IMG/VR virus record: IMGVR_UViG_3300034418_011142
Span: 1 to 64,000 of that record
DNA length: 64,000 nt
Source: a virus
Reading direction: 5' to 3' (one strand)
Shown here: positions 1 to 64,000 of the stretch, one piece after another
Numbering within the stretch: position 1 is the stretch's first letter
Layout of the letters: every line of letters begins with the position of its first letter
Position numbers and translations under genes: made by a program
The notes under the pieces: model-generated
Seen by the model: only the letters and a program-made list of their open reading frames with translations
Databases searched by the model: none
What the model was told of the DNA's origin: nothing

Positions 1-1
1 C

Positions 2-478
2 ACTTCAGGTGATAGATCATTTATAGGTGGAGGTAGAGATAATTGTATAACATCTCCTGGGGCTATTTCTGTTATAGTAGGAGGATACTTAAACACGGGT
101 TCTGCATCACAATTTTTTATAGGTGGTGGCTGTAAAAATAAAATTATTGGAGATAATAGTAGTATAGTAGGAGGTACCTTTAATACAGCTTCTGCAGATG
201 ATAGTTTTATTGCAGGTGGTTATAATAATACTGCTGCTAACCGTTACTCTTTTGTACTAGGATGTCAAATAACTACGGATAAAGACGCAACAACTTATGT
301 AAATAATATTTATGTAACCGGTTCTACTTCAGATAATGGTATACTACAACTTTCAAGAAGAGAATCAAATCCTTCATCCCTAGAAGCAGGTATGGTATGG
401 CATTCTGGATCAGCAGGTGCAGGATGTTTATATTTTAGTCCTGATGGATCAGCAGTATGCAGATTCCAATTTGTATAA
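2..478 (+). CDS. Tail fibre protein, C-terminal part (5' end outside window)
   Basis: Only the last 158 codons are visible; the reading frame is open to the left edge. The first 80 or so residues are repeats of the form SFIGGG..N / SIVGG..N, the same repeat that fills the second half of the fibre at 39145-44700, and both share a near-identical stretch (VGGTFNTASA). After the repeats comes a short Ser/Thr/Gly-rich tip ending in a FSPDGS segment, different from the tip of the other fibre. Repeats of this type build beta-helical trimeric shafts in fibres and adhesins, so a role in host attachment is inferred. The next gene begins 57 bases later behind a promoter-like motif. Confidence 0.75.
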   Translation, partial: TSGDRSFIGGGRDNCITSPGAISVIVGGYLNTGSASQFFIGGGCKNKIIGDNSSIVGGTFNTASADDSFIAGGYNNTAANRYSFVLGCQITTDKDATTYVNNIYVTGSTSDNGILQLSRRESNPSSLEAGMVWHSGSAGAGCLYFSPDGSAVCRFQFV

Positions 479-506
479 TAGCTTGTCTATCTAAGTTTTC
501 TTAGTT

Positions 507-520
507 ATATTTATCATTAA
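507..520 (+). promoter_or_regulatory. Late-promoter-like motif (variant ATATTTATCATTAA)
   Basis: It ends 15 bases before the ATG at 536 and follows the stop of the fibre gene. It differs from the common form by a C in the middle, as does the copy at 55736. Confidence 0.4.
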
Positions 521-535
521 CTTTAAAACAATCTT

Positions 536-1018
536 ATGAGTTGGACCTATAAACAACATAAAATAGGGGATATTACTCAATTTCCAGAAAATACATTCGG
601 TTTCATTTACATAGTTACACATAAACCTTCTGGGAAGTCTTACATAGGAAAAAAAGTATTATTTCATAACAGAAAACAAAAACTAGGCAAAAAAGATCTA
701 GAAAAACTTCAAGGTATAGTCGGTAGAAGACCTTCATACAAATTAGTAGTTAAAGAATCAGATTGGAAAACATATTATGGTTCCCAATCAGACATTAAAC
801 AATTACTTTTAGAAGGTAAAAAAGATGAATTTGAGCGTACTATTTTAAGAATGTGCCCTGATAAAAAATCTTTAACATACTTTGAAGTAAAATACCAAAT
901 GATATATCAAGTTTTAGAAAAACCAGATGAATTTTTTAACGATAACATTTTAGGTAAATTTTATACAAAAGATTTAAAAGACATTAAATTTGAGGATTTC
1001 GTGTCTGATACAATATAG
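536..1018 (+). CDS. GIY-YIG-like endonuclease
   Basis: 160 residues. Residues 23-38 read FIYIVTHKPSGKSYIG, which matches the GIY-x-I-(n)-YIG signature with Phe in place of Gly. A Lys/Arg-rich helix follows (about 38-53), and a Glu in YFEVKYQ near 117 could be the metal-binding residue. The family cuts DNA, for example T4 endonuclease II and free-standing homing enzymes. The size fits a single catalytic domain with no added DNA-binding module. It stands directly before primase and another nuclease, so a job in phage DNA metabolism or host DNA breakdown is plausible. The exact role (homing versus degradation) cannot be decided from sequence. Confidence 0.65.
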   Translation: MSWTYKQHKIGDITQFPENTFGFIYIVTHKPSGKSYIGKKVLFHNRKQKLGKKDLEKLQGIVGRRPSYKLVVKESDWKTYYGSQSDIKQLLLEGKKDEFERTILRMCPDKKSLTYFEVKYQMIYQVLEKPDEFFNDNILGKFYTKDLKDIKFEDFVSDTI

Positions 1019-1036
1019 TTTTATATATTACCATTT

Positions 1037-1966
1037 ATGGTAAACCAATTATTAGTTACATTAGTTAATTCTGTATTAGGTTCGGGCAAAGCAACTGCTC
1101 GAAACAACTATGCATATCATTGCCCATTCTGTCACCACCATAAACCAAAAATGGAGGTTAACTTAACAGAAAACCGTGAAGGGAAAAATCCTTGGCACTG
1201 TTGGGCTTGCGATGTTAGAGGTACTACTATATATAGTTTATTTAAACAACTTAAAGTAGAAGCTGGAAAGTTTACTGAACTTAAATCATTAGTTAAAACT
1301 TCTAAATCTATAAAAGAAACACAAGTTGTATCTAGTGTATCATTACCAAATGAATATATTGGCCTATATAACGTGGATAATGGCGATATTATGGCTAGAC
1401 ACGCGCTCGCGTACCTAAAAAATAGACACGTGAGTAAATACGATATACTCAAGTATAATATAGGCTATTGTAAAGATGGTTTATATAAAAATATGATTAT
1501 TATCCCAACATATGATGCAGATGGTAGGTTAAATTATTTTACTGCTCGTTCATTTGAAAAAGAACCATATGTTAAATATAGAAACCCATCAGCAAGTAGA
1601 GATATAGTGCCAAATGAACATTTAATAAATTGGAACATTCCTATTGTTATATGTGAAGGTTTATTCGATGCTATTGCTATAAAAAGAAACGCAATCCCTT
1701 TATTAGGGAAAAACATACAGAGTAGCTTAATGAAAAAAATAGTTACATCTGTAGTAGATAAAATTTATATTGCATTAGATAGGGATGCAATTAAACAAGC
1801 TTTGAAATTCTGTGAAAGATTAATGGCAGAAGGCAAAGAAGTCTATCTTGTAGATTTACAAGATAAGGATCCGAGTGAAATGGGTTTCGAAAATTTCACT
1901 AAACTTATTCAAAAAACAGTTCCATTAACCTATTATGATTTAATGGAACAAAAACTAGCTTTATGA
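1037..1966 (+). CDS. DNA primase (DnaG-type, zinc finger plus Toprim)
   Basis: 309 residues. A CHC2-like zinc-binding site is formed by Cys29, Cys32, Cys55 and Cys58 (CPFC ... CWAC). The Toprim domain shows VICEGLFDAIAI (Glu207) and IALDRD (Asp248, Asp250), the usual acidic metal ligands. Primases of this type make RNA primers for lagging-strand synthesis and work with a replicative helicase, which is not in the window. The protein is compact compared with cellular DnaG (about 600 residues), similar in size to T4 gp61. Its stop overlaps the start of the next nuclease gene by four bases (ATGA), suggesting coupled translation. Confidence 0.88.
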   Translation: MVNQLLVTLVNSVLGSGKATARNNYAYHCPFCHHHKPKMEVNLTENREGKNPWHCWACDVRGTTIYSLFKQLKVEAGKFTELKSLVKTSKSIKETQVVSSVSLPNEYIGLYNVDNGDIMARHALAYLKNRHVSKYDILKYNIGYCKDGLYKNMIIIPTYDADGRLNYFTARSFEKEPYVKYRNPSASRDIVPNEHLINWNIPIVICEGLFDAIAIKRNAIPLLGKNIQSSLMKKIVTSVVDKIYIALDRDAIKQALKFCERLMAEGKEVYLVDLQDKDPSEMGFENFTKLIQKTVPLTYYDLMEQKLAL

Positions 1967-2730
1967 TCAAAAAGTCATATGATAGAATACTAGAGATCTC
2001 TAAAGATCACAAACAAATTACACTACCAGATTCACGTTATTATAGACGTAACGGAGAATATTATCCCTCTGTAACTTATGTTTTACAAGCATATCCTAAA
2101 GGTAAACATTTTCAAGACTGGCTTAAGAAAGTAGGATACAGTGCAGATTGGATTGTTAAAAAAGCATCCGAAGAAGGTACCCAAGTACATGAATTAATAG
2201 AAGAATATTTTGAAGGTAAAGAAATGAACTTCTTAAACGATTATGGTAATCCCAAAATGAATCCTGAAATATGGAGAATGTTTTTAAGATTTGTTGATTT
2301 TTGGGAAACATATAAACCAACCTTAGTTGAAACAGAAACCCATCTATTCTCAGATGAATTAAAAGTAGCGGGTACAGTAGATTGCATTTGTGAAATTGAT
2401 GGTGAACTATGGGTTATAGATTTTAAAACATCAAACCATTTACAAACTACATATGATTTACAAGGAGCGGTTTATGCTAAATGCTATGAAGAATGTTTTG
2501 GTAAAAAAGTAGATAGAGTGGGTGTTCTGTGGTTAAAATCTAAATCTAGAGGAGCAGATAAAACTGGTAAACGTTTAAAAGGTAAAAATTGGGAAATATA
2601 TGAATCACCTAGACCCCAAGACGAAAACATAGAAATATTCCATTCAGTTAAAAAACTATTTGATTTGGAAAACCCAAAACATAAACCCGCTACTACTTCT
2701 TTTCAAACTACTGTGAAGAGAACCGTGTAA
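1963..2730 (+). CDS. PD-(D/E)XK nuclease, RecB/Cas4-like
   Basis: 255 residues. The core motifs are GTQVHELIE (about 72-80, the His/Glu helix of RecB-type nucleases), VAGTVDCIC with Asp140, and WVIDFKTS with Asp153 and Lys155, followed by the Gln-Tyr type helix (YDLQGAVYAKCYEE). This layout is typical of RecB- and Cas4-like exonucleases found beside replication genes in many phages. A role in recombination, end processing or host DNA degradation is inferred. There is no Cas4-type four-cysteine cluster, so it is not an iron-sulphur Cas4. Translation is probably coupled to the primase. Confidence 0.82.
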   Translation: MIKKSYDRILEISKDHKQITLPDSRYYRRNGEYYPSVTYVLQAYPKGKHFQDWLKKVGYSADWIVKKASEEGTQVHELIEEYFEGKEMNFLNDYGNPKMNPEIWRMFLRFVDFWETYKPTLVETETHLFSDELKVAGTVDCICEIDGELWVIDFKTSNHLQTTYDLQGAVYAKCYEECFGKKVDRVGVLWLKSKSRGADKTGKRLKGKNWEIYESPRPQDENIEIFHSVKKLFDLENPKHKPATTSFQTTVKRTV

Positions 2731-2750
2731 AAATTTGGCTACCCGGGATA

Positions 2751-2766
2751 TTTGTCGTATATTTAC
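2751..2766 (+). promoter_or_regulatory. Second-class promoter-like motif (TTTGTCGTATATTTAC)
   Basis: It lies 40 bases upstream of the ATG at 2807, after the nuclease stop. Related sites stand at 18112, 19661, 46088 and 48832. The core TATATTTA approaches the Bacteroidetes -7 consensus TAnnTTTG. Confidence 0.4.
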
Positions 2767-2806
2767 CCTGTTGATAATTAAGTCAACGCATTAAAATTAA
2801 GGTTAT

Positions 2807-3049
2807 ATGATGAGTCCAGAAGAAGTTTATTTTGCAGAACAAGAGTTTAATCGTTTTGAAGAGATTATGAATACAAAAACATACCTCACAAAAGAGGAGT
2901 ATGATTTTTGCTTTGCATATGACAAAGACATTAGAGAAGATATGTCTTATATAGGTGATTATAGTAAATTAGGCGATTACTTAAACCTAAGAGTTTATAC
3001 TGAATATCTCCACCATGAGCATGTTCAGAGAATGGAAAGTGGAATTTAA
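2807..3049 (+). CDS. Hypothetical acidic protein, 80 residues
   Basis: Not recognised. The protein is rich in Glu, Asp and Tyr with no cysteine, signal peptide or membrane segment, and reads as mainly helical. Two in-frame ATGs stand at 2807 and 2810, and an AAGG-like element lies just upstream. It is the first gene after a promoter-like motif and ends eleven bases before the likely start of the hydrolase gene, so the two are probably co-transcribed. Confidence 0.6.
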   Translation: MMSPEEVYFAEQEFNRFEEIMNTKTYLTKEEYDFCFAYDKDIREDMSYIGDYSKLGDYLNLRVYTEYLHHEHVQRMESGI

Positions 3050-3059
3050 AATAAAGGTT

Positions 3060-3515
3060 ATGAAAAAGATAATATATTTACACGGTTTAGAAAGTGAACC
3101 AGGAGGACCTAAAGTGTCTTTCCTGGCTGAAAAAGGTATGGTTTATGCCCCCGAAATGAATTATGAAAGTTTAAACTTACATGAATTTATTTATACTTTA
3201 GGTATGCCTGATTTGATTATTGGCTCTAGTATGGGTGGGTATGTTGCAGATGTTATTGGTTCAAGATTAGGAGTAGATGTTTTACTGTTTAATCCTGCTT
3301 TACATAACAGAACAATCCCTGTAAGCCATGAATATTATGGTGAAACTTATAAACGTACTATTATTTTAGGTACTGAAGATAATGTTATTAATCCTGAAAT
3401 AACTAAAAAATTAGAACCAGTATATGATAATGAAACAACATTTGATGAAATAGAAGGTATGGGTCACAGAACACCACTTGATGTTTTCATCAATATGTAT
3501 AATAAACATGCTTAA
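3060..3515 (+). CDS. Small alpha/beta-hydrolase, YqiA-like esterase
   Basis: 151 residues from the ATG at 3060. An upstream in-frame ATG at 3015 would overlap the previous gene, and its extra 15 residues look unlike the family. Motifs: IIYLHGLES at the start (oxyanion loop), GSSMGG with nucleophile Ser57, GTEDN with Asp107 and GMGHRTP with His136, giving a full catalytic triad. YqiA/UPF0227-type proteins are small esterases with little or no lid domain. The cellular substrate is unknown. In a phage it could act on host acyl groups or cell-envelope esters, which is only inference. Confidence 0.75.
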   Translation: MKKIIYLHGLESEPGGPKVSFLAEKGMVYAPEMNYESLNLHEFIYTLGMPDLIIGSSMGGYVADVIGSRLGVDVLLFNPALHNRTIPVSHEYYGETYKRTIILGTEDNVINPEITKKLEPVYDNETTFDEIEGMGHRTPLDVFINMYNKHA

Positions 3516-3517
3516 TT

Positions 3518-4063
3518 ATGATCAAACTTGTAGATCTATTAAATGAAATAGATATACCCAAAAATAAATGGGTTACTATCCCTGCTTCTGAATTAAAGGA
3601 TTACAGTGAAGAAATTTTTAATTTAATTGATAACGCTTATACCCCAATAGGAGGTCATCCTAACTATAAATCAGCAGATAATGTATCAGGCAGTGAATCT
3701 GATGCGGAATATGAAGTAATAGATTTAGATGATGATCCTCAAATTGATGCTGTATCAGCTGCTAAACCTAAAGCAGCAGGTAAAAAGTTTACAGCAACAG
3801 GGCATGATGGTTCTAGTGCTGCTAAATCTAGTGTTGTAAATTACAAAGCATCCCAATTAAAAACAGGAGGATATTTTGTAGAAGTATCAGGTAAAATAAA
3901 AGATATCTTCAAAGCTAAAGGTGTAGAAGCTATTAACGATGAAGAATTGGTACGTAAAGTACTTAAGGGAAAAGAAATTGAGTGGTTAGGTAATGGAGAA
4001 TATAAAAGAGAAATTGGTGGTAAAGTATTTACTAAAGCATTAATGGGAAAACCAACAGTATGA
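3518..4063 (+). CDS. Putative capsid-cargo protein, unrecognised
   Basis: 181 residues. The N-terminus MIKLVDLLNE ends in Leu-x-Glu at residue 10, the same length and pattern as the T4 internal-protein targeting peptide MKTYQEFIAE. The middle (about 45-100) is acidic then Ala/Lys/Ser-rich and probably disordered. A folded segment from about residue 105 contains GGYFVEVSGKIKDIFKAKG and WLGNGEYKREIGGK. No enzymatic motif is seen. It overlaps the following kinase gene by four bases, and that protein begins with a similar tag. Confidence 0.6.
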   Translation: MIKLVDLLNEIDIPKNKWVTIPASELKDYSEEIFNLIDNAYTPIGGHPNYKSADNVSGSESDAEYEVIDLDDDPQIDAVSAAKPKAAGKKFTATGHDGSSAAKSSVVNYKASQLKTGGYFVEVSGKIKDIFKAKGVEAINDEELVRKVLKGKEIEWLGNGEYKREIGGKVFTKALMGKPTV

Positions 4064-4860
4064 TAAGTTTAGTACAATTATTAAGAGAAGCACAAGGTAG
4101 CCCTAAAGCGGTTATCTTAGCAGGAGCACCTGGAGCAGGTAAAGGATATGTTTTACGTGGTCTAGATCTAGGTGGCCTAAAGGTAATGAATGTAGATAAT
4201 TTGTATATAAATAATCTAAAAAAAGCAAATGTATCTTTAGATTTAAAAAACTCTACACCTGAAGAAAGAAGTGAAGCAGCAAAAGCAATGGCAGCAGCTG
4301 TTAAAGATTTTAAAGGAGATGTAGCTGATACAATTGAAGCTAAAGAATCATTTATATTAGATGGTACAGCAGCATCAGTAAAACAAACTACACAGTTAAA
4401 AAGTGAATTAGAGGAAGCAGGATATGAAGTATTTATGCTTTATGTTTATACTGATCTAGAACGTTCATTAAGACAAAACCAAGACAGATTTGAAAAATCA
4501 GATGGTGAAGATAGAAGTTTAGCACCCTCTATTGTAATGCGTACTTGGTTAGGTGTAACTAAAAATTGGGCACCATATAAAGATATGTTTGGAGGTAATT
4601 TTGTTTCTGTTGCTAACACATTAGAAGACGAAAAGTTAAAAGATGTAGAAGATGTAATTAAAAAATATCTTGACCCATTTAAACCAACAGGTACTAAACC
4701 AAAAACTCCAGCCCAACAAGCTAGAAGTGATAAACAAAAAGCAGAATTAAATGCTGATGTTCAAGCATTATTAAGTGATGATGGAGCTAAAGATATTATA
4801 GATGGTTCTGTATCTAAGGAAGAGGCACAATCTAAACTAAAACAATTCTTATCTAAATGA
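4060..4860 (+). CDS. P-loop kinase, zeta-toxin/polynucleotide-kinase-like, with N-terminal tag
   Basis: 266 residues. A Walker A motif GAPGAGKG occupies residues 22-29 and is followed by VMNVDNLY, a likely substrate-binding Asp. FILDGTAA near residue 98 is the Walker B-like strand, and YVYTDLERSLRQNQDR resembles the lid/Arg segment of zeta-toxin and AAA_33 kinases. The first ten residues, MISLVQLLRE, resemble the tag of the gene before. The C-terminal 60 residues are Lys/Gln/Ala-rich and helical. The substrate (nucleotide, nucleic acid end or a sugar-nucleotide as in zeta toxins) cannot be told. Tag and neighbours suggest packaging into the head, which is inference. Confidence 0.65.
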   Translation: MISLVQLLREAQGSPKAVILAGAPGAGKGYVLRGLDLGGLKVMNVDNLYINNLKKANVSLDLKNSTPEERSEAAKAMAAAVKDFKGDVADTIEAKESFILDGTAASVKQTTQLKSELEEAGYEVFMLYVYTDLERSLRQNQDRFEKSDGEDRSLAPSIVMRTWLGVTKNWAPYKDMFGGNFVSVANTLEDEKLKDVEDVIKKYLDPFKPTGTKPKTPAQQARSDKQKAELNADVQALLSDDGAKDIIDGSVSKEEAQSKLKQFLSK

Positions 4861-7076
4861 GTTTAGTAAACGAATTAATAAAAGGGTTATTACCTGAAGA
4901 GGAAAAAAAACAAACTACAGCAGTATATGCTGGTGGTTTTAAACCACCTACTTCTGGGCATTTTGAAGTTGTAAAACAAGCACTTAAAGAAAATCCTGAG
5001 ATAGATGAGTTTATTATTTTTGTAGGTGCTAAAGAACGAAATGGTATTTCCCAATCTGAATCCTTATTAATTTGGGAAATATATAATAATTATCTTCCGT
5101 TTAAAGTTAAAATAGAACCTACCTCTATTCCTCCAATTAAAGCAGTATATGATTTTTCCAAAAACCATCCTACAAGAGAGGTATTATGGGTTATAGGTGC
5201 AAGAGAAGGAAACGAAGAAGATTTTAAAGATATTACCTCTAGGACATCTTCAATTTCAAAATATCCAAATCTAGAACTTCGTACTATTATAACTAAAGGT
5301 GGAGTATCAGGTACAGCCGCTCGTAACGCAGCTAAAGTTTCACTTGATAAGTTTGCAAAATTTGTACCCGACCAACTATCAGACGAAGAAACAGAAGAAG
5401 TATATAATATAGTAGCAGATAAAATCCAAGAAATCCAAACACCAGCTAAAGAAAAAGATGTTGACCCTAAAGAACTTAAAATGGGGATCAAAGTTGAAAT
5501 GGAACATACAGATGATCCAGCTAAAGCTAAAGTAATTGCTTTACAACATTTAGCTGAGGATCCAAAATATTATACTAAATTAGCTAGTTTAGGATTAGAA
5601 GAAAAAAAAGATCCTAAAAAAGGTACAGGCAAAAAACCAGAAGGTTCAGGACGTAGATTATACACAGATGAAGATCCTAAAGATACAGTAGGTGTTAAAT
5701 TTTCTACTAGACAAGATATTGTAGATACTTTAAACAAAAAATCTTTTAAAGCTAAATCACATGCTCGTCAATCCCAAATTATTAATTTAATACATCAAAG
5801 AGTAAGAGCGGCATATGGTAGAGCAAAGGATCCTGATGTTAAAAAACGTTTAAAAACAGCTTTAGATTATGCTGAAGAAAGAAAAGAAGCATCTAAAGAA
5901 AAAACTCAACGTTTAAAAAAACAAAAAAGCGAAAATGTAGCTCCTAATCATAAAGGTAAAGCTGCACCTTATGGCTCAGGATATAAAAAACTAAAAGAAA
6001 ATGCTACATATTCTCAACACATAGACATAGTTGAAAAAATAGCTGATTTAACTAACTATATGATAGAAAGTGGTTTAAATATTGAACCTCTACCTACTAT
6101 GGAATTTATAGATGGTGACACAGAAAATGCTCAAAATTTCTTTGGTAAAACAGCATATTATGATCCCAATAATCAGCATATTGTATTGTATACTGAAGGT
6201 AGACATCCAAAAGATATATTACGTTCATATGCGCATGAAATGATACATCATATACAATATTTAGAAGATAGATTACATAATATCACTACTACAAATACTA
6301 ATGAAGATGAAGATTTAGATGCTATTGAAAAAGAAGCATATGTTAGAGGTAATATGACATTTAGAAATTGGACAGATAGTTTAAATGAAGCAATTGTAGG
6401 TGAAAAAATCGAATGTGATAATTGTGACTGGAGTTGGAATATAAAAGATGGTGGTGATGATTTATTTATATGTCATAAATGTGGGCATAACAATAAACCT
6501 CTAAGTGAAGGTAAGAAAAAAGACCCATTTGGTTTATTAGCATATGCTCAAGAATTAGGTCGTTTGAGAGAGGAAGAAAGCGAATATAAAGTCTATTTAG
6601 ATATGGATGGTGTATTAGCTGATTTTGATCAACGTTTTAGAGACATATCAGGAATGGAACCGAAAGAATTTGAAAATAAATATGGTACAAAAGCATTTTG
6701 GAACCTTATAGACGAGGAAAATAAAATTAAATTTTGGGTTGGTATTCCCGTAATGCCAGGTGCTGCTGATTTAGTAGATGCTGTTAAAGATTATAATTAT
6801 GAATTATTAACATCACCCTCAGCTAAAAAACAATCATATTTAGGAAAAATTCTTTGGGTAAAAAATCATACAGGTGACGTGTTTCCCTCAAAACCTCGTA
6901 TTAACTTTAAGAAAGCAAAGGAAAAACACCTTGTTAAACCACAGCTAGCAAAAACAGATATTCTAATAGATGATAGAGAAGATACTATTGGAAGGTGGAA
7001 TGCAGCAGGTGGTACAGGTATAGTATACAAAAATATAAGCCAAGTACTAAACGACTTGGGCAAATTAGGTTTATGA
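4857..7076 (+). CDS. Multi-domain fusion: nucleotidyltransferase, DUF5661-like, zinc peptidase-like, zinc ribbon, HAD phosphatase
   Basis: 739 residues. Domains in order: (1) about 20-165, HIGH-type nucleotidyltransferase with AGGFKPPTSGH (24-35) and GGVSGTAAR (148-156); (2) about 205-245, a DUF5661-like MGIKVEMEHT segment; (3) about 255-380, a basic SGRRLYTDEDP ... SHARQSQIIN domain; (4) about 385-510, a zinc-peptidase-like region with HEMIHH (460-465); (5) Cys520, Cys523, Cys539, Cys542 zinc ribbon; (6) about 577-739, HAD 5'-nucleotidase-like with DMDGVLADF (582-590) and DILIDDREDT. Leu-x-Glu or related motifs (GLEEKK, KLKEN, LSEGKK, RLREEE) sit at domain borders, so it may be a polyprotein processed by the prohead protease. 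Overlaps four bases with both neighbours. Confidence 0.7.
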   Translation: MSLVNELIKGLLPEEEKKQTTAVYAGGFKPPTSGHFEVVKQALKENPEIDEFIIFVGAKERNGISQSESLLIWEIYNNYLPFKVKIEPTSIPPIKAVYDFSKNHPTREVLWVIGAREGNEEDFKDITSRTSSISKYPNLELRTIITKGGVSGTAARNAAKVSLDKFAKFVPDQLSDEETEEVYNIVADKIQEIQTPAKEKDVDPKELKMGIKVEMEHTDDPAKAKVIALQHLAEDPKYYTKLASLGLEEKKDPKKGTGKKPEGSGRRLYTDEDPKDTVGVKFSTRQDIVDTLNKKSFKAKSHARQSQIINLIHQRVRAAYGRAKDPDVKKRLKTALDYAEERKEASKEKTQRLKKQKSENVAPNHKGKAAPYGSGYKKLKENATYSQHIDIVEKIADLTNYMIESGLNIEPLPTMEFIDGDTENAQNFFGKTAYYDPNNQHIVLYTEGRHPKDILRSYAHEMIHHIQYLEDRLHNITTTNTNEDEDLDAIEKEAYVRGNMTFRNWTDSLNEAIVGEKIECDNCDWSWNIKDGGDDLFICHKCGHNNKPLSEGKKKDPFGLLAYAQELGRLREEESEYKVYLDMDGVLADFDQRFRDISGMEPKEFENKYGTKAFWNLIDEENKIKFWVGIPVMPGAADLVDAVKDYNYELLTSPSAKKQSYLGKILWVKNHTGDVFPSKPRINFKKAKEKHLVKPQLAKTDILIDDREDTIGRWNAAGGTGIVYKNISQVLNDLGKLGL

Positions 7077-7642
7077 AAGATAACGTTCTAAAAAAAGATT
7101 TCCAAGAAAGAGACGTACAAAGGTTACGCAATTTAATTCAAGGTAAACAAGGAGAAAAAACACGTTCTAGTGTTGGTTTTTCTAAAGCAGATGAATTCCA
7201 TGCTGAAGGTGATATTTGGGAAAGTGATGGTCGTACTTGGACTATTAAAGATGGTATCAAACAAAACATTACAAAGCTAGATAAAGCTAAAAAAGCACAC
7301 GTTATGCCTTTACTTTGTCCTAATTGTAAAAAGGTAATGAAACATCGTAATGATAAACAATTTTATAATATACATAAAAAATGTTGGGGTTGTGTTATTG
7401 ATATGGAAATTCAATTAAGAAAAGAAGGTAAATTTGAAGAATACCAACGTAATATTAAAAACAACGAAATAGATAATCGTATAGCTGAATTTAAAATTTG
7501 GGTTAAAGAAAGATTAGAAGAGGGCAACAATAGCTTTGTATCTGAAGCAGGTGAAGTAGAAAGATGGGTAGGTAAAGTTAATGAAGAAAAAGTTAAAGAA
7601 TATGTTCAACAGGTTACAGAATATTTAGAGTCACTTAAGTAG
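7073..7642 (+). CDS. Conserved phage zinc-finger protein, unknown role
   Basis: 189 residues from the ATG at 7073, which overlaps the previous stop as ATGA. A farther upstream in-frame start at 6995 would lie well inside the fusion gene and is not favoured. Cys82, Cys85, Cys104 and Cys107 (CPNC ... CWGC) form a probable zinc site. The preceding block GDIWESDGRTWTIKDGIKQN is of a type I associate with uncharacterised marine phage proteins. The C-terminal third is helical and charged. No catalytic motif is visible; nucleic-acid or protein binding is possible. Confidence 0.65.
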   Translation: MKDNVLKKDFQERDVQRLRNLIQGKQGEKTRSSVGFSKADEFHAEGDIWESDGRTWTIKDGIKQNITKLDKAKKAHVMPLLCPNCKKVMKHRNDKQFYNIHKKCWGCVIDMEIQLRKEGKFEEYQRNIKNNEIDNRIAEFKIWVKERLEEGNNSFVSEAGEVERWVGKVNEEKVKEYVQQVTEYLESLK

Positions 7643-7651
7643 TAACTTTAT

Positions 7652-7665
7652 ATATTTATAATAAA
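7652..7665 (+). promoter_or_regulatory. Late-promoter-like motif (ATATTTATAATAAA)
   Basis: It fills most of the 32-base gap between the stop at 7642 and the ATG at 7675, ending nine bases before that ATG. Confidence 0.5.
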
Positions 7666-7674
7666 TATATTATT

Positions 7675-8871
7675 ATGAAAGACAATTTTGATATACATGC
7701 TTGGAATATAAAGAGATATTTAAATGAATTAGATATAGACAACCAAGATGATATAGATGGTTCATTAAATGTAACTGGTGGTGGAGACGATCCTAAACTA
7801 GGTGGAGAACTTGAAGCTGGAGTTGTTGGAGATAGAGTAGAAGAAAACCAATCTCAACTAGAATTTTTAGCTCAATATTTAAATTCAATGCATCCTGAAT
7901 TAACATGGGAAGTTGAATTTGGAGAAAGAATTGAAGCTTATGGTTCAGCTCAAGATTTAGCTAATTTTGGAAACAAATACCATGGTAAAAAATTTGGTGA
8001 ATATGAAGTATTCCATGTAGAAGATGATGATAGATTAGACATAGTTCGTATTATTAAATCTTCAAGCATAAAAAGAGGAGGTATAAATGAATACTCTAAA
8101 TACAATAATATAGCTAGTTATGGTTATAAAGGATATAAAGATAAACACTTTGATATTTGTCCAGCAGCCGAAGGTTTAAGAGATAGATTATTAGCTGGAG
8201 AATTTAAAGATAATAACTGGGCTACAGGAACTGATTTTGAAAAAGAAGTAGGTGAATGGCTTTACAGACATGATATTTTATTTCAAATTGAAAAACAAGT
8301 ATTAAGAGATAAAGAAGGTGATCAAAGCGATGTAGAAGATGCAAAAAAAGCTGTAGATAGAATTGTTAATTTATCTCGCGATTTAGGTATCCCCGCTGCC
8401 GAAATTTCTTATTTAAAAGCTCATATTCAAAAAATTAAAGATATAGTTGAATATAGTTCTTTAACAGAAAAAGAAGATGATGAATTTGCAGGATCTGATC
8501 CTAAAGCAGGTTCAACTATTCAAGGTACAGGATTTGATTGGAAAAAAAAAGATTCAATTAAAGAAACCATTAAATTTATAATGGATAACCTTCAAGGTTA
8601 CTCCAATTACTTCCCAGGTGGAAAAACAAAAGGTTTAAGCTCAGATGAAATGTCTACTATCTTAATGCAAATTGCTAAAGATATTGAAGATGATGGAATG
8701 CAATTAGATGAATCTAAACTTTGTAAAAGAGGCAGAGATTATATTGCTGCTAGAAAAAGAGCAGGAGAAAAATCTTCAGCTTATTTATCTGGTCGTGCTG
8801 TAAAAGTTTGTAAAGGTCAAATTAAGGGTACTAAAGGTAAAAAACGTAAAGACTATAAAGGTAACAAATGA
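7675..8871 (+). CDS. Putative capsid-cargo protein with basic C-terminal tail
   Basis: 398 residues. The N-terminus MKDNFDIHAWNIKRYLNE ends in Leu-x-Glu at residue 18 and resembles the shorter MDNFDLKKYLAE tag at 16575, 16936 and 17437. An acidic, Gly-rich linker follows. The middle is mixed alpha/beta with a segment (about 60-130) that looks like a small substrate-binding fold but that I cannot name. The last 50 residues are strongly basic with KRGRDYIAARKRAGEKSSAY, a type of tail seen in DNA-associated phage proteins. Virion packaging with DNA contact is inferred from tag and charge. Confidence 0.6.
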   Translation: MKDNFDIHAWNIKRYLNELDIDNQDDIDGSLNVTGGGDDPKLGGELEAGVVGDRVEENQSQLEFLAQYLNSMHPELTWEVEFGERIEAYGSAQDLANFGNKYHGKKFGEYEVFHVEDDDRLDIVRIIKSSSIKRGGINEYSKYNNIASYGYKGYKDKHFDICPAAEGLRDRLLAGEFKDNNWATGTDFEKEVGEWLYRHDILFQIEKQVLRDKEGDQSDVEDAKKAVDRIVNLSRDLGIPAAEISYLKAHIQKIKDIVEYSSLTEKEDDEFAGSDPKAGSTIQGTGFDWKKKDSIKETIKFIMDNLQGYSNYFPGGKTKGLSSDEMSTILMQIAKDIEDDGMQLDESKLCKRGRDYIAARKRAGEKSSAYLSGRAVKVCKGQIKGTKGKKRKDYKGNK

Positions 8872-9143
8872 CCCCAAATTACGAAGAAATATTACGTGAA
8901 TCTTTAAAAGATTGGTTCGGTAAAGAAGATTGGGTCCGAATTAATACCTCAGGTAATATAGCTGGTCCTTGTGGTACAATGAAAAAAGGTAAACCTACAA
9001 CTAGATGTTTACCTCGTAAAAAAGCTCAATCACTAACTAAAGCAGAACGTAAAGCTACTGTAGCTAAAAAAGTACGTGGTAGTAAAAAAGGTAAACAGTT
9101 TGTAAAAAATACTGAAAAAGCTGAATTTAAAAAGAAAAAATGA
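8868..9143 (+). CDS. Small basic protein, DUF5872-like
   Basis: 91 residues, highly basic. The N-terminus MTPNYEEILRES carries Leu-x-Glu at residues 9-11. The core GNIAGPCGTMKKGKPTTRCL with two cysteines, followed by Lys-rich KAQSLTKAERKATVAKK, matches my recollection of DUF5872-type proteins. The C-terminus is almost pure Lys/Phe/Glu. Charge suggests binding to packaged DNA. The start overlaps the previous stop by four bases, and its own stop overlaps the lipoprotein start by four bases. Confidence 0.6.
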   Translation: MTPNYEEILRESLKDWFGKEDWVRINTSGNIAGPCGTMKKGKPTTRCLPRKKAQSLTKAERKATVAKKVRGSKKGKQFVKNTEKAEFKKKK

Positions 9144-9733
9144 GATTTATATATTTAGTACTTGTATTACTTTTTACTAGTTGTGGTCTTGAATGGCAAT
9201 ACACAACATTAAACCATGCTGCTCAGGTAGATGCTATTTATAGATCTAGTGATTATAGAGTAAATACTTTCAACTATAATTTTTCCCAATACACATTTGA
9301 TCAGCCTTTTATCTGGGGTAATCCTATGTTTCGTAATAGATATAATTTTTATAATCCTTACTTAGGTTATAACTCATATTGGAACAGATGGGATTGGTAT
9401 CATCCCTATAACAACTGGTATTGGAATAGATGGGATAGACCCTATAACTATTGGAATTATTATTCTATAAATAGAAGAACATCTAATATATCATATATAA
9501 ATGGGTATAGAAATACTACTAGAACTCCTTCAGTAAGTAATAGAACAAGATCTGCAACAACTAGATTACAAGTGCAAAATAGAACATATACACCAACAAA
9601 TAGAACGATATCAACTCCAACCCGTTCTACTACTAGGTCTACTACTACACGTTCTGTAGTTCGACCTTCAACAACTAGAAGCACTACACGTTCAACTTCT
9701 CCACGAAGAAGTAACAGTAACAAAAGAAACTAA
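9140..9733 (+). CDS. Phage-encoded lipoprotein, Tyr/Trp/Asn-rich with Arg/Ser/Thr-rich tail
   Basis: 197 residues. MRFIYLVLVLLFTSCG is a lipoprotein signal with lipobox LFTSC and Cys15 as the acylated residue, typical of Bacteroidetes outer-membrane lipoproteins. Residues about 45-110 are dominated by Tyr, Trp, Asn and Arg (NRWDWYHPYNNWYWNRWD). Residues 115-197 are a low-complexity Arg/Thr/Ser tail. There is no enzymatic motif. A phage lipoprotein displayed on the infected cell could block superinfection or alter the envelope, as some do in other phages; this is inference. Its placement among putative cargo genes is odd. Confidence 0.65.
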   Translation: MRFIYLVLVLLFTSCGLEWQYTTLNHAAQVDAIYRSSDYRVNTFNYNFSQYTFDQPFIWGNPMFRNRYNFYNPYLGYNSYWNRWDWYHPYNNWYWNRWDRPYNYWNYYSINRRTSNISYINGYRNTTRTPSVSNRTRSATTRLQVQNRTYTPTNRTISTPTRSTTRSTTTRSVVRPSTTRSTTRSTSPRRSNSNKRN

Positions 9734-9748
9734 TATTTATAAATAAAA
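9733..9748 (+). promoter_or_regulatory. Late-promoter-like motif containing TATAAATA
   Basis: ATATTTATAAATAAAA overlaps the last base of the lipoprotein stop and ends ten bases before the ATG at 9759. It contains the exact T4 late consensus TATAAATA at 9738-9745. Confidence 0.5.
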
Positions 9749-9758
9749 ATATACTATA

Positions 9759-10394
9759 ATGAGCGATTTTAATTATCAAGAATATTTAAGAAACAATCCT
9801 TTACTTAAAGAAGAAGTGAAGGACCAATTAATCACTGAATCTCAAGAAGTTGAGGAAGTAGAATTACCTTCTTCTACCTTAACTAAAACTAATTCTGAGG
9901 TAACAAATATCAAAACCATGGCACAAGCTATGTTAGATTTTTTTAACCAAGTTAAAGAAAAAGAAGCAGTAGATTTTGAATCTAATGCTAGTATGAAAGT
10001 AGTATTAGACAAACTTAATACCTTAGCTAAAACAGAAGAAAAAGAAACTGAAGCTGTAGCAGAAAATACAGAAGAAGTAACTGAAGAAACTACATCTAAA
10101 ATGAAAGTATCTGAACTTAAAGCTAAAATTAAAGAAGATATTATTTCATTACTTCAAGAAGAAGAAGAAGAAGATGTAGAAGCTGAAATTGAAGACGAAG
10201 TAGAAGTAGATGTTGAAGAACCAGCAATGAATGCTTCCGATGCACAAGAAGGTCTTACAGCTGATGAAAAAGAAATCCAAGATAGCTTAAAAATTGCTTA
10301 CGATAATGCAGTAGCTATTGGTGATACAAAATTAGCCGATCAAATCGGTAACTCAATTACCTTTTTTACTAGAACACACGTAGTAGAAAGATAA
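9759..10394 (+). CDS. Acidic low-complexity protein, putative head cargo or core protein
   Basis: 211 residues. The N-terminus [19 protein letters not shown] carries a Leu-x-Glu and resembles the tags of its neighbours. The body is extremely Glu/Val/Thr-rich with a run of seven acidic residues near 130-140, and the C-terminal 50 residues are a more ordered helical segment ([20 protein letters not shown]). Composition is close to the scaffold protein at 28848, so a core-type role is possible. No recognised domain. It heads a unit of closely spaced genes. Confidence 0.55.
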
Positions 10395-10395
10395 T

Positions 10396-12648
10396 ATGTT
10401 AAACGAGCGCAAACTCACCGAAAACGAATTGGAGCAAAGAAAAATCGCTCTCAAAGGTTTGTTGAAAAACAAACGTGCTCTAGTTAAAAAGTACGGTGCG
10501 GATGCGGAAAAAGTTATGTATGGTATTGCTACTAAACAAGCTAAGAAAAAAGTTGAAAATATGAACTTAGACAAACTTAAAGAAATGATCCAGGATGCTC
10601 TTACAGTTAAAGAGGCATCCCCTTTTGTATTAGCAGCAGACGCAGCTAGAGATGCAGGTAAAAAAGAATTTGAATTCCCTAAAGGCAGTGGCAAAATGCA
10701 CCCTGTTACAATTAAACAGGATATTAAAGAAGATGATTTAGATATAGATGATACTATAAATATTGATACTGGTTTTTCTGGTAGAGCAGATTATGGTGAA
10801 GAAGATAAAGCATTAGGTCAAGAAGATGAACTCGAAATGAAAGGTTTAGAAGAAGATAAATTCCGTGATTCTTCAATGGAAGATGTATTTCAATCTATTA
10901 GAAATCTTGCCCATACTACAGGTATGTCAGAACAAGAAGCAGCTGAAAATGCAATAGATGAAATTAAATTTAAGTTTGGAGTTGATGCTATGTACGAATC
11001 TTTAAACGAAAACCTAAACCCTGAAGTAACTCAAAAAGTAAACCAGTTTATTAAAGCAATGGCTAAACGATATGATTACAGTGAACAAGATGCTGTATAC
11101 GCTATCATGGCTGCTTTAAAACAAAGAAAATTTGATGGTTTAAATGAAGATCTAGACGTTGGGCATCAAGACAACGAACCTCACATGCTTAAAAAAGATT
11201 TATATAGAATAGCTAAATATGCAGCTGAACTATATAAAATGATGGATAAATACGATCAAGGTGGAGAAGTAGATTTTCCACACTGGTGGCAATCTAAAGT
11301 TATCAAAGCAAGAGATTATATGGTAGCTGCTAAACACTATTTAGATGGTGAAGAAAAAGTAGACCAAATCGATGCTATGTTAGATGTTAATGAAATTGAT
11401 AATAGTGAATACGCTATGAAGCTTAGAGCACTTAAATCACAACCAGAACCATCTAGAGGTGGAATTGACTACGATGAAGCTTTAACTTTAAGAGGTATAA
11501 AAGCTGAAATCGAAGCTGAAATTGCCCAATTATACAGAGATATGGAACAAGAAGCTGAACCAGAAGGTGGTGAGGTAGCTGATAGATATGGACGTGAATT
11601 AGAAAGGTTAGAAGACCGTTTATATAAAGTTCAAAAACAACTTCGTGATTATGATATGAATGAAGGAGTAAATGAAGAATTATCACCTGAAGATCATTTA
11701 CAAATTGTTAGAGCTATGCTTGTAAAAGCTGAAAAGGATGGAGATGATGACTTAAAAAGAAGAGCTTTAGCTGATATGGAAACCGTTAAGAAAGCATATA
11801 ATTTAAAAGAAGAAATGGATGGTGGTCAATTATTTGATTACTTTGCTAAACAAGGATATGATGTAGAAGAACGTAGACCAGATGGAAGAGAAGCTGGATT
11901 TGAAGGTTATATGGTAAGCTACGGAGATGGTCCATACCCTCAATCAGTAATATTCCAACATAATAAAGATACTGATCAATTTATGATTAGTAGAATGGGT
12001 GGTTATAGAATCGATCAAAAAGATGCTATAAAAGCAGGAATGAGACAAGCAGGCTCTTCAGGTATTGCTGGAAGAGATTCTTATATGACAGATGGAAATT
12101 ACACCCCAGTAGATATTTCAGCTGAAGGTTTAAAAGATATAGTTGATCACGTAATGGGTGGTTTAGGAAGAGAAGCTAAAGCACAAGCAGACTTTTATGG
12201 TGCTAGAGGACGTACTTCAGGTACTATAGATGAAGAAAAAATCGAAGTAGATGCTGATACAAAATTTGAATTACCTTTAAAACACCTTATCCAAAAACAC
12301 GTTAAAGAGGTAATGGATAGCAGAAAGAAAAAAGAATTCAAAGTAGGCGATAAAGTAACATACTTAGGACATCCAGGTGAAATCACTAAAGTTAATAAAG
12401 AAATGACTGGTGCTACTACCTATAATGTATCATATGATAAAGGTACAGGTAAAACTAAAGCATCAAACATCTATAATAAAGGTGGTGAAATAAAAGCTTT
12501 AGAAGAAAAACTTACCAAAAAATCATCAGTAGAAAAACATATTGAAGATTTTAAAGATTCAGATGCACCTCAATTTAAAGGTAAATCTCAAGAAAAAAGA
12601 CGTAAAATGGCTGTTGCAGCTTATTTGTCTAAAAAAGATAAAAAATAA
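10396..12648 (+). CDS. Large modular protein of unknown function with KOW-like segment
   Basis: 750 residues. Modules by eye: a basic N-terminal helix with an early Leu-x-Glu (MLNERKLTE); an acidic linker; two small repeated helical units with [20 protein letters not shown] and similar [19 protein letters not shown]; a domain near 260-310 ([20 protein letters not shown] ... FPHWWQSK) of a kind common in marine phage proteins; a long coiled coil; a mixed region near 480-600; and [16 protein letters not shown] near 650, which looks like a KOW/SH3 barrel. Several internal Leu-x-Glu sites (SLNENL, GLNEDL, NLKEEM) separate modules, as in the fusion at 4857. Function unknown. Confidence 0.6.
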
Positions 12649-13097
12649 TGACAGCTTCTGAACTAAAAGAAAAAATAAAAGTACTTGTAAAAAAAGTATA
12701 TAAAGAAAAAGGCAAGGGAGAAGATGCTGCTATCGCATATGATGAGCTAGTTAAATTTCCTGAACTTAAAGCAGTTATTATAGATTTACTTACAGTTGAT
12801 TTTGATAAATTCTTAGAATCAGTAGACTGGATCGCTCCACGTCCTTCAACTTTCCGTATAAATCTGTTGAATGGTGAAAACTTTGTTCTTATATTTGATC
12901 CTAGAAGTTGGATAGCCCAAATATCAGGTAAAAAATATTACCTACTTAATTTGGATGAAGAAGAAATGGCCGCTAAAGCTGTAGCCCGTTTATTATCTTA
13001 TGGAGGTAAAACAGCAACAGGTGCAGGAGCTGATATTGAAGGAGCAGAAGAAATTGAAACCGAAACAGAAACTGAAACGGAAACTGAAGAAGCATAA
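12648..13097 (+). CDS. Hypothetical protein with acidic repeat tail
   Basis: 149 residues. It begins [16 protein letters not shown], again with Leu-x-Glu near the start. A compact alpha/beta region (about 45-110) includes FRINLLNGENFVLIFD and ISGKKYYLLNLDEEE, and the tail is a Glu-Thr dipeptide repeat. It is not recognised. The start overlaps the previous stop by one base (TAATG) and the next gene starts the same way, so all three are likely translated as a unit. Confidence 0.55.
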   Translation: MTASELKEKIKVLVKKVYKEKGKGEDAAIAYDELVKFPELKAVIIDLLTVDFDKFLESVDWIAPRPSTFRINLLNGENFVLIFDPRSWIAQISGKKYYLLNLDEEEMAAKAVARLLSYGGKTATGAGADIEGAEEIETETETETETEEA

Positions 13098-14269
13098 TGA
13101 GCACATTTAATAAATTTTTTAAAAAATTCTCTTATAAATTTGAAAAAGGGTATCCTGATATGGATAACCCTACTGATGTTGCTTTATTAGAATCATTATT
13201 AAGTAAAGTTATTGGGGAAAAAATTATATTAGAAGCTATTAGTAAATCTAAATCGATCCAAGCAGCACAAGATTTTGTTGATAATAGCCAATTTGCTAAA
13301 GATAATGAAGTAAAAAAATTTAAAAGTGGTAAATATGCTAATAGACTTAATTCAAGTAAAGAAAAAGATATAGATAAAATTAAATCAGCTTTAAAAGATT
13401 ATTTTGGGGTTTTAGATAGTGAAATAGAATTTGTTGAAGCTGGAACGGGCCCTGCAAGTAAGGATTCAATGCCTGGATTTAAACTAGACACTGAGGAATT
13501 TGGTGAAATCTATATTTCAGTTAGTACAAGTAAAAAAGGTGCTGGGGGTAAATTAAATGAACAAAACTTTAATAAAAATATTAATGCTTATGCTAGTAAA
13601 GAATCCCCTATTACTGTAAAACTTATAGGAGATAATAAAACATTAACATATGATAATGTAGCTGAAGCCATTGATGTAGCAGGAGGTACCCAGAATAAAT
13701 TAAAAGCTGATACAGCTTTATTATCACCATCAGGAGATAGAGTTGCTAATATATCACTTAAACAACCCGAAGGATTTAGGTGGGCATCATTAAATAATGA
13801 TAAAGAAACAGATTTTAGAAAAGAATTTATTAAAGCTGCCTTTAATGATCCTAATTTTCCTATTACTCTAAAACCAAATCCAAAATTCCCTGATAAAGAG
13901 AGATATGAAATGTATAAAGAGGGAACAGATGACCGTATTACATTAGTAGTAGTTACTGATTCCCCTTACAGCAAAGATCCAAAAAATATTTTTGGTACGG
14001 ATGATCCAAAAACTGTTGTAGTAGGTAAAACATTTAAACCTGAAGACTTTAAATTTAATGAAAATACAAGTATATTAGATGTAAAAGTTGATCATATATA
14101 TGAAACGATGGAGGAGATAGATGGTTCCCCATTTGAACCTGTATTTATAGTTGCTCAACACAGTGGTAATCCTTATGGGTTAGATTTTAGATCATACCCA
14201 AAATTTATGGCTAAATTACCTAAAAAGGGAACAGGAATTGAAATTAAATATAGTGACCTTATAAAATAA
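13097..14269 (+). CDS. Hypothetical protein, 390 residues
   Basis: Not recognised. After a basic N-terminus (FNKFFKKFSYKFEKGYP) there is a helical region, then an alpha/beta part with GEIYISVSTSKKGAGGKLNE near 138-157 and LTLVVVTDSPYS near 277-288. One could imagine a nuclease-like fold from the acidic strand followed by a Lys, but no motif is firm. No signal peptide or membrane segment. It lies inside the accessory block between an acidic small protein and a gene with a conserved phage C-terminal domain. Confidence 0.55.
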   Translation: MSTFNKFFKKFSYKFEKGYPDMDNPTDVALLESLLSKVIGEKIILEAISKSKSIQAAQDFVDNSQFAKDNEVKKFKSGKYANRLNSSKEKDIDKIKSALKDYFGVLDSEIEFVEAGTGPASKDSMPGFKLDTEEFGEIYISVSTSKKGAGGKLNEQNFNKNINAYASKESPITVKLIGDNKTLTYDNVAEAIDVAGGTQNKLKADTALLSPSGDRVANISLKQPEGFRWASLNNDKETDFRKEFIKAAFNDPNFPITLKPNPKFPDKERYEMYKEGTDDRITLVVVTDSPYSKDPKNIFGTDDPKTVVVGKTFKPEDFKFNENTSILDVKVDHIYETMEEIDGSPFEPVFIVAQHSGNPYGLDFRSYPKFMAKLPKKGTGIEIKYSDLIK

Positions 14270-14273
14270 ACTT

Positions 14274-15044
14274 ATGTGTAAATGTGGATGTAATACTTGT
14301 GAAACTAAAATTAGAGGCCCTTTACTAACCGAAGGTAAAGTAAAATCTTTATTATCTGAAGGTTTACAATACCATATAGATAAAAAAATACCTTTATTTG
14401 AAACAGTATATCGTATTGGTTCAGAAAAACATTTAGCTTTAATTAAAGAAGCTAGAAAAATGTATTCACGTAATGTAATCGATTTATGTGAAGAAGATGA
14501 AGCGTTAATTGGTACACATTTAGGTGAATTTGCTTTATATGAAGGCGAATCTGTACCATTAGATTTACCTATGTTAAATGAAGCTAAAGTTGATTATAAT
14601 TTTTCAAAAGAAGAACTAATTAGAGTTATCAAGCAACTTAAAAGAGGAGCTAGTACTGAAATAGGAATGATTAAAGCCTTTGAAAAAGCTTTAGGTAGAG
14701 AACTTACAGATGATGAAATTAGAGGATTCAAACTAAATGAAGCAGAATTAGATGAAGCTGAATTTAGAGGTAAAGATGTTCCACTAAACAAACCAAAACG
14801 TGGTGGTTCAAAAGCATATTATGTTTATGTACGTGATCCTAAAACTAAAAAGATTAAAAAAGTATCATTTGGATCAGGTGGTTTAAGAGCTAAAATAAAA
14901 AACAAAGAAGCACGTAACGCCTTCGCAGCACGTCACAATTGTAAAAATAAAAAAGATAGAACAAAAGCGGGATATTGGTCTTGTAATTTACCAAGATATG
15001 CTTCAGCATTAGGTTTAGGTGCTAATATGAATACTTTTTGGTAG
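14274..15044 (+). CDS. Conserved phage protein with KAYYVYVRDP-type C-terminal domain
   Basis: 256 residues. The start has a Cys cluster (MCKCGCNTCE) followed by two Leu-x-Glu-Gly sites (GPLLTEGK, SLLSEGL). The central part is helical with further Glu-rich linkers. The C-terminal 90 residues (GGSKAYYVYVRDPKTKKIKK ... GYWSCNLPRYA ... NTFW) form a basic domain of a type I recall from T4-like marine phages, without known function. It is followed after one base by the next gene. Head association is inferred from the early cleavage-like sites only. Confidence 0.6.
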   Translation: MCKCGCNTCETKIRGPLLTEGKVKSLLSEGLQYHIDKKIPLFETVYRIGSEKHLALIKEARKMYSRNVIDLCEEDEALIGTHLGEFALYEGESVPLDLPMLNEAKVDYNFSKEELIRVIKQLKRGASTEIGMIKAFEKALGRELTDDEIRGFKLNEAELDEAEFRGKDVPLNKPKRGGSKAYYVYVRDPKTKKIKKVSFGSGGLRAKIKNKEARNAFAARHNCKNKKDRTKAGYWSCNLPRYASALGLGANMNTFW

Positions 15045-15045
15045 G

Positions 15046-15330
15046 ATGTTTAAATTTAAGGTTGATATATTTAATGAAATTCCTTGGCAAAAATTTACAC
15101 AATTGCCGCAAATATCTCCTTTACCCTTAAATGAACAAGTAAGAAAATATAATCTTTACATAAATGAACTTACGTATGAACGCAATGTTTATTTACATTG
15201 GTTAGAAGGACATAAAAAAGGACCTAGAGTTGAAACCACCCCTACCCCACCAGTAGAAGAGGGATTTTTATTACAGGAAAATTTATTTGACTTACTACAA
15301 GAAACAGGAGATAAAATTATAATAACATAA
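15046..15330 (+). CDS. Hypothetical protein, 94 residues
   Basis: Not recognised. It begins MFKFKVDIFNEIPWQKFTQL and contains a Tyr-rich helix (VRKYNLYINELTYERNVYLH), then a Pro/Thr linker and a C-terminal helix with LLQENLFDLLQE. The Leu-x-Glu motifs are here at the C-terminus rather than the start. The flanking stop and start are one and two bases away, so it belongs to the same unit. Its position directly before a fibre-like gene may mean a structural role. Confidence 0.5.
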   Translation: MFKFKVDIFNEIPWQKFTQLPQISPLPLNEQVRKYNLYINELTYERNVYLHWLEGHKKGPRVETTPTPPVEEGFLLQENLFDLLQETGDKIIIT

Positions 15331-15332
15331 CA

Positions 15333-16334
15333 ATGCCAAATTTACCAATTTCCCAATTATCTGCCTCATCTGCTTTAGATGGAACTGAACTATTAGTAAA
15401 TGTTCAAGGAGGTGTAACTAAAAAACAAACAGTTCAAGATACATTAAATGCTGACCTACCTATAACTTCTTCAGGTATTACTCTTTCAGGAGATATTGTT
15501 CCATCTACTCCTCAAGGATCTACATTAGGAAGTGTAGATAGACCATTTGCCGAACTATACCTACAATCGGGTTCTATTTCAATTGAATCAGATACACCTG
15601 GTGACCCATCGGCTATTATTTCAAATGTAAGTGGTAACTTAGAAATATCAGTAGGGGGTATGTTACTTATTGAATCCGGTTCATCTTTTACTTCACCAAC
15701 TGGTTCTTTTGATCAGTTGTCAGCTGATTTACAAGAAAATTATATTTGGATTGGAGATTCTAATAACAGAAACATAGAAACCCCAGTCTCATCCCTCCCA
15801 GGTTATTTTCCATTTAACTATGGTTTATTTAGCCAAACAGGTTCATCATCACCTATATCAGGTAGCACCCATATTTCAGGTAGTTTAATTGGGGGAGGAG
15901 TTGGAACACTATCGGTTCCCGCCAATGGTTTTACTAAAGGAGATGCATATCAAGCTACTTTTTCAGGAGTAGTAAATGCTGAAAATAATAAAACACTTGA
16001 AATTACAGTTAAAGCTGGAGATGTAGTTTTAGCAGATACTGGAATAATATCTATGCCTGGGGTTACTGGCGATAAAAGATGGAGAATGGATATTGATTTC
16101 TCTATTAGAGAAATTGGTGGAACTGGAACTGCTGAAATTGCAACAGCAGGTACAATACAATTTAGAACAGATTCATCAGGTGATGTTGTAACTGAAATTT
16201 TTAGTGATGTTAATAATACAACTTTTGATACTACAATAGATAATACTTTAACAGTTGAAGCAGAATGGGGTAGTGGTCCAACTAATTTAAGTTCTATTTA
16301 TTCTAAGTTATTTACTCTACTGAAAACTTACTAA
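15333..16334 (+). CDS. Fibre-like structural protein
   Basis: 333 residues. The opening MPNLPISQLSASSALDGTEL and LLVNVQGGVTKKQTVQDTLN is a typical start of phage fibre or appendage proteins. It continues with Ser/Gly/Thr-rich beta repeats (SGSISIES, SGSLIGGGVGT) and a PQGSTLGSVDRPFAELYLQS stretch that is also seen, slightly changed, in the proteins at 33381 and 37172. The C-terminal 130 residues form a beta-rich domain (FTKGDAYQATFSGVVNAEN), perhaps a trimeric head. No enzymatic motif. It is an isolated fibre-like gene inside the accessory block. Confidence 0.65.
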   Translation: MPNLPISQLSASSALDGTELLVNVQGGVTKKQTVQDTLNADLPITSSGITLSGDIVPSTPQGSTLGSVDRPFAELYLQSGSISIESDTPGDPSAIISNVSGNLEISVGGMLLIESGSSFTSPTGSFDQLSADLQENYIWIGDSNNRNIETPVSSLPGYFPFNYGLFSQTGSSSPISGSTHISGSLIGGGVGTLSVPANGFTKGDAYQATFSGVVNAENNKTLEITVKAGDVVLADTGIISMPGVTGDKRWRMDIDFSIREIGGTGTAEIATAGTIQFRTDSSGDVVTEIFSDVNNTTFDTTIDNTLTVEAEWGSGPTNLSSIYSKLFTLLKTY

Positions 16335-16582
16335 TGCAGCCATACAAAAATAAAGGTAATATAAGAACGTTTTCGAAAGATGTAAATAAACTAGAACTAG
16401 TTTGGCATCAAGACGCTGAAGATAGAGATATCGAGATATTAGAAGGTAAAGGATGGGAATTACAAATGGATAATGAATTACCCTTTGAATTAGTAAAGGG
16501 AGATCGTATATTTATAACAGAAGGTAGAATACACCGAATATTAAAAGGTACAACCGATTTAAAAATAAAAATAAATGGATAA
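16334..16582 (+). CDS. Small cupin-like phage protein
   Basis: 82 residues. The pattern ELVWHQDAEDRDIEILEGKG ... LPFELVKGDRIFITEGRIHR resembles the two-half arrangement of a small cupin barrel, with His residues near 25 and 67 that could bind metal. It is of a conserved type in marine phages, but its function is not known to me. Its start overlaps the previous stop by one base, and its end overlaps the next start by eight bases. Confidence 0.5.
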   Translation: MQPYKNKGNIRTFSKDVNKLELVWHQDAEDRDIEILEGKGWELQMDNELPFELVKGDRIFITEGRIHRILKGTTDLKIKING

Positions 16583-16606
16583 TTTCGATTTAAAAAAATA
16601 TTTAGC
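16562..16606 (+). repeat. 45-base direct repeat, copy 1 (leader plus tag)
   Basis: These 45 bases, covering 13 bases before the ATG and the first eleven codons of the gene at 16575, are identical to 16923-16967. A diverged third copy starts near 17431. Confidence 0.9.
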
Positions 16607-16919
16607 TGAAGGTAGGCTATTTGAAGAAGAAATGAAAGCACCTAGTGGCTGGACTGAAATCAAAGACTTATCAGACCTACATTATAGCGAAGAAGATGGC
16701 GAAATAGCTGTTAAAGCATGGGATGCACCAATGGAAGGGTGGGATGAAGAACATAAAGACATGATCATAATAAGAAAAGATGATGATGGATTTTATTTAG
16801 ATGGGTATGTATCTTTTGGTGATTTTGAAATGCAAGGTCCATTTAACACATATGAAGAAGTGCTTAAATTAGCTGTTGAAGAAATGGAAGCCTTTAAAGA
16901 AGATTGGGACAAATCATAA
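16575..16919 (+). CDS. Putative capsid-cargo protein, tag family member 1
   Basis: 114 residues. The tag MDNFDLKKYLAEGRLFEEE is followed by an acidic globular part of about 95 residues with SGWTEIKDLSDLHYSEEDGE and Trp-rich PMEGWDEEHKDMI, not recognised. The tag, ending in Leu-Ala-Glu at residue 12, is shared with the next two genes and closely follows the pattern of the T4 capsid-targeting peptide (aromatic/hydrophobic-Ile-Ala-Glu). The bodies of the three proteins are unrelated, as expected for cargo carrying a common address signal. Confidence 0.65.
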   Translation: MDNFDLKKYLAEGRLFEEEMKAPSGWTEIKDLSDLHYSEEDGEIAVKAWDAPMEGWDEEHKDMIIIRKDDDGFYLDGYVSFGDFEMQGPFNTYEEVLKLAVEEMEAFKEDWDKS

Positions 16920-16922
16920 ACT

Positions 16923-16967
16923 AAAATAAAAATAAATGGATAATTTCGATTTAAAAAAATATTTAGC
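16923..16967 (+). repeat. 45-base direct repeat, copy 2 (leader plus tag)
   Basis: Identical to 16562-16606. It runs from 13 bases before the ATG at 16936 into codon 11, so the start region, not just the peptide, is duplicated. Confidence 0.9.
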
Positions 16968-17430
16968 GGAAGGTAGACTATTTAAAGAAGAACAAATGGG
17001 TTCTTATGGAAAATTTTTAAAGGTAGTAAAATCATATGAAGATGAAGAAATACTATCCGATTTTTTAGATTCATACCCTAAGGGACAGGATATTAGTAAA
17101 AGTGAATATGATAAATTTACTGAAAAACATTTTGGTCTAGCTGACCCTGAAGATCACCGAGGTAAAAATTGGAAATATATTATGTCTGAAGGACGCTTAT
17201 TAAAAGAAGAATTAACTCCCCTTCAACAGTATGTTTACAACTTCGAAAAAGAAGTTAGTGGTGAAGATAATGCAAAAGAGTTTTTAGATGGTATTAAAAA
17301 ATTAAATACTCCTAAAGATGTTTATGATTATTATGCTTTTGAAAGAAATTGGGAAGGTGATAGTGATCTAGAAGGAGATTTAGAAAATATTTACAATCAA
17401 GTATTAGATAAATTTAAAAGTAAAAATTAA
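16936..17430 (+). CDS. Putative capsid-cargo protein, tag family member 2 with internal second tag
   Basis: 164 residues. The N-terminal tag MDNFDLKKYLAEGRLFKEE is followed by an 60-residue acidic module. Near residue 83 the sequence SEGRLLKEELT appears, nearly the same at DNA level as the tag of the next gene (17181-17216 against about 17471-17506), and a second acidic module follows. It therefore looks like two cargo genes joined after loss of the second start. If the protease cuts at both tags, two small proteins would be released. Neither module is recognised. Confidence 0.65.
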   Translation: MDNFDLKKYLAEGRLFKEEQMGSYGKFLKVVKSYEDEEILSDFLDSYPKGQDISKSEYDKFTEKHFGLADPEDHRGKNWKYIMSEGRLLKEELTPLQQYVYNFEKEVSGEDNAKEFLDGIKKLNTPKDVYDYYAFERNWEGDSDLEGDLENIYNQVLDKFKSKN

Positions 17431-17436
17431 AACAAA

Positions 17437-18018
17437 ATGGATAACTTTGATTTAAGAAAATATTTAGCTGAAGGTCGCTTATTAAAAGAAGAATTAACTT
17501 TTTCTTTTGACGAATATAGCTATGAAATCGATGATGCTGCTTATCAAGCAGAAGTAGAAGCAGGTATTAAAGCTCAATTACCAAACATTTCAGATAAAGT
17601 TCTACAAGCTATTATAGATAGTTCTGTAGAATACTACTATGATCAAAGAGAAGAAGATGTACCTTCTAGCAATATCGTAGATATGGCAGTTGATTATTAC
17701 AACGATGAAATGACTGGAGACAGTAAACCATCTGCTCCAAGACAAAAATATGATTTATCTGGTGTTGATTTAAGTGGATTAGATAAAGGTCAAAAAGCAG
17801 CTTTTGATGTATTTGTAGATGTTTACCTTAAACCTTATGGTGAAGATGAAACACAAGAAGAACTAGAGCGTTATGTTAGACAATTTGGAAAAGTAGAAGA
17901 TGCGTACGATATCGATTCTATCATCCCAAACTCATTTCAGTACGATAGTGATGAAAGAGAAGCTATGCAATCTAAAGTAAGAAACGCTTATTTATTTGCT
18001 TTTCAACCTATAAATTAA
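17437..18018 (+). CDS. Putative capsid-cargo protein, tag family member 3
   Basis: 193 residues. The tag is MDNFDLRKYLAEGRLLKEE. The body is acidic and helical with Tyr-rich stretches (SSVEYYYDQREEDVP) and a second half beginning LSGVDLSGLDKGQKAAFDVF, not recognised. Two acidic helical modules may be present. The gene ends the unit: a strong terminator hairpin follows 65 bases downstream. Confidence 0.65.
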   Translation: MDNFDLRKYLAEGRLLKEELTFSFDEYSYEIDDAAYQAEVEAGIKAQLPNISDKVLQAIIDSSVEYYYDQREEDVPSSNIVDMAVDYYNDEMTGDSKPSAPRQKYDLSGVDLSGLDKGQKAAFDVFVDVYLKPYGEDETQEELERYVRQFGKVEDAYDIDSIIPNSFQYDSDEREAMQSKVRNAYLFAFQPIN

Positions 18019-18082
18019 AAATAAAAAACATATAGACTGATTCATAGCCAGTCGATTTAATTAAAAAATATTATGGAGCTGT

Positions 18083-18110
18083 GGCCCATCCTTTGGATGG
18101 GTCATTTTTT
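18083..18110 (+). terminator. Intrinsic terminator
   Basis: The stem GGCCCATCC-type arm (18083-18091) pairs with 18095-18103 around a TTT loop, nine pairs with one G-T wobble, and is followed by ATTTTTT. It closes the long accessory unit ending at 18018. Confidence 0.8.
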
Positions 18111-18111
18111 G

Positions 18112-18124
18112 TTTGTATATTAAC
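18112..18124 (+). promoter_or_regulatory. Second-class promoter-like motif (TTTGTATATTAAC)
   Basis: It stands right after the terminator and 21 bases before the ATG at 18146, where a new unit (UVR-motif protein and FAD enzyme) begins. Confidence 0.45.
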
Positions 18125-18145
18125 GTGTTAAAATAAAGGACAAAT

Positions 18146-18370
18146 ATGAGTAAAAAACTTACCTCAAAAGAAATGATAGAAATGGAACAAAGAGGATTTA
18201 GAATACCTCTCCCAGTTTGGTTATATAATTTAAAAAAAGAGGATAAAATAGATTTTACTGAAGACAGAGTAAAAGATATGCTAAAATTTGCTGTTGAAAG
18301 AGAGTATTATGAAAAAGCAGCTATATTGAGAGATTTTTTAAAAAACAAAAATAAAAGTATAGATGAGTAA
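18146..18370 (+). CDS. Small protein with UVR-like motif
   Basis: 74 residues. The C-terminal half, VEREYYEKAAILRDFLKNK, matches the UVR helix-hairpin (YE-x-A-A-x-LRD) found in UvrB, UvrC and ClpC-associated proteins, where it mediates protein contacts. The N-terminal half (MIEMEQRGFRIPLPVWLY) is not recognised. AAAGGA lies just before the start. Its end overlaps the start of the FAD enzyme by eight bases, so the two are probably co-expressed; it could be an adaptor, but that is a guess. Confidence 0.6.
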   Translation: MSKKLTSKEMIEMEQRGFRIPLPVWLYNLKKEDKIDFTEDRVKDMLKFAVEREYYEKAAILRDFLKNKNKSIDE

Positions 18371-19655
18371 AAACGTAGTAATGATTGGAGCAGGTGTAGC
18401 AAATGTAAATGCTGCTACTAAGCTAGTTGACAATGGATTTAAAGGTAAAATCACTATTATTGATATGGGTAAAGATCCATATTTAAGACCTTATGAAGAA
18501 GTAATGACGGGCTTTTTAGGAGCAGGAGGTTGGTCTGATGGTAAATTAACTTACCATACTTCAATTGGAGGACAATTATCTAAATATTGTGGTGAAGAAA
18601 AGGCAATGGAATTGTTTGACCAGGTGATAGATAATTTTAAACGTTTCCACCCTAAACCAGAAGAAGTACAATGTTCAAATCCAGTTGCAGAACCTGATTT
18701 TATTAAACCATATTTTGGATTACGTTTATTCCCTGTATGGCACGTTGGTACAGATTACTTACATGAAATAGGTAAAAATTGGTATGACTATTTAGTTGAT
18801 AATGGTGTTGAGTTTGTATGGGAAACTAAAGTAACTGATATTGATTTTGATAATCAAGAAGTACATATTGGGTTAGGAGATGATTGGATAGATTATGATG
18901 AACTTATTTTTGGTGTAGGTAAATCAGGTATTGACTTTGGTAAACAATTAGCTGAAAAATATGATTTACCAACTGAACCAAAACCAGTACAAATAGGTGT
19001 TAGGTTTGAAGCACCACAAAAACACTTCCAAAAATTAATTGATATCTCATATGATTTTAAATTATACAGAAAATATGAAGATAAAGGTGTATCATTACGT
19101 TCATTTTGTACAAATAATAACGCTGCTTATGTTGCTGTAGAAGAAACATATGGAGACCATAGTTACAATGGACATGCCAAAAAAGATGAAGCATTTAGAA
19201 ATGATATGACCAATTTTGGTATTCTAATGGAAGTTAGAGGTATTGAAAAACCATTTGAATGGTCTAGAGATGTAGTAAATAAACTACAAAAAGATGGTAC
19301 TGGTTTATATTATAGTCCAAGTAGAGAACCATCTACAACATCTGAAGGTGTAGAAGTATCAGCAGTTAAAGTAGATACACTACATGAAATAACTAAAGCA
19401 ATGCAACCTTATTTTTGGTATGTATTGGATTTTATAGAGGATATGAAAAAAGTATTCCCAACACTTGAAGATGATTGGGGTATTTATGTTCCTGAAGTAA
19501 AATATCTATCACCTGAGCCACTTGTCGATTATACTAATTTAGCACTCACTAAGTATCCTAACGTACACTTTGTAGGCGATGCTTTATCAGCTAGAGGTAT
19601 AACGGTAAGTGGTGCACAAGGTACTTATGTTGCTGAATCACTTTTGGAGAATTAA
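18363..19655 (+). CDS. FAD-dependent dehydrogenase, COG2509-like
   Basis: 430 residues. An N-terminal Rossmann motif VVMIGAGVANVNAA has Gly9 and Gly11, with Asn14 where Gly or Ala is usual, and an acidic Asp34 ends the second strand. GAGGWSDGKLT (53-63) closely follows the GxGGxxxSDGKL signature of the COG2509 dehydrogenases. The C-terminal FVGDALSARGITVSGAQGTY is the second FAD-contacting segment. The reaction of this family is not established. It is an unusual auxiliary gene for a T4-like phage. No signal peptide is present, so it should act in the cytoplasm. Confidence 0.75.
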   Translation: MSKNVVMIGAGVANVNAATKLVDNGFKGKITIIDMGKDPYLRPYEEVMTGFLGAGGWSDGKLTYHTSIGGQLSKYCGEEKAMELFDQVIDNFKRFHPKPEEVQCSNPVAEPDFIKPYFGLRLFPVWHVGTDYLHEIGKNWYDYLVDNGVEFVWETKVTDIDFDNQEVHIGLGDDWIDYDELIFGVGKSGIDFGKQLAEKYDLPTEPKPVQIGVRFEAPQKHFQKLIDISYDFKLYRKYEDKGVSLRSFCTNNNAAYVAVEETYGDHSYNGHAKKDEAFRNDMTNFGILMEVRGIEKPFEWSRDVVNKLQKDGTGLYYSPSREPSTTSEGVEVSAVKVDTLHEITKAMQPYFWYVLDFIEDMKKVFPTLEDDWGIYVPEVKYLSPEPLVDYTNLALTKYPNVHFVGDALSARGITVSGAQGTYVAESLLEN

Positions 19656-19660
19656 AATAT

Positions 19661-19674
19661 TTTTCGTATATTTA
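19661..19674 (+). promoter_or_regulatory. Second-class promoter-like motif (TTTTCGTATATTTA)
   Basis: It begins six bases after the FAD enzyme stop and ends 20 bases before the ATG at 19695. Confidence 0.4.
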
Positions 19675-19694
19675 CATTAAATAAAAACATTATT

Positions 19695-19961
19695 ATGAGC
19701 ATAGAAACAGGACAAACATTTCCAAAATCAAGAAGATTAACAAAACCAGATGGTACAATTGCTTATACCTGGGATGGTAAATTACACAATTGGGATGGTC
19801 CCGCTTTAATACCTGAAGGTAACGAGAAAAAAGCAGAATATTATCTTTATGGTTATCAAAAAACAGAAGAAGATTGGAAGGAAATGAGACGTCAAAGAGA
19901 AGGTATTCCATTCTATAAAAATCAATCAATGAAATCACAATTGTCAGATTATAGAAATTAA
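19695..19961 (+). CDS. Hypothetical protein with MORN-like WDGPA motif
   Basis: 88 residues. The segment YTWDGKLHNWDGPALIPEGN ... EYYLYGYQKTEEDW resembles short phage and bacterial repeats of the form LH-x-x-DGPA followed by a WYxNG-like strand, a single MORN-like unit. The C-terminus is basic and helical. The role is unknown. It lies four bases before the kinase gene and shares its promoter. Confidence 0.6.
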   Translation: MSIETGQTFPKSRRLTKPDGTIAYTWDGKLHNWDGPALIPEGNEKKAEYYLYGYQKTEEDWKEMRRQREGIPFYKNQSMKSQLSDYRN

Positions 19962-19964
19962 GAT

Positions 19965-20495
19965 ATGAAAATAGGTTTATGTGGTACAATGAGTGTAGGT
20001 AAAACTACATTAGTTAATGCTTTAAAAGAAACAAAACAATTTAAAGATTATATGTTTAGAACAGAACGTTCTAAATTTTTAATGGAGCAGGGTATTCCAC
20101 TTAATACTGATTCTACATTAAAAGGTCAAACAGTATTTTTAGCAGAACGTTGTTCTGAGCTATTTCAGGATAATATTATTACGGATAGAACTGTAATAGA
20201 TGTTATGGCTTTTACTTTAAATGCTAAATCAATTGGTCAAAATGAAAAAGAAAAATTTGAAAAGTACGCTAAAGACTTTATCTCGGAATATGATTATATT
20301 TTTTATATTTCTCCTTATGGTATTCCTGTTGAGGACAATGGTGTAAGAGAAACAGATGAACATTATAGAGATTTAATTGATTTTACAATCACAACTCTCA
20401 TCAAAAGATATGGCCATAGATGTCCAGTAGTAGAAGAAATATCTGGATCTACAGATGAACGAATTAAACAAATATTAAATATTACTGGCCTTTAA
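19965..20495 (+). CDS. P-loop nucleotide kinase-like protein (AAA_28/NadR-type)
   Basis: 176 residues. Walker A GTMSVGKT is at 7-14. NIITDRTVIDVMAF (about 67-80) gives the DR-x-x-x-D helix seen in NadR-like and deoxynucleoside-kinase-like proteins, and DYIFYISPYGIP is the strand before the lid region. Such proteins phosphorylate nucleosides or nicotinamide riboside; which one is not clear from sequence. A role in phage nucleotide or NAD supply is plausible. No Leu-x-Glu tag is present, in contrast to the kinase at 4060. Confidence 0.65.
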   Translation: MKIGLCGTMSVGKTTLVNALKETKQFKDYMFRTERSKFLMEQGIPLNTDSTLKGQTVFLAERCSELFQDNIITDRTVIDVMAFTLNAKSIGQNEKEKFEKYAKDFISEYDYIFYISPYGIPVEDNGVRETDEHYRDLIDFTITTLIKRYGHRCPVVEEISGSTDERIKQILNITGL

Positions 20496-20496
20496 T

Positions 20497-20510
20497 ATAT
20501 TTATAATAAA
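20497..20510 (+). promoter_or_regulatory. Late-promoter-like motif (ATATTTATAATAAA)
   Basis: Two bases after the kinase stop and 18 before the ATG at 20529. It would start the unit that leads through the spanin-like pair into terminase. Confidence 0.5.
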
Positions 20511-20528
20511 ATCTAATTATATTATATA

Positions 20529-20894
20529 ATGAAAAAATCTGAATTAACAGCCTTTATTAAAGAAGAAATTTTATCTACATTAAGTGAAGATGCTAAAACT
20601 CAACAAGATATTAAAGATACAGAAGAGTTAACTAAAGCAATGGCTAATTTAGCTAAAGCAAAAGAAGAAGCAGGTTTAACAGAAGAAGAAGATAAAGAAC
20701 CAACTAAAGCAGATTTAAAAGCAACTAAAGGTTTAGCTAAAGCAAAGGAAGAACTTGCTCAATTAACTAAACAAATGAAATCTTTGGCTCGCGATTATAA
20801 AAAAGCTGAAGGGGCTGAAAAAGAAAAAATTGTAGCTGATCTTAAGAAAAAGACAAAACTCAAAAAAGAGTTAGAAGCTATCATAGATAAATAA
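20529..20894 (+). CDS. Lys/Glu-rich helical protein, putative head cargo
   Basis: 121 residues, almost entirely Lys, Glu, Ala, Thr and Leu in coiled-coil-like order. The start MKKSELTAFIKEE contains Phe-Ile-Lys-Glu at residues 9-12, very close to the Phe-Ile-Ala-Glu end of the T4 targeting peptide. No enzymatic motif, signal peptide or membrane segment is seen. It could be a core or internal head protein; the small terminase subunit expected before terminase was not recognised, and a coiled-coil protein in this place could also be that, though the fit is weak. Confidence 0.5.
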   Translation: MKKSELTAFIKEEILSTLSEDAKTQQDIKDTEELTKAMANLAKAKEEAGLTEEEDKEPTKADLKATKGLAKAKEELAQLTKQMKSLARDYKKAEGAEKEKIVADLKKKTKLKKELEAIIDK

Positions 20895-20898
20895 AATA

Positions 20899-21276
20899 AT
20901 GTGGTTAAAAAAGAATCTTAACCTTTTAGTTATAATAGGAGCTTGTATTATAGTTTTTGCATTTTTTAATAAAAAAGAAGACTATGTAGAGGAATATAAT
21001 GCTAAAATTCAAGCATTAGAAAAAAAAGTCGATTCGTTACACAGTGAAAATGACGAATTGACTTTTAAAATCGATACATTAAACCAACAAATTGGGGTAT
21101 TAGATCAAGAACTTGATCTTAAAGATAATAAAATAAACAATTTAAGGTATGAAATTAGCACTAAAGTGGACGCTGTTGATAATTTTAACAATGATGAGCT
21201 TCAACAGTTTTTCACAGAACGTTACAGACAGTACTTCGATTCAATTAAAAAAGCCAATAGCGAAATTAGTAATTAA
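20899..21276 (+). CDS. Membrane-anchored coiled-coil protein, candidate inner-membrane spanin
   Basis: 125 residues. Residues about 7-23 form one membrane helix (LNLLVIIGACIIVFAFF) after a basic N-terminus, so the long coiled coil (about 35-90, heptads LEKKVDSLHSENDELTFKID) would lie in the periplasm. This is the layout of Rz-type inner-membrane spanins, which with an outer-membrane partner fuse the two membranes at lysis. The overlapping downstream gene strengthens the idea, since Rz/Rz1 genes typically overlap. Position directly before terminase fits a late lysis gene. Confidence 0.55.
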   Translation: MWLKKNLNLLVIIGACIIVFAFFNKKEDYVEEYNAKIQALEKKVDSLHSENDELTFKIDTLNQQIGVLDQELDLKDNKINNLRYEISTKVDAVDNFNNDELQQFFTERYRQYFDSIKKANSEISN

Positions 21277-21562
21277 AGATTTAATTACAGGTGATGGAGC
21301 TAAAGAAGAATTGATATTAGTTGTAGATAAAATCAAACTTTTAGAACAAAAAGTAGTTTTAAAAGATAGTATTATCGTTAATTTAAATTCTAAAATAGAT
21401 AATTTTAATTCTATTCTTTTTACTAAAACTGACCAGTTAGCACTATCCCAAGAGCTTTCAAAAAAATTACAAGTTGATTTAAAAAAGCAAAAATTTAAAA
21501 ATAAACTAACTGCTGGAGCAGGGGTTGTAGCTGTAATTGCAACAATCCTTTTAGTAAAATAA
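21149..21562 (+). CDS. Secreted coiled-coil protein overlapping the previous gene, candidate spanin partner
   Basis: 137 residues. The start lies 128 bases inside the preceding gene in another frame. MKLALKWTLLIILTMMSFNS is a clear signal peptide and the next residues FSQNV give a Bacteroidetes-like cleavage site; no lipobox Cys is present. A coiled-coil region follows, and the C-terminus GAGVVAVIATILLV is a possible membrane helix. A signal peptide arising within an overlapped frame argues for a real nested start. A classical outer spanin would be a lipoprotein, so this would be an atypical one, or a different periplasmic partner. Confidence 0.5.
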   Translation: MKLALKWTLLIILTMMSFNSFSQNVTDSTSIQLKKPIAKLVIKDLITGDGAKEELILVVDKIKLLEQKVVLKDSIIVNLNSKIDNFNSILFTKTDQLALSQELSKKLQVDLKKQKFKNKLTAGAGVVAVIATILLVK

Positions 21563-21565
21563 TAT

Positions 21566-23134
21566 ATGTCTGATTTAAAAAAAGTAATACGTCAAGAATA
21601 TTTAAAATGTGCCCAAGATCCGGTACATTTTATGCGTAAATACTGTTATATACAGCACCCACAACGTGGTCGCATACAATTTAATCTATACCCCTTTCAA
21701 GAAAAAGTACTCAAGTTATTTAGAGATAATCCATATAGTATTGTACTAAAATCAAGACAGTTAGGTATATCTACTTTAGGAGCAGGTTATTCTTTATGGT
21801 TAATGTTATTTCATAAAGACAAAAATATTCTATGTATTGCTACAAAACAGGAAACTGCTAAAAACATGGTTACAAAGGTAAAATTCATGTATGAGAATTT
21901 ACCTTCTTGGCTTAAAGTAGATGCTGATGAAAATAATAAATTAACATTAAGATTAAATAATGGGTCCCAAATTAAAGCTACCTCAGCAAGTTCAGATGCT
22001 GGTAGATCCGAAGCAGTATCTTTACTATTAATTGATGAGGCAGCATTCATTGATAATATTGGTGAGATATGGGCATCAGCTCAACAAACATTAGCAACTG
22101 GTGGTGGGTGTATAGCATTATCCACTCCTTATGGTACAGGTAACTGGTTTCATCAAACATGGGCAAGAGCAGAAGCAGCAGAAAATGAATTTTTACCTAT
22201 TAAATTGCCATGGTATGTTCACCCAGAACGAGACCAAGCATGGAGAGATAGACAAGATGAATTATTAGGAGATCCTAGAATGGCAGCTCAAGAATGTGAT
22301 TGTGATTTTTCAACTTCTGGTGATATTGTATTTTATCCTGAATATATAGAATATTACGAAAAAACTTATATAAAAGATCCCATGGAAAAACGGGGTGCAG
22401 ATCAAAATTTATGGGTTTGGGAATCACCTGATTATTCAAGAGATTATATTGTAGTAGCTGATGTATCTAGAGGTGATGGAAAAGATTATTCAGCATGTCA
22501 TGTAATTGATGTAGAAAATAATGTACAAGTTGCAGAATATAAAGGACAATTAGGAACAAAAGAATATGGTCATTTATTAGTTGGTTTAGCTACGGAGTAT
22601 AATGAAGCAATGTTAGTAATAGAAAATGCAAATATTGGTTGGGCAACTATACAAGTAGCAATTGATAGAGCATACCCTAACCTCTACTATTCACAAAGGA
22701 GTGATTCCCGTAATGCTGATTCGTATTTTGACAAATACCAAGACCATTCAAAAATGGTAGCTGGTTTTACTATGTCATCTAGAACTAGACCTATGGTAAT
22801 AGGTAAATTTCAAGAATATATTAGTGATAAAGGAGTAACAATTCAATCTAAAAGGTTGATAGAGGAAATGAAAGTATTTATTTGGCGTAACGGAAGAGCA
22901 GAAGCACAATCAGGATATAACGATGATTTAGTTATGTCTTTTGGTATTGCTATGTATATTAGAGATACGGCTTTAAAACTAAGACAACGAGGTTTAGATG
23001 CAACCCGAAATGCATTAGGTAATATAAAAGTAAATAGAACTACTTATCAAGGTGGCTATTTTTCTAGTGGAGTTGATAATCCTTACCATATAGACACAAA
23101 CCATGGTAAAGAAGATATTAGTTGGCTCCTATAA
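21566..23134 (+). CDS. terL: Terminase large subunit (T4 gp17-like)
   Basis: 522 residues. The ATPase motor has a Walker A variant SRQLGIST at 63-70 (Arg-Gln-Leu-Gly as in T4 gp17), Walker B LLLIDEAA at 153-160, and coupling motif LSTPYGTG near 185-192. The RNase H-like nuclease shows VVADVSRGDGKDYS with Asp299, VIENANIG with Glu353, and a late YNDDLVMSF acidic pair. It packages DNA into proheads through the portal encoded next. Slightly shorter than T4 gp17 (about 610), matching marine T4-like phages. It starts four bases after the spanin-like gene. Confidence 0.95.
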   Translation: MSDLKKVIRQEYLKCAQDPVHFMRKYCYIQHPQRGRIQFNLYPFQEKVLKLFRDNPYSIVLKSRQLGISTLGAGYSLWLMLFHKDKNILCIATKQETAKNMVTKVKFMYENLPSWLKVDADENNKLTLRLNNGSQIKATSASSDAGRSEAVSLLLIDEAAFIDNIGEIWASAQQTLATGGGCIALSTPYGTGNWFHQTWARAEAAENEFLPIKLPWYVHPERDQAWRDRQDELLGDPRMAAQECDCDFSTSGDIVFYPEYIEYYEKTYIKDPMEKRGADQNLWVWESPDYSRDYIVVADVSRGDGKDYSACHVIDVENNVQVAEYKGQLGTKEYGHLLVGLATEYNEAMLVIENANIGWATIQVAIDRAYPNLYYSQRSDSRNADSYFDKYQDHSKMVAGFTMSSRTRPMVIGKFQEYISDKGVTIQSKRLIEEMKVFIWRNGRAEAQSGYNDDLVMSFGIAMYIRDTALKLRQRGLDATRNALGNIKVNRTTYQGGYFSSGVDNPYHIDTNHGKEDISWLL

Positions 23135-23136
23135 TA

Positions 23137-23150
23137 ATATTTATAACAAT
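23137..23150 (+). promoter_or_regulatory. Late-promoter-like motif (ATATTTATAACAAT)
   Basis: Three bases after the terminase stop; it ends 11 bases before the portal ATG. Confidence 0.5.
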
Positions 23151-23161
23151 AACTATATACA

Positions 23162-25066
23162 ATGGCAGATAAAGGCTTATTTAGTAGATTACAAAGATTA
23201 TTTTCAACTGACGTTATTATTCGTAACGCAGGGGGGAACCAAGTAAAAGTAATTGATAGTAACACAATTCAAACTAGTGGTGAACTACAAACAAATTCAT
23301 TAATAGATAGATATAATAGAATATTTTCTACTAGTCCTTCTTCCTTATACGGATCCCAATTTAATGTAAACTATCAATACCTTAGACCCCAATTATACTC
23401 AGAATATGATTTAATGGATCAGGATGCAATTATAGCTTCTGCTTTAGATATTATAGCTGATGAATCTACATTAAAAAATGATATGGGTGAAGTATTATCT
23501 ATTCGTTCTTCAAACGAAGATATCCAAAAAATACTTTATAATTTATTTTATGATGTTTTAAATATTGAGTTTAATTTATGGTCATGGGTTAGACAAATGT
23601 CTAAATATGGAGATTTTTTCTTAAAATTAGAAATTTCAGAAAAATTCGGTGTTTATAATGTTATACCTTACACTGCTTACCATATTGAAAGACAAGAAGG
23701 ATTTAATCCTGAAAACCCCTCTGAAATTAGATACAAATATTCCCCAGATGGTTTAGTTAGTTCTAATTCTGGATTATACAGAGTTCCTGGTCAATCTTTT
23801 GAAAATAACCAAAATGGGATATTTTTTGATAATTATGAAATGGCTCATTTCAGATTAATTGGTGATGTCAATTATCTCCCTTATGGTCGTTCATATATTG
23901 AACCGGGACGTAAATTGTTTAAACAATATACGCTAATGGAGGATGCAATGTTGATCCATAGAATTGCTCGTGCCCCTGAAAAACGTATTTTCTATATGAA
24001 TGTTGGATCTATTCCTCCAAATGAAATAGAAAATTTTATGCAAAAAACTATATCTCAAATGAAACGTACTCCTTATGTTGACCAAAAGACAGGGGAATAC
24101 AATTTGAAATATAACATGCAAAACATGATGGAGGATTTCTACATCCCTGTTCGTGGAAATGACACAACAACAAAAATTGAAACCACTCCTGGTTTAGCAT
24201 ATGATGGTATTCAAGATGTTGAATATTTAAGAGATAAGTTATTTGCTGCTCTTAAGATACCAAAAGCATTCTTAGGATATGATGAAAACATTGAAGGTAA
24301 AGCTACATTAGCAGCAGAAGATATTCGTTTCGCTCGTACAATTGAAAGAATACAAAGAATACTAGTATCAGAACTTAATAAAATAGCACTTGTTCATTTA
24401 TATTCTCAAGGATATAGAGATGAAGCATTAACTAACTTTGAGTTATCAATGCAAACTCCATCTATTATATTTGAACAAGAAAAAATTGAGTTAATGAAGT
24501 CTAAAACTGAATTAGCTACATCACTTAAAAATGAAGGATTACTCCCTACAGATTGGATCTATGATAATATTTTCCATTTATCAGAGGATCAATATGATGA
24601 ATATAGAGATTTAATGCGTGAAGATGCTAAACGTAAGTTTAGAATGGCACAAATTGAGGCCGAAGGTAATGACCCAGTTGAAACCGGTAAATCTTATGGT
24701 ACTCCTCATGATTTAGCTTCATTGTATGGTAAAGGAAGAATGTATTCTGATCCTGGAAATGTTCCTGATGGGTATGATGAGGATTCTGATTTAGGTCGTC
24801 CTAAAGATAGTATTACTAAACATGGGAAACAAGATAGTAATTTTGGAAAAGACCCATTAGGTGTAAAACGTATGAAAGATACAGATAAAAATGATTCAAG
24901 AGATAGTAGAACAGACACAAATAAATCAGGTTTAGCTCTTGAAAATGCCCAAAGTACTTTTTTAAAAAATCAAAGTATGTTCAAAAAGATGAATAAAAAA
25001 CAATTAGTATTTGAACATGATAAAGATAATACATCACTTTTAGATGAAAAACAATTAAAGGAATAA
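23162..25066 (+). CDS. 20: Portal vertex protein (T4 gp20-like)
   Basis: 634 residues. Recognised from overall gp20-type sequence: YSEYDLMDQDAIIASALDII near the start, the central YLPYGRSYIEPGRKLFKQYT and LMEDAMLIHRIARAPEKRIF blocks, and FLGYDENIEGKATLAAEDIR with RFARTIERIQ. These are strongly conserved in T4-like portals, which form a dodecamer at one head vertex and are the docking site of terminase. The C-terminal 110 residues (Asp/Gly/Ser/Lys-rich) look flexible and are an extension on the core. Place between terminase and protease follows the T4 order with gp18 and gp19 missing. Confidence 0.95.
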   Translation: MADKGLFSRLQRLFSTDVIIRNAGGNQVKVIDSNTIQTSGELQTNSLIDRYNRIFSTSPSSLYGSQFNVNYQYLRPQLYSEYDLMDQDAIIASALDIIADESTLKNDMGEVLSIRSSNEDIQKILYNLFYDVLNIEFNLWSWVRQMSKYGDFFLKLEISEKFGVYNVIPYTAYHIERQEGFNPENPSEIRYKYSPDGLVSSNSGLYRVPGQSFENNQNGIFFDNYEMAHFRLIGDVNYLPYGRSYIEPGRKLFKQYTLMEDAMLIHRIARAPEKRIFYMNVGSIPPNEIENFMQKTISQMKRTPYVDQKTGEYNLKYNMQNMMEDFYIPVRGNDTTTKIETTPGLAYDGIQDVEYLRDKLFAALKIPKAFLGYDENIEGKATLAAEDIRFARTIERIQRILVSELNKIALVHLYSQGYRDEALTNFELSMQTPSIIFEQEKIELMKSKTELATSLKNEGLLPTDWIYDNIFHLSEDQYDEYRDLMREDAKRKFRMAQIEAEGNDPVETGKSYGTPHDLASLYGKGRMYSDPGNVPDGYDEDSDLGRPKDSITKHGKQDSNFGKDPLGVKRMKDTDKNDSRDSRTDTNKSGLALENAQSTFLKNQSMFKKMNKKQLVFEHDKDNTSLLDEKQLKE

Positions 25067-25076
25067 TAATCTTTAC

Positions 25077-25090
25077 ATATTTATAAATAA
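25077..25090 (+). promoter_or_regulatory. Late-promoter-like motif containing TATAAATA
   Basis: ATATTTATAAATAA ends 12 bases before the ATG at 25103. Like the 9733 copy it holds the exact T4 late octamer. Confidence 0.5.
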
Positions 25091-25102
25091 ATATATTTTT
25101 TG

Positions 25103-25969
25103 ATGAAAATTAAACACTCCAAGTACAAAAATACGGGTATCCTATTTGAACTATTGGTGCGTCAAATTACTGCGGATACATTAAAAGGTGGAGATTCTCC
25201 AGCTATTGATATACTTAAAGAACATTTTGTAAAAACTTCTTTGGGTCGCGAGTATAAGTTGTATGAATCAATTTTAAAATCTAAAGTTTTAAATGAAGGA
25301 AGAGCTAATATGGTAATATCTACTATTTTAGAATCTTCTTCTAAATTTAATCGTACCTCGTTAAGAAAACAAAAATATAATTTAATTAATGAAATCAAAA
25401 AACATTATGATTTAGATGTTTTCTTTGGTGCTAAAATTAAAAACTATAAAGAATTAGCTTCACTATACACTTTAATTGAAGGATATAACTCAAAAGAAGC
25501 TAGTGATTCCCAACAATTAATAGATAATAAAGTAACTTTATTAGAACATTTAACTAAACAAGAAGTAAATGAAAAAGAAGTTAAAGAAGATGTTCTAAAG
25601 GAATTTCAAACATATGATAAAGATTTAAGAATTCTTACTTATAAAGTACTTTTAGAAAAATTTAATTCTAAATACGAAAATTTATCTACAGAACAAAAAC
25701 AAGTACTTAAAGAATTTATTAATTCGGTAGATTCAACCCCTGGATTAAGAGATTTTTACAATAGTAAAATAAATGACTTACAAGCTACTTTAAACGAAGA
25801 AGTTAAAAATATTAAAGATAAAGCTACACAAATTAAAATTACAGAAGTAGCTAAATATTTAGTTGAATTAGATAAAACTACTAAAATTACAAATGATAAT
25901 TTAGTTGACTTGTTACAATATTACGAATTAGTAAAAGAAATTAAAGTAGCAAATGGGGTTCAAGTATAA
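25103..25969 (+). CDS. Hypothetical head-region protein, 288 residues
   Basis: The start is taken at the ATG at 25103; a TTG three bases upstream adds one residue and is less likely. The opening MKIKHSKYKNTGILFELLVR is conserved-looking, followed by a long helical protein with repeated Lys/Glu/Leu heptads. No enzyme motif. It occupies the slot of T4 core proteins gp67/gp68 between portal and protease, so a prohead core role is inferred. Its last 17 bases overlap the next gene. Confidence 0.6.
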   Translation: MKIKHSKYKNTGILFELLVRQITADTLKGGDSPAIDILKEHFVKTSLGREYKLYESILKSKVLNEGRANMVISTILESSSKFNRTSLRKQKYNLINEIKKHYDLDVFFGAKIKNYKELASLYTLIEGYNSKEASDSQQLIDNKVTLLEHLTKQEVNEKEVKEDVLKEFQTYDKDLRILTYKVLLEKFNSKYENLSTEQKQVLKEFINSVDSTPGLRDFYNSKINDLQATLNEEVKNIKDKATQIKITEVAKYLVELDKTTKITNDNLVDLLQYYELVKEIKVANGVQV

Positions 25970-26549
25970 ACTTAGTGAAAAATTTAAAGTAGGGGATACT
26001 GAAGTAAGAGATGGTGTTAAGTCAACAGTTGTAGATATTGACCCTGAAACTGGTGCTATTTCATGGGATATTGAAAATGTACCTGCTATTGGTTCTACCT
26101 TTAAAGAATTTCAAGATTTAAGAAAGTTTATAACTGCTTTATCTCGTGAAACTAAAGATGAAGTAATTGATGATATTGCAAATGATATTCGTAATATATT
26201 TAACAAATATAGAACACATATTAGAAAAAATTATCCTGAATCTTATAAAAGATTTACTATGAATGAAGAAGAAGTAGAAGAAATATCTACTTCAGCAGGT
26301 GCAGGTGCTTATTTAACTAAATATGCTTTTAAAAAACCTAAAAAACAGGAAAAATTACCTGAAGGAGTAGGGGCAACATTAGGACCCGGCCCAAAAGCAG
26401 GACCAGAAGGTGTAAAGGATAATTATTACGTTAAAAAATTTAAATTTAAATTAGTTCCTAAAAATAAAAATGGGAATTATGTCCAAAAAGGTAGTGGTTT
26501 AGAAGTTAAAAACTTATTCAAAGATGACAAACCTCATGGATATGTATAA
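25953..26549 (+). CDS. Putative prohead core-region protein, 198 residues
   Basis: It starts inside the end of the previous gene (MGFKYKLSEKF, a Leu-x-Glu at residues 7-9). An SH3-like part KFKVGDTEVRDGVKSTVVDI is followed by helices, then an Ala/Gly linker and a C-terminal GPGPKAGPEGVKDNYYVKKF block of a type seen in marine T4-like phages. Function unknown; location suggests a component of the prohead core or neck assembly. It overlaps the next gene by 26 bases. Confidence 0.55.
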   Translation: MGFKYKLSEKFKVGDTEVRDGVKSTVVDIDPETGAISWDIENVPAIGSTFKEFQDLRKFITALSRETKDEVIDDIANDIRNIFNKYRTHIRKNYPESYKRFTMNEEEVEEISTSAGAGAYLTKYAFKKPKKQEKLPEGVGATLGPGPKAGPEGVKDNYYVKKFKFKLVPKNKNGNYVQKGSGLEVKNLFKDDKPHGYV

Positions 26550-26787
26550 GTATAAATTAATTGAACAAGAAGAATCTAAAGCTAAAAACTTCCAAGAAGA
26601 ACGTATAAGAGCTTTTGATGTACTTGAAAATAAATTAGACGAACTAAAAAAATTACTACGTCAGAGTAAAATTGAAACTATAAAATACTACAGAAATAAC
26701 CCACAAAGTTTTGGTGTAGTAGTAGGAACAGATTTAATTACTGACTATTTTAAAGATATTGAAACATTACTAAAATCAAAAGAATGA
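26524..26787 (+). CDS. Small helical head-region protein
   Basis: 87 residues if started at 26524; later in-frame ATGs at 26536 and 26542 are also possible and would shorten the overlap with the previous gene. Sequence KLIEQEESKAKNFQEERIRA and LDELKKLLRQSKIETIKYYR is charged and helical. T4 gp68 is a core protein of similar kind in this map position, but similarity by eye is only in size and composition. It overlaps the next start by four bases. Confidence 0.5.
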   Translation: MTNLMDMYKYKLIEQEESKAKNFQEERIRAFDVLENKLDELKKLLRQSKIETIKYYRNNPQSFGVVVGTDLITDYFKDIETLLKSKE

Positions 26788-28073
26788 AAAAAGCAGAAAA
26801 ATTATTTAAAGATTTGCTAAATGAAAATTTAGGATATATTGATCTTAAACCTATTAGCCAAATAGAAACTACACCTAAAGCAGATTTTGAAAATAAATTT
26901 GCTGAATTTTTAGCTGAAGAAAGCAAAAGAGAAAAAGAAGATGAAGCTGTAAAAGTTGATTCTAAAAAAGTAGCTAAATCTGTTGAAGAAATTGAAGACC
27001 ATAATTTTGACTATAAAGATCAAAAGAATTTAGATAATCAAATTGGTCAAGAAGTAATGAATGGTGTTTACTTTGAAGCTAAACAAAACCCAGATAAAAC
27101 AATTGATGAAATTAAAGAAATTGTAAGTAAAAATTTAGCTAAAGATCGTCAGTATTATATGAAAAATGCTGCTTTTGGTGTAGAAGGAATTGGATATGAA
27201 GATACAGAGTTGGAAGAAGTTAGTGGTAAATATGCTGCTAGTGGATATTCGGATAAGCTTAAAAAAGTGGTTAAGGAATCTTTAATGGGAGAATCATATG
27301 ATGAATTCCAGCGCGATGATAAAGGTGCTAAAGGTGTAGATAAAAAAGATAAAGGTGAAGAAGAAGCATTTGGTGCTGGGGTAGAAAAAGGTGAAAAAAT
27401 CGAAAAGAAAAAGATGTCTAAAAAAGCTAAAAAAGAATCAATTGATACTGATTTAGCTGAAATTGATAAACAAGCCCAAATTGTAGCTTTAGAAGCTAAA
27501 TTAAATAAAATAGATGAAGTTATTGAAAGTAAAATGAGCCGTATCAATATGGTATCCGAAGATGAAAACTTATCTGAATTAGTAGATAAGAAGAAAATGA
27601 AAGCCATGCAAAAAGAAGTTAAAGTCTTAGAAAAAAGAAAAGCTAAGATGGGAAAAATGTATGAAAAAATGTGTGGTAAAACATATCAAAGAGAAGAAAT
27701 CGTAGATGAAGTGGAAACTATTAATGAAAATGAGCAATTAAATGAAAATGATATGGTTGTAAGCTATAGGGGCGAAAAAATACCTATTAAATTTACAGGA
27801 TTTAAAGCTTTTGATGGAAGAGATGGTAGCCGTGATACAACAGACAATAAAGGTAGATTTGTTGTAGCTTTAGATGCAGAAAGAACTGATGGTAAACCAT
27901 TTATAGATAAAGAAAAATTTACTGTACATATTGTTACTAACCCAGGTGTTAGTAAAATAACCCAAGATGGAACCGTTCCTTTCCCTGATTTTAGTTCTTA
28001 TACATTTAAACCAAAAGTTGAAGATTTTGGGAAAACTATAGATTTTATTAAAAAAAATATAGATAATGGGTAA
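26784..28073 (+). CDS. Putative prohead core protein with many Leu/Ile-x-Glu sites
   Basis: 429 residues. MKKAEKLFKDLLNENLGY begins with a Leu-x-Glu. The first 330 residues are Lys/Glu-rich and helical, with an eight-residue linker region rich in Lys/Gly near 175-215. The C-terminal 100 residues (MVVSYRGEKIPIKFTGFKAF ... VHIVTNPGVSKI) are a separate beta-rich domain. Leu-x-Glu sites (INENEQLNEND) sit exactly at the join, so protease processing could separate the two parts. It directly precedes the protease gene and overlaps it by eight bases, like core genes in T4. Confidence 0.55.
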   Translation: MKKAEKLFKDLLNENLGYIDLKPISQIETTPKADFENKFAEFLAEESKREKEDEAVKVDSKKVAKSVEEIEDHNFDYKDQKNLDNQIGQEVMNGVYFEAKQNPDKTIDEIKEIVSKNLAKDRQYYMKNAAFGVEGIGYEDTELEEVSGKYAASGYSDKLKKVVKESLMGESYDEFQRDDKGAKGVDKKDKGEEEAFGAGVEKGEKIEKKKMSKKAKKESIDTDLAEIDKQAQIVALEAKLNKIDEVIESKMSRINMVSEDENLSELVDKKKMKAMQKEVKVLEKRKAKMGKMYEKMCGKTYQREEIVDEVETINENEQLNENDMVVSYRGEKIPIKFTGFKAFDGRDGSRDTTDNKGRFVVALDAERTDGKPFIDKEKFTVHIVTNPGVSKITQDGTVPFPDFSSYTFKPKVEDFGKTIDFIKKNIDNG

Positions 28074-28671
28074 ATCACTCTTAATAGAAACTAATACCTT
28101 TAAGGTTAACCCTCTTCAATTAACAGAAAATGTTAACAAGGAGACGGGTAACTTAATGGTTGAAGGAATTTTAGCTACTGCTGAAGTTAAAAACGGAAAT
28201 GGTAGATATTATTCTAAAGATCTCTGGAATAGAGAAATGGATAAGTATGATGAACTTATCAAAGAAAGACGCTCAATGGGCGAACTAGACCATCCAGAAT
28301 CTTCAGTTATAAACCTCCAAAACGTATCTCATTTAATCTCAGACTATTGGTGGGATGGAGATAATGTAATGGGTAAAATAGAAATTTTACCTACTCCTTC
28401 AGGTAATATACTTAAAGAACTAATTAAAGCAGGTGTAACAGTAGGTGTTTCATCTCGTGGAATGGGATCGTTAGAGCAAAATGGTAACGTAATGGAAGTA
28501 CAAGATGACTTTGAATTATTATGTTGGGATTTTGTTTCAACACCTTCTAACCCAGGTTCATTTATGCACACTTTAAATGAAGGAAAACAAACATTTGTTT
28601 ACGATTACAATAAAGTAAATAATATAGTACGAGAAATTCTTTGTTCAAAAGGTTCTTGTCCAATAACTTAA
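28066..28671 (+). CDS. 21: Prohead maturation protease (T4 gp21-like)
   Basis: 201 residues. The catalytic His lies in GELDHPESS (His76) and the Ser in VGVSSRGMG (Ser129 or Ser130), the arrangement of T4 gp21 and herpes-type assemblin proteases. NGNGRYYSKDLW near 43-54 is another conserved block. The enzyme sits in the prohead core, cuts scaffold, capsid and internal proteins after Glu in a hydrophobic-x-Glu context, and is destroyed with the core. Its own N-terminus contains Leu-Thr-Glu (PLQLTENV), perhaps self-cleaved. This gene is the basis for reading the tags of other proteins here as cleavage sites. Confidence 0.9.
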   Translation: MGKSLLIETNTFKVNPLQLTENVNKETGNLMVEGILATAEVKNGNGRYYSKDLWNREMDKYDELIKERRSMGELDHPESSVINLQNVSHLISDYWWDGDNVMGKIEILPTPSGNILKELIKAGVTVGVSSRGMGSLEQNGNVMEVQDDFELLCWDFVSTPSNPGSFMHTLNEGKQTFVYDYNKVNNIVREILCSKGSCPIT

Positions 28672-28700
28672 CCCCTCTAAATTCAACCGATTTAGACCTA

Positions 28701-28730
28701 AGCCTTCTTTTTGAAGGCTTTTATATTTTT
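28701..28730 (+). terminator. Intrinsic terminator after protease gene
   Basis: AGCCTTC (28701-28707) pairs with GAAGGCT (28713-28719) around five T residues and runs into TTTATATTTTT. It separates the portal-protease unit from the scaffold-capsid unit. Confidence 0.8.
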
Positions 28731-28751
28731 CCCAAATACTCATATACGTAT

Positions 28752-28822
28752 AACCGTAATATGCCATCCCTTATATGGCATCGATAAAAAAATATTCCCT
28801 ATTACGGTTCCTAATAACCGTA
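28752..28822 (+). promoter_or_regulatory. Structured leader of scaffold gene: competing inverted repeats
   Basis: AACCGTAAT (28752-28760) can pair with ATTACGGTT (28801-28809), enclosing a hairpin ATGCCAT/ATGGCAT (28761-28767 with 28775-28781). The same ATTACGGTT arm can instead pair with AACCGTA at 28816-28822. The two pairings exclude each other. It lies 26 bases before the scaffold ATG and after the terminator. No clean late-type motif is present here; CATATACGTATAA at 28741 may replace it. Confidence 0.5.
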
Positions 28823-28847
28823 TTTCACAAATTTAAATTTTGCGATT

Positions 28848-30197
28848 ATGTCAAACAACAGAGATTTGCTTAAAGAAGCAATTGCTGATGCTAAAGCTGT
28901 AAAAGAAACTGCTATAGCAAATGCCAAAGCTGCTTTAGAAGAAGCATTTACTCCACATTTAAAATCTATGCTAGCTGCTAAGTTAGAAGAGATGGATAAA
29001 GACGACGTTGATGAAGGGTACGATAAGTACGAAGAAGACGATGTTAAAATGGAAGAAGTAAATGAAACTGAAGAAGTAACTGAGGTAGAAGAGATTGAAG
29101 AAGAAATCAATCTTGACGAATTACTTGCAGAACTCGAAGAAGGTGAAGATAAGGACGAAGTTAAAGAATCTGAAGAAATTGAAGAATCTGAAGAAGTAAC
29201 CGAACAGGAAGAAGACGAAGCCGAAGAAGAAGGCGAAGACGAAGAAGCTGAAGGTGAAATGGAAGAGGAAGAAATCGATTTAGAAGACATGACTGAAGAC
29301 GATCTTAAATCTTTTATCGAAGATGTAATTAAAGACATGGTAGAAGCTGGTGAATTAGAAGCTGGAGAAGAAATGGAAATGGATGATGAAGAATCAGAAA
29401 TGGATATGGATATCGAAGTGGAAGATGAAGAAGAAGAAATCATGGAAATGGACGAAGTAAGCTGGAATGAAAAGAACAACCCTACAAGAGGAGCTAGTAA
29501 AAAAGAATTAGATCCTAAAAAGGTTGGAAAATCAACTGCTGCTTATGCCATTAATGAAGAAGAAGTAACTGAAGGTGATCCTGATGCTGCTGCTAGAGGC
29601 CTAGAAAACATTATTAACTTTGTTATCAAGAATGCCAAAAAAGGTAAAGATTGGTTAAAGAAAAATGTTGAAAAAGGATCTATGCAACAAGCTATGACCG
29701 AAATGGAAATAGAAGAAGGTGATCCAGATGCAGCTGCTAGAGGACTTGAAAACATTATTAATTTTGTCATGAAAAACGCCTCTAAAGGTGCTGATTGGCT
29801 TAAAAAGAATGTTAAAGTAGGTTCTATGCAGGATGCTATGACTTCAGAAGCGTTAGCTGAAATTGAAGAACTTAAAAAAGAACTTCAAGAAGTTAATTTA
29901 CTAAATGCTAAATTACTTTACACTAACAAAATCTTCAAATCTAAGAATTTGTCAGAAGACAAAAAAGTTAAAGTGTTAAAAGCTTTTGATAAAGCTGCAA
30001 CCGTAAAAGAAGCAAAAGTTATTTTTGAAACATTAAACGAAGGTATGTCATCTAAAATGACAAAATCCCCAATTAATGAAGTAAAAGGTAGTGCTTCAAA
30101 AGCTACAGGAGTTGCTCCTAAGGCTAAACAGCCAATTGTTGAAAACGCTGCATTTGCGCGTATGCAAAAATTAGCTGGAATTATTAAAGAAAATTAA
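28848..30197 (+). CDS. 22: Prohead scaffold protein (T4 gp22-like)
   Basis: 449 residues. MSNNRDLLKEAIADAKAVKE opens with Leu-Lys-Glu-Ala, a good protease site. Residues about 40-205 are extremely acidic, as in scaffolds of marine T4-like phages. A 49-codon module (DPDAAARGLENIINFV ... DWLKKNV ... GSMQ-x-AMT) occurs twice in tandem near 241-338. The C-terminal third is helical and ends MQKLAGIIKEN. The protein forms the inner core on which the shell assembles and is later degraded. It lies 28 bases before the capsid gene and shares its transcript. Confidence 0.85.
   Translation: MSNNRDLLKEAIADAKAVKETAIANAKAALEEAFTPHLKSMLAAKLEEMDKDDVDEGYDKYEEDDVKMEEVNETEEVTEVEEIEEEINLDELLAELEEGEDKDEVKESEEIEESEEVTEQEEDEAEEEGEDEEAEGEMEEEEIDLEDMTEDDLKSFIEDVIKDMVEAGELEAGEEMEMDDEESEMDMDIEVEDEEEEIMEMDEVSWNEKNNPTRGASKKELDPKKVGKSTAAYAINEEEVTEGDPDAAARGLENIINFVIKNAKKGKDWLKKNVEKGSMQQAMTEMEIEEGDPDAAARGLENIINFVMKNASKGADWLKKNVKVGSMQDAMTSEALAEIEELKKELQEVNLLNAKLLYTNKIFKSKNLSEDKKVKVLKAFDKAATVKEAKVIFETLNEGMSSKMTKSPINEVKGSASKATGVAPKAKQPIVENAAFARMQKLAGIIKEN
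29570..29843 (+). repeat. Tandem 147-base module duplication in scaffold gene
   Basis: Two copies about 147 bases apart encode near-identical 40-residue blocks (EGDPDAAARGLENIINFV then KKNV and GSMQ). The copies differ at many third positions, so the duplication is not recent. Confidence 0.75.
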
Positions 30198-30225
30198 AAA
30201 TTAAAACTTAAAAAAACTTAAAATC

Positions 30226-31848
30226 ATGAGTTTACAAACTTTATTAGAAAGTGCAAACCCATATCACTCAGTACAAAGCGATGCCGCTAGATTGTCTGAA
30301 AAGTGGGAAAAAACAGGTTTGTTAGAAGGTTTGAAAGGTGCTTCCAAAAATAACATGGGAATGATCCTTGAAAACCAAGCTAAGCAACTTGTAGTAGAAA
30401 GCTCTCAAACGGGTGGTGGTAGTGCCTCACAAGGTACCTTTACTGCTGGTGTAGGTGAGCAATGGGCTGGCGTAGCTCTTCCTTTAGTACGTAAAGTATT
30501 TGGACAGATCGCTGCTCAAGAATTCGTATCAGTACAACCAATGAACTTACCTTCTGGTCTTGTATTTTTCCTAGATTTCCAATATGGAACTTCTAAGAAT
30601 CCATTTACTAGTGGTGATTCTATGTATGGTGATGCTGGTGCTGATCCATTTGGAAATACTAACACAGGTGGTCTTTACGGAGCTGGTAGATTTAGTTATT
30701 CAATCAATAATACTGCATCAACAGCAACTATTACACCAACTACAGCCTCTTGGTCTGACTTAAACTTCGATTCTGATTATTCAGCTTCTGCTACAGCTAA
30801 CAAGTACAGACTTGTAACTTTTAGTCTTGCAAACAAAAATGCTGATTTCGAAGGTGCTAGAGCATTTGTTCTTGAAGGTGGAGTTGGAGTTGAGGAAGGT
30901 ATTGCTTTACCTCAATTTACTACTGTATCAGGAACTGACGTAGTTTTCGTAATTTCTTCTTCATCTGAAGTAGGTGGTGGTGGTGCTGGATCTTACACTG
31001 TAGATTACCAGGTACAACCAACTGACCAATATAGAGGTGATTTCGAAGATGGAAACAATTCATTAAACGGAGGAAATACTCCAATTTCTATCCCAGAAAT
31101 TAACGTACAGATGAAATCATCTGCTATCGTAGCTAAAACTCGTAAGTTGAAAGCTGTATGGACTCCTGAGTTCGCACAAGACTTGAACGCTTACCATGCT
31201 CTAGATGCTGAAGCTGAATTAACTTCTATCTTAAGTGAGTACATTTCACTAGAAATTGACCTTGAGATCCTAGATATGTTGATTGAGTCTGCTGCTGCTG
31301 GAACAGAAGTATGGTCAGCTGTAAATAACAGATCTATCGTAGATAACGGTGCTGATGGTACTATTTCAGACCTAGGTTTCTACAATAGCCAAGGACAGTG
31401 GTTCCAAACTTTAGGAACTAAAATCCAAAAATTAAGTAACATCATCCACCAGAAAACTCTTAGAGGTGGTGCTAACTTCCTAGTATGTTCTCCAACTGTA
31501 GGTACTATCCTAGAATCTATTCCAGGATTTGCTGCTGATTCAGATGGTGATACTTCTAAAGCAAGTTACGCTTTTGGTGTACAAAAAGTAGGTGCTATTA
31601 ACAGCCGTCAGAAAGTTTATAAGAACCCTTACATGAAAGAAAACCAAATCCTATTAGGATTTAGAGGTGGACAGTTCTTAGAAGCTGGTGCTGTATTTGC
31701 TCCATACATTCCATTAATCATGACTCCTCTTGTATACGATCCAGATACGTTTACTCCACGTAAAGGTCTCTTGACTCGTTACGCTAAGAAGATGGTACGT
31801 CCTGAATTCTATGGATTGATCAAAGTAAATGGTTTAAATACTCTATAA
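30226..31848 (+). CDS. 23: Major capsid protein (T4 gp23-like)
   Basis: 540 residues. The HK97-fold capsid is recognised from VAKTRKLKAVWTPEFAQDLN and AEAELTSILSEYISLEIDLE, FLVCSPTVGTILESIPGF, and FLEAGAVFAPYIPLIMTPLV ... RKGLLTRYAKKMVRPEFYG, all typical of gp23. The N-terminal 65 residues form the scaffold-binding delta part; QLVVESSQTGG near 52-62 is the probable maturation cut, in the same place as T4 Glu65. Codon use in this gene is less AT-rich than in its neighbours, as expected for the most expressed protein. A strong terminator follows. Confidence 0.96.
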   Translation: MSLQTLLESANPYHSVQSDAARLSEKWEKTGLLEGLKGASKNNMGMILENQAKQLVVESSQTGGGSASQGTFTAGVGEQWAGVALPLVRKVFGQIAAQEFVSVQPMNLPSGLVFFLDFQYGTSKNPFTSGDSMYGDAGADPFGNTNTGGLYGAGRFSYSINNTASTATITPTTASWSDLNFDSDYSASATANKYRLVTFSLANKNADFEGARAFVLEGGVGVEEGIALPQFTTVSGTDVVFVISSSSEVGGGGAGSYTVDYQVQPTDQYRGDFEDGNNSLNGGNTPISIPEINVQMKSSAIVAKTRKLKAVWTPEFAQDLNAYHALDAEAELTSILSEYISLEIDLEILDMLIESAAAGTEVWSAVNNRSIVDNGADGTISDLGFYNSQGQWFQTLGTKIQKLSNIIHQKTLRGGANFLVCSPTVGTILESIPGFAADSDGDTSKASYAFGVQKVGAINSRQKVYKNPYMKENQILLGFRGGQFLEAGAVFAPYIPLIMTPLVYDPDTFTPRKGLLTRYAKKMVRPEFYGLIKVNGLNTL

Positions 31849-31875
31849 TTAGAGCTTAAACATACTTTATAAATT

Positions 31876-31901
31876 AACCCGGCCTTGTGCCGGGTTTTTT
31901 T
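31876..31901 (+). terminator. Strong intrinsic terminator after capsid gene
   Basis: AACCCGGC (31876-31883) pairs perfectly with GCCGGGTT (31889-31896) around CTTGT and is followed by an unbroken T run. It is the strongest hairpin in the window. Confidence 0.93.
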
Positions 31902-31910
31902 ATCCTTTTC

Positions 31911-31920
31911 ATATTTATAA
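31911..31920 (+). promoter_or_regulatory. Late-promoter-like motif (ATATTTATAA)
   Basis: Ten bases after the capsid terminator. The nearest ATG is that of a small hydrophobic reading frame at 31935 (14 bases), while the phoH start is 124 bases away. Confidence 0.45.
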
Positions 31921-31934
31921 CTAACAAACGTTAC

Positions 31935-32183
31935 ATGGGTATACTACTTATCTCATTATATTCTTATATTAAAATTTACCCGTTTATTAACGTATTTACA
32001 CTGTTTGCTTTAATCATTTGTATAACCCCTAAATTAAGAAGTCTATGGCGTCTAAACCGCATACAGACGACGTGTATCGTCCTAAGAGAATTCCAAAAAA
32101 CCCAATTAAGTTTAAACTCCAACTTAATGAAGAACAAAAACAAGCGAAAGCAGTTATACTCGAAAATACAATTACCTTATTAG
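31935..32183 (+). CDS. Possible small membrane protein overlapping phoH start
   Basis: 82 codons from the ATG at 31935. The first 33 residues (MGILLISLYSYIKIYPFINV, then FTLFALIICI) are hydrophobic and could span the membrane. The rest overlaps phoH in another frame and looks random. The only support is the well-placed start behind a promoter-like motif and the otherwise unexplained 110-base leader. It may be translated only as a leader, or not at all. Confidence 0.25.
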   Translation: MGILLISLYSYIKIYPFINVFTLFALIICITPKLRSLWRLNRIQTTCIVLREFQKTQLSLNSNLMKNKNKRKQLYSKIQLPY

Positions 32184-32782
32184 CAGGTGGAGCTGGAAGT
32201 GGTAAAACACTTTTAGCATGTAATGTTGCATTAGATGGTCTGTTAAGAAGAATGTATGATAAAATCATAATCACCAGACCTACAGTATCAAAAGAAGAAA
32301 TAGGTTTCCTCCCAGGTGACCTAAGAGAAAAAATGGATCCCTGGGTTCAACCTATATACCAAAATTTTTACCAACTATATGATAAAGTTAAAATCGAAAA
32401 ACTTATTGAAGATGGTAAAATAGAAATTGTACCTGTATCATTTATGAGAGGTAGAACATTTTTAGATTCAATGATTATAGTAGATGAAGCACAAAATGTT
32501 ACTCATGAACAAATGGAAATGATTACTTCACGTATTGGTTTAAGAAGTAAAATGATGATATGTGGAGATTCACACCAAACAGATCTAAAGAAAAAATCAG
32601 ATTCTGGGTTTAAATTTTTATATACAGCAGCAAGAAAAATTAAAAATTTAGAAGCTATTACTTTAACTACTAACCATAGAGATTCAATTGTAGAAGATTT
32701 ATTAAAATATTATCAAGAAGCAGTAGAAAGAGGTATATCAATTACTACTTCTGGATCATATATTTATAATAATAAGAACTAA
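32045..32782 (+). CDS. phoH: PhoH-like ATPase
   Basis: 245 residues. Walker A GGAGSGKT (48-55), Walker B SMIIVDEAQN (142-151) and the PhoH-specific TRPTVSKEEIGFLPGDLREK (78-97) leave little doubt. An in-frame stop at 32030 fixes the start region. PhoH proteins are common in marine T4-like phages. They are RNA-linked ATPases in bacteria, but the phage role is unsettled, and a tie to phosphate stress is not shown by this sequence. It stands alone between the capsid terminator and the next promoter-like motif. Confidence 0.92.
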   Translation: MASKPHTDDVYRPKRIPKNPIKFKLQLNEEQKQAKAVILENTITLLAGGAGSGKTLLACNVALDGLLRRMYDKIIITRPTVSKEEIGFLPGDLREKMDPWVQPIYQNFYQLYDKVKIEKLIEDGKIEIVPVSFMRGRTFLDSMIIVDEAQNVTHEQMEMITSRIGLRSKMMICGDSHQTDLKKKSDSGFKFLYTAARKIKNLEAITLTTNHRDSIVEDLLKYYQEAVERGISITTSGSYIYNNKN

Positions 32783-32786
32783 CATC

Positions 32787-32800
32787 ATATTTATAATAAA
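32787..32800 (+). promoter_or_regulatory. Late-promoter-like motif (ATATTTATAATAAA)
   Basis: Five bases after the phoH stop; eight bases before the ATG at 32809. Confidence 0.5.
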
Positions 32801-32808
32801 ACAAAATT

Positions 32809-33351
32809 ATGGCATTATGTACTCCTACTGGTTCATTAGAAGTATTTATACGGGAAAGTATATTACTTCCCAACGGTAATGAAGAAATAGCAACTAATCA
32901 AATCAAAATTCCTGGTGTAAATCAATTAACTAGAAGAATTGATACAATCTCAGCTAAATGGGAAAAAACAGGAGTTGAACTTTTAAGATTTGTTGATAAC
33001 GAAGCTTCACAGGTAGCTGGTTCATTTGTTAGAAATACAGTAAAATATTTAAGATTTACTAATTTAGATTGTGATAATTATCTTTCTTTATACTTAATTC
33101 AACATAGCCCAGATGCTCAAGCACCAAATACAGGTGATGTAGGCTCGGGTGATGAAGGAGTATTCAGATTAGATCCAGGTAAATCAATGATGTTATCTAA
33201 TGCTCAATTTGAAAGTAGTAATTATTATGACTATGTAGTAGATGGATATGTTGATATACAATATTATTCTTCATTTGCTTCACTTTATAGTATAAAAGCT
33301 AAAGCAAACAATAAAGATATAAGAATAGAGTACCTTGTAGGTTCCTCTTAA
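32809..33351 (+). CDS. Putative virion protein, 180 residues
   Basis: Beta-rich, no enzymatic motif. Segments include TGSLEVFIRESILLPNGNEE, AKWEKTGVELLRFVDNEASQ and YLRFTNLDCDNYLSLYLIQH, the last typical of small beta-sandwich virion proteins. It has no signal peptide or cysteine pair. It lies between phoH and a small fibre and has its own promoter-like motif, so it may be a head decoration or appendage protein; neither can be proved here. Confidence 0.55.
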   Translation: MALCTPTGSLEVFIRESILLPNGNEEIATNQIKIPGVNQLTRRIDTISAKWEKTGVELLRFVDNEASQVAGSFVRNTVKYLRFTNLDCDNYLSLYLIQHSPDAQAPNTGDVGSGDEGVFRLDPGKSMMLSNAQFESSNYYDYVVDGYVDIQYYSSFASLYSIKAKANNKDIRIEYLVGSS

Positions 33352-33364
33352 TATTTATAATAAA
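33351..33364 (+). promoter_or_regulatory. Late-promoter-like motif (ATATTTATAATAAA)
   Basis: Its first base is the last base of the preceding stop codon; the ATG at 33381 is 16 bases downstream. Confidence 0.5.
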
Positions 33365-33380
33365 AATAATTTAATATAAA

Positions 33381-33923
33381 ATGGCATTAACATTTAGAAC
33401 AGGTTCGGGTGGCAAAAATTCAGCTTTAACAATCGAAGAACTAGATAATAATTTTAGACACTTTACAGGATCACATTCAATAACTGGTTCCCTTATTATT
33501 TCAAGTAGTTTAATAGTAAGTGGAAGTATGGGTATATCAGGAAGTATTATTCCTAGTCAGGCATCTTCAACATTAGGAACAGTAGATAATCCTTGGGGGG
33601 ATTTATTTGTAAGTGATAGTTCAATTATATTTGTAAGTGGTTCAACTACAAGTTCATTTGGTGTTGATGAATCAGGTTCTTTATCTGGATCTATATCTAA
33701 TGCAACATCCGCATCATTTGCTACTACAGCTTTAAGTGCAACATCTGCGTCATATGCAGATAATACTCCTTATAACTCTGGATCATGTTTAATTGGTTGT
33801 ACCTCATCAGCAATCCCAACAGGTACTAGACCAGAAGGTACATTTGAATTTGTAGTAAGTGGTAGTGAACATTTTATGTATGTTTACTTAGATGGAGGTT
33901 GGAGATATACTATTTTAACATAA
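33381..33923 (+). CDS. Small fibre-like virion protein
   Basis: 180 residues, rich in Ser, Gly, Thr and Ile. MALTFRTGSGGKNSALTIEE with LDNNFRHFTGSHSITGSL is the common start of fibre subunits, followed by SGSMGISGSI-type beta repeats, STLGTVDNPWGDLFVSDSSI (also found in the proteins at 15333 and 37172 in related form) and Ala/Ser repeats TSASFATTALSATSASYA. The C-terminal 40 residues are a small tip domain ending YLDGGWRYTILT. It is probably one of several short fibres or whiskers. Confidence 0.65.
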   Translation: MALTFRTGSGGKNSALTIEELDNNFRHFTGSHSITGSLIISSSLIVSGSMGISGSIIPSQASSTLGTVDNPWGDLFVSDSSIIFVSGSTTSSFGVDESGSLSGSISNATSASFATTALSATSASYADNTPYNSGSCLIGCTSSAIPTGTRPEGTFEFVVSGSEHFMYVYLDGGWRYTILT

Positions 33924-33950
33924 AATTAAAATTTTTTAAATAAAAATATT

Positions 33951-33976
33951 AGACCTCAATTTGAGGTCTTTTTTTT
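33951..33976 (+). terminator. Intrinsic terminator
   Basis: AGACCTC (33951-33957) pairs with GAGGTCT (33963-33969), extendable through the AATT centre, followed by eight T residues. It ends the small-fibre unit just before the gp13 unit. Confidence 0.82.
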
Positions 33977-33977
33977 C

Positions 33978-33992
33978 ATATTTATAATAAAA
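33978..33992 (+). promoter_or_regulatory. Late-promoter-like motif (ATATTTATAATAAAA)
   Basis: It directly follows the T run of the terminator and ends 11 bases before the ATG at 34004. Confidence 0.55.
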
Positions 33993-34003
33993 CTAGGTAT
34001 AGT

Positions 34004-35191
34004 ATGAATATTCCAATTTATGATGGCGATCCAATTTGGAACCCAAACGCAACAGCTTTTGGTTTTTATAATAATGATATTGAATTTCAAGTTGATTGTG
34101 TTAAAGTAGCAAAGTTTGTAACTACTCGTTTAGGTTATCCTTTGATGGATGTTGAATTACAAACAGGATCAATATTTACAGCATTTGAAGAAGCTATAAC
34201 AATGTATGGAAATGAGTTATATGCTTATTTAATTAGAGAAAATGTACTAGATCTTACTGGACTTCCCTATGAAAATGTAGATTTAAGTGAAGTTATAGTT
34301 AGACCTAATTTTGAAACTATAATTAGATTATCTGAACAATATGGTGAAGAAGCTGGTGTTGGTGGTGATATTCCATGGTATAAAGGAAATATTCCTTTAA
34401 CTAGTAGTATACAAGATTATGATCTTAAAACATGGGCTGAAGAACAAAACCCACCTATAACAGGTAGTATAGAAATTAAAAGAATATTTTATGAAGAACC
34501 AATCCCAGCATCTTCCAGATATCTTAGCCCTTATGATGGGTTTGGATTTGGAGGTGTAGCTGCTGCTGGATTAATGGGACTAGGAGGATTTGGTGGAGGA
34601 TATGGTTATTTAATGATGCCCTTAAATTATGATATACAAGTAATTCAAGCTATTGAAATGAATACTCAAGTTAGATTATCTAACTATAGTTTTGAAGTAC
34701 ATAATAATGTTATTAGAATTTTCCCTATACCAAGCCTTAATTCAGGATTTGGGGATGCAAATTTAGAGGGAAATGCTGGACAACTTTGGTTTGAATATAT
34801 TTTAAGAGATGAAAGATTAAATGCTTCTTTAATTTGTGCAGAAGATAAAATTACAAATGTATCTAATATGCCATACCAAAATCCTGTTTATAGTTTAATT
34901 AATTCAGTTGGTAGACAATGGATATTTGAAATGACTTTAGCTATATGTAAAGAGATTTTAGGGTATGTTCGTGGTAAATATAGTACTGTTCCTATACCTA
35001 ATGCTGAAATGACTTTAAACCAATCAGATTTATTAGCAGCAGCAACAGCAGAAAAAACAGCATTATTAGAAAGATTAAGAGCATATTTTGATGAAAATTC
35101 TCGTGCTTCTTTACTAGAAAGAAAAGTAAGAGAAGCAGATGCAGTATTAAAAGAGTTAGAACAAGTACCAAGAGTAATTTATATAGGATAA
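34004..35191 (+). CDS. 13: Neck protein (T4 gp13-like)
   Basis: 395 residues. DCVKVAKFVTTRLGYPLMDV and FTAFEEAITMYGNELYAYLI near the start and YSLINSVGRQWIFEMTLAIC with KEILGYVRGKYSTVPIPNAE near the end are typical of gp13-type head-completion proteins in marine T4-like phages. The Gly-rich GFGFGGVAAAGLMGLGGFGG loop near 180-200 is an insertion. The C-terminal 50 residues form a coiled helix. gp13 binds below the portal with gp14 to seal the head. The order 13, 14, 15 that follows supports the call. Confidence 0.78.
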   Translation: MNIPIYDGDPIWNPNATAFGFYNNDIEFQVDCVKVAKFVTTRLGYPLMDVELQTGSIFTAFEEAITMYGNELYAYLIRENVLDLTGLPYENVDLSEVIVRPNFETIIRLSEQYGEEAGVGGDIPWYKGNIPLTSSIQDYDLKTWAEEQNPPITGSIEIKRIFYEEPIPASSRYLSPYDGFGFGGVAAAGLMGLGGFGGGYGYLMMPLNYDIQVIQAIEMNTQVRLSNYSFEVHNNVIRIFPIPSLNSGFGDANLEGNAGQLWFEYILRDERLNASLICAEDKITNVSNMPYQNPVYSLINSVGRQWIFEMTLAICKEILGYVRGKYSTVPIPNAEMTLNQSDLLAAATAEKTALLERLRAYFDENSRASLLERKVREADAVLKELEQVPRVIYIG

Positions 35192-35192
35192 T

Positions 35193-35723
35193 ATGGCAAT
35201 GTTTGCAAGACAGAGAGATGTATCTCTGGTAAGACACTTAAATAGAGAAGTTATGGGTAATGTTATTACCCAACAAGCTGCATTTTATAAATTTAAAATA
35301 GAAGAAACTAAAGTAAATTTATATGGTGAGGCAGCAGGTGAAAAATTTTACAATGGTCCCTTCTTATTTGATTGTTTAATAAACAGAGAAGATCAATCAT
35401 ATCCTATATCATCTGAAGAAGTAAGTTTTGCTCAAGGTATTAGTTTTGCATTTTTAAGAGATGATTTAGTAGATGCTGATGTAGTACCTGAAGTAGGAGA
35501 TATTATCCTATATCAAGAAAATTATTACGGAGTGCAGAGCACAGTATCAAATCAATACTGGTCAGGTAAAAATCCTGATTATCCTAATAATAATTCAGAT
35601 GGTACTCCTAACCCATTAAATCCCGATTTAGACTTATTTGGGACAAATTTATCAATTATTGTTGATACTTATTATATACCAAGAGATAAAGTAGCTATAT
35701 CACCTTATAAAGAAAGATTTTAA
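35193..35723 (+). CDS. 14: Neck protein (T4 gp14-like)
   Basis: 176 residues, shorter than T4 gp14 (256). Opening MAMFARQRDVSLVRHLNREV, then a beta-rich domain with LYGEAAGEKFYNGPFLFDCL and IILYQENYYGVQSTVSNQYW, ending VDTYYIPRDKVAISPYKERF. Assignment rests on this pattern plus position one base after the gp13-like gene and immediately before the gp15-like gene, whose start overlaps its stop by one base. It would join head and tail. Confidence 0.65.
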   Translation: MAMFARQRDVSLVRHLNREVMGNVITQQAAFYKFKIEETKVNLYGEAAGEKFYNGPFLFDCLINREDQSYPISSEEVSFAQGISFAFLRDDLVDADVVPEVGDIILYQENYYGVQSTVSNQYWSGKNPDYPNNNSDGTPNPLNPDLDLFGTNLSIIVDTYYIPRDKVAISPYKERF

Positions 35724-36709
35724 TGGCAGAATATAGAAAACCCATACCTAAAACTCAAAAAGAGATAAGTAAAGGTCTACAAAATGCATTTGATAGACAT
35801 AGGGGAAATCCTAATGCTGAATTAAACCCTAATGAAAATGAAACTGGGATTGATTTTAATAGATCTACTAAATTAAGTTTTAAAGGAGATACAGCTAAAC
35901 AATTTACAATTGGTATACAAGATTTAGATGAAGCAGTATTTTATTATTTTAAAAATGTAATTAAACCATTTGTATATCAAAATGGTCAAAGAAGAAATGT
36001 TCCTATAATTTATGGTGCTCCTGAAAGGTGGAAATCGTTTCAAAAAGATGGATATTATAGAGATAAAAGTGGAGCTGTAATGTTGCCCATTATAGTGATT
36101 AAAAGAGATACTATAACTAAAGATAGAACAGTTACAAATAAATTAGATGCTAATATGCCTAATCTATATGGTACATTCCAAAAAGCATTTAATCCTAAAA
36201 ATTTCTATTCTAATTTTGCAGCTTTAAACAATAGAATACCTACTAAACAATTCCATGCTGTAGCAGTACCTGATTATGTCACTTTAGAATATAGTTGTAT
36301 AATCCAAACATATTACATGGAACAATTAAATAAAATAATTGAATCGTGTGAATATGCTTCTGATGCCTATTGGGGTGATCCTGAAAGATTTAAATTTAGA
36401 GCTTTTATAGATAGTTTTACAACTGCTACAGAATTAACTCAAGGTCAAGATAGGTTAGTAAAAGGAACATTTAATATAAGACTACGAGGATATATCATCC
36501 CAGAAGTAATGCAAAAAGAATTAAATTCTATTAAGAAATTTAACTCTAAATCTAAAGTAATAATACAAACAGAAGCAGTATCTAATTCTGATATATTTGA
36601 TCCTAATGTTACCAAACTAAGTGATGGTAGAACTAGAAGAAATAGAGAAGTAGAGGGCAATGCTTCAAATGTACAAGATGTAAGTGCAGGAAGAGAATTA
36701 AAAAATTAA
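35723..36709 (+). CDS. 15: Tail terminator / sheath stabiliser (T4 gp15-like)
   Basis: 328 residues. The block FYYFKNVIKPFVYQNGQRRN-VPIIYGAPERW and PIIVIKRDTI mirrors the VPITYASKE ... LPRI pattern of gp15. The later VTLEYSCIIQTYYMEQLNKI with ESCEYASDAYWG, and GTFNIRLRGYIIPEVMQ, mirror the T4 YELSIFTRYEDDMFQIVEQI and TFEVNGWMYPP segments. gp15 caps the tail and contacts the sheath and neck. The protein is about 55 residues longer than T4 gp15, mostly in N-terminal and C-terminal charged arms. Confidence 0.75.
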   Translation: MAEYRKPIPKTQKEISKGLQNAFDRHRGNPNAELNPNENETGIDFNRSTKLSFKGDTAKQFTIGIQDLDEAVFYYFKNVIKPFVYQNGQRRNVPIIYGAPERWKSFQKDGYYRDKSGAVMLPIIVIKRDTITKDRTVTNKLDANMPNLYGTFQKAFNPKNFYSNFAALNNRIPTKQFHAVAVPDYVTLEYSCIIQTYYMEQLNKIIESCEYASDAYWGDPERFKFRAFIDSFTTATELTQGQDRLVKGTFNIRLRGYIIPEVMQKELNSIKKFNSKSKVIIQTEAVSNSDIFDPNVTKLSDGRTRRNREVEGNASNVQDVSAGRELKN

Positions 36710-36718
36710 AAAATAGAA

Positions 36719-37105
36719 ATGGCAAACGTTAGATTTATAGATTCCTTAAAAGTTGGTGCCTATGCAGTTAATGCAACGGGTGGTACTAGCCTTACTATTG
36801 AAAATAATGTTAATGATTATATTTTAACAGCTACTGGGCAATTAGATGTAATCAATGGTGAAGCACAACTTAGATTTAATGGTACTAATTTAGGACTAGG
36901 AGGAGCCCCTGGTGCTTCAAGATTTGAAATAAGAGACACAACAGGAAGAGATTTACTTTTAATTAAAAATGCTAATACAGATCAAGGTATAAAAGTTAAC
37001 AGTGCAGGGGTTTTACAATTAATAGAATATGCTAGTAAACCTACAGCAGTAGAAGGAGGAATTATATACAATTCCGACGAATTTTGGATAGGAGTATCTT
37101 CTTGA
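36719..37105 (+). CDS. Small fibre-type virion protein
   Basis: 128 residues. MANVRFIDSLKVGAYAVNAT with GGTSLTIENNVNDYILTATG and QLRFNGTNLGLGGAPGASRF is the style of fibre or appendage proteins that carry a short beta-helical shaft. The end, PTAVEGGIIYNSDEFWIG, is a common fibre-tip motif. No enzyme motif. It is nine bases from the gp15-like gene, so it may be translated with the tail-completion proteins. Confidence 0.6.
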   Translation: MANVRFIDSLKVGAYAVNATGGTSLTIENNVNDYILTATGQLDVINGEAQLRFNGTNLGLGGAPGASRFEIRDTTGRDLLLIKNANTDQGIKVNSAGVLQLIEYASKPTAVEGGIIYNSDEFWIGVSS

Positions 37106-37107
37106 TC

Positions 37108-37122
37108 ATATGTATAATAAAA
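37108..37122 (+). promoter_or_regulatory. Late-promoter-like motif (ATATGTATAATAAAA)
   Basis: One base differs from the common form. It lies 49 bases from the ATG at 37172; the extra distance comes from the tandem repeat between them. Confidence 0.45.
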
Positions 37123-37170
37123 TAACAACTTAAATAAATATATCAAATAACAACTTAAATAAATATATCA
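37121..37170 (+). repeat. Perfect tandem 25-base duplication in fibre leader
   Basis: 37121-37145 and 37146-37170 are identical (each begins AATAACAACTTAAATAAATA). The second copy ends one base before the ATG at 37172. Confidence 0.95.
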
Positions 37171-37171
37171 A

Positions 37172-38545
37172 ATGGCAACATGGAAAAAAGTCGCGGTATC
37201 AGGATCTAATATATCGCAGTTTAACAACGACTCTGGGTATATAACCTCGGTAACAGCACAGCACGCTTTTACAACAGCTTCTTTCAATGGTACTGAATTA
37301 TTTGCTGATTCTTCTCAAGGAAATTTAACATTTGCATCTGGTTCAGGAGCAGGTTTAAATATTACAGCAAACGCAGGTACTGATACTTTAACTTTTACCC
37401 TGAATAATGTACCAAATTCTTCATTAGCAAATTCTACTATTAGTGGTATTTCACTAGGTAGTGATTTAAATGATTTAACAGTTGATAATGCAACATTAAC
37501 TTTAGATTCAGGTACAACTTATAATGGTAGTGCTGCTAAAACCATCAGTGTTAAAGATGGTGGAATTGATACAGATGCAATTGCAGATTCTTTAGGTACA
37601 ATTGGTGTAAATAGCTTTACAGGTTCCTTCAGTGGTTCATTTACTGGAGATGTAAATATCGATTTAGCTGATTTAACCCCAGGTGATGGATTATTCGGTT
37701 CTGCTTATGATGGTAATGCAGCTAGAACATTTTCAGTAGATTCAGGATCATTAGCAGGTAATGGTTTAACTACTTCAGGAGGTACATTTGTAGTAGAAAA
37801 CGATGGTTCTACAATTACTGTTGGAGCTTCAGGTATTAAAGTAACAGATGGTGGTATTGGTACTACTCAAATTGCTGATTCTTTAGGTATCTTAGGTGAA
37901 AATGAATTTACAGGTTCATTTACAGGTTCCTTCACAGGTGATGGTTCAGGACTAACAGGAATAACAGCTGATACTTTAGCTAATGCTTTAACAGATACAG
38001 CTGGTGGAGGTTTAACAGATTTCTCTTTTGATGGTTCTTCTGCTGTAAATATAGCAGTATCAGGTGCTGCTGATTTAACTGATAATACTGTTGTTAAATG
38101 GGATAACACATCAAATAAATTTGCTAATACAATTGCTACAGATGATGGTTCTACCTTTACTATAACAGGAGATTCACGTATTACAGGTGATTTAACTGTA
38201 CAAGGTACAGCATCCTTCCAAAACACTACAGAATTACAAGTAGCTGATAGATTTATCTTAATGGCTTCTGGTTCAAATACTGCTGGAGATGGTGGTATAG
38301 TAATACAACAAGGTACCCAAAATATTGGCGAAGTATTTGGATTCGATTCAGCTACCACTCGTTTCGGTTTAACAGGTTCATTTAACGCAAGTGATACAGC
38401 ATTCACCCCGGATGCATTTATGGCAGCTGTTGTAAATACAGCAGGTAATGATCCAAATGGTGCAAATGCTCCAGATACTAGATATGAGAAAAAAGGTAAT
38501 CTATATGTAGCTAATGATAGTGAAGATATTTGGATTTATTCATAA
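37172..38545 (+). CDS. Tail fibre protein
   Basis: 457 residues. MATWKKVAVSGSNISQFNND is a frequent fibre start in marine T4-like phages and resembles MPNWKKIIVSGSDATLNSLD of the giant fibre. Repeats FTGSFSGSFTGDVNI and FTGSFTGSFTGDGSGLTGI occur twice with the same flanks (DGGIDTDAIADSLGTIG and DGGIGTTQIADSLGILG). The C-terminal 100 residues (LQVADRFILMASGSNTAGDG ... DIWIYS) form the tip. An attachment role is inferred. Confidence 0.8.
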   Translation: MATWKKVAVSGSNISQFNNDSGYITSVTAQHAFTTASFNGTELFADSSQGNLTFASGSGAGLNITANAGTDTLTFTLNNVPNSSLANSTISGISLGSDLNDLTVDNATLTLDSGTTYNGSAAKTISVKDGGIDTDAIADSLGTIGVNSFTGSFSGSFTGDVNIDLADLTPGDGLFGSAYDGNAARTFSVDSGSLAGNGLTTSGGTFVVENDGSTITVGASGIKVTDGGIGTTQIADSLGILGENEFTGSFTGSFTGDGSGLTGITADTLANALTDTAGGGLTDFSFDGSSAVNIAVSGAADLTDNTVVKWDNTSNKFANTIATDDGSTFTITGDSRITGDLTVQGTASFQNTTELQVADRFILMASGSNTAGDGGIVIQQGTQNIGEVFGFDSATTRFGLTGSFNASDTAFTPDAFMAAVVNTAGNDPNGANAPDTRYEKKGNLYVANDSEDIWIYS

Positions 38546-38558
38546 TATTTAAAAAAAA

Positions 38559-38819
38559 TTGTTCCAAAAAATATTAAAAAGGTTTATGGGCTTTAAAGCT
38601 TCAAATTTACAAGTAGGAGGAGAGACTCAAAAAACAGAGTCCTCCTCTACTTCTATTGAAAAAACACAAGTAGAATTATCTGAAAAAGAATTAGAATTTA
38701 TTTTAGTCACTATAAAAAACGGATTATTTAAAGGAGAATATGTAGAGACGCTTTACAATTTAACTTTGAAACTCCAAAAACATTTTGTAGATTTGAGGAC
38801 TAAAAATATAAAACCATGA
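38559..38819 (+). CDS. Hypothetical small protein
   Basis: 86 residues from a TTG at 38559, or 77 from the ATG at 38586, which has an AAAAAGG element just before it. The N-terminus MFQKILKRFMGFKASN from the TTG is amphipathic. A Ser/Thr-rich linker is followed by a helical C-terminal half (SEKELEFILVTIKNGLFKGE). Not recognised. It overlaps the next gene by four bases, so the two act as a pair between two fibre genes, perhaps in fibre assembly. Confidence 0.5.
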   Translation: MFQKILKRFMGFKASNLQVGGETQKTESSSTSIEKTQVELSEKELEFILVTIKNGLFKGEYVETLYNLTLKLQKHFVDLRTKNIKP

Positions 38820-39070
38820 CAATATACTCCCTAGATGATCTTACTTTAAGAGAAATTAAAGCTTTACGTAAGTCCTTAGATTATTTACCTATTACAGGTA
38901 TAGATGCTGCTTTTATAGCTATGTTACAGCATAAAACAACTTCTCAAATTCAGGAAATTGAAAATCATATTCAAAATGAAGAAATTGCTAAACAAAAAAC
39001 TTTAGAGGAAGCACTTCAAAACGACCCTGAATCTACTCAAAAACAAACACGAGGGAAGAAAAAAGCTTAA
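38816..39070 (+). CDS. Hypothetical small helical protein
   Basis: 84 residues. It begins MTIYSLDDLTLREIKALRKS and contains a helix-rich core with QHKTTSQIQEIENHIQNEEI, ending in a basic RGKKKA tail. Not recognised. ATGA coupling with the gene before and direct position before the giant fibre suggest a small accessory or chaperone for fibre assembly, which is inference from context only. Confidence 0.5.
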   Translation: MTIYSLDDLTLREIKALRKSLDYLPITGIDAAFIAMLQHKTTSQIQEIENHIQNEEIAKQKTLEEALQNDPESTQKQTRGKKKA

Positions 39071-39080
39071 TATTTATAAC
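39070..39080 (+). promoter_or_regulatory. Late-promoter-like motif (ATATTTATAAC)
   Basis: It begins on the last base of the preceding stop codon, 64 bases before the giant fibre ATG, the longest leader among the virion units apart from that of phoH. Confidence 0.45.
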
Positions 39081-39088
39081 TATATTAC

Positions 39089-39122
39089 GGCCCTTCGGGG
39101 AAGTGGGCTAGACATATTCTAG
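39089..39122 (+). promoter_or_regulatory. Structured leader of the giant fibre gene
   Basis: CCC-TTCG-GGG at 39091-39100 forms a short stem with a UUCG-type loop, and CTAGA/TCTAG (39108-39112 with 39118-39122) forms a second. No T run follows, so it is not a terminator; it may protect the mRNA 5' end. Confidence 0.35.
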
Positions 39123-39144
39123 TAACCAACCTAATAAAGTAGAT

Positions 39145-42100
39145 ATGCCCAATTGGAAAAAAATTATAGTTAGCGGATCAGACGCTACATTAAATTCTTT
39201 AGATGTTAGTAGTAGCATTACCGGCTCAGCATTACAGCTTGGAAATTTAGGAGATGAAAATGAAATCCTTATTGTTGGAGCTAATACAGAAGTTACTTCA
39301 TCTAATCTATTAGCTATTGATACGGTTAATCAAAGGGTAGGTATCGGAACCTCAACTCCTCAAGTAAAATTAGATTTAGTTGGTGAATCAAGTGGAGAAG
39401 CACAAATTAGAGTAGCCCAACACGATGATACTTCTGATGGTCCTGACATACGATTTTTCAAATCACATGGTACGGCAGCAGCTTCTTCCTCAGTTGCTAA
39501 TAATGATTATATTGGAGCAGTAAATGCTTTTGCTTATGATGGTAGTACCTATATTCAATCAGGATTCTTTGGATTCCAAGCAGACGGTACTGATGGTGAC
39601 TCTAAATTTGGATTAAGAACTCGTGTAGGTGGAACACTTACAGATAGAATTACAATAGATTCTGCAGGTGATGTAGGTATAGGAGGTTCTTTAGATGTTA
39701 GTACTTTTATAACAGGCTCTTCAGCAAAATTAACTTCAGTACCAACTGGTACAACAGAAAATAAAATATTATTAACCGACGGATCTGGTAATCTAGTTAC
39801 TAGAACTGATTTATCGTTACAAGGTGCAACTGGAGCTCAAGGTACTACAGGCACACAAGGTACAACTGGTACACAGGGTACAACAGGGACTCAAGGTACT
39901 ACAGGAACTCAAGGAGTTACTGGAACCCAAGGAACTACAGGTACACAAGGTACAACTGGAGACACAGGAAGTCAGGGAGCAACAGGTACACAAGGTACAA
40001 CGGGAGATACAGGAAGCCAAGGTGCAACAGGAACTCAGGGTACTACAGGTACTCAAGGAACCACAGGAACACAAGGCACAACAGGAATACAAGGCACAAC
40101 TGGAGATACAGGAAGCCAAGGAGCTACTGGAACACAAGGAACTACAGGAGATACAGGTTCACAAGGCGCTACAGGTACTCAAGGCATTACAGGAACACAA
40201 GGAACAACTGGAGATACTGGTTCTCAAGGAGCAACTGGAACTCAAGGAACAACTGGTACTCAAGGCACTACAGGCACACAAGGTACAACTGGTACACAGG
40301 GTACAACAGGGACTCAAGGTACTACAGGAACAGATGGTATAAGTACTTATGGTATACCTTATGACTTTGATTCTTCAACAACAGCGGCAGACCCTGGAAG
40401 TGGAGATATCAGATTAAGTATTGATTGGACTACAGGTATAGTAGGTAATTCTTATGAAGCTTATGTAAGCGAAACAGATGCGGATGGATTAGGTAGACCT
40501 TCTGTTTTAGATACACTTACTGAATCTACTAATGATAATAAAGCGATTATTACACTTTATGCTATAAACAATACTAATAAAAAAGCCCAATTTTACATTA
40601 CAGGTCAAACAGATAATGGCTCGTGGAGAACTTTAGATATTGTTTATATTGATAGAGATAACTGGACAATTAGTAATGGAGATCCTTTATATTTTTCAAT
40701 TTCCCTTATAGGAGATGAAGGAGCACAAGGTGCAACTGGAGCACAAGGTACAAATGGTACTCAAGGCACAACAGGCACACAAGGAACAACTGGAGATACA
40801 GGATCTCAAGGCGCAACTGGAACTCAGGGAACTACAGGAGATACAGGAAGCCAAGGAGCTACTGGTACACAGGGAACAACAGGGACTCAAGGTACAAACG
40901 GAACACAAGGTACAACAGGTACACAAGGAACTACAGGAGATACTGGTTCACAGGGAGCAACAGGTACTCAAGGAACTACAGGTGATACAGGTTCACAAGG
41001 TGCTACTGGTACACAAGGTACAAACGGAACACAAGGGGTTACAGGAACTCAAGGCACAACAGGTACACAAGGCACAACTGGAGATACAGGAAGCCAAGGA
41101 GTTACTGGAACACAAGGAACTACAGGAGACACTGGTTCACAAGGTGCAACAGGAACACAAGGAACAACAGGCACACAAGGTATTACAGGCACACAAGGAA
41201 CTACTGGAACACAAGGCACAACTGGAGACACTGGTTCACAAGGCGCAACTGGAACTCAAGGCACAACTGGAGATACTGGTTCACAGGGTGCAACAGGAGC
41301 ACAAGGATCTCAAGGTACAACAGGCACACAAGGCACAACTGGAGATACAGGAAGCCAAGGTGCAACAGGAACACAAGGTACTACAGGTACACAAGGTACA
41401 AATGGTACTCAAGGCACAACAGGAACACAAGGTACTACAGGTACTCAAGGGATAACTGGTACCCAAGGAATTACAGGTACTCAAGGAGCTACAGGAACAC
41501 AAGGTACAACTGGGACTCAAGGTGCAACAGGAAGCCAAGGTACAAATGGTACTCAAGGTACTACAGGCGCTCAAGGAACTACAGGTACGCAGGGTGCAAC
41601 AGGAACTCAGGGAACAAATGGTACTCAAGGAACAACTGGTACACAAGGTGCAACAGGTACACAAGGAGCCCAAGGTGAAGATGGTATTCAAGGAGCTACA
41701 GGCGCTCAAGGTACTACAGGCGCTCAAGGTACTACAGGAACACAAGGTGCAACAGGAAGCCAAGGTACAAATGGTACTCAAGGAACAAATGGTACTCAAG
41801 GTACTACAGGCACACAAGGAGCAACTGGTGCACAAGGTACAAACGGAACACAGGGTACAAATGGTACTCAAGGAACAACTGGTACACAAGGTGCAACAGG
41901 AAGCCAAGGTACAAATGGAACACAAGGTACAACTGGGGCACAAGGGGCTATAGGAACTCAAGGAATAACAGGAGCACAAGGTGCAAATGGTACTCAAGGA
42001 ATAACAGGAGCACAAGGTGCAAATGGTACTCAAGGAACAAATGGAACACAGGGTACTACAGGAACACAAGGTGCTACAGGCGCTCAAGGCACTACAGGAA

Positions 42101-44700
42101 GCCAAGGAACAACTGGTACACAAGGTGCAACGGGAAGTCAGGGTACAAATGGAACCCAAGGGACAACAGGAACACAGGGTACTACAGGTACACAAGGAAC
42201 AAATGGTACTCAAGGAGCTACAGGAACACAGGGTACTACAGGTACACAAGGAACAAATGGAACCCAAGGGACAACAGGAACACAGGGTACTACAGGTACA
42301 CAAGGAACAAATGGAACCCAAGGGACAACAGGAACACAAGGAACAAACGGAACACAAGGTTCTACAGGTGCACAAGGAGTAGATGGAGCTTTAACTATAT
42401 CAAATTCTGGCAATAATAGAGTTATTACAGATATAGATGGTACAAATGTCAATGCAGAAGCTAATATGACCTTTGATGGTAGTAATCTAACAGTTGGTGT
42501 ATCACACACAAACTCAGGAACAAATACTACAATAGCAGGTGGTGTATCAAACTGTGTAACAGGTGATTACTCATCAATAGTAGGAGGTACTTTTAACACA
42601 GCTTCAGCAGCACGTAGCTTTATAGGAGGTGGTTGTTCAAATGATATTGATACTAATACATCATATGCTCTTATAGGTGGTGGACGTAGTAATAAAATAT
42701 GCGGTCTTGGAACAGACACTGTAAGTTCATATAGTGCTATAGTAACTGGTGAAGGGAGTAAGATTTTATCGTCTTCATATAGTTTTATGGGAGGAGGGAT
42801 ATTTAACCAAATATCTGGAAGTAATTATTCTACAATTGTTGGTGGTGTTAATAACGAAATAAACTCCCTTAATCTTGCTGGAAGTGGATTATCAATAATT
42901 GGAGGTGGAGAATGTAACTTTATAACAGATACTTGTTATGGAACAATAGGAGGGGGATGTGCCAATTTAGTAACCGGTACCAAATCTACTATAGCAGGAG
43001 GTACCCTAAACACAGCTTCAGCAGCATGTACTTTTATAGGAGGTGGTAATAGCAATAGTATCCTTGGTAACCATGGTTTTATAGGAGGAGGTGATAGCAA
43101 TATCATCTGTAGTACTATAACTTGTGCTGTAATTGCAGGAGGACAAGGCAATATAGCTAAAGGGGTTCAATCATTTATAGGAGGTGGAAAAGGAAATCTA
43201 GCTGCATCTGGAGGTTCAATTGTAGTAGGAGGTGCGTTAAACGTAGCTGGGGGAGATTATACTACTGTTGTTGGAGGAAGTGAAAATGTTTTAGATGGAG
43301 CAGCGTGTGGTTTTATAGGAGGAGGAAGTGGCAATGATGCTTTTGGGGCATATGATATAATTGTAGGAGGTCAAGATGGATTTTCAAAAGGTGGTCAATA
43401 TAACTTTATAGGATCAGGTAAAGGAAATTGTATAGAAGGTACTGATTTTAGTGCTATTGTAGGAGGTGTTTCGGTATGTATTCTTAATGTTGAAACAAGC
43501 TTTATTGGGGGTGGTAATGGTAATATTATAACCATTGGTAATTCTAGTGTTGTTGTAGGAGGTCAAGCCAATTGCGCCTGTGGAGCTTGTGGTTTTATTG
43601 GAGGTGGATGTTGTAATATAATTTGCAATGCAGAAACATTTTCAGCTATTGCTGGTGGTAGACGAAATTGTGTAGATGGAGATTATTCTGCTATAGTTGG
43701 AGGTTATCTTAATACTATATCATCAGAGGCTAACTGCTCATTTATTGGTGGTGGTTATAATAATGATGTAGGAGCTAGTGATTGTTGGGGAACTGTTGGT
43801 GGTGGATATCAAAACGTTGTTAATAATGATTATGGTACAATAGCGGGAGGACGAGACAATAGTGTTGCTGGAGGAATGGGATTTGTAGGAGGTGGATATT
43901 TAAATGAAGCTGATGGTAATTGCTCTACAGTTGGGGGTGGTTATAATAACTGTATAACAAGTCAATGTGGTGCTATTTTAGGTGGTAGTAATAATACAGC
44001 TACAGGAGGTGTAGCATTTATTGGAGGAGGAAATTTTAATTCAGTTTCAGGAATTGCTTCTACTGTAGCTGGTGGATGTTCAAATAACGTTACAGGAGCT
44101 TGTGCTTTTATAGGAGGAGGACAGGCAAATACTAACTCAGGTACTTGGAGTGGTATTTTAGGGGGATGTGGTAATAATACAAATAATAAACAAGCTGCAT
44201 TCATTATAGGCCAATCAATTACAGCTTTATCTAATTGTACTACTTATGTAAATAATTTTGCTTTCCACGCACATAATAATCAAACACCATACTTAGGAAT
44301 CGCTAATACCGCAGGTGAATTAATTTATGTAGGAGCAACTTCAGTAACAGCAGGAAACGTTTATTATTTAGCAGAACCTGTATCAGGAACATCTAGTTGG
44401 ACCTTAGCGGATGCAGATGCTGCTAGTTCAGCAACTAATATGCTTGCAATGGCAGCTGGTACCGGTAATTCTAATGAAGTAGGTATGCTTATAAGAGGAT
44501 TTGCAAGATTCACATCAGTATTCGGTCTTACAGGAGAAGTTATAGGATCGCCTCTATACTTATCAACTACAGCAGGGGGTATTACAGCAGGAGCTCCTTC
44601 AGGTACAGGAGATATTGTAAGAGTAGTAGGACATTTAATTGATGATGCTACTGAAATAATATACTTTAACCCAGATGGAGCTTGGGTAGAAATAGCTTAA
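39145..44700 (+). CDS. Giant tail fibre with collagen-like and IGGG repeats
   Basis: 1,851 residues. Order: N-terminal attachment region (1-220) with fibre-typical VGIGTSTPQVKLDLVGESSG; collagen-like Gly-x-y repeats (GTQGTTG, GDTGSQGATG) from about 226 to 398; a globular insert (about 399-522) with a beta-sandwich look; a second collagen-like stretch (about 523-1083); about 30 copies of IGGG/VGG-x-x-N repeats (1130-1690) with many Cys and Asn; and a C-terminal domain with VYYLAEPVSGTSSWTLADAD and YFNPDGAWVEIA that resembles common fibre tips. The collagen triplets contain Thr, Gln and Ala but no Pro. Likely a long receptor-binding fibre. Confidence 0.85.
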   Translation: MPNWKKIIVSGSDATLNSLDVSSSITGSALQLGNLGDENEILIVGANTEVTSSNLLAIDTVNQRVGIGTSTPQVKLDLVGESSGEAQIRVAQHDDTSDGPDIRFFKSHGTAAASSSVANNDYIGAVNAFAYDGSTYIQSGFFGFQADGTDGDSKFGLRTRVGGTLTDRITIDSAGDVGIGGSLDVSTFITGSSAKLTSVPTGTTENKILLTDGSGNLVTRTDLSLQGATGAQGTTGTQGTTGTQGTTGTQGTTGTQGVTGTQGTTGTQGTTGDTGSQGATGTQGTTGDTGSQGATGTQGTTGTQGTTGTQGTTGIQGTTGDTGSQGATGTQGTTGDTGSQGATGTQGITGTQGTTGDTGSQGATGTQGTTGTQGTTGTQGTTGTQGTTGTQGTTGTDGISTYGIPYDFDSSTTAADPGSGDIRLSIDWTTGIVGNSYEAYVSETDADGLGRPSVLDTLTESTNDNKAIITLYAINNTNKKAQFYITGQTDNGSWRTLDIVYIDRDNWTISNGDPLYFSISLIGDEGAQGATGAQGTNGTQGTTGTQGTTGDTGSQGATGTQGTTGDTGSQGATGTQGTTGTQGTNGTQGTTGTQGTTGDTGSQGATGTQGTTGDTGSQGATGTQGTNGTQGVTGTQGTTGTQGTTGDTGSQGVTGTQGTTGDTGSQGATGTQGTTGTQGITGTQGTTGTQGTTGDTGSQGATGTQGTTGDTGSQGATGAQGSQGTTGTQGTTGDTGSQGATGTQGTTGTQGTNGTQGTTGTQGTTGTQGITGTQGITGTQGATGTQGTTGTQGATGSQGTNGTQGTTGAQGTTGTQGATGTQGTNGTQGTTGTQGATGTQGAQGEDGIQGATGAQGTTGAQGTTGTQGATGSQGTNGTQGTNGTQGTTGTQGATGAQGTNGTQGTNGTQGTTGTQGATGSQGTNGTQGTTGAQGAIGTQGITGAQGANGTQGITGAQGANGTQGTNGTQGTTGTQGATGAQGTTGSQGTTGTQGATGSQGTNGTQGTTGTQGTTGTQGTNGTQGATGTQGTTGTQGTNGTQGTTGTQGTTGTQGTNGTQGTTGTQGTNGTQGSTGAQGVDGALTISNSGNNRVITDIDGTNVNAEANMTFDGSNLTVGVSHTNSGTNTTIAGGVSNCVTGDYSSIVGGTFNTASAARSFIGGGCSNDIDTNTSYALIGGGRSNKICGLGTDTVSSYSAIVTGEGSKILSSSYSFMGGGIFNQISGSNYSTIVGGVNNEINSLNLAGSGLSIIGGGECNFITDTCYGTIGGGCANLVTGTKSTIAGGTLNTASAACTFIGGGNSNSILGNHGFIGGGDSNIICSTITCAVIAGGQGNIAKGVQSFIGGGKGNLAASGGSIVVGGALNVAGGDYTTVVGGSENVLDGAACGFIGGGSGNDAFGAYDIIVGGQDGFSKGGQYNFIGSGKGNCIEGTDFSAIVGGVSVCILNVETSFIGGGNGNIITIGNSSVVVGGQANCACGACGFIGGGCCNIICNAETFSAIAGGRRNCVDGDYSAIVGGYLNTISSEANCSFIGGGYNNDVGASDCWGTVGGGYQNVVNNDYGTIAGGRDNSVAGGMGFVGGGYLNEADGNCSTVGGGYNNCITSQCGAILGGSNNTATGGVAFIGGGNFNSVSGIASTVAGGCSNNVTGACAFIGGGQANTNSGTWSGILGGCGNNTNNKQAAFIIGQSITALSNCTTYVNNFAFHAHNNQTPYLGIANTAGELIYVGATSVTAGNVYYLAEPVSGTSSWTLADADAASSATNMLAMAAGTGNSNEVGMLIRGFARFTSVFGLTGEVIGSPLYLSTTAGGITAGAPSGTGDIVRVVGHLIDDATEIIYFNPDGAWVEIA
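39823..42390 (+). repeat. Collagen-like DNA repeat tract (two blocks)
   Basis: Blocks 39823-40338 and 40711-42390 consist of 9- and 18-base units around GGTACWCAAGGAACWACA-like codons for GTQGTT. Several stretches of 50 bases or more recur nearly unchanged (for example near 42170-42330), so slippage and recombination could change its length. Confidence 0.85.
42535..44215 (+). repeat. IGGG/VGG-type repeat tract in fibre
   Basis: Roughly 60-base units encode S-x-I-x-GG-x-x-N (for example FIGGGNSN, IVGGVNNE). Codons vary between units, so this tract is older than the collagen tract. The same unit ends the fibre at the left edge of the window. Confidence 0.8.
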
Positions 44701-44710
44701 AAATAATTTT

Positions 44711-45376
44711 ATGGCAGAATTTGATACAGGATACAAAGAAAGAACTCTTACTTTCGAAAGTAGTAAAATTAAATATACTAAAGACGGTGAAGAGTTTAAC
44801 GTAATGATGGATTGGGAAACCCCAATTATGAAAAGATCAGCTGAATGGGTAACAAATGGAGGTAGAGCAGAAAGCATATTAGAACTAGGTTTTGGCATGG
44901 GTATATCAGCAGGATTTATTCAAGCATACCAACCAAATCAACATACAATAATGGAATTACACCCAAATATAGTAGAACGGGCAGAAGAATATGCTAATCA
45001 AAGAAATAAGTATTATAGTAGTTCCAAAGCAACAGCTCATAAAAGAGTTACTATAATTGGAGGTAAGGACTGGTATGATGAATTTGGAAAAGAATTCAGC
45101 AAATCAGGTTTACAGGAATTTGATGCTATTTTTATAAATACTTATCAAGATACAAAGTTACACGAATTTAAAAATTACATTACTAAATTTTTAAAGGTAG
45201 GAGGTAGAATGACTTGGTGGAACCCAATGGAAAATTTCATCCCAGACGAAACTACTAAAAATAGAAGAGGAGTTAGCTATGAATTAATTAGATTAAGTGA
45301 TCATAAAATTAAAATTCCACAAAATGAATATCATAGCACAGACGAGTATTACATGCCAATGTATATAAGACAGTAG
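44711..45376 (+). CDS. Methyltransferase, guanidinoacetate-N-methyltransferase-like
   Basis: 221 residues. MMDWETPIMKRSAEWVTNGG (32-51) and ILELGFGMGISAGFIQ (56-71) follow the GAMT pattern (W-E-x-P-x-M then LEVGFGMAI), with Glu82 after strand 2, FDAIFINTYQD (137-147) in the place of the GAMT FDGILYDTYP, FLKVGGRMTWWN near 185, and a C-terminal YYMPMYI. SAM is the expected donor. The substrate in a phage is unknown; the family acts on guanidino or related amino groups. It follows the giant fibre by ten bases, so the fibre or a host metabolite could be the target. That is inference. Confidence 0.72.
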   Translation: MAEFDTGYKERTLTFESSKIKYTKDGEEFNVMMDWETPIMKRSAEWVTNGGRAESILELGFGMGISAGFIQAYQPNQHTIMELHPNIVERAEEYANQRNKYYSSSKATAHKRVTIIGGKDWYDEFGKEFSKSGLQEFDAIFINTYQDTKLHEFKNYITKFLKVGGRMTWWNPMENFIPDETTKNRRGVSYELIRLSDHKIKIPQNEYHSTDEYYMPMYIRQ

Positions 45377-45380
45377 AATT

Positions 45381-46067
45381 ATGCCATCAGTAGCCCCGGA
45401 AACAACATCAGGAGAACTTTTTACATATTTAGATGCTACTTCATATACTTGGAGTGATACAAGGAATGCATCTACTGCAGGTTTGGCTTATGTATATCAA
45501 CAGGGTGTTGTAATTGTTGCTGAATATACTGGAGGAAGAGGTAGTTTATTTAGAATTAGAAGAGGATATTTACATTTTGATCTTTCCTCAGTTAGCGGTA
45601 CAATTACAGATTTAGACTTAGATTTATATACAAGATCCCCCTCTGTAGCCAGAGACATTATAATTGTAAAATCTACTGCACCTGATGGTTCTAATATTGC
45701 AGTTGGTGACTTTGGAGCTGCAGATTTAAGCACTGCTTACTCAGCTGAATTTACCACCTTTAGTAACACTGCAGATGCTCAAAATACTATAGCATTAAAT
45801 AGTACTGCAATATCGGATGCTAATACAAATTCTGAATTAATTTTAGCAGTAGTAGACCATACTTACGACTATTCAAACTCACAACCTGCAACAGGACTTC
45901 AACTATCACTACAATATCATCTTTCCTCTTTAACTTTAAGACCAACCTTAACTTATACGGCAGTAACCGGATATGGAAATACTGTAATGGGGGTAGTATC
46001 TGCTAATATAGGAGAAGTAACAGGAGTTGCAACAGCAGATATTGGAAAAGTAATAGGAGTACAGTAA
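45381..46067 (+). CDS. Putative virion/fibre-associated beta protein
   Basis: 228 residues. A single beta-sandwich-like domain with FRIRRGYLHFDLSSVSGTIT and DLDLDLYTRSPS resembles DNRLRE-type domains found on secreted and phage structural proteins. The tail (GYGNTVMGVVSANIGEVTGV ... IGKVIGVQ) is a repeat of the form V-x-GV-x-x-A-x-IG common at the end of phage structural proteins. No signal peptide. Four bases after the methyltransferase and close to the fibre, so likely part of, or attached to, the fibre. Confidence 0.55.
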   Translation: MPSVAPETTSGELFTYLDATSYTWSDTRNASTAGLAYVYQQGVVIVAEYTGGRGSLFRIRRGYLHFDLSSVSGTITDLDLDLYTRSPSVARDIIIVKSTAPDGSNIAVGDFGAADLSTAYSAEFTTFSNTADAQNTIALNSTAISDANTNSELILAVVDHTYDYSNSQPATGLQLSLQYHLSSLTLRPTLTYTAVTGYGNTVMGVVSANIGEVTGVATADIGKVIGVQ

Positions 46068-46087
46068 TTTGGAATTTAATAAATAAA

Positions 46088-46099
46088 TTCGTATATTAC
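46088..46099 (+). promoter_or_regulatory. Second-class promoter-like motif (TTCGTATATTAC)
   Basis: It lies 21 bases before the ATG at 46121 and opens the glycosyltransferase part of the island. Confidence 0.4.
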
Positions 46100-46120
46100 T
46101 AGTACTAGAAATAGGTTTTA

Positions 46121-47350
46121 ATGAAAAATAAAGTTAGTTGTACTATTGTATCTATTATTATAGGTAGAGAGTTTTCTATAGATAAACTCCTAGACTATTT
46201 TTCTAATTTATCTATCCCTAATCAAATAAATCAACTTAATTTAAATTTAGTTTTAGGATGTGACAATAATTTTACAAATCAACTTAAAAGTAAAATTAAA
46301 GAATTAAAACTATCTGACAAATACAATAAAATAAGTTTTATAGAAGGTAATAGAAGGTGTCACCCCGATTTAAACTGGGAGGAATGGGAACAATATACCC
46401 GCAAAAAAGACACGCTTGTTAAACATGATTCTGCTTTACAAAATATCAATATAGGATTACAATCAGTTGAAGAAGGAGATTTTATTCATTTTGTAGATGA
46501 TGATACTATACCACCTTATTTTGCTTTAAAAGATCTTTTTAATGCTTATAATAAAATAGAAAATTGCGGTATAACAAGCGGGATTTATTTTAATAAAGAA
46601 TGGTTAGGGCCTACTATAGTTACAGAAAAACCTGAAACAAAAAGGCGTATAGTAGCAAGTGTAAGAAAAGATAAATGGATAGAAACCTCTATAGATGATC
46701 TAACCTATACAGATTACACAGATATAGGTTTTGTAGGAAATGGATGTATGCTCCTTTCAGTAAATGATACAAAACAAATTCTTCCTTTAACTGAAAATCG
46801 AGATTATTTTGATACTGATGCTCCTCCTGATTCTAAAATATGTCATAGAATAAGGCTGTTAGGGAAAAAAATAAGTGTAGTTCCTTCTATAGTATGTAAG
46901 CATTTAGATGATAAAGGAGAACCAGTAGGATTATCAGAAAAATATTTAGAAAAAATCAAAAATTCTGGTAAACCTAAAAAAATCCTTTTTATGAATTTTA
47001 ACCCTTATATAAACTATCTAAAATTAACATCAGAATATGATTATACTATTATAACAGCATTTACTGAACTAATTAATTCAAACCATAAAAATAAATTAAA
47101 AACACTAACAAACTTTAGTAATATTAAATTAGTAAAAAAAAGTATAGTTGATGTAGTAAATAAATATTCTTTAGATTTTAAAATTAAACATGAATTTAAT
47201 ATGTTACTTACTTTCCAAGAAATATATTCTTATATTAGTGATAAAAGTGAATATAAAATTTATGCTTACAGAAATAGTAAAAATGATATAAATTTAGTGG
47301 CTACATTAGATAGTTCTAAATTAAAAAACTTATTAAATACAAAAATATAA
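46121..47350 (+). CDS. Glycosyltransferase, family 2-like (GT-A)
   Basis: 409 residues. KVSCTIVSIIIGREFSIDKL begins a Rossmann-like GT-A fold; FIHFVDDDTIPPYFALKDLF near 126-145 holds the DxD metal and nucleotide-sugar site. GFVGNGCMLLSV near 205 and an acidic patch with SKICHRIRLLGKK are acceptor-side segments. Residues about 290-409 form a separate region not recognised. No membrane helix, so cytoplasmic. The acceptor is unknown; fibres, host glycans or DNA are all possible in phages. Confidence 0.7.
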   Translation: MKNKVSCTIVSIIIGREFSIDKLLDYFSNLSIPNQINQLNLNLVLGCDNNFTNQLKSKIKELKLSDKYNKISFIEGNRRCHPDLNWEEWEQYTRKKDTLVKHDSALQNINIGLQSVEEGDFIHFVDDDTIPPYFALKDLFNAYNKIENCGITSGIYFNKEWLGPTIVTEKPETKRRIVASVRKDKWIETSIDDLTYTDYTDIGFVGNGCMLLSVNDTKQILPLTENRDYFDTDAPPDSKICHRIRLLGKKISVVPSIVCKHLDDKGEPVGLSEKYLEKIKNSGKPKKILFMNFNPYINYLKLTSEYDYTIITAFTELINSNHKNKLKTLTNFSNIKLVKKSIVDVVNKYSLDFKIKHEFNMLLTFQEIYSYISDKSEYKIYAYRNSKNDINLVATLDSSKLKNLLNTKI

Positions 47351-47351
47351 A

Positions 47352-47609
47352 ATGATAATAGGTAATCAAAAATTAACAGAAGAAGAATTTAACATTGGAA
47401 ATTCTTTACATAATAAAAGGTTAGAATATTTAATACAATTAGGTGAAATTAAATTAGCCGAATTAGAAAATGAACGTCGATTAGAAGAAGTTTATACTAA
47501 TATAATTGAATTAAATACTAAAGAAAATTTATTTCAACAAGATATGTTTAATAAGTATGGAAAAGGTCAAGTTGATTTAGTAAACCAAGTATATGTTAGA
47601 AACGTTTAA
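47352..47609 (+). CDS. Small coiled-coil protein, paralogue of 53080 gene
   Basis: 85 residues. It reads as a long helix, then KYGKGQVDLVNQVYVRNV at the end, which parallels KYGEGNIDLEKGEFTKAS in the protein at 53080. Short proteins with this K-Y-G-x-G-x-x-DL ending are frequent in marine T4-like phages and remain uncharacterised. Its last 17 bases overlap the dioxygenase start. It may be a structural or chaperone part. Confidence 0.6.
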   Translation: MIIGNQKLTEEEFNIGNSLHNKRLEYLIQLGEIKLAELENERRLEEVYTNIIELNTKENLFQQDMFNKYGKGQVDLVNQVYVRNV

Positions 47610-48258
47610 GTCAAAAGGATTTATACATCTGCGCTCTGTATTAGATAGAGATCTTTTAAAATATACAAGAGATCTTGCTGTAGAGATGAAATATAAATAT
47701 GCTTCATCTGCAGGACAATTAAGAGAATGGGGTACTGGCGTATTTTGGTCAGGGTATGAAATGGCAAGTAAGTTAGATGAAAGATTATACGATTCATATA
47801 CTAGCCCTTTTATGTATGAATTATCTTCTTTATTATTAGAAACTAAAGAACCATACTTATTTAATGATCAAGTAGTAGTTAAACTACCAGGAGAAGGATT
47901 TGCTTTTGAAGCACATTACGATAATCAATATGGTCCAGATCCAACTGCTGCTGCTGAAGGAAAATATAAAACAGTAAATATATCTTGGATATTAGATGAT
48001 ATGCCAACTGAAACTGGACCCCTTATTTGTAGAAATAATCAAACAGGTGAATATGAAGAGTTAGTAGCTAAAGCAGGAGATGTAGTTGCTATAGAAGGTA
48101 ATACTCTACACGGTTCTAATTTAAATACTTCTAATAATATCAGAGGATTATATGCTTGTGTGTATTCAACTCATCCAATAGGGAATTTTCATAATAATCC
48201 TAATTACCCATATCCACATTTTAAAGGCTTTTATAATGAAAAATTCCCTAAGATTTAA
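47593..48258 (+). CDS. Fe(II)/2-oxoglutarate dioxygenase, PhyH-like
   Basis: 221 residues. The iron site is complete: AHYDNQ with His108 and Asp110 and TLHGS with His173; RGLYACVYS with Arg184 would bind 2-oxoglutarate. The N-terminal GFIHLRSVLDRDLLKYTRDL is the usual PhyH start. Such enzymes hydroxylate small molecules, lipids, nucleobases or protein side chains. Context among glycosyl- and methyltransferases suggests tailoring of a glycan, fibre or metabolite; no substrate can be named. It overlaps the next gene by 23 bases. Confidence 0.78.
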   Translation: MLETFKSKGFIHLRSVLDRDLLKYTRDLAVEMKYKYASSAGQLREWGTGVFWSGYEMASKLDERLYDSYTSPFMYELSSLLLETKEPYLFNDQVVVKLPGEGFAFEAHYDNQYGPDPTAAAEGKYKTVNISWILDDMPTETGPLICRNNQTGEYEELVAKAGDVVAIEGNTLHGSNLNTSNNIRGLYACVYSTHPIGNFHNNPNYPYPHFKGFYNEKFPKI

Positions 48259-48808
48259 TCCACCCAAAGAGTGGAACTTAATGGCATCAGGAAATAGATA
48301 CTATATCGGGCTTAGTATACTAATAATAGACGTATTAAATACTCTCAAAAATAAAACTAATTTAAAAATGTTGGAAATTGGTTCTTATAAAGGAGAATCT
48401 ACTTTTATGTTTGCTTCATCTGGCATATTTGACGAAATACATTGTATAGATCCTCATAGAGGCAACGAAGAAGCAAATGGGATATTTAATGATAATTGGG
48501 AAGAAATACAAGAAGAATTTAAATTAAATACAAGATATTTTAATAATATAACTTTACACCAAGATTACAGCTATAATATAGTTGATAAATTCGAAGATGG
48601 TTATTTTGATTTTATTTATATAGACGGTTCTCATGAGTATGAAGATGTAAAAAAAGATTTAGAATTATATTTACCTAAAACAAACCACCTTATAGGAGGC
48701 CATGACTACCAGAAAGAATGGCCTGGAGTAGTTAAGGCAGTAGATGAAATAATAGGTAAACCTTATAAAACATATATAGATGAAAGCTGGGCTCACTCTA
48801 TAATTTAA
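48236..48808 (+). CDS. Class I SAM methyltransferase (Methyltransf_24-like)
   Basis: 190 residues. Motif I MLEIGSYKGESTFMF (45-59), then IHCIDPHRGN for the acidic residue after strand 2, DFIYIDGSHEYEDVKKDLEL for strand 4 and its Asp-Gly-Ser-His-x-Tyr signature, and GGHDYQ after strand 5. This signature is common in methyltransferases encoded with glycan genes. Target unknown. It overlaps the dioxygenase gene, and the pair probably act in the same modification. Confidence 0.75.
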   Translation: MKNSLRFNPPKEWNLMASGNRYYIGLSILIIDVLNTLKNKTNLKMLEIGSYKGESTFMFASSGIFDEIHCIDPHRGNEEANGIFNDNWEEIQEEFKLNTRYFNNITLHQDYSYNIVDKFEDGYFDFIYIDGSHEYEDVKKDLELYLPKTNHLIGGHDYQKEWPGVVKAVDEIIGKPYKTYIDESWAHSII

Positions 48809-48831
48809 AATTATTAGGATAAGTAAATTAA

Positions 48832-48845
48832 TTTTTGTATATTGG
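48832..48845 (+). promoter_or_regulatory. Second-class promoter-like motif (TTTTTGTATATTGG)
   Basis: It ends seven bases before the ATG at 48853. A TTG inside it could be read as a start for the next gene but is better explained as part of the motif. Confidence 0.35.
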
Positions 48846-48852
48846 TTTTTAT

Positions 48853-49845
48853 ATGATAAAAAATTTAGCTAAATTAGTTTTAGACCATAATGGATCTATC
48901 TCTCCTTTAATTATCCCCTCAGATTTAACAGATGGAACTGGATTATGTAATCCTTCTGTATTCATAGATGATAATGGAGATATATTGTGTAATGTACGCC
49001 ATGTCCATTATACCTTATATCATTCTGAATTTGATCAAAAATTTTATTGCAAATGGGGTTGTTTAGCTTATTTAAATCCTGAGGATGATATATCATTAAA
49101 AACAGGAAATTATTTATGTAAATTAAACCCTGACACATTAGAAGTAGAATCTTTTAATAAAGTAGACACATCTAAATATGATACCCCTCCAGTATGGGAA
49201 TTTCATGGTTTAGAAGATGCTCGTGTTTTTAGATGGGATGATCAATTATATATTTGCGGTGTACGTCGTGATGTTAAACCTGATGGTGAAGGGCGTATGG
49301 AATTATGTGAAATAGAATGGGATGGTGATAAATGCGTTGAAAAAACACGAGATAGAATAGAAGTAGATCCTCATACTTATCTTGAAAAAAACTGGATGCC
49401 TATTTTAGATATGCCTTATCATTTTGTAAGATGGACAAATCCTGTAGAAATTGTTAAGGTTGATCCTAAAACTCAAACAAGTAAGGTAGTTTTAAAAAAG
49501 GATAAAAAAATAGATGTACCTCTGGAATTACGTGGAGGATCCCAAGTTATAAAGTTAGGAGAGAATTATATAGCAATAACTCATGAAGTTAAATTTTGGC
49601 ACCATCCAGGGGAACATAAAGACGCTTTTTATTACCATAGATTTATAGTCTGGGATAAAGATTGGAATTTAGTTAAGTTATCTAAAGCATTTAGTTTTAT
49701 GGATACTAGAATTGAATTTGTTTGTGGTTTAGCTGAATTAAAAGACGATTTACTTATAACATTTGGATATCAAGATAATGCTTCGTATCTTTTAAAGATG
49801 CCTAAGACTCTATTAGATAAATTAGAATGGGAACAGATAGACTAA
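48853..49845 (+). CDS. Beta-propeller protein, GH130/GH43-like glycan enzyme candidate
   Basis: 330 residues from the ATG at 48853. Blades are visible as repeats: NPSVFIDDNGDILCNVRHVH, FHGLEDARVFRWDDQLYICG, then PYHFVRWTNPVEIVKVDPKT, LRGGSQVIKLGENYIAITHE and EFVCGLAELKDDLLITFGYQ. The GLEDARVF motif and the final FGYQDNASYLLKMP recall GH130 phosphorylases and similar five-blade propellers, where the acidic residue takes part in catalysis. It could cut or phosphorolyse a sugar chain, or bind it. It overlaps the next gene by 19 bases. Confidence 0.6.
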   Translation: MIKNLAKLVLDHNGSISPLIIPSDLTDGTGLCNPSVFIDDNGDILCNVRHVHYTLYHSEFDQKFYCKWGCLAYLNPEDDISLKTGNYLCKLNPDTLEVESFNKVDTSKYDTPPVWEFHGLEDARVFRWDDQLYICGVRRDVKPDGEGRMELCEIEWDGDKCVEKTRDRIEVDPHTYLEKNWMPILDMPYHFVRWTNPVEIVKVDPKTQTSKVVLKKDKKIDVPLELRGGSQVIKLGENYIAITHEVKFWHHPGEHKDAFYYHRFIVWDKDWNLVKLSKAFSFMDTRIEFVCGLAELKDDLLITFGYQDNASYLLKMPKTLLDKLEWEQID

Positions 49846-51794
49846 AAGAAAAAATAAATAAATATATTTCTACTCCTTTAAATCCTTATATTAATTCGGA
49901 ACTAGCTGTTGAGTATGAAAGCATAGGTCAAACTGCTTCTGCTTTATCTTATTACCTAAGAGCAGCTGAATTAACTTATGAAAAAAACCCAACTTTTGCT
50001 TATAGTTGTTTAATTAAAACTTTTCAACAAGTACAAAAACAAACGAGAAGAGAAGAATGGGAAAAAGAACAATTACATACCGCATTAGCATTCCTACCTA
50101 AAAGACCAGAAGCATATTACTTTTTAAGTTTATGGTATGAAAAAAATGGTAATTATAAAAAAAGTTATTCTTATGCCTGTATGGGATTAGAAGTAGCAGA
50201 TCATAATCTCCCACCATTACCTCATGATGTAGGGTATCCTGGAAAATTTGTATTTAAATTCCAAAAAGCAGTTAGTAGTTGGTGGATTGGCCAAAGACAT
50301 TATTCAGAAACATTATGGACAGAATTATATAAAGACCCAGATGTAGATGAATTTCATTTTCAGTTTGTAATTAATAATTTAATTAATTTTAAATTACTAA
50401 AAAATTCTCACGGTTTACTAGAATATAAAAAAGATGGTATAGATAAATTAAAATATAAATTTAAAGGGATAGAAAATATAGAAAAAAACTATTCCCAATG
50501 TTATCAAGATTTATTTGTACTAACAGTTTTAAATGGTAAAACTAATGGAACTTATTTAGAAGTAGGAGCTGGGGATCCATTTTATGGCAATAATACAATG
50601 TTATTAGAGGAATTAGGTTGGAAAGGAGTATCTTTAGACCTTGATAAAAAGTTTCTAAATAAATGGAAAATGAAACGTTATCAAACTAATAAATGTATTA
50701 AACAAGATGCTACTACTGCTGATTACCTACAGATTGTAAAAGATAATGAGTTATCTAACACAATAGACTATTTACAATTAGATTGTGACCCCGCTAAAAA
50801 TACATATAAAGCACTTAAACAAATCCCTTTTGATAAATTACAATTTAGGGTAATTACTTATGAACATGATTATTATTTAGATGCAACTCGTTCTTATAGA
50901 GAAAAATCACGTGAATTTTTACTATCCCAAGGTTATTTACTAGTAGCAGGAAATATTTCACCAGATAAAAAATCTCCATATGAGGATTGGTGGGTACATC
51001 CTGAATTAGTTGATATGAATATTGTAAATTCTTTAATTAATGATGGTAAAGGTATTTTACATGCTAAAGATTATATTTTAAATTCCCCCTTTGATTTTGG
51101 CCCTGTTAGTGATAACACAGAATTTTTAAAAGTGCTAAGTAAAGAAATTATAGAAGATAAAGTGTATGAAAAATTCAATCCTATTAAAGAAGGAGATATA
51201 GTAGTAGATTTAGGAGCAAATGTAGGATTATTTTCATATTCTATCTTAGATAAAAAACCTAAACATATTTACTGTGTAGAACCAGAATCAGAATGTTATA
51301 ATACACTTGTAAAAAATGTAGGCAATAACCCTAATGTAACTTGTATTAATAAGGCTATAGCTGAAAAAACGGAAGAAAAAGTTATTAAAGGTTTATTTAA
51401 TAAAGATTCTATAGTTTGTTATAGTAATAAAGAAACATCCTGTCCTACTTTATCTTTAAAAGATTTAGTAAAACAAAACAATATTAAAAAAATAGATTTT
51501 TTAAAATGTGATTGTGAAGGGGGAGAATATGAAATTTTTACTAAAGAAAATTACGATTGGATTACTAAAAACGTTAAATATATAGCTGGGGAATTTCATC
51601 TTGCTGATATTTTTGATAAAAGAAATTTTATAAAATTTAGAGAACTTTACCTTCCTAAAAATAGTAAAAATTGGAAAATATTAACTATGGATTTAGAAGA
51701 TATTACATATAAAGTTTGGGATGATGACTTTGTTAAAGATGATGATTGGGATTTTCTTTCTTTTAACCTCTATATTAATAATATATATTTATAA
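49827..51794 (+). CDS. TPR-like region fused to two FkbM-type methyltransferase domains
   Basis: 655 residues. Residues about 1-200 are helical repeats with TPR-like spacing (SALSYYLRAAELTYEKNPTF). First methyltransferase, about 220-430: CYQDLFVLTVLNGKTNGTYL with EVGAGDPFYGNNT (motif I, 245-257) and DYLQLDCD. Second, about 445-640: IVVDLGANVGLFSYSIL, IYCVEPESECYNTLVKNVGN and IDFLKCDCEGGEYEIF, a textbook FkbM signature. Two different FkbM domains in one chain are unusual. FkbM enzymes methylate sugars and small molecules, so O-methylation of a glycan is inferred. It stands in the glycan island, and its end carries a promoter-like motif. Confidence 0.75.
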   Translation: MGTDRLKEKINKYISTPLNPYINSELAVEYESIGQTASALSYYLRAAELTYEKNPTFAYSCLIKTFQQVQKQTRREEWEKEQLHTALAFLPKRPEAYYFLSLWYEKNGNYKKSYSYACMGLEVADHNLPPLPHDVGYPGKFVFKFQKAVSSWWIGQRHYSETLWTELYKDPDVDEFHFQFVINNLINFKLLKNSHGLLEYKKDGIDKLKYKFKGIENIEKNYSQCYQDLFVLTVLNGKTNGTYLEVGAGDPFYGNNTMLLEELGWKGVSLDLDKKFLNKWKMKRYQTNKCIKQDATTADYLQIVKDNELSNTIDYLQLDCDPAKNTYKALKQIPFDKLQFRVITYEHDYYLDATRSYREKSREFLLSQGYLLVAGNISPDKKSPYEDWWVHPELVDMNIVNSLINDGKGILHAKDYILNSPFDFGPVSDNTEFLKVLSKEIIEDKVYEKFNPIKEGDIVVDLGANVGLFSYSILDKKPKHIYCVEPESECYNTLVKNVGNNPNVTCINKAIAEKTEEKVIKGLFNKDSIVCYSNKETSCPTLSLKDLVKQNNIKKIDFLKCDCEGGEYEIFTKENYDWITKNVKYIAGEFHLADIFDKRNFIKFRELYLPKNSKNWKILTMDLEDITYKVWDDDFVKDDDWDFLSFNLYINNIYL

Positions 51795-51799
51795 TAAAA
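51785..51799 (+). promoter_or_regulatory. Late-promoter-like motif overlapping the FkbM gene end
   Basis: ATATTTATAATAAAA covers the final codons and the stop at 51794, and ends 12 bases before the ATG at 51812. Confidence 0.5.
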
Positions 51800-51811
51800 C
51801 AAATTTGCATA

Positions 51812-52126
51812 ATGACACACACTTGGAAAATTTTAGACCTTAAAAGAACCATATCTGACGGAGTAGTTAATTTAGTATCGTATGGATGCTTTACAGAACA
51901 TGAAGAAGAACGTACTAGAACAATAGCAGACCTTGAAGTAACAGGATCTATAGATAACCCAGGATTTATTGCTTATGATGATCTTACTCAAGAAGATGTT
52001 TTAGGATGGGTGGATGCCAATGTAGATAAAGCTGCCATTGAATCTCAAAATGAGGATAAAATAAATGCTTATATAGCTGAAAAAGCAGCCATTACTGAAG
52101 CTAATGGTACTCCTTGGGGAGAATAA
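51812..52126 (+). CDS. Conserved small phage protein (DUF7936-like)
   Basis: 104 residues. TWKILDLKRTISDGVVNLVS and the closing TEANGTPWGE are of a type that I associate with small proteins next to tail genes in marine phages, whose role is unknown. DLTQEDVLGWVDANVDKAAI is an amphipathic helix. A small chaperone or a fibre accessory is possible. It has its own promoter-like motif and precedes a glycosyltransferase. Confidence 0.55.
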   Translation: MTHTWKILDLKRTISDGVVNLVSYGCFTEHEEERTRTIADLEVTGSIDNPGFIAYDDLTQEDVLGWVDANVDKAAIESQNEDKINAYIAEKAAITEANGTPWGE

Positions 52127-52163
52127 TTAAGATAAAATAGTTTTTAAAATTTAAAATAAAGTT

Positions 52164-53039
52164 ATGAATATTATATTTCAAATAGACGGTGGTCTAGGTA
52201 AATCTATTATGGCAACAGCCATGGTAAAAGTTATAAAAAAACGCTATAAAAATTGTAAATTAATAGTAGTAACAGCCTACCCTGACGTATTTTTAAATAA
52301 CCCTCATGTTGATAAGTTATACAAACCTGATCAAATGAATGGGGCATATCTTAAGTATGTTAAAGATCAAGATTGTAAAATATTTGTAGAAGACCCTTAT
52401 CGCCATTCTGATTTTATTACTGAAAAACACCATTTATTTAGAACATGGTGCAAAATATTTGGTTTAAACTATGGAGGAGAACAACCTGAACTTTATTTAA
52501 CCCAACCGGAAATAGATTACTTTACTCCTTTTTATAAATTAGATAAACCTATTTTAGCTATTCAAACAAATGGAGGACCACAAGGTCAAGGATTCAAATA
52601 CTCTTGGACAAGAGATATCCCAGATCCAACAGTGTTAGATATTATTAATCATTATAAAAATGATTACGCTATTATCCACATAAAAAGACAAGATCAAAAT
52701 ACCTACCCTGATACCATGCAAGCTTTAGATGGTTTTAGAAGTATAGCTATTCTGTTACAATTATCACAAAAAAGATTATTAATGGATTCTTTTGCCCAAC
52801 ATTTAGCTGCAACCCAAGGAAAAAAATCAACTGTATGTTGGGTAACAACTAAACCAGAGGTATTTGGGTATAAATTACATGATAATATTTTATCTAATCC
52901 TTTTACTAAAGACCCATTTATTCAAAATTCAATTTATCAACCTTTTAATTTAGCACAAGACATTTCATCTATCCCCTATAATGATTTAAGGGAAGTATTT
53001 GATACAAATAAAATTATAGAATCAATAAACAAACAATAA
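52164..53039 (+). CDS. Glycosyltransferase, family 9-like (GT-B)
   Basis: 291 residues. MNIIFQIDGGLGKSIMATAM gives the N-terminal loop of GT-B enzymes like the ADP-heptose transferases, with KLIVVTAYPDVFLNNPHVDK as the next strand and helix. The C-terminal half, DYAIIHIKRQ and MDSFAQHLAATQGKKSTVCW, matches the nucleotide-sugar domain, where GT9 enzymes bind the donor. T4-like phages rarely carry one. The sugar acceptor is unknown. It closes the island and is followed by a promoter-like motif for the tail genes. Confidence 0.65.
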   Translation: MNIIFQIDGGLGKSIMATAMVKVIKKRYKNCKLIVVTAYPDVFLNNPHVDKLYKPDQMNGAYLKYVKDQDCKIFVEDPYRHSDFITEKHHLFRTWCKIFGLNYGGEQPELYLTQPEIDYFTPFYKLDKPILAIQTNGGPQGQGFKYSWTRDIPDPTVLDIINHYKNDYAIIHIKRQDQNTYPDTMQALDGFRSIAILLQLSQKRLLMDSFAQHLAATQGKKSTVCWVTTKPEVFGYKLHDNILSNPFTKDPFIQNSIYQPFNLAQDISSIPYNDLREVFDTNKIIESINKQ

Positions 53040-53057
53040 TTTTTAATATAAAAATAT

Positions 53058-53071
53058 ATATTTATAATAAA
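53058..53071 (+). promoter_or_regulatory. Late-promoter-like motif (ATATTTATAATAAA)
   Basis: Nineteen bases after the GT9-like stop, eight bases before the ATG at 53080. Confidence 0.5.
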
Positions 53072-53079
53072 GTTACAAA

Positions 53080-53334
53080 ATGAGTGAAGTAATCAAATTA
53101 CAAGAAGAAGAATTGCAAAACTTAAAAAAGTTGCAAAACGAAGGAAACGAAATACAATTTGCTTTAGGGCAAGTTGAATTTAGTAAAATTAACTTAGAAA
53201 AAACAAAATCTAATATTCTAGAAAGATTAGATAAGCTACAACAAGAACAAACAACTGTAGCTAAACAACTTCAAGAAAAATATGGAGAAGGTAATATTGA
53301 TCTAGAAAAAGGAGAATTTACTAAAGCAAGTTAG
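53080..53334 (+). CDS. Small coiled-coil protein next to sheath gene
   Basis: 84 residues, nearly all one helix (EEELQNLKKLQNEGNEIQFA), with a closing EKYGEGNIDLEKGEFTKAS. It is a paralogue of the protein at 47352 by its C-terminal signature. Its place directly before the sheath gene suggests a tail assembly role. No known domain can be named. Confidence 0.6.
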   Translation: MSEVIKLQEEELQNLKKLQNEGNEIQFALGQVEFSKINLEKTKSNILERLDKLQQEQTTVAKQLQEKYGEGNIDLEKGEFTKAS

Positions 53335-53353
53335 TTTTTTGAAAAAGGTTTCA

Positions 53354-53368
53354 ATATTTATAATAAAA
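53354..53368 (+). promoter_or_regulatory. Late-promoter-like motif (ATATTTATAATAAAA)
   Basis: It precedes the sheath ATG by 25 bases; a partial copy (AATATATTTAAAA) lies between. Confidence 0.5.
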
Positions 53369-53393
53369 ACAATATTAAAATAATATATTTAAA

Positions 53394-55136
53394 ATGGCAG
53401 AAACTTTATTATCTCCAGGTGTATTAGCAAGAGAAAATGATCAATCTCAAATAACACAAGGTCCTCAGGAAGTTGGAGCAGCTATTATTGGTCCAACTGC
53501 TAAGGGTCCAGTAGAAATCCCAACTTTAGTTACATCTTATAGCCAATATCAAGGAATATTTGATGCAACTATAGAAAGTGGATCTACTACTTATTCTTAT
53601 TTAACATCCATTGCAGTAAATAATTATTTTCAAAATGGAGGAAGATCTATGTTAGTAACACGTGTTACTAGTGGTTCATTTACTCCTGCAACCAGTTCAA
53701 TTATTCCTACGGGATCTGAAGGTCCTACTACAGGTTTATCCCCTTTTGTTTTAGAAACAATTTCTGAAGGAGAAATTATGAACTCAACTTCAGATGAAAT
53801 TGGAGGTGGAGCTTTAGACTCAGGTAGTGTAGATAATATTAGATGGGAAATAGCTAGTGCTAATTCATCATCTGGTACCTTTAGTTTATTAATTCGTAGA
53901 GGAGATGATCAGCATAATAGAAAAGTAGTATTAGAAACATATAGTAATTTATCACTAGATCCTTATGCTTCTAATTATGTTTCTAAAGTAATTGGTGATG
54001 TAGATTATACTTTAGTAGAAGATACTACAACAGGTGAATATTATATTCAAGAAAGTGGATCTTACGCTAATGTTTCACGATATGTAAGAGTAAAACAAGT
54101 AAATTATAATACACCAAAATATTTTAATAATACAGGAACTGCAAAAGATATATTTACAGGATCTTTACCTGTAATTTCATCAGGATCTTTTGGAAACGCT
54201 GCTGGATCTAACATTCCAACAGGTAGAAAACAAAATTTCTACAATAGTATAGATAATACAGATTCTCAAGGATTGCTAGGTTCAGATTATAATAATGCAA
54301 TTTCATTATTATCTAATACAGATGATTATAGATTTAATGTTATAGTTGCTCCTGGATTAATTAATGCTAATGGATCTACAGGTACTACTCAAATTACTAA
54401 TATAGTTAATAACTCTATTTCTCGTGGAGATTCTATCGCAGTAATTGATTTAGTAAATTATAATGCACAAGTTACTACTGTAACAAACGCTGCTGCAGGA
54501 TTTGATAGTTCATATGCCGCTACATACTGGCCTTGGTTACAAACAGTAGACCCAAATACTGGAGAATTAGTATGGGTACCAGCTTCAACAATGATACCAG
54601 GAGTATTTGCTTATACAGATGCTTCAAGTGAACCATGGTTCGCACCAGCAGGTATTACAAGAGGTGGATTAGGACAAGTTACTAGAGCTGAAAGAAGATT
54701 ATCTACAGCAAACCGTGATTTATTATATGAAGCTAATGTTAACCCAATTGCAACATTCCCAGGAAGTGGAGTTGTAGTATTTGGCCAGAAAACATTACAG
54801 AAAAGAGCTAGTGCTTTAGATAGAGTAAATGTACGTAGATTATTAATTGCTCTTAAAGGATACATTTCTCAAGTAGCTGATAATTTAGTATTTGAACAAA
54901 ATACAATTGCTACAAGAAATAACTTCTTAACACAAGTTAACCCATATTTAGAGTCAGTACAACAAAGACAAGGATTATATGCTTTTAAAGTAGTAATGGA
55001 TGATACAAATAACACTCCAGATGTGATAGATAGAAATGAATTAATTGGACAAATTTTCATTCAACCAACTAGAACAGCTGAGTTTATTATCCTAGACTTT
55101 AATGTATTACCAACAGGTGCTACATTTCCAGCATAA
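53394..55136 (+). CDS. 18: Tail sheath protein (T4 gp18-like)
   Basis: 580 residues. The opening LLSPGVLARENDQSQITQGP, then QEVGAAIIGPTAKGPVEIPT, is typical of contractile sheath proteins. The C-terminal domain, with FGQKTLQKRASALDRVNVRR and FIQPTRTAEFIILDFNVLPT, is the conserved interlocking part. The middle is variable, as in the family. Sheath subunits polymerise around the tube and contract on infection. The tube gene follows 47 bases later with its own motif. Confidence 0.93.
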   Translation: MAETLLSPGVLARENDQSQITQGPQEVGAAIIGPTAKGPVEIPTLVTSYSQYQGIFDATIESGSTTYSYLTSIAVNNYFQNGGRSMLVTRVTSGSFTPATSSIIPTGSEGPTTGLSPFVLETISEGEIMNSTSDEIGGGALDSGSVDNIRWEIASANSSSGTFSLLIRRGDDQHNRKVVLETYSNLSLDPYASNYVSKVIGDVDYTLVEDTTTGEYYIQESGSYANVSRYVRVKQVNYNTPKYFNNTGTAKDIFTGSLPVISSGSFGNAAGSNIPTGRKQNFYNSIDNTDSQGLLGSDYNNAISLLSNTDDYRFNVIVAPGLINANGSTGTTQITNIVNNSISRGDSIAVIDLVNYNAQVTTVTNAAAGFDSSYAATYWPWLQTVDPNTGELVWVPASTMIPGVFAYTDASSEPWFAPAGITRGGLGQVTRAERRLSTANRDLLYEANVNPIATFPGSGVVVFGQKTLQKRASALDRVNVRRLLIALKGYISQVADNLVFEQNTIATRNNFLTQVNPYLESVQQRQGLYAFKVVMDDTNNTPDVIDRNELIGQIFIQPTRTAEFIILDFNVLPTGATFPA

Positions 55137-55151
55137 AAATTAAAAAATAGA

Positions 55152-55164
55152 ATATTTATAATAG
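55152..55164 (+). promoter_or_regulatory. Late-promoter-like motif (ATATTTATAATAG)
   Basis: It lies 15 bases after the sheath stop and 19 bases before the tube ATG. Confidence 0.5.
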
Positions 55165-55183
55165 ATAAAAAAACATATACAAA

Positions 55184-55672
55184 ATGGCAGTATTAGATCC
55201 AAACGAAATATTTTTTACAGCTTTTGAACCAAAACAAAAGAACAGGTTCATTATGTACATTGATGGATTTCCATCTTATATAATGAAAGGTGTAGGAGCT
55301 GTAACTGTAGAACAAGGAACAGTACCTTTGAACCACATTAATGTTGAAAGATATGTAAAAGGTAAAACAAAATGGGGTACTATTGAATTTACATTATTTG
55401 ATCCAATCACCCCATCTGGTGCCCAAGCAGTAATGGAATGGGTACGTTTACACCACGAATCAGTAACTGGTAGAGATGGTTATAGTGATTTCTATAAGAA
55501 AGACTTAACAATTAATGTACTAGGACCTGTAGGTGATATCGTTTCAGAATGGATTATCAAAGGAGCAATGATTACAAATGCTTCATTTGGGGATTTCAAT
55601 TGGGATACTGAAAATGCTGCTCAAGAACTTACAATGACTGTACAACCAGATTATTGTATATTAAATTTCTAA
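55184..55672 (+). CDS. 19: Tail tube protein (T4 gp19-like)
   Basis: 162 residues, practically the T4 gp19 length. FEPKQKNRFIMYIDGFPSYI, then GKTKWGTIEFTLFDPITPSG and KDLTINVLGPVGDIVSEWII, with a closing NAAQELTMTVQPDYCIL, are conserved tube segments. Hexamers of this protein form the inner tube around the tape measure. A terminator hairpin follows 31 bases after the stop, which would help set the high tube level apart from the baseplate genes. Confidence 0.93.
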   Translation: MAVLDPNEIFFTAFEPKQKNRFIMYIDGFPSYIMKGVGAVTVEQGTVPLNHINVERYVKGKTKWGTIEFTLFDPITPSGAQAVMEWVRLHHESVTGRDGYSDFYKKDLTINVLGPVGDIVSEWIIKGAMITNASFGDFNWDTENAAQELTMTVQPDYCILNF

Positions 55673-55703
55673 TACAACCAACCCTCACATACCTCAAAAA
55701 ATT

Positions 55704-55729
55704 GCTTGGCTTCGGTCAAGCTTTTTTTT
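55704..55729 (+). terminator. Intrinsic terminator with TTCG loop
   Basis: GCTTGGC (55704-55710) pairs with GTCAAGC (55715-55721) around TTCG, one G-T pair, then eight T residues. It ends the tube transcript. Confidence 0.85.
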
Positions 55730-55735
55730 ATCTTA

Positions 55736-55747
55736 ATATTTATCAAC
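55736..55747 (+). promoter_or_regulatory. Late-promoter-like motif (ATATTTATCAAC)
   Basis: Seven bases after the terminator T run; 28 bases before the ATG at 55776. Confidence 0.45.
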
Positions 55748-55775
55748 GTAAAAACGTTTTAATTAAATAAAGATT

Positions 55776-56501
55776 ATGAGTGAATTTAAATTCCCAACTG
55801 AAGAAGTTGAATTGCCATCAAAAGGATTAGTTTATCCTGAAGATAATCCTCTTTCAAGTGGTAAAGTTGAAATTAAATATATGACTGCTAAGGAAGAAGA
55901 TATTTTATCTAACCAATCTTATATCCAAAAAGGTACAGTTTTAGATAAATTATTAGAATCTGTAATTATTTCTAAAATTAATATTAATGATTTAATTATA
56001 GGGGATAAAAATGCTTTACTAGTAGCTACTCGTATTTTAGGATATGGAAAAAAATATTCTTTTACTTATAATAGAAAGCAATATGATATAGATTTAACTG
56101 AATTAGAAAACAAACCATTTGATGAATCTTTAATTACTAAAGGTAAAAATGAGTTTTCTTTTACTCTTCCTAATAGTGGAACCCTTATTACCTATAAAAT
56201 CCTTACAGGAAATGATGAGAAAAAAATAGAAAGAGAATTAGCTGGGCTTAAAAAACTTAATAAAGATAATGTTCCCCAACTTACTACTAGATTAAAGTAT
56301 ATTATTACATCTGTTGATGGTGAAACTGAAACTAAAAAAATTAGAGAATTTGTTGATGGGTATTTACTAGCTCGTGATTCCCGTGCTTTTAGAGAACATA
56401 TGGCCCAAACCCAACCAGATGTTGATTTAACTTATGTCATTGACAGTGGAGAGGAGGTAAGTGTGCCCATTGGGCTTAACTTTTTTTGGCCTGACCTCTG
56501 A
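55776..56501 (+). CDS. 26: Baseplate hub assembly protein (T4 gp26-like)
   Basis: 241 residues. MSEFKFPTEEVELPSKGLVY with SSGKVEIKYMTAKEEDIL is the hallmark of the T4 baseplate protein family PF12322 (gp26), involved in assembly of the central hub. The chain ends FFWPDL, and the stop lies 40 bases inside another reading frame that continues for about 93 codons. A run of seven T residues at 56481-56487 lies at the place where a +1 shift would join both. The tape-measure-like gene follows, the usual place of frameshifted tail chaperones. Confidence 0.8.
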   Translation: MSEFKFPTEEVELPSKGLVYPEDNPLSSGKVEIKYMTAKEEDILSNQSYIQKGTVLDKLLESVIISKININDLIIGDKNALLVATRILGYGKKYSFTYNRKQYDIDLTELENKPFDESLITKGKNEFSFTLPNSGTLITYKILTGNDEKKIERELAGLKKLNKDNVPQLTTRLKYIITSVDGETETKKIREFVDGYLLARDSRAFREHMAQTQPDVDLTYVIDSGEEVSVPIGLNFFWPDL

Positions 56502-56781
56502 AATAGCATCCGAAGCTAGAGTTGGATTATTTAAACAAATCCACGAAATAATATTCCATGGGAAAGGTGGGTATGATTTTTATACCATATATAATATGCC
56601 TATTTGGTTACGAAAATATACTTACTCAGAAATTAAAAAGTGGTATGAACAAGAAGCAGATGCGGCAAAAGGCAAAACTTCTAAAAACGAAACTAACCTA
56701 ATTAATCCAGATGGCTCTGTAAATACCCCAGAGTTTTTAAAAGCATCAAAACCATATAAGGGGAAAAGCAGCTATAAATAG
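56461..56781 (+). CDS. Hub chaperone-like protein (gp51-like), possibly made by frameshift
   Basis: 106 residues if started at the GTG at 56461, which has a strong AGGAGG three bases before it, inside the gp26-like gene in the +1 frame. The part after the T run, SEIASEARVGLFKQIHEIIF with YDFYTIYNMPIWLRKYTYSE, is the conserved-looking part and resembles small gp51-like hub assembly proteins. The residues before it (CPLGLTFFG) look like a frame shadow of VPIGLNFFW. Independent initiation and +1 frameshifting from the upstream gene are both possible. The stop lies in a terminator stem. Confidence 0.65.
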   Translation: MCPLGLTFFGLTSEIASEARVGLFKQIHEIIFHGKGGYDFYTIYNMPIWLRKYTYSEIKKWYEQEADAAKGKTSKNETNLINPDGSVNTPEFLKASKPYKGKSSYK

Positions 56782-56792
56782 TTGCTTTTTTT
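56765..56792 (+). terminator. Intrinsic terminator overlapping gene end
   Basis: AAAGCAGCTA (56765-56774) pairs with TAGTTGCTTT (56779-56788) with one G-T pair around TAAA, then T residues. The stop codon TAG at 56779 is part of the stem. Confidence 0.7.
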
Positions 56793-56793
56793 A

Positions 56794-56804
56794 ATATTTA
56801 TAAC
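56794..56804 (+). promoter_or_regulatory. Late-promoter-like motif (ATATTTATAAC)
   Basis: It directly follows the terminator T run and ends 14 bases before the ATG at 56819. Confidence 0.5.
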
Positions 56805-56818
56805 ATATACATTTTTAT

Positions 56819-59155
56819 ATGGCCACATCTGACGAAATCAAAAAATTAAATGATCAAATACAACAACTTTCTAAAGAGTTGGGGAAAAAGTCTTTTAAAG
56901 TATTTGATAATAGTGAATTAAACGAAGCAAATGCCGTATTGAGGGGTCTACGAAGTGAATTAAATGAAATGACATCCGATATAGGGGATATTGCTGCTGG
57001 GTTTAAAAATGTAGTCCAAGAAATGCAAAAAAGTAGTGTTCCTTTAGGAGATACTAAAAAATCATTTCGAAATTTATCTAAATTAGCTCAAGATCTTAAA
57101 AATGATCAAGAAGGAATTGAAAGATTAAATCAAAAACAACTTAAATCTCTTCAAGATAAAGTTCTAAAAGAAAGATCAAATTTAGAAACCACTAAAAAGA
57201 ATCTTCAAGCAAAATACGATGAAAATACTGCAACAGATGCCGAACTTGCAGCATTAAATGAAATAACAGGAACATTAGAAGGAAATAATGCTTTGTATGA
57301 AGATTTAACTAATCAAGTCCAAGCTAGATTAGATAAAGAACTAGAAGTTCAAGATGCACTTGGTGCAGGTCCTAAAATACTAGGAGCTATTGGAACACAA
57401 TTAAAAAAATTAGGCCTTCCTGATTTTGGGTTAGAAAAAAGTTTACAAGAAACTGAAGATCTTTTAAGAGATGAAGAAGGAAGAGTAGATGCTCAAAAAG
57501 CCATATCTACATTTAGTGGCAAATTTAAAGAAAATCTATTAAAATCCTTCACCCCAGCTAATATGATTGCTTTTGCAGCCAAATCATTATTAGAAGCGGT
57601 TGTTGGAGCGGATAAAGCTACTGCGGAATTAGCAAAAAGTATGAATACGTCATTTGATGCCGCTAATAATCTAAGGTCTGACTTAACTAATATTGCAATG
57701 CTTTCTGGGGAAACTTTTGTTAATACAAAAGGTTTACAAGATTCTTTAGTATCTATCAACCAAACATTAGGTACTAATGTAATGCTTAATGAAGAAAATT
57801 TAGTTACTTTTACTAAATTAAGGGAACAAGCGGGTCTTACCAATGAAGAATTAATGGGAATCCAATCTATAGCAAATGCTACAGGGGGGGATTTAGAAAA
57901 TATGACAGGAGAATTTTTAGCTCAAGCTAAAATAACTGCTACACAAAATGGAGCTATATTAAACGAAAAACAATTACTTTCAGAAGTAGATAAAATATCA
58001 GCAGCTACTACCTTATCATTAGGTAAAAACCCAAAAGCATTAGCGGAAGCATCAGCTACCGCAAAAGCATTTGGGATGGAAATGTCTAAAGTAGAAGCTA
58101 TAGCTGGAAGTTTACTTGAGTTTGAATCCTCAATTGAATCCGAACTTGAAGCAGAATTATTATTAGGTAAAAATATTAATTTAGAAAAAGCTAGACAAGC
58201 AGCATTAAATAATGATTTAGCTACTGTAGCAAAAGAAATTGCAGATCAAGCAGGTTCGGCTGCAGAATTTGCTGAAATGAATAGAATCCAACAGGAAGCT
58301 TTAGCTAAATCTGTTGGTATGTCTAGAGAAGATTTAGCTCAAACTTTATATGTACAAGAACAAATAGCAGGAGTTAGTAAAGAAGAAGCTGAAAAAAGAG
58401 AAAAATTATTAAATCAAAGAATCCAAGAAGTTGGGTTAACTCAAGCACAAAATGAACTAGCCAAAGATGGTTTTGAAACAATAGAAAACCAGGCAGGTGT
58501 AGCTGATAGATTAGGGGCTATAACTGATAAAATTAAAGATGTTTTTGTTGCAATGAGCCCTGCAATTTTAGCCATAGGAGATGCTTTAACTTTAGCATTA
58601 GAACCCTTAAATTTAATATTTGGTGTTATTGGATTTATAGGAGATTTATTTAGTGGAATAGGAGAAAAAATTAGTAGTTTAATAGGTCCTTTAGGAGTAG
58701 TAGGAAAGATTTTAAAAGGACTAGCTAGTATAGCCATTGTATTTGCAGCATATAAAGCATACGCTTCATTAGCATCTATTCCAGTATTCGGAGTACCTTT
58801 AGGAATTGCAGCTGCCGCCGCTGTAACATCTGCAGGATTTGGTTTATTAAAAGCTATAAAAACAGGAGATATGCTTTCTGAAGCAAAGGGTAAAACTATG
58901 GTTTCTTCTAAAGAAGGAGGGCTATTTGAACTTTCTCCTAATGATGACTTAGTTGCCGCTCCTGGAGCAGCCCAAGCAATTAGAAATGCTTCCCAAAATA
59001 ATAACCAAACTACTAATCAAGTAGTAATGGAAAATAAAGAAGCTAAAGAAACAAACGAATTATTACGTCAAATTTTAACTAAACAAGGAACAGTAACTAT
59101 GGATTCTACTGAAGTAGGTACTGCATTTGCTATGAGTTCATATCAAGTTCAATAA
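56819..59155 (+). CDS. Tape-measure-like tail protein
   Basis: 778 residues. The first 180 or so residues are coiled coil (IKKLNDQIQQLSKELGKKSF, LKSLQDKVLKERSNLETTKK). The middle is helical and Ala-rich. Residues about 575-690 are hydrophobic (AILAIGDALTLALEPLNLIF, LASIAIVFAAYKAYASLASI), as in tape-measure proteins that enter the host membrane. The C-terminus has an Asn/Gln-rich linker and a short tail. It occupies the T4 gp29 role by position and design, though sequence likeness to gp29 is not evident. It sets tail length; the coiled segments would lie inside the tube. Confidence 0.75.
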   Translation: MATSDEIKKLNDQIQQLSKELGKKSFKVFDNSELNEANAVLRGLRSELNEMTSDIGDIAAGFKNVVQEMQKSSVPLGDTKKSFRNLSKLAQDLKNDQEGIERLNQKQLKSLQDKVLKERSNLETTKKNLQAKYDENTATDAELAALNEITGTLEGNNALYEDLTNQVQARLDKELEVQDALGAGPKILGAIGTQLKKLGLPDFGLEKSLQETEDLLRDEEGRVDAQKAISTFSGKFKENLLKSFTPANMIAFAAKSLLEAVVGADKATAELAKSMNTSFDAANNLRSDLTNIAMLSGETFVNTKGLQDSLVSINQTLGTNVMLNEENLVTFTKLREQAGLTNEELMGIQSIANATGGDLENMTGEFLAQAKITATQNGAILNEKQLLSEVDKISAATTLSLGKNPKALAEASATAKAFGMEMSKVEAIAGSLLEFESSIESELEAELLLGKNINLEKARQAALNNDLATVAKEIADQAGSAAEFAEMNRIQQEALAKSVGMSREDLAQTLYVQEQIAGVSKEEAEKREKLLNQRIQEVGLTQAQNELAKDGFETIENQAGVADRLGAITDKIKDVFVAMSPAILAIGDALTLALEPLNLIFGVIGFIGDLFSGIGEKISSLIGPLGVVGKILKGLASIAIVFAAYKAYASLASIPVFGVPLGIAAAAAVTSAGFGLLKAIKTGDMLSEAKGKTMVSSKEGGLFELSPNDDLVAAPGAAQAIRNASQNNNQTTNQVVMENKEAKETNELLRQILTKQGTVTMDSTEVGTAFAMSSYQVQ

Positions 59156-59159
59156 TCTA

Positions 59160-59174
59160 ATATTTATAATAAAA
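59160..59174 (+). promoter_or_regulatory. Late-promoter-like motif (ATATTTATAATAAAA)
   Basis: Four bases after the tape-measure-like stop and eight bases before the ATG at 59183. Confidence 0.5.
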
Positions 59175-59182
59175 CAAAAATT

Positions 59183-59392
59183 ATGAGTTTATTAAATAAA
59201 TTACAACAACAAGGTTCAGATCTATCAGGTTTAAACGGAGGAACTCCTGCAATCCCAAATTTTGCAGATTCAAAAGTACATGATACTTATTCAATTAATG
59301 GTAACCCTAGCAGAACAGGAAAACCAGCTCCTTCAAATTTAGATTTAGATGGTATAACACCATCTAAGTATTCTGATAACTTACCTTCATAA
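59183..59392 (+). CDS. Small baseplate-region protein
   Basis: 69 residues, Gly, Pro, Asn and Ser-rich and probably unstructured alone (GNPSRTGKPAPSNLDLDGIT). It begins MSLLNKLQQQGSDLSGLNGG and shares the general style of the N-terminus of the next protein. Not recognised. It lies eight bases before the large baseplate gene and could be a linker peptide of the baseplate. Confidence 0.55.
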   Translation: MSLLNKLQQQGSDLSGLNGGTPAIPNFADSKVHDTYSINGNPSRTGKPAPSNLDLDGITPSKYSDNLPS

Positions 59393-59400
59393 ATTAAAAT

Positions 59401-61488
59401 ATGGGTCTAGTTAATTTAACAACTAATCTTAAATCCTTAAGATATGGTAAGGATAGATTAGGCGGGGGTAGTAGTAATCAACCCTACGTCAAATCTTCTA
59501 TACCTTCGGGAGATAATGTTGGTAGAACTGGAGGACCCGATTTTTTACTAAGAGGAGGAACACTAACCCCCGGCAGAATTATTGAAGATGGGTCTCGTTT
59601 AGCCCAAATGTTTTTTGATTTAAAATCCCCTAATGGATTATTATTTACAGCTAAACAAAATATTCTGTCAAGAAGTGCTGTTGCTACACAAGCTAGTGGT
59701 AATGCTTTAAATGAAGGTATTTACTTGCCAACTTCTACACTTTTAGCTGCTGCTGGTACCCCACTTGGACTTCATTTAAATAAACAAGGTTTAGACCCAA
59801 CTAAACGAACAGGACCAGATGCAGGTCAAAATGGTTTATTTGATTTATTAAATATTAAAGATCCTTTAGGATTACCTGTTTATAGTGAGTTTGTATCTAT
59901 TAGACAACCTAAAAATGCTAATAGATTATTAGATTTTACTACAAGTAAAATCAACACAGATACTCAGGGAGTAAATGTGTTATATGAATACAATGGAGGA
60001 CCTGGATCTATAGTAGGTGTAGGTAAAACCCAAATAAAATTATCAAGTGAAAGAACAGGAGAAAATAATCCTGAATTACGAAATATAGGATTTTTTGCTA
60101 ATACCGGTAATGGATTTAGGAATTACCAAACTTTATTCCCAAATTTTAGACCTATAAAATACCAGGGGTTAAGTATATTTAATAATCCTAATAGTGTAAG
60201 CCAATTATATAGTTCATTAACTGCAACCGATTTATTTGTAGGAAATGGTTCCCTTTACTTTGATAATTCTGGAAATGAACAAGATGGCTTAAGAAGATTT
60301 AATTTAAGTGTTTATAATCAAGGGACACTTACAACTCCATCATCAATCTATAATGAGCAAAAAATAGATGCTTTTACCCAACAACAAATTATAGATAAAG
60401 AATCAAGTAAAGATAATCCTTCATCTTCAAAACCTGATTTTAGAAAAACTTTTGCACCCAATGGAAACGAAAGGATACCAAATAGTTTACCTTATACTCA
60501 ATTTAATATTGAACAAAGAGTTAATTTAGGGAACCCGGGTACAACAGCAGGTAAAGATAAATCAAGTTATGTAAAAGGAACAGGTAAGATATTAGATAAA
60601 ATAAACGGTTTTCCTTTATATAAAAGTAGCAAGGTTACTAATAATAGAACTAAAAATGATTTAGTTAAATTTAGAATTGGAGTAATAGATAATGAAAATC
60701 CATCTAAAAAAACCTATATCCATTTTAGAGCATTTATTAGTGGTATGAGTGATTCATACACTGCAGATTGGCAAGGAGAAAAATTTATGGGTAGAGGTGA
60801 AAAACTTTATAGATATAGTGGATTTGATAGACAAATTTCATTATCTTGGAAAGTAGCAGCTCAATCAAAGCAAGAGTTAATTCCAATGTATCAAAAACTA
60901 AATTATCTTGCTTCAGTTTGTGCTCCTGATTATTCTAAAACAGGATACATGAGAGGTAATTTAATCACTTTAACTGTAGGAGGTTACTTATATGAACAAA
61001 CAGGCATAATGACGGGAATTACTTATACAGTACCAGATGAATCTCCTTGGGAAATAGCAATCCCAGATAATTCTAATATTTCATTTAATCAAAATGGAAC
61101 TAATAGAATAGCAACTGATTCATCTGTTAAAGAAATGCCTCATATAATAGAAGTATCAGGATTTAATTTTATCCCAATCCATGATTTTGTACCAAGAGTA
61201 CAACAAAACTTATTTAGTGAAAATGGATCATTTGGGTATGGTGATAATAATGGAACAGGTAATATACTTACAGGACATGGTGCAGAAAGATATATAGCAT
61301 TAAAAAATGGATATAGTGAAAATTATAAAGGAGCAGGAGCAAGTGGTAACATATATGTAGAGGAATCCCAAGAAATTTTAGAAGCAGAAGTAGCAGATCA
61401 ACAACCCGTAACTTCTGCTACAAGTATACCACCAGTAAGTAGTGATTTAGAAGGAGCTCCTTCTCAAATACCAAACTTTGGCCGATGA
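59401..61488 (+). CDS. Large baseplate-region structural protein
   Basis: 695 residues. The N-terminal third is loop-rich with GGTLTPGRIIEDGSRLAQMF. The middle is a variable beta region. The C-terminal part (about 425-600) includes SGMSDSYTADWQGEKFMGRG, GFDRQISLSWKVAAQSKQEL and MRGNLITLTVGGYLYEQTGI, a pattern I associate with baseplate hub or wedge proteins of marine myophages. No enzyme motif. It overlaps the next gene by four bases. A T4 equivalent cannot be assigned with confidence. Confidence 0.65.
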   Translation: MGLVNLTTNLKSLRYGKDRLGGGSSNQPYVKSSIPSGDNVGRTGGPDFLLRGGTLTPGRIIEDGSRLAQMFFDLKSPNGLLFTAKQNILSRSAVATQASGNALNEGIYLPTSTLLAAAGTPLGLHLNKQGLDPTKRTGPDAGQNGLFDLLNIKDPLGLPVYSEFVSIRQPKNANRLLDFTTSKINTDTQGVNVLYEYNGGPGSIVGVGKTQIKLSSERTGENNPELRNIGFFANTGNGFRNYQTLFPNFRPIKYQGLSIFNNPNSVSQLYSSLTATDLFVGNGSLYFDNSGNEQDGLRRFNLSVYNQGTLTTPSSIYNEQKIDAFTQQQIIDKESSKDNPSSSKPDFRKTFAPNGNERIPNSLPYTQFNIEQRVNLGNPGTTAGKDKSSYVKGTGKILDKINGFPLYKSSKVTNNRTKNDLVKFRIGVIDNENPSKKTYIHFRAFISGMSDSYTADWQGEKFMGRGEKLYRYSGFDRQISLSWKVAAQSKQELIPMYQKLNYLASVCAPDYSKTGYMRGNLITLTVGGYLYEQTGIMTGITYTVPDESPWEIAIPDNSNISFNQNGTNRIATDSSVKEMPHIIEVSGFNFIPIHDFVPRVQQNLFSENGSFGYGDNNGTGNILTGHGAERYIALKNGYSENYKGAGASGNIYVEESQEILEAEVADQQPVTSATSIPPVSSDLEGAPSQIPNFGR

Positions 61489-61805
61489 GTAGATATAATG
61501 ACATAGCAATATTATCTAAAAAACAAAAAGGTAAAAATAATAAAAATATAAATTTTGTAGCTAATACAAAATACCCAGATGTCCCTTTAAGTTTAAATGA
61601 TATTTACGTTTATACTACCGAAGGAGATAGGTTAGATATTTTAGCTCAACAGTATTATAGTGATTCATCTTTATGGTGGGTTATTTCTATAGCCAACCCT
61701 CAATTAACTCAAGGATCTTATTATGTTCCTATAGGAACTCAATTAAGAATACCAAGTGATATAGAATCCATCAAAAATGCTTTGAATGAACTTAATAAAT
61801 TTTAG
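61485..61805 (+). CDS. 53: Baseplate wedge protein, gp53/LysM-like
   Basis: 106 residues. IYVYTTEGDRLDILAQQYYS (about 41-60) with SLWWVISIANPQLTQGSYYV and PIGTQLRIP forms a LysM-like fold, as in the gp53 baseplate wedge protein of T4 and its homologues. gp53 joins the wedges of the hexagonal baseplate. The basic N-terminus (SKKQKGKNNKN) is an added arm. The stop is two bases from the next gene, so all of these baseplate genes are translated as a unit. Confidence 0.75.
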   Translation: MSRYNDIAILSKKQKGKNNKNINFVANTKYPDVPLSLNDIYVYTTEGDRLDILAQQYYSDSSLWWVISIANPQLTQGSYYVPIGTQLRIPSDIESIKNALNELNKF

Positions 61806-61807
61806 TT

Positions 61808-64000
61808 ATGGTAGGGAATATAGTTGGAGAACCAACAGAAAGATATGTCAATGAAGAAATTGTATTAAGGCAAGCAGCCCATGGTTCTGGGGGTAATGTT
61901 AATGTTTCTAGAAACCCTAGTGTTTTAAATTATCTAAATAATAGACAAGCATGGATCAAATTAGCTTCTGGAATTAGTTTAGATAATATATCTAGATTAA
62001 AAGATATTACTAAGGGTGAAATTGGAACAAGTATTACAGACACAGTAGCTAGAAATTATGCTGGTCCTTTATTAGCTAAAAATTTTATTTTATTTAATAC
62101 TATAAGTTCTTTAGGTAAAAATTATACTTTTAGAAGTGGTGTTAAAAATACCCAAGATTTACTAGATATTTTTGCACAATATGGAGGTATAGGAGGAAGC
62201 AACCAAGGTTTACAACCTATTCCTGGAATTGTTAGTGCTACGGTAAAAGCTAGAAATAGAGGATCTATTAGAGAGGCTACAGTTCAACTTAAAGCGTATA
62301 ATAAACTTCAATTTTCAATCATAGAATTACTTTACTTAAGATTAGGGTGTAGTATGATGTTAGAATGGGGGTGGGACAAAGAATTAGTAGTAGAACAACA
62401 ATCTCCTTTAAAGTTAGGAACTAGAGATGTTGGCAGTACCATTATAGAACAACAATGGTTTAAATCCTCAGGTACTTCCCAATTGCAAATGTTAAACTCA
62501 ATAGAAACCTATAGAAAAACATATAGTGGAAACTATGATGGGTTTTTTGGAAAGGTTTCAAATTTTAACTGGACTTATAACCCTGATGGTTCTTATGATA
62601 TTGATCTAAAATTAATTACAGTTGGTGATGTTATAGAATCATTAGTTGCTAATGTTGGATTTAAGGGATTAAATGGTTCTTCTTTAGTCAATTTAAAAAA
62701 CCAATACCAAAAATTTACAGAATCTTATAATTACGGGATAGGCCAATCTTCATACAACCCAGACCCAGAAAATGAACTTTCTCCAAACACTGAGGAAGAT
62801 ACAGCCTTAATGATAGATGTAGCTTCAACTGATGCTATTACTAATTATCTTTTTGTAAATAGTATTGCTTTAAAAAGTGATTCTTTTAGGGGAGATTTTT
62901 ATAACATAAGGTCTGCTGCCTATAAACAGTATGGGGAAGACATAGTTAAACAAGTTCCTGAATTTAAAAATTTTTATGTAAGGTTAGGGACTTTTTTAGA
63001 ATTTTTAGAAGATACTATTTTAACAAAAACTAAAGGAACAGGTAATTTTGAAACAATATTAAATATAGATACAGATACAGATACTAATTTAGTAAGTGCT
63101 TATCTTGATCAAATCTCTTTTGACCCTAGAGTTTGTTTAATTCATCCAAAATTTAGTAAAAAAGTTAGTGATTCATTACCTAAATTAGAAGGTAAACCTG
63201 AACCCATATTTTTCCTAGAACAAAAACTTCCAGAATACACTTATGTAACAAAAGGAGTAGTATATGCTAAATTAATGAATTTATATCTTAATACAGATTT
63301 TTTAATTAATCTTATTAAAAATAAAAAAACTGATAAGAATGAAGTTAAATTATTTCCATTTTTAAATGATATTTGTAAGGAAATAAATAAATCTTTAGGT
63401 GGCGTAAATAATATAGAACCTATTATAAAAGATGATAAAACTATTACTTTTATAGATCAAAACCCAATTTCAGGATTTGGAAAAATTGCAAGTGATTTAG
63501 GAATTGAATTTAATAAGTCTATAACTCCATTAAATGTGTATGGTTATGGTAAAGATAATTCTAACTTTGTTAAAAATATATCATTTAACACTAAAATAGG
63601 TCCAAATTTATCTACAATGATAACTGTAGGTGCAACAGCTGCAGGAAAAAATAATACTAAAAATTATGAAGCGACTGCTTTTGAAAAATGGAATGATGGG
63701 TTAAGTGATAGGTTTAATCAAGAGATGGTAGATCCTGAGTATGATCCTAACATAGAAGCTGCTCCTGTAGATAATACTCAAATAGCTAATAAAGCAATAG
63801 TTTATATAAATAGCCAAAGTTCACAATACGGTGCCTCTTATGCTAGATTTAATAAAAATGGAGAAGTAGGAGAATTAGCAGAAGAAAATGCATTAGCAAA
63901 TAATTCAGTTGCATTTAATGGTAGTAACAGATATAAAAATTATAAAAATAAAAGAGAAAAAAGAAAAAATTTACTAGGTCAAGAATATGAAGCATCAGTA
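61808..64000 (+). CDS. Large baseplate structural protein (3' end outside window)
   Basis: The frame is open from the ATG at 61808 to the right edge, 731 codons. The N-terminal third contains VNEEIVLRQAAHGSGGNVNV, SIIELLYLRLGCSMMLEWGW and KVSNFNWTYNPDGSYDIDLK, which I recognise only as the style of a large baseplate protein of marine T4-like phages. The part near 420-620 is mixed alpha/beta, and the visible end is Asn/Lys-rich. There is no enzymatic motif. It follows the gp53-like gene by two bases. It may be a hub or wedge component. Confidence 0.65.
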   Translation, partial: MVGNIVGEPTERYVNEEIVLRQAAHGSGGNVNVSRNPSVLNYLNNRQAWIKLASGISLDNISRLKDITKGEIGTSITDTVARNYAGPLLAKNFILFNTISSLGKNYTFRSGVKNTQDLLDIFAQYGGIGGSNQGLQPIPGIVSATVKARNRGSIREATVQLKAYNKLQFSIIELLYLRLGCSMMLEWGWDKELVVEQQSPLKLGTRDVGSTIIEQQWFKSSGTSQLQMLNSIETYRKTYSGNYDGFFGKVSNFNWTYNPDGSYDIDLKLITVGDVIESLVANVGFKGLNGSSLVNLKNQYQKFTESYNYGIGQSSYNPDPENELSPNTEEDTALMIDVASTDAITNYLFVNSIALKSDSFRGDFYNIRSAAYKQYGEDIVKQVPEFKNFYVRLGTFLEFLEDTILTKTKGTGNFETILNIDTDTDTNLVSAYLDQISFDPRVCLIHPKFSKKVSDSLPKLEGKPEPIFFLEQKLPEYTYVTKGVVYAKLMNLYLNTDFLINLIKNKKTDKNEVKLFPFLNDICKEINKSLGGVNNIEPIIKDDKTITFIDQNPISGFGKIASDLGIEFNKSITPLNVYGYGKDNSNFVKNISFNTKIGPNLSTMITVGATAAGKNNTKNYEATAFEKWNDGLSDRFNQEMVDPEYDPNIEAAPVDNTQIANKAIVYINSQSSQYGASYARFNKNGEVGELAEENALANNSVAFNGSNRYKNYKNKREKRKNLLGQEYEASV

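Follow-up and report, generated by a model that had tools for sequence, protein, structure and literature searches.

Results

The window, by which we mean the whole stretch of 64,000 nucleotides that was analysed (positions 1-64,000 of IMGVR_UViG_3300034418_011142), contains a block of genes at 3518-20894, which we propose to encode head cargo, and a set of head genes at 25103-30226. All features given below with both end coordinates lie on the + strand. The gene at 28066..28671 encodes a prohead protease of the Peptidase S77 (T4 gp21) family, as the original prediction had proposed (Peptidase_S77, E 3.3e-29, 102.2 bits with a cut-off of 27; phrog_207, 1.4e-59). It is located between the portal gene at 23162, whose product shares 59% identity with the protein annotated as gp20 in the Flavobacterium phage immuto (host Flavobacterium sp. 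LMO8), and the capsid gene at 30226, an order that is annotated likewise in immuto. The major capsid protein (30226..31848; phrog_138, 4.1e-68) is presumably cut after LVVE-58 (nt 30399), a V-x-E instead of an L/I-x-E site, at which both the Glu and the Val at -2 are present in 65/65 sequences. The protein encoded at 28848..30197 is presumed to be the scaffold or core protein from its gene order and acidic make-up, and it matches no scaffold family. Its C-terminus, ARMQKLAGIIKEN, closely resembles one tag class of other proteins; this was seen in 31/61 members of its family, and the immuto counterpart ends SRWQKLAGIIK.

The tag-like N-termini named in the original prediction are present in the translations of the block. 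The gene at 3518-4063 (181 aa, without Pfam or PHROG match) starts with MIKLVDLLNE (3518..3547), which follows the strict rule defined below, and the zeta-toxin/P-loop kinase gene at 4060-4860 (Pfam Zeta_toxin, 1.6e-16) starts with MISLVQLLRE (4060..4089). The strict-rule count also includes the tags MSLVNELIKGLLPE (4857..4898) of the chain at 4857-7076, in which a Gly occupies position 10 and the putative cut site is displaced, MKDNFDIHAWNIKRYLNE (7675..7728) of gene 7675-8871, MTPNYEEILRE (8868..8900) of a small basic protein (8868-9143), and MKKSELTAFIKE (20529..20564) of gene 20529-20894. The label "DUF5872-like" that had been given to gene 8868 could not be upheld, there being no Pfam match at E 0.01 and only PHROG families of unknown function. 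Three tandem genes had been predicted to share one N-terminus: MDNFDLKKYLAE is indeed exact in the first (16575..16610; in the strict-rule count) and the second (16936..16971), but the third (17437..17472), also in the strict-rule count, carries MDNFDLRKYLAE, which differs by one change. The second tandem gene contains, in addition, an internal tag-like stretch, ...YIMSEGRLLKEE, with sites at nt 17190 and 17208.

Other genes of the block have less regular N-termini. An acidic protein (9759..10394) starts with a tag-like stretch of 19 residues, the Glu column of which is not conserved in its family (E in 13/32); in 3/31 members the C-terminus reads RFKKLAG, resembling that of the presumed scaffold. 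A cargo candidate of 149 aa (12648..13097) has a homologue inside an 841-aa chain of phage immuto (36% over 123 residues, E 3e-20). The protein encoded at 13097..14269 has an N-terminal module (...YKFEKGYPDMDNP...) that extends to ILE-46|A, and the body behind it varies among relatives. This body was considered as a PD-(D/E)xK nuclease, which was not confirmed: Foldseek gave no match at E <= 0.001; VIA-align gave CdnE-like chains (Z 6.4 over 83 residues) and the restriction enzyme HinP1I (Z 5.2 over 159 residues), both in a possibly meaningless range. The structure model of the 7675 product is poor (pLDDT 51). The sequence TATTTATA lies 22 bases upstream of gene 7675 and is found upstream of 15/70 genes of the window against 1.6 expected, without distinction between cargo, portal and later virion-region genes; TATAAATA was rejected as the form of a late promoter, since the form enriched on the coding strand is TATTTATA.

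Tag-type motifs are enriched in the block and in the head genes

We defined a loose motif as [LIVMF]xE with the Glu at residue 8-20, and counted it with eight gene starts set by hand, six small ORFs added by hand and seven head genes held separate from the rest. It is present in 16/23 genes of the block, against a mean of 6.54 in shuffles of whole proteins and of 6.85 when the first 40 residues were shuffled; in neither case did any of 2000 shuffles reach 16. When the MDNF trio is counted once, 14/21 block genes remain. All seven head genes (25103-30226) have the motif, and the remaining genes are at chance level (10/41; shuffle mean 9.10; block versus rest, Fisher p = 5e-4). The loose matches at 7073, 10396, 12648 and 18146 are not necessarily real tags. 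The strict rule, phi-x-x-phi-phi-x-E, is derived from T4 IPIII residues 4, 7, 8 and 10 and was formulated only after the tags had been seen; it is followed by 9/23 block genes (shuffle mean 0.86; largest of 2000 shuffles, 5), 1/7 head genes and 2/41 of the rest. Enrichment was seen in the block and the head genes only, and the shuffle-level frequency named in the original prediction as its refutation did not occur.

A trivial explanation would be that Glu-rich proteins with initial helices yield hydrophobic-x-Glu by accident. The three-residue motif is common, as the 10/41 ordinary genes show, and in T4 the strict rule selects 19/245 genes (spliced, overlapping and short genes left out), a number equal to the largest of 300 shuffles (mean 10.2). 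Fifteen of these 19 are genes other than IPII, IPIII, Alt and gp24, and IPI is missed; as the Alt propeptide is 7 residues long according to passages of PMC9026906, the match at E10 of Alt is not that cut. Against accident stand the shuffles of the block and the swapping and cross-family sharing of tags described below, and we regard this explanation, already contradicted by the tests, as extremely improbable.

Tags are shared between unrelated bodies and swapped between related ones

The relatives' loci that we compared comprise the best 80 of 282 confirmed loci from one list and, from a second, the best 80 of at least 596; some of them share one contig, and L001 and L002 were left out of family counts. 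Their N-termini showed unrelated bodies with common tags and one body with different tags. Families with at least two members (70 cargo and 58 other; head families and mixed-position families left out) were compared pairwise, and N-terminal scores >=30 occurred in 65/2380 pairs of cargo families whose bodies had no detected homology. The same score was reached by 3/2380 control pairs at residues 31-48, 0/2311 at residues 46-63 and 1/1634 among other families, and by a mean of 2.4 pairs in shuffles (largest of 100, 6). Seven YPDMNNP-type families may be distant relatives; without them, the numbers are 46/1920 versus 1/1920, 0/1858 and 1/1634. It should be noted that a simply stronger conservation of tags than of bodies was not borne out: identity averaged over residues 2-14 does not generally exceed that downstream, and N-terminal conservation in the kinase family is conspicuous at the anchor positions only.

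Swapping is seen for the kinase body, which is found, 65% identical over 258 residues, behind either MISLVQLLRE or MIDTFDIHKWNYKRYLAE (L047), the homology beginning at L-x-E. Tag swaps were found in three other bodies as well; a YPDMNNP-family B/G pair was rejected as a labelling artefact and is not counted. Nine tandem MDNFD-type genes of two phages have tag DNA that is 80-96% identical, and the next 45 bases are 33-60% identical in 35/36 pairs and 100% in one orthologous pair; the bodies gave weak matches in two pairs (E 0.006 and 0.016). Five other body families of relatives carry an MQKLAGIITE-type tag that matches the C-terminal end of the presumed scaffold.

By a combined definition that uses patterns learned from the same phages, and with many families being single sequences, 71/169 cargo-zone families of the sampled loci are tagged versus 5/151 others; by the T4-derived rule alone the numbers are 35/169 and 3/151. 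Nine related records have 4-14 tagged genes per zone, by a definition partly learned here. The strict rule was followed by only 0/20, 0/18 and 1/18 genes in the stretches of Melnitz, Cr30 and HTVC008M, the last being a kinase-cytidyltransferase-nucleotidase stretch.

The Glu that ends the tag is conserved in the family of gene 3518 (12/12, window included), in the kinase family (62/63), in that of gene 8868 (30/30, with Glu in the -2 column in 10/30, so that the hydrophobic residue is absent there) and in that of gene 20529 (37/39 ungapped members). Pooled, these four families have it in 141/144 ungapped members and never replace it by Asp, although three of the four often have Asp in their other acidic columns. 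These data bear on the possibility that the tags are a shared leader with another role, such as in translation, membrane contact or chaperone binding, and that the L/I-x-Glu end is fortuitous. N-termini also affect translation, and the tag DNA itself is conserved in the tandem genes, as this possibility would have it. On the other hand, the Glu is retained as Glu, one tag class corresponds to a segment at the C-terminus of the presumed scaffold, and the same sites occur in mid-chain (see below), so that we consider a leader of this kind very unlikely. The address-signal reading of the original prediction is supported by the enrichment in block and head genes, by the sharing and swapping of tags, and by the resemblance between a tag and the presumed scaffold's C-terminus.

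Long chains have sites of the same kind at their module borders

Sites of the same kind are also present between modules inside long chains, which the original prediction had missed. The chain at 4857..7076 is a 739-aa fusion enzyme (DUF5661, 1.1e-10; phrog_2643, 1.5e-24; phrog_395/3041) with the order nucleotidyltransferase, DUF5661, "mid" module, HExxH metallopeptidase-like domain, Zn ribbon and 5'-deoxynucleotidase; the HEMIHH stretch and the Zn ribbon were read from the sequence, and the module arrangement was compared in relatives. L-x-E precedes modules at residues 381, 511, 551 and 572 (nt 5999, 6389, 6509 and 6572). A second modular chain (10396..12648, 750 aa, 19 sites) has no Pfam or PHROG match; two of its modules, with M/L/I-x-E at most of their borders, are also present in permuted order in a head-operon protein of a relative. 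A third protein (14274..15044, 256 aa) has ten [LIVM]xE sites and a C-terminal phrog_7595 module that is also found in a chain of phage Melnitz. For a DTYEK module, a search of the named phages at E 1e-3 gave no match.

At the borders of shuffled modules, which are not independent of one another, [LIVM]xE is enriched 1.72-fold (starts) and 2.00-fold (ends), and [LIVM][NTSG]E[GNAS] 2.45- and 3.12-fold. The controls [LIVM]xD, xK, x[QN] and x[STA], [AG]xE and [ST]xE gave 0.72-1.11; Glu alone (1.17, 1.34) and [KR]xE (1.19, 1.29) are also somewhat enriched. The enrichment of [LIVM]xE was not seen in the kinase, 9140 and 21149 families. Within twelve modules, picked after inspection of the chain arrangement, [LIVMF]xE is rare (297/3546 18-residue windows); the border enrichment is independent of that pick.

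Two alternatives have to be weighed here. The first is that the domains are freed by the metallopeptidase-like domain of the chain itself and that the tag only targets, along the lines that Iyer et al. 2017 proposed, in passages of PMC5512222, for embedded peptidases in polyvalent proteins. The HExxH stretch of the 4857 chain and a sub-threshold Peptidase_M91 match in the immuto chain would fit this. However, the same type of site ends the tags of proteins without a peptidase match and lies at module borders of the 10396 chain, a protein without Pfam or PHROG match, and it corresponds to the known gp21 rule as stated in PMC9026906; self-processing is therefore unlikely in our view. The second alternative is that the tagged proteins are components of the prohead core that are cut up and expelled before packaging, like T4 gp22, gp67 and gp68, and are never delivered. 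Such a fate would be consistent with the modules common to head-operon proteins of relatives, with the tag class borne by the presumed scaffold, and with the site-rich proteins (19 sites in 750 aa, ten in 256 aa). However, matches to enzyme families (kinase, nucleotidyltransferase, nucleotidase) were obtained for several bodies, [LIVMF]xE is rare inside the twelve modules, and a cyanophage cytidyltransferase is kept in virions according to PMC3037559 (section 26), which makes a core-only role rather doubtful.

Discussion

We consider it likely that the block encodes head cargo with swappable T4-type tags and chains that are cut by the gp21-like protease. We infer that the hydrophobic residues of a 10-20 residue N-terminal tag dock the cargo on the growing prohead core, and that the L/I-x-Glu at the tag end would be the cut site of protease 28066, by which the tag would be removed at prohead maturation. 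The protease may also cut between the domains of chains 4857 and 10396, and probably 14274, yielding several proteins per packaged chain. The products would stay packaged alongside the DNA and pass with it into the next host, where their probable roles would be to counteract defences and to reset nucleotide/NAD metabolism. Exchange of tags and modules between genes would take place at the cut sites, so that new cargo could be recruited easily. More specifically, we lean towards a plug-in cargo in which the prohead protease cuts a packaged chain in the maturing head into effectors, like an RNA-virus polyprotein, and in which the cut sites are the evolutionary swap joints. Among the titles of open-licence PMC papers, we found none that deals with the processing of cargo polyproteins by a prohead protease.

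The closest parallel is T4. As described in passages of PMC9026906, gp21 cuts after L/I-x-E, and IPIII residues 4 and 7 serve targeting and residues 8 and 10 processing; the same review already proposes that the CTS enables T4-like phages to package various proteins. Passages of PMC12373910 report that T4 has three internal proteins and Alt, that only the leader is common to all three, which block different restriction enzymes, and that related phages together have at least 10 reported IPs. Like the T4 CTS, the tags described here are short, N-terminal and followed by unrelated bodies, with hydrophobic residues at 4, 7 and 8, Glu at 10 and an L/I-x-E end. Unlike T4, there are several tag sequence classes per genome that are swapped between bodies, predicted metabolic enzymes among the bodies, and tag-type sites in mid-chain. 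The tag matrix of the clade does not recognise the T4 tags (AUC 0.61, p 0.11; reverse, 0.60, p 0.10); because this transfer failed both ways, the likeness to T4 is one of rule and spacing and does not extend to sequence.

Other systems share parts of this arrangement. According to passages of PMC9024508, the N-terminal 30 residues of P1 DarB direct a reporter into the head, and DarA is believed to be processed. DarB is similar in having an N-terminal signal on a packaged anti-restriction protein; P1 differs in its head protease, has no separate scaffold known, and in those passages the signal is described for DarB only. The polyvalent proteins of Iyer et al. 2017, likened to RNA-virus polyproteins in the passages of PMC5512222 that also cite P1 DdrB as processed before packaging, are likewise multidomain chains of mixed enzymes thought to be injected. 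At least two disparate effector domains per mobile-element chain, which define them, are found here, the effector role being predicted, and for their hallmark ART or zincin peptidase domains relatives gave matches that are all below curated cut-offs: ART-PolyVal 23.3 bits (31.2), Tox-ART-HYD1 22.8 (25) and Peptidase_M91 17.3 (25). Unlike polyvalent proteins, the chains described here have prohead-protease-type sites between domains and CTS-like tags. In phiKZ and SPN3US, many head proteins are cut after x-x-Glu by a gp21 homologue and two paralogues have identical N-termini (passages of PMC5694885), whereas several propeptides there exceed 100 residues and the motif is A-x-E or S/A-x-E; those passages describe neither module chains nor swapped short tags.

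Retention in virions may be supported by cyanophage S-SM1, whose cytidyltransferase begins MKKFSAFLNE|A, with the T4 spacing of the tag in both Syn33 and S-SM1. Another group identified the cytidyltransferase of cluster T4-GC190 by mass spectrometry in purified virions of S-SM1 (PMC3037559, section 26); that paper also cites virion data sets for Syn9 and S-PM2. The Syn33 member of this cluster matches the same PHROG families as the nucleotidyltransferase of the window, with weak profile scores (7.9e-07, 4.2e-06); T4-GC190 differs from the multi-enzyme chain of the window in being one enzyme only, with a tag sequence of its own. For immuto we found no proteomics among the papers listed, and its name is absent from PMC7077304. 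Both immuto and S-SM1 are available as isolates.

Judged from sequence comparison, these marine T4-like phages seem to use short interchangeable tags to load many unrelated proteins into the head. If true, marine T4-like phages would carry far more head proteins than the three IPs and Alt of T4, and the infected cell could receive from one particle a large toolkit that is easily reshuffled. Injected proteins could be gained in one recombination step, and prohead proteases would seem to be capable of processing injected polyproteins. Finally, the tag would then provide a sequence handle to find injected anti-defence proteins in uncultured phages.

Head genes, neighbouring genes and a common upstream element

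The window covers most of the virus record, which has a size of 68,863 bases. Directly downstream of the tagged cargo block (3518-20894) lies the gene for a T4-type terminase (21566), which among named phages most resembles that of Flavobacterium phage immuto (61-62%). Further genes encode the portal (23162; 59% identity with the annotated gp20 of immuto), a prohead protease of the S77 family (28066; E 3.3e-29, and 47% identity with the immuto protease), an acidic protein in the scaffold's place in the gene order (28848) and the major capsid protein (30226; phrog_138, 4.1e-68). The family search returned no scaffold family for 28848, so the name "scaffold" derives from gene order.

Within the cargo zone or next to it lie three untagged genes (3060-3515, 18363-19655 and 19965-20495). 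By eye, two of their products resemble an esterase and a flavoprotein; the third is an AAA_28 P-loop protein (3e-11). Further downstream, 39145-44700 encodes a protein of 1851 residues, probably a fibre, which by eye consists mostly of collagen-like TGTQGTTGTQG-type repeats and then GGG-N repeats; downstream of it (44711-53039) come successive genes that, also by eye, resemble those of methyltransferases, glycosyltransferases and oxygenases.

The element TATTTATA is present 21-66 bases upstream of the starts of 15/70 window genes (1.6 expected), and is similarly enriched in nine other records. It precedes cargo genes 7675, 9759, 16575 and 20529, the portal gene and later virion-region genes, and is, for this group of phages, a candidate late promoter element. 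Since it stands before both classes, the cargo genes seem to be co-expressed with the virion genes.

Enrichment of the tags in the cargo zone

The original prediction, that the tag motif is more frequent in the block than in the rest of the genome or in shuffled sequences, was borne out. Firstly, the loose motif ([LIVMF]xE with the Glu at residues 8-20) occurs in 16/23 block genes against 6.5 expected, a count that none of 2000 shuffles reached. It is also found in 7/7 head genes, and at chance level (10/41) in the remaining window genes. Secondly, a strict rule, phi-x-x-phi-phi-x-E, with positions taken from T4 IPIII but set once the tags had been seen, fits 9/23 block genes (0.86 expected; top count among 2000 shuffles, 5), 1/7 head genes and 2/41 other window genes. 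In nine related records it fits 47/201 zone genes versus 4/69 outside the zone. When tagged genes are defined by the strict rule plus patterns learned from the same phage group, these zones contain 4 to 14 each (82/201 overall), and 2/35 genes are tagged from the capsid gene onward. Upstream of the zone, 10/414 genes are tagged in a first set of loci.

According to a review, T4 gp21 cleaves after L/I-x-E, and residues 4 and 7 of the IPIII tag serve targeting and residues 8 and 10 processing (PMC9026906). In T4 itself the strict rule picks up IPII, IPIII, Alt and gp24 but not IPI. A further 15 of 245 T4 genes match as well, so that the rule is not specific on its own. The match of Alt is at odds with the propeptide of 7 residues given in the same review. 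We noted that T4 gp61.1 (L165, 18966-19130), starting MKTFKEFIKE, and gp2 (L166, 76061-76885 of the record), starting MAIFQIINE, fit the capsid-tag rule. Position matrices did not transfer between the tags of this clade and those of T4, and sequence comparison did not place the tags in the T4 tag family.

Tags move between unrelated bodies

We called genes in 160 loci (the best 80 of 282 plus the best 80 of 596) and clustered the bodies without their first 25 residues. Among pairs of cargo families without detected body homology, 65/2380 had an N-terminal score of at least 30, versus 3/2380 and 0/2311 for inner stretches and 1/1634 for N-termini of other genes. Members of the YPDMNNP-type families may be distantly related to one another; with these families removed, the matches were 46/1920 versus 1/1920, 0/1858 and 1/1634, involving 33/63 families. 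Furthermore, one body can stand behind different tags: the kinase body encoded by gene 4060 (65% identity over 258 residues) has MISLVQLLRE as its tag in one phage and, in a second phage, MIDTFDIHKWNYKRYLAE, with homology beginning at L-x-E, and swaps were seen for three more bodies. Thus, the N-termini of related phages uphold the proposal of an address signal.

Sharing of tags is also visible in the DNA of nine MDNFD-type genes from the window and a related record (G002). Their first 45 bases are 80-96% identical, and the following 45 bases show 33-60% identity in 35/36 pairs. The remaining pair represents one orthologous body, and in two further pairs the bodies match weakly at the protein level (E 0.006 and 0.016). 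Overall, the tags are not more conserved than the bodies.

The Glu of the tag and links to the head

In the four main tag families the tag Glu is kept in 141/144 ungapped sequences and is never Asp. Three of these families often have Asp at their other acidic columns (E:D 96:15, 662:126 and 420:58); the fourth has no comparable column. In T4, changing IPIII position 10 to Asp blocks processing and not targeting, as stated in the review (PMC9026906). Gene 9759 (acidic protein) has a tag-like start whose Glu is not conserved across its family, and 10/30 members of the family of 8868 (small basic protein) lack a hydrophobic residue at -2. The presumed cut in the capsid protein, LVVE/S, has Glu in 65/65 sequences, and corresponds to IVSE/A in immuto and LISE/A in Mel-JY01. 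The Val at -2 in this clade implies that the protease, if it cuts there, tolerates more than L and I.

The tag class FRRMQKLAGIITE, absent from the tagged proteins of the window, is found in relatives on five other body families, three of which are single sequences. It closely resembles the end of the presumed scaffold, whose C-terminus reads ARMQKLAGIIKEN in the window; 31/61 members of that family end in a similar form, and the immuto counterpart ends in SRWQKLAGIIK.

Cargo chains and their module borders

Relatives of the 739-residue fusion enzyme (gene 4857) show 14 distinct strings of at least two of its modules (nucleotidyltransferase, DUF5661, "mid", metallopeptidase-like, zinc ribbon and nucleotidase), some ended by contig edges, and many additional inserts, including weak ADP-ribosyltransferase matches below curated cut-offs. 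For twelve modules chosen by eye, [LIVMF]xE lies just upstream in 158/175 distinct contexts versus 297/3546 within-module windows, "mid" (13/22) and RYRAI (3/5) being the weak cases.

A choice-free test used every position at which a segment common to two proteins of the cargo or core set starts or stops inside them (2382 starts, 2810 ends). Within 4 residues of these borders [LIVM]xE was enriched 1.72-fold (starts) and 2.00-fold (ends), and [LIVM][NTSG]E[GNAS] 2.45- and 3.12-fold. The corresponding control values were 1.17 and 1.34 for any Glu, 1.19 and 1.29 for [KR]xE, 1.03 and 1.10 for [DE]xE, and 0.72-1.11 for [LIVM]xD, xK, x[QN], x[STA], [AG]xE and [ST]xE. The effect was strongest in the chain families (4857, 0.39 versus 0.13 random; 10396, a second modular chain, 0.41 versus 0.21) and absent from the kinase, 9140 and 21149 families. 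In other proteins the ratios likewise exceeded 1 in most bins, with no peak at the border itself.

Module order also varies: a head-operon protein found in a relative has two of the modules of gene 10396 in the reverse order. M/L/I-x-E stands at most of their borders, one exception being the start of one of them in 10396 itself. Immuto encodes the nucleotidase in a gene of its own, which has a tag-like start, MKKVMGNLADLLLEES; its homologue of gene 12648 lies within a chain of 841 residues. Structure prediction found no function for 13097 or 7675.

Comparison with other phages and implications

The proteome of purified virions of cyanophage S-SM1 (PMC3037559) includes a cytidyltransferase of cluster T4-GC190. 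Its gene starts MKKFSAFLNE/A, a tag like that of T4 IPIII, with hydrophobic residues at 4, 7 and 8 and Glu at 10. The nucleotidyltransferase of the window weakly matches PHROG families 395 and 3041 of the Syn33 T4-GC190 member. In pelagiphage HTVC008M, kinase, cytidyltransferase and nucleotidase lie in a single block where some genes start MKTL or MKTF; the strict rule fits only 1/18 genes there, so an old origin of the cargo zone would be only a lead. Kyanoviridae cytidyltransferase neighbourhoods (among L192, L193, L194 and L188, from HTVC008M, cyanophages and Melnitz) contain the T4-like starts MKKFSAFLTE, MKTLKELL, MKSFKDF and MKNFKNHIAEE; few genes in these four fit the strict rule. Phage P1 provides an independent precedent for head targeting by an N-terminus: the first 30 residues of DarB direct a reporter to the head (PMC9024508).

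Taken together, a T4-type address signal in the block is well supported. Delivery of the tagged proteins at infection is likely. The tagged cargo system would work like the T4 capsid-targeting sequence and polyvalent proteins combined; its new part would be the cutting of the cargo chains inside the head by the prohead protease, which we consider somewhat more probable than not.

Follow-up and report, generated by a model that had tools for sequence, protein, structure and literature searches.

Why should a T4-like phage encode a nucleotidyltransferase, a peptidase-like domain and a nucleotidase within a single chain, with Leu-x-Glu-type motifs at the points where one domain gives way to the next? 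The locus that raises this question lies in a fragment of a marine T4-like phage (record of 68,863 bases), of which we analysed a stretch of 64,000 nucleotides, referred to here as the window. The nearest isolate to this phage is Flavobacterium phage immuto, with approximately 69% identity in terminase and portal DNA. A sequence-only reading had described the ORF at 4857-7076 as an enzyme fusion that looked meant to be cut in the prohead, and the coordinates and length that it gave (739 residues) are exact; its title spoke of five parts, but it listed six, and six are present besides a short N-terminal tag. We put the probability at roughly 80% that this ORF encodes a virion polyprotein which is targeted to the prohead by its tag and cut at its joins by a gp21-type protease, the pieces being ejected with the DNA to act early in the next host. 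The layout of the chain is given below, a slash marking the end of each candidate site.

4857-4898, plus strand: N-terminal capsid-targeting-like tag, residues 1-14 (MSLVNELIKGLLPE/); tag columns occur in relatives and E14 falls in a segment with pLDDT<50
4899-5432, plus strand: HIGH-type nucleotidyltransferase (NTase), residues 15-192, ending at KIQE192/; PPAT fold, phrog_395
5433-5603, plus strand: DUF5661 module, residues 193-249, ending at GLEE249/; Pfam PF18905
5604-5999, plus strand: basic helical module, residues 250-381, ending at KLKE381/; found in other orders and standalone in relatives
6000-6389, plus strand: zincin-like metallopeptidase module, residues 382-511, ending at SLNE511/; HExxH and fold matches
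6390-6509, plus strand: zinc ribbon, residues 512-551, ending at PLSE551/; Cys motif
6510-6572, plus strand: tag-like linker DPFGLLAYAQELGRLRE572/EE; aligns with a neighbouring gene's tag, pLDDT<50
6573-7076, plus strand: HAD 5'(3')-deoxyribonucleotidase-like domain, residues 573-739 plus stop; phrog_2643, 3bwv

The domain calls of the sequence-only reading largely hold, with profile or fold searches recovering the NTase, DUF5661, zincin and HAD, and the Cys motif identifying the zinc ribbon. The NTase matches the phrog_395 cytidyltransferase profile (E 8e-6), and structure comparison places its fold with the PPAT/NMNAT type (Z 17.6 to 6b7b, rmsd 2.5 over 152 residues), the matches taking in PPAT as well as NaMN adenylyltransferases; the fold list for the whole model is dominated by this domain. 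DUF5661 is recovered by Pfam as PF18905 (E 1.1e-10, 42.1 bits against a gathering cut-off of 27). The HAD domain matches the phrog_2643 5'-3' deoxyribonucleotidases (E 1.5e-24) and the fold of PDB 3bwv (Z 14.9), and its score against Pfam NT5C, 18.3 bits, lies under the cut-off of 24.8. In the zincin, HExxH and a downstream Glu (E109/E111) are invariant among family members, and the model of this module (pLDDT 91) has Wss1 (Z 8.5), IrrE (7.8) and ArdC (6.9) as its best PDB folds. The zinc ribbon is readable in the sequence as CxxC...CxxC, with weak matches to HypA, and profile searches matched the basic module to no named family. Chemistry by the NTase and HAD on NAD or nucleotide pools, as suggested before, fits these folds, and the NTase, matching both folds, may resynthesise a nucleotide cofactor of the NAD or CoA type.

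Scanning viral contigs revealed an abundant family, with 80 loci from which 55 distinct full-length members were extracted, ranging from 455 to 1,325 residues. The GGFKPPTxGH-type signature of the HIGH superfamily and the HAD catalytic motif DxDGV are each found in 50 of these 55 relatives; with this many full-length members whose catalytic motifs are mostly intact, we dismissed a pseudogene or frameshift origin for the ORF. The order of modules is fixed at the ends, with the NTase always first, the HAD last and the zincin between, and what varies are DUF5661, the basic module, the zinc ribbon (Cys motif in 25/55, before or after the zincin), an ART-like module, a second HAD, a RegB-like module and others, several of these matches being weak. 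The same modules lie upstream of the zincin in some members and downstream in others, with LxE at the module starts in the examples read, and the basic module occurs in other orders in relatives and as a standalone gene in locus L070. Immuto encodes the HAD and DUF5661 as genes of their own, the former with the leader MKKVMGNLADLLLEE/SDF and the latter starting MKKSQLRQIIKE/ALD, and both leaders end in an LxE-type site. Matches to ART-PolyVal and Tox-ART-HYD1 are confined to relatives and fall below curated cut-offs; the inserted modules that weakly match these ADP-ribosyltransferases (L080:8001-10451 and L026:8001-10892) recall T4 Alt.

The motif at the joins is retained while the modules around it change. 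The four Leu-x-Glu-type sites named in the sequence-only reading lie at joins, at E249, E381, E551 and E572; to these we add two that it missed, E192 (DKIQE) and E511 (SLNE), as well as the tag site ending at E14. Directly before the zincin, [LIVMF]-x-E is present in 55/55 members although the upstream modules vary, with L, V, I or M at P3 and Glu at P1 in every case, compared with 4-12/55 for other spacings (LE, LxxE, LxxxE, LxxxxE). An alignment of 50 sequences shows the P1 Glu of this linker, E381, to be invariant (50/50), and elsewhere among the relatives the Glu is kept in 46/49 at E192, 36/39 at E511, 37/46 at E572 and 30/44 at E551. When joins were defined independently by homology breakpoints, LxE occurred near them at 24.5 per 1000 residues versus 8.0 elsewhere, a ratio of 3.06, compared with approximately 1.0-1.2 for LE, LxxE, LxxxE and LxxxxE, 1.45 for L-x5-E, and mostly 0.8-1.3 across the controls (other spacings, reversed, D/K); the ratio for [LIV]xE[NGAHS] was 7.06. 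The rate of 8.0 away from joins is also lower than the 14.7 per 1000 residues of the remaining ORFs at these loci, which is consistent with selection against internal cuts. Among control genes the breakpoint enrichment of LxE was 2.13 for downstream head genes and 1.55 for upstream genes, where LxxxE also reached 1.45, so this mildly raised upstream set does not constitute a clean negative control.

Structure prediction had been proposed as the test on which the polyprotein reading could fail, were the motifs to lie inside folded domains. In the AlphaFold model of this protein, which was built from 50 sequences and has a mean pLDDT of 78, segments with pLDDT<50 span residues 12-15, 190-217, 234-266, 268-273, 361-383, 511-515, 549-561 and 563-574, and all seven of the seven join sites (E14, E192, E249, E381, E511, E551 and E572) fall in these linkers. 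Overall, residues with pLDDT<50 make up 17% of the chain and contain 8/15 [LIV]xE motifs (p=0.0012), the eighth being LAE234 within DUF5661. LxE also occurs in folded parts, at E45, E51, E74, E393 and E620, and so the motif alone is insufficient and accessibility must matter too.

Terminase, portal, head maturation protease and major capsid protein are encoded at 21.6-31.8 kb of the window, the genes of most interest here being the following.

28066-28671, plus strand: gp21-type head maturation protease, the proposed cutter; phrog_207 E 1.4e-59, with LxE sites of its own at LTE21/N and LNE172/G
28848-30197, plus strand: likely prohead scaffold/core protein, between the protease and capsid genes; 29 LxE, 12 of them strong
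30226-31848, plus strand: major capsid protein; phrog_138 E 4.1e-68; its N-terminal region contains LxE sites, LVVE58/SS among them

The likely scaffold has the most LxE of any ORF in the window, its assignment being positional since it matched no family. The abundance of LxE in this protein, its presence close to either terminus of the protease and its occurrence in the N-terminal part of the capsid protein are what one would expect of a gp21-like specificity. With a matching protease in the genome, sites in linkers and joins that keep the motif as modules change in 55 relatives, the proposal of a prohead-cut polyprotein is supported.

Other genes in the window also drew our attention. A 750-residue protein (10396-12648) with 16 LxE and joins of the LNEN/LNED/VNEE type resembles a second polyprotein, and a 256-residue protein (14274-15044) has seven strong LxE and an N-terminal CxCxxCxxC-like cluster; relatives of the latter are among the LxE-densest proteins of all loci, and it is possibly another polyprotein or a core protein. 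Between the tagged genes described below and the terminase lies an FAD/NAD-binding oxidoreductase-like protein (18363-19655; GAGVANVNAATKL). Further along, a 1,851-residue collagen-like protein (39145-44700) with GTQGTTGTQG repeats and a long IGGG..N repeat region is a probable tail fibre, and a block of glycosyltransferase- and methyltransferase-like ORFs (46121-53039), read from sequence only, sits within the structural region, with the fibre gene on one side and a sheath-like gene on the other.

The leader of the window protein, MSLVNELIKGLLPE14/, is short and ends in a site of the [LI]-x-E type. Tag columns ending L-L-x-E are present in about 39/50 relatives and absent in about 11/50, in which targeting must work otherwise; the tagless relatives (L040, L043, L028, L047 and others) start directly at the NTase, lacking both a leader and any in-frame start further upstream. 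Neighbouring genes of the window likewise bear N-terminal tags that end in LxE and are exchangeable.

4060-4860, plus strand: Zeta-toxin/AAA-type kinase (Pfam Zeta_toxin E 1.6e-16), with the tag MISLVQLLRE/A and a 4-base overlap with the polyprotein start
16575-18018, plus strand: three consecutive genes (16575-16919, 16936-17430 and 17437-18018) starting MDNFDL(K/R)KYLAE/GRL, with near-identical leaders and different bodies

In relatives, unrelated tags (MDNFNLKKYLTEG..LLKE/A or MDNFNLKKYLTEGSLLKE/A, and MNDFDFKKYLAEGRLLRE/D) stand ahead of the same GAPGAGKG enzyme. The NF(D/N)L pattern, a loose one that includes a few chance matches, is found in 64 proteins among the loci, 57 of them downstream of the polyprotein gene, and once the leader is removed these proteins form 15 body clusters. 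The gene at 16936-17430 repeats a tag-like stretch internally (YIMSEGRLLKEE), where its two halves meet, which gives it the look of a fusion of two tagged genes. Across the complete immuto genome, LxE occurs in the first 28 residues of 19/29 head-block ORFs versus 41/187 elsewhere (p=5e-6), with weaker results for other spacings.

These leaders bear on which protease would act at the joins. The embedded zincin might itself cut the chain, as has been proposed for polyvalent proteins with P1 DdrB as the precedent (PMC5512222), and the retention of HExxH and the third Glu in all members would be in keeping with this. However, the same LxE, which is the known gp21 motif, ends the leaders of zincin-free proteins (the kinase, the three tagged genes and the immuto DUF5661 gene); the likely scaffold is rich in it, the prohead protease has copies close to each terminus, and the capsid protein has others in its N-terminal part. 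We regard self-cutting by the zincin as very unlikely.

The tags may also report on how the chain arose. The linker before the HAD resembles the tag of a neighbouring gene (MDNFDLKKYLAEGRLFEEE), scoring 39 against a shuffled-tag mean of 26, with 11/2000 shuffles reaching 39; this tag-like linker suggests that genes with tags fused one after another to build up the chain. An effector of the polyvalent kind could be packaged by its tag, lose the leader alone and be injected whole, its internal LxE being tag remnants of the fused genes. The separate tagged HAD gene of immuto and the tag-like linker are both compatible with this, and packaging without processing is known for polyvalent proteins such as the N4 virion RNA polymerase (PMC5512222). 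Remnants should decay, though, and E381 is kept in 50/50 and E192 in 46/49 sequences; the motifs are moreover retained in flexible linkers, within reach of a protease active in the prohead. Injection of the intact chain thus seems unlikely to us, and we continue to favour a polyprotein cut at its joins.

Is there reason to believe that such a protein enters the virion at all? The sole experimental link to packaging is a remote one, provided by the cyanophage GC190 cytidyltransferases. The T4-GC190 protein of the cyanophage core (S-SM1, S-ShM2; phrog_395) has a homologous NTase and an LxE-type leader, the S-SM1 protein beginning MKKFSAFLNE/AERS, and GC190 was detected in purified S-SM1 virions by mass spectrometry by Sullivan et al. 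2010 (PMC3037559). The NTase family aligns with the GC190 proteins along its entire length (hhalign probability 93.9, E 1.6e-7), a significant profile comparison, whereas direct BLAST of the NTase against HTVC008M gp130 was not significant, and the homology is remote. Unlike the window ORF, T4-GC190 has no fused zincin or HAD in the two proteins read, being a single NTase with a long N-terminal extension. By analogy, packaging of the NTase is supported by this published homologue. A quite different proposal is that the ORF is a cytoplasmic multifunctional metabolic enzyme that is never packaged, with LxE as ordinary linker residues, and the NTase and HAD folds would be plausible in nucleotide or NAD metabolism late in infection. 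The enrichment at joins is nevertheless specific to one spacing, the gene carries a tag and has head genes as neighbours, unrelated cargo including ART-like modules is swapped in and out, and the remote homologue is packaged in S-SM1, all of which makes a purely cytoplasmic role highly improbable in our estimation.

The virion polyprotein that we propose is a variant of two known themes, the capsid-targeted internal proteins of T4 and the polyvalent effector proteins. Cleavage by T4 gp21 follows L/I-x-E, and leaders of 10 residues direct internal proteins into the head (PMC9026906); the likeness to IPI-IPIII and Alt (PMC9026906) extends to the short leader ending L/I-x-E, the head-gene context, the gp21-type protease and the effector-like cargo. 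In T4, however, each leader serves one protein and is lost (Alt also loses a C-terminal piece), whereas in the present chain a single leader is followed by at least six different modules, each join having its own site. Like the polyvalent proteins of Iyer et al. 2017 (PMC5512222), these chains combine several unrelated enzymatic domains, a zincin-like domain being common to both and ART-like modules occurring in relatives, but in the polyvalent proteins it is the internal zincin that is credited with processing, and the joins here carry the head-protease motif. The NTase-HAD framework was not found in that paper (PMC5512222), whose searched text contains neither DUF5661 nor Pelagibacter. Substrates of the phiKZ-like prohead proteases (SPN3US, 201phi2-1) also include injected head proteins with known cuts after Glu at x-x-E, although the motif is S/A-x-E or A-x-E and the SPN3US cuts, the protease's own aside, remove N-terminal propeptides (PMC10052503). 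In both T4 and SPN3US the reported cuts mostly concern terminal propeptides or core-protein fragments rather than multi-enzyme chains. A search of the open-access literature found no phage polyprotein that a prohead protease cleaves, and no paper on immuto virion proteomics.

In the mechanism that we envisage, one chain would be produced together with the head genes and drawn into the prohead core by its N-terminal tag, where the gp21-type protease would cut after the Glu of L/I/V-x-E at the module joins, freeing the NTase, DUF5661, the basic protein, the zincin, the zinc ribbon and the HAD nucleotidase within the head. With a head-protease motif at every join, the phage can probably pack the chain and cut it into separate enzymes. 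The freed pieces would then leave along with the DNA and go to work at an early stage in the next host, whose proteins and nucleotide or NAD pools are conceivable targets; we infer that nucleotides may be the substrate of the HAD and host proteins that of the zincin, and that the basic piece may act on DNA. We also lean towards a broader view, that 'one tag, many cargoes' operates in widespread marine and freshwater T4-like phages, in which a recombining polyprotein would carry changing effector enzymes behind one leader and the protease would free them in equal numbers before injection.

If true, this would be the first capsid protease to process a multi-enzyme polyprotein in a tailed phage, as far as open-access searches reached, and the dosing and co-delivery of injected enzymes would be directly testable through virion proteomics. 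Phage effectors that are injected with the DNA are hard to detect by homology. If LxE-delimited modules do mark injected effectors, then their boundaries, and much of the set, would be readable from sequence in many uncultured T4-like phages.
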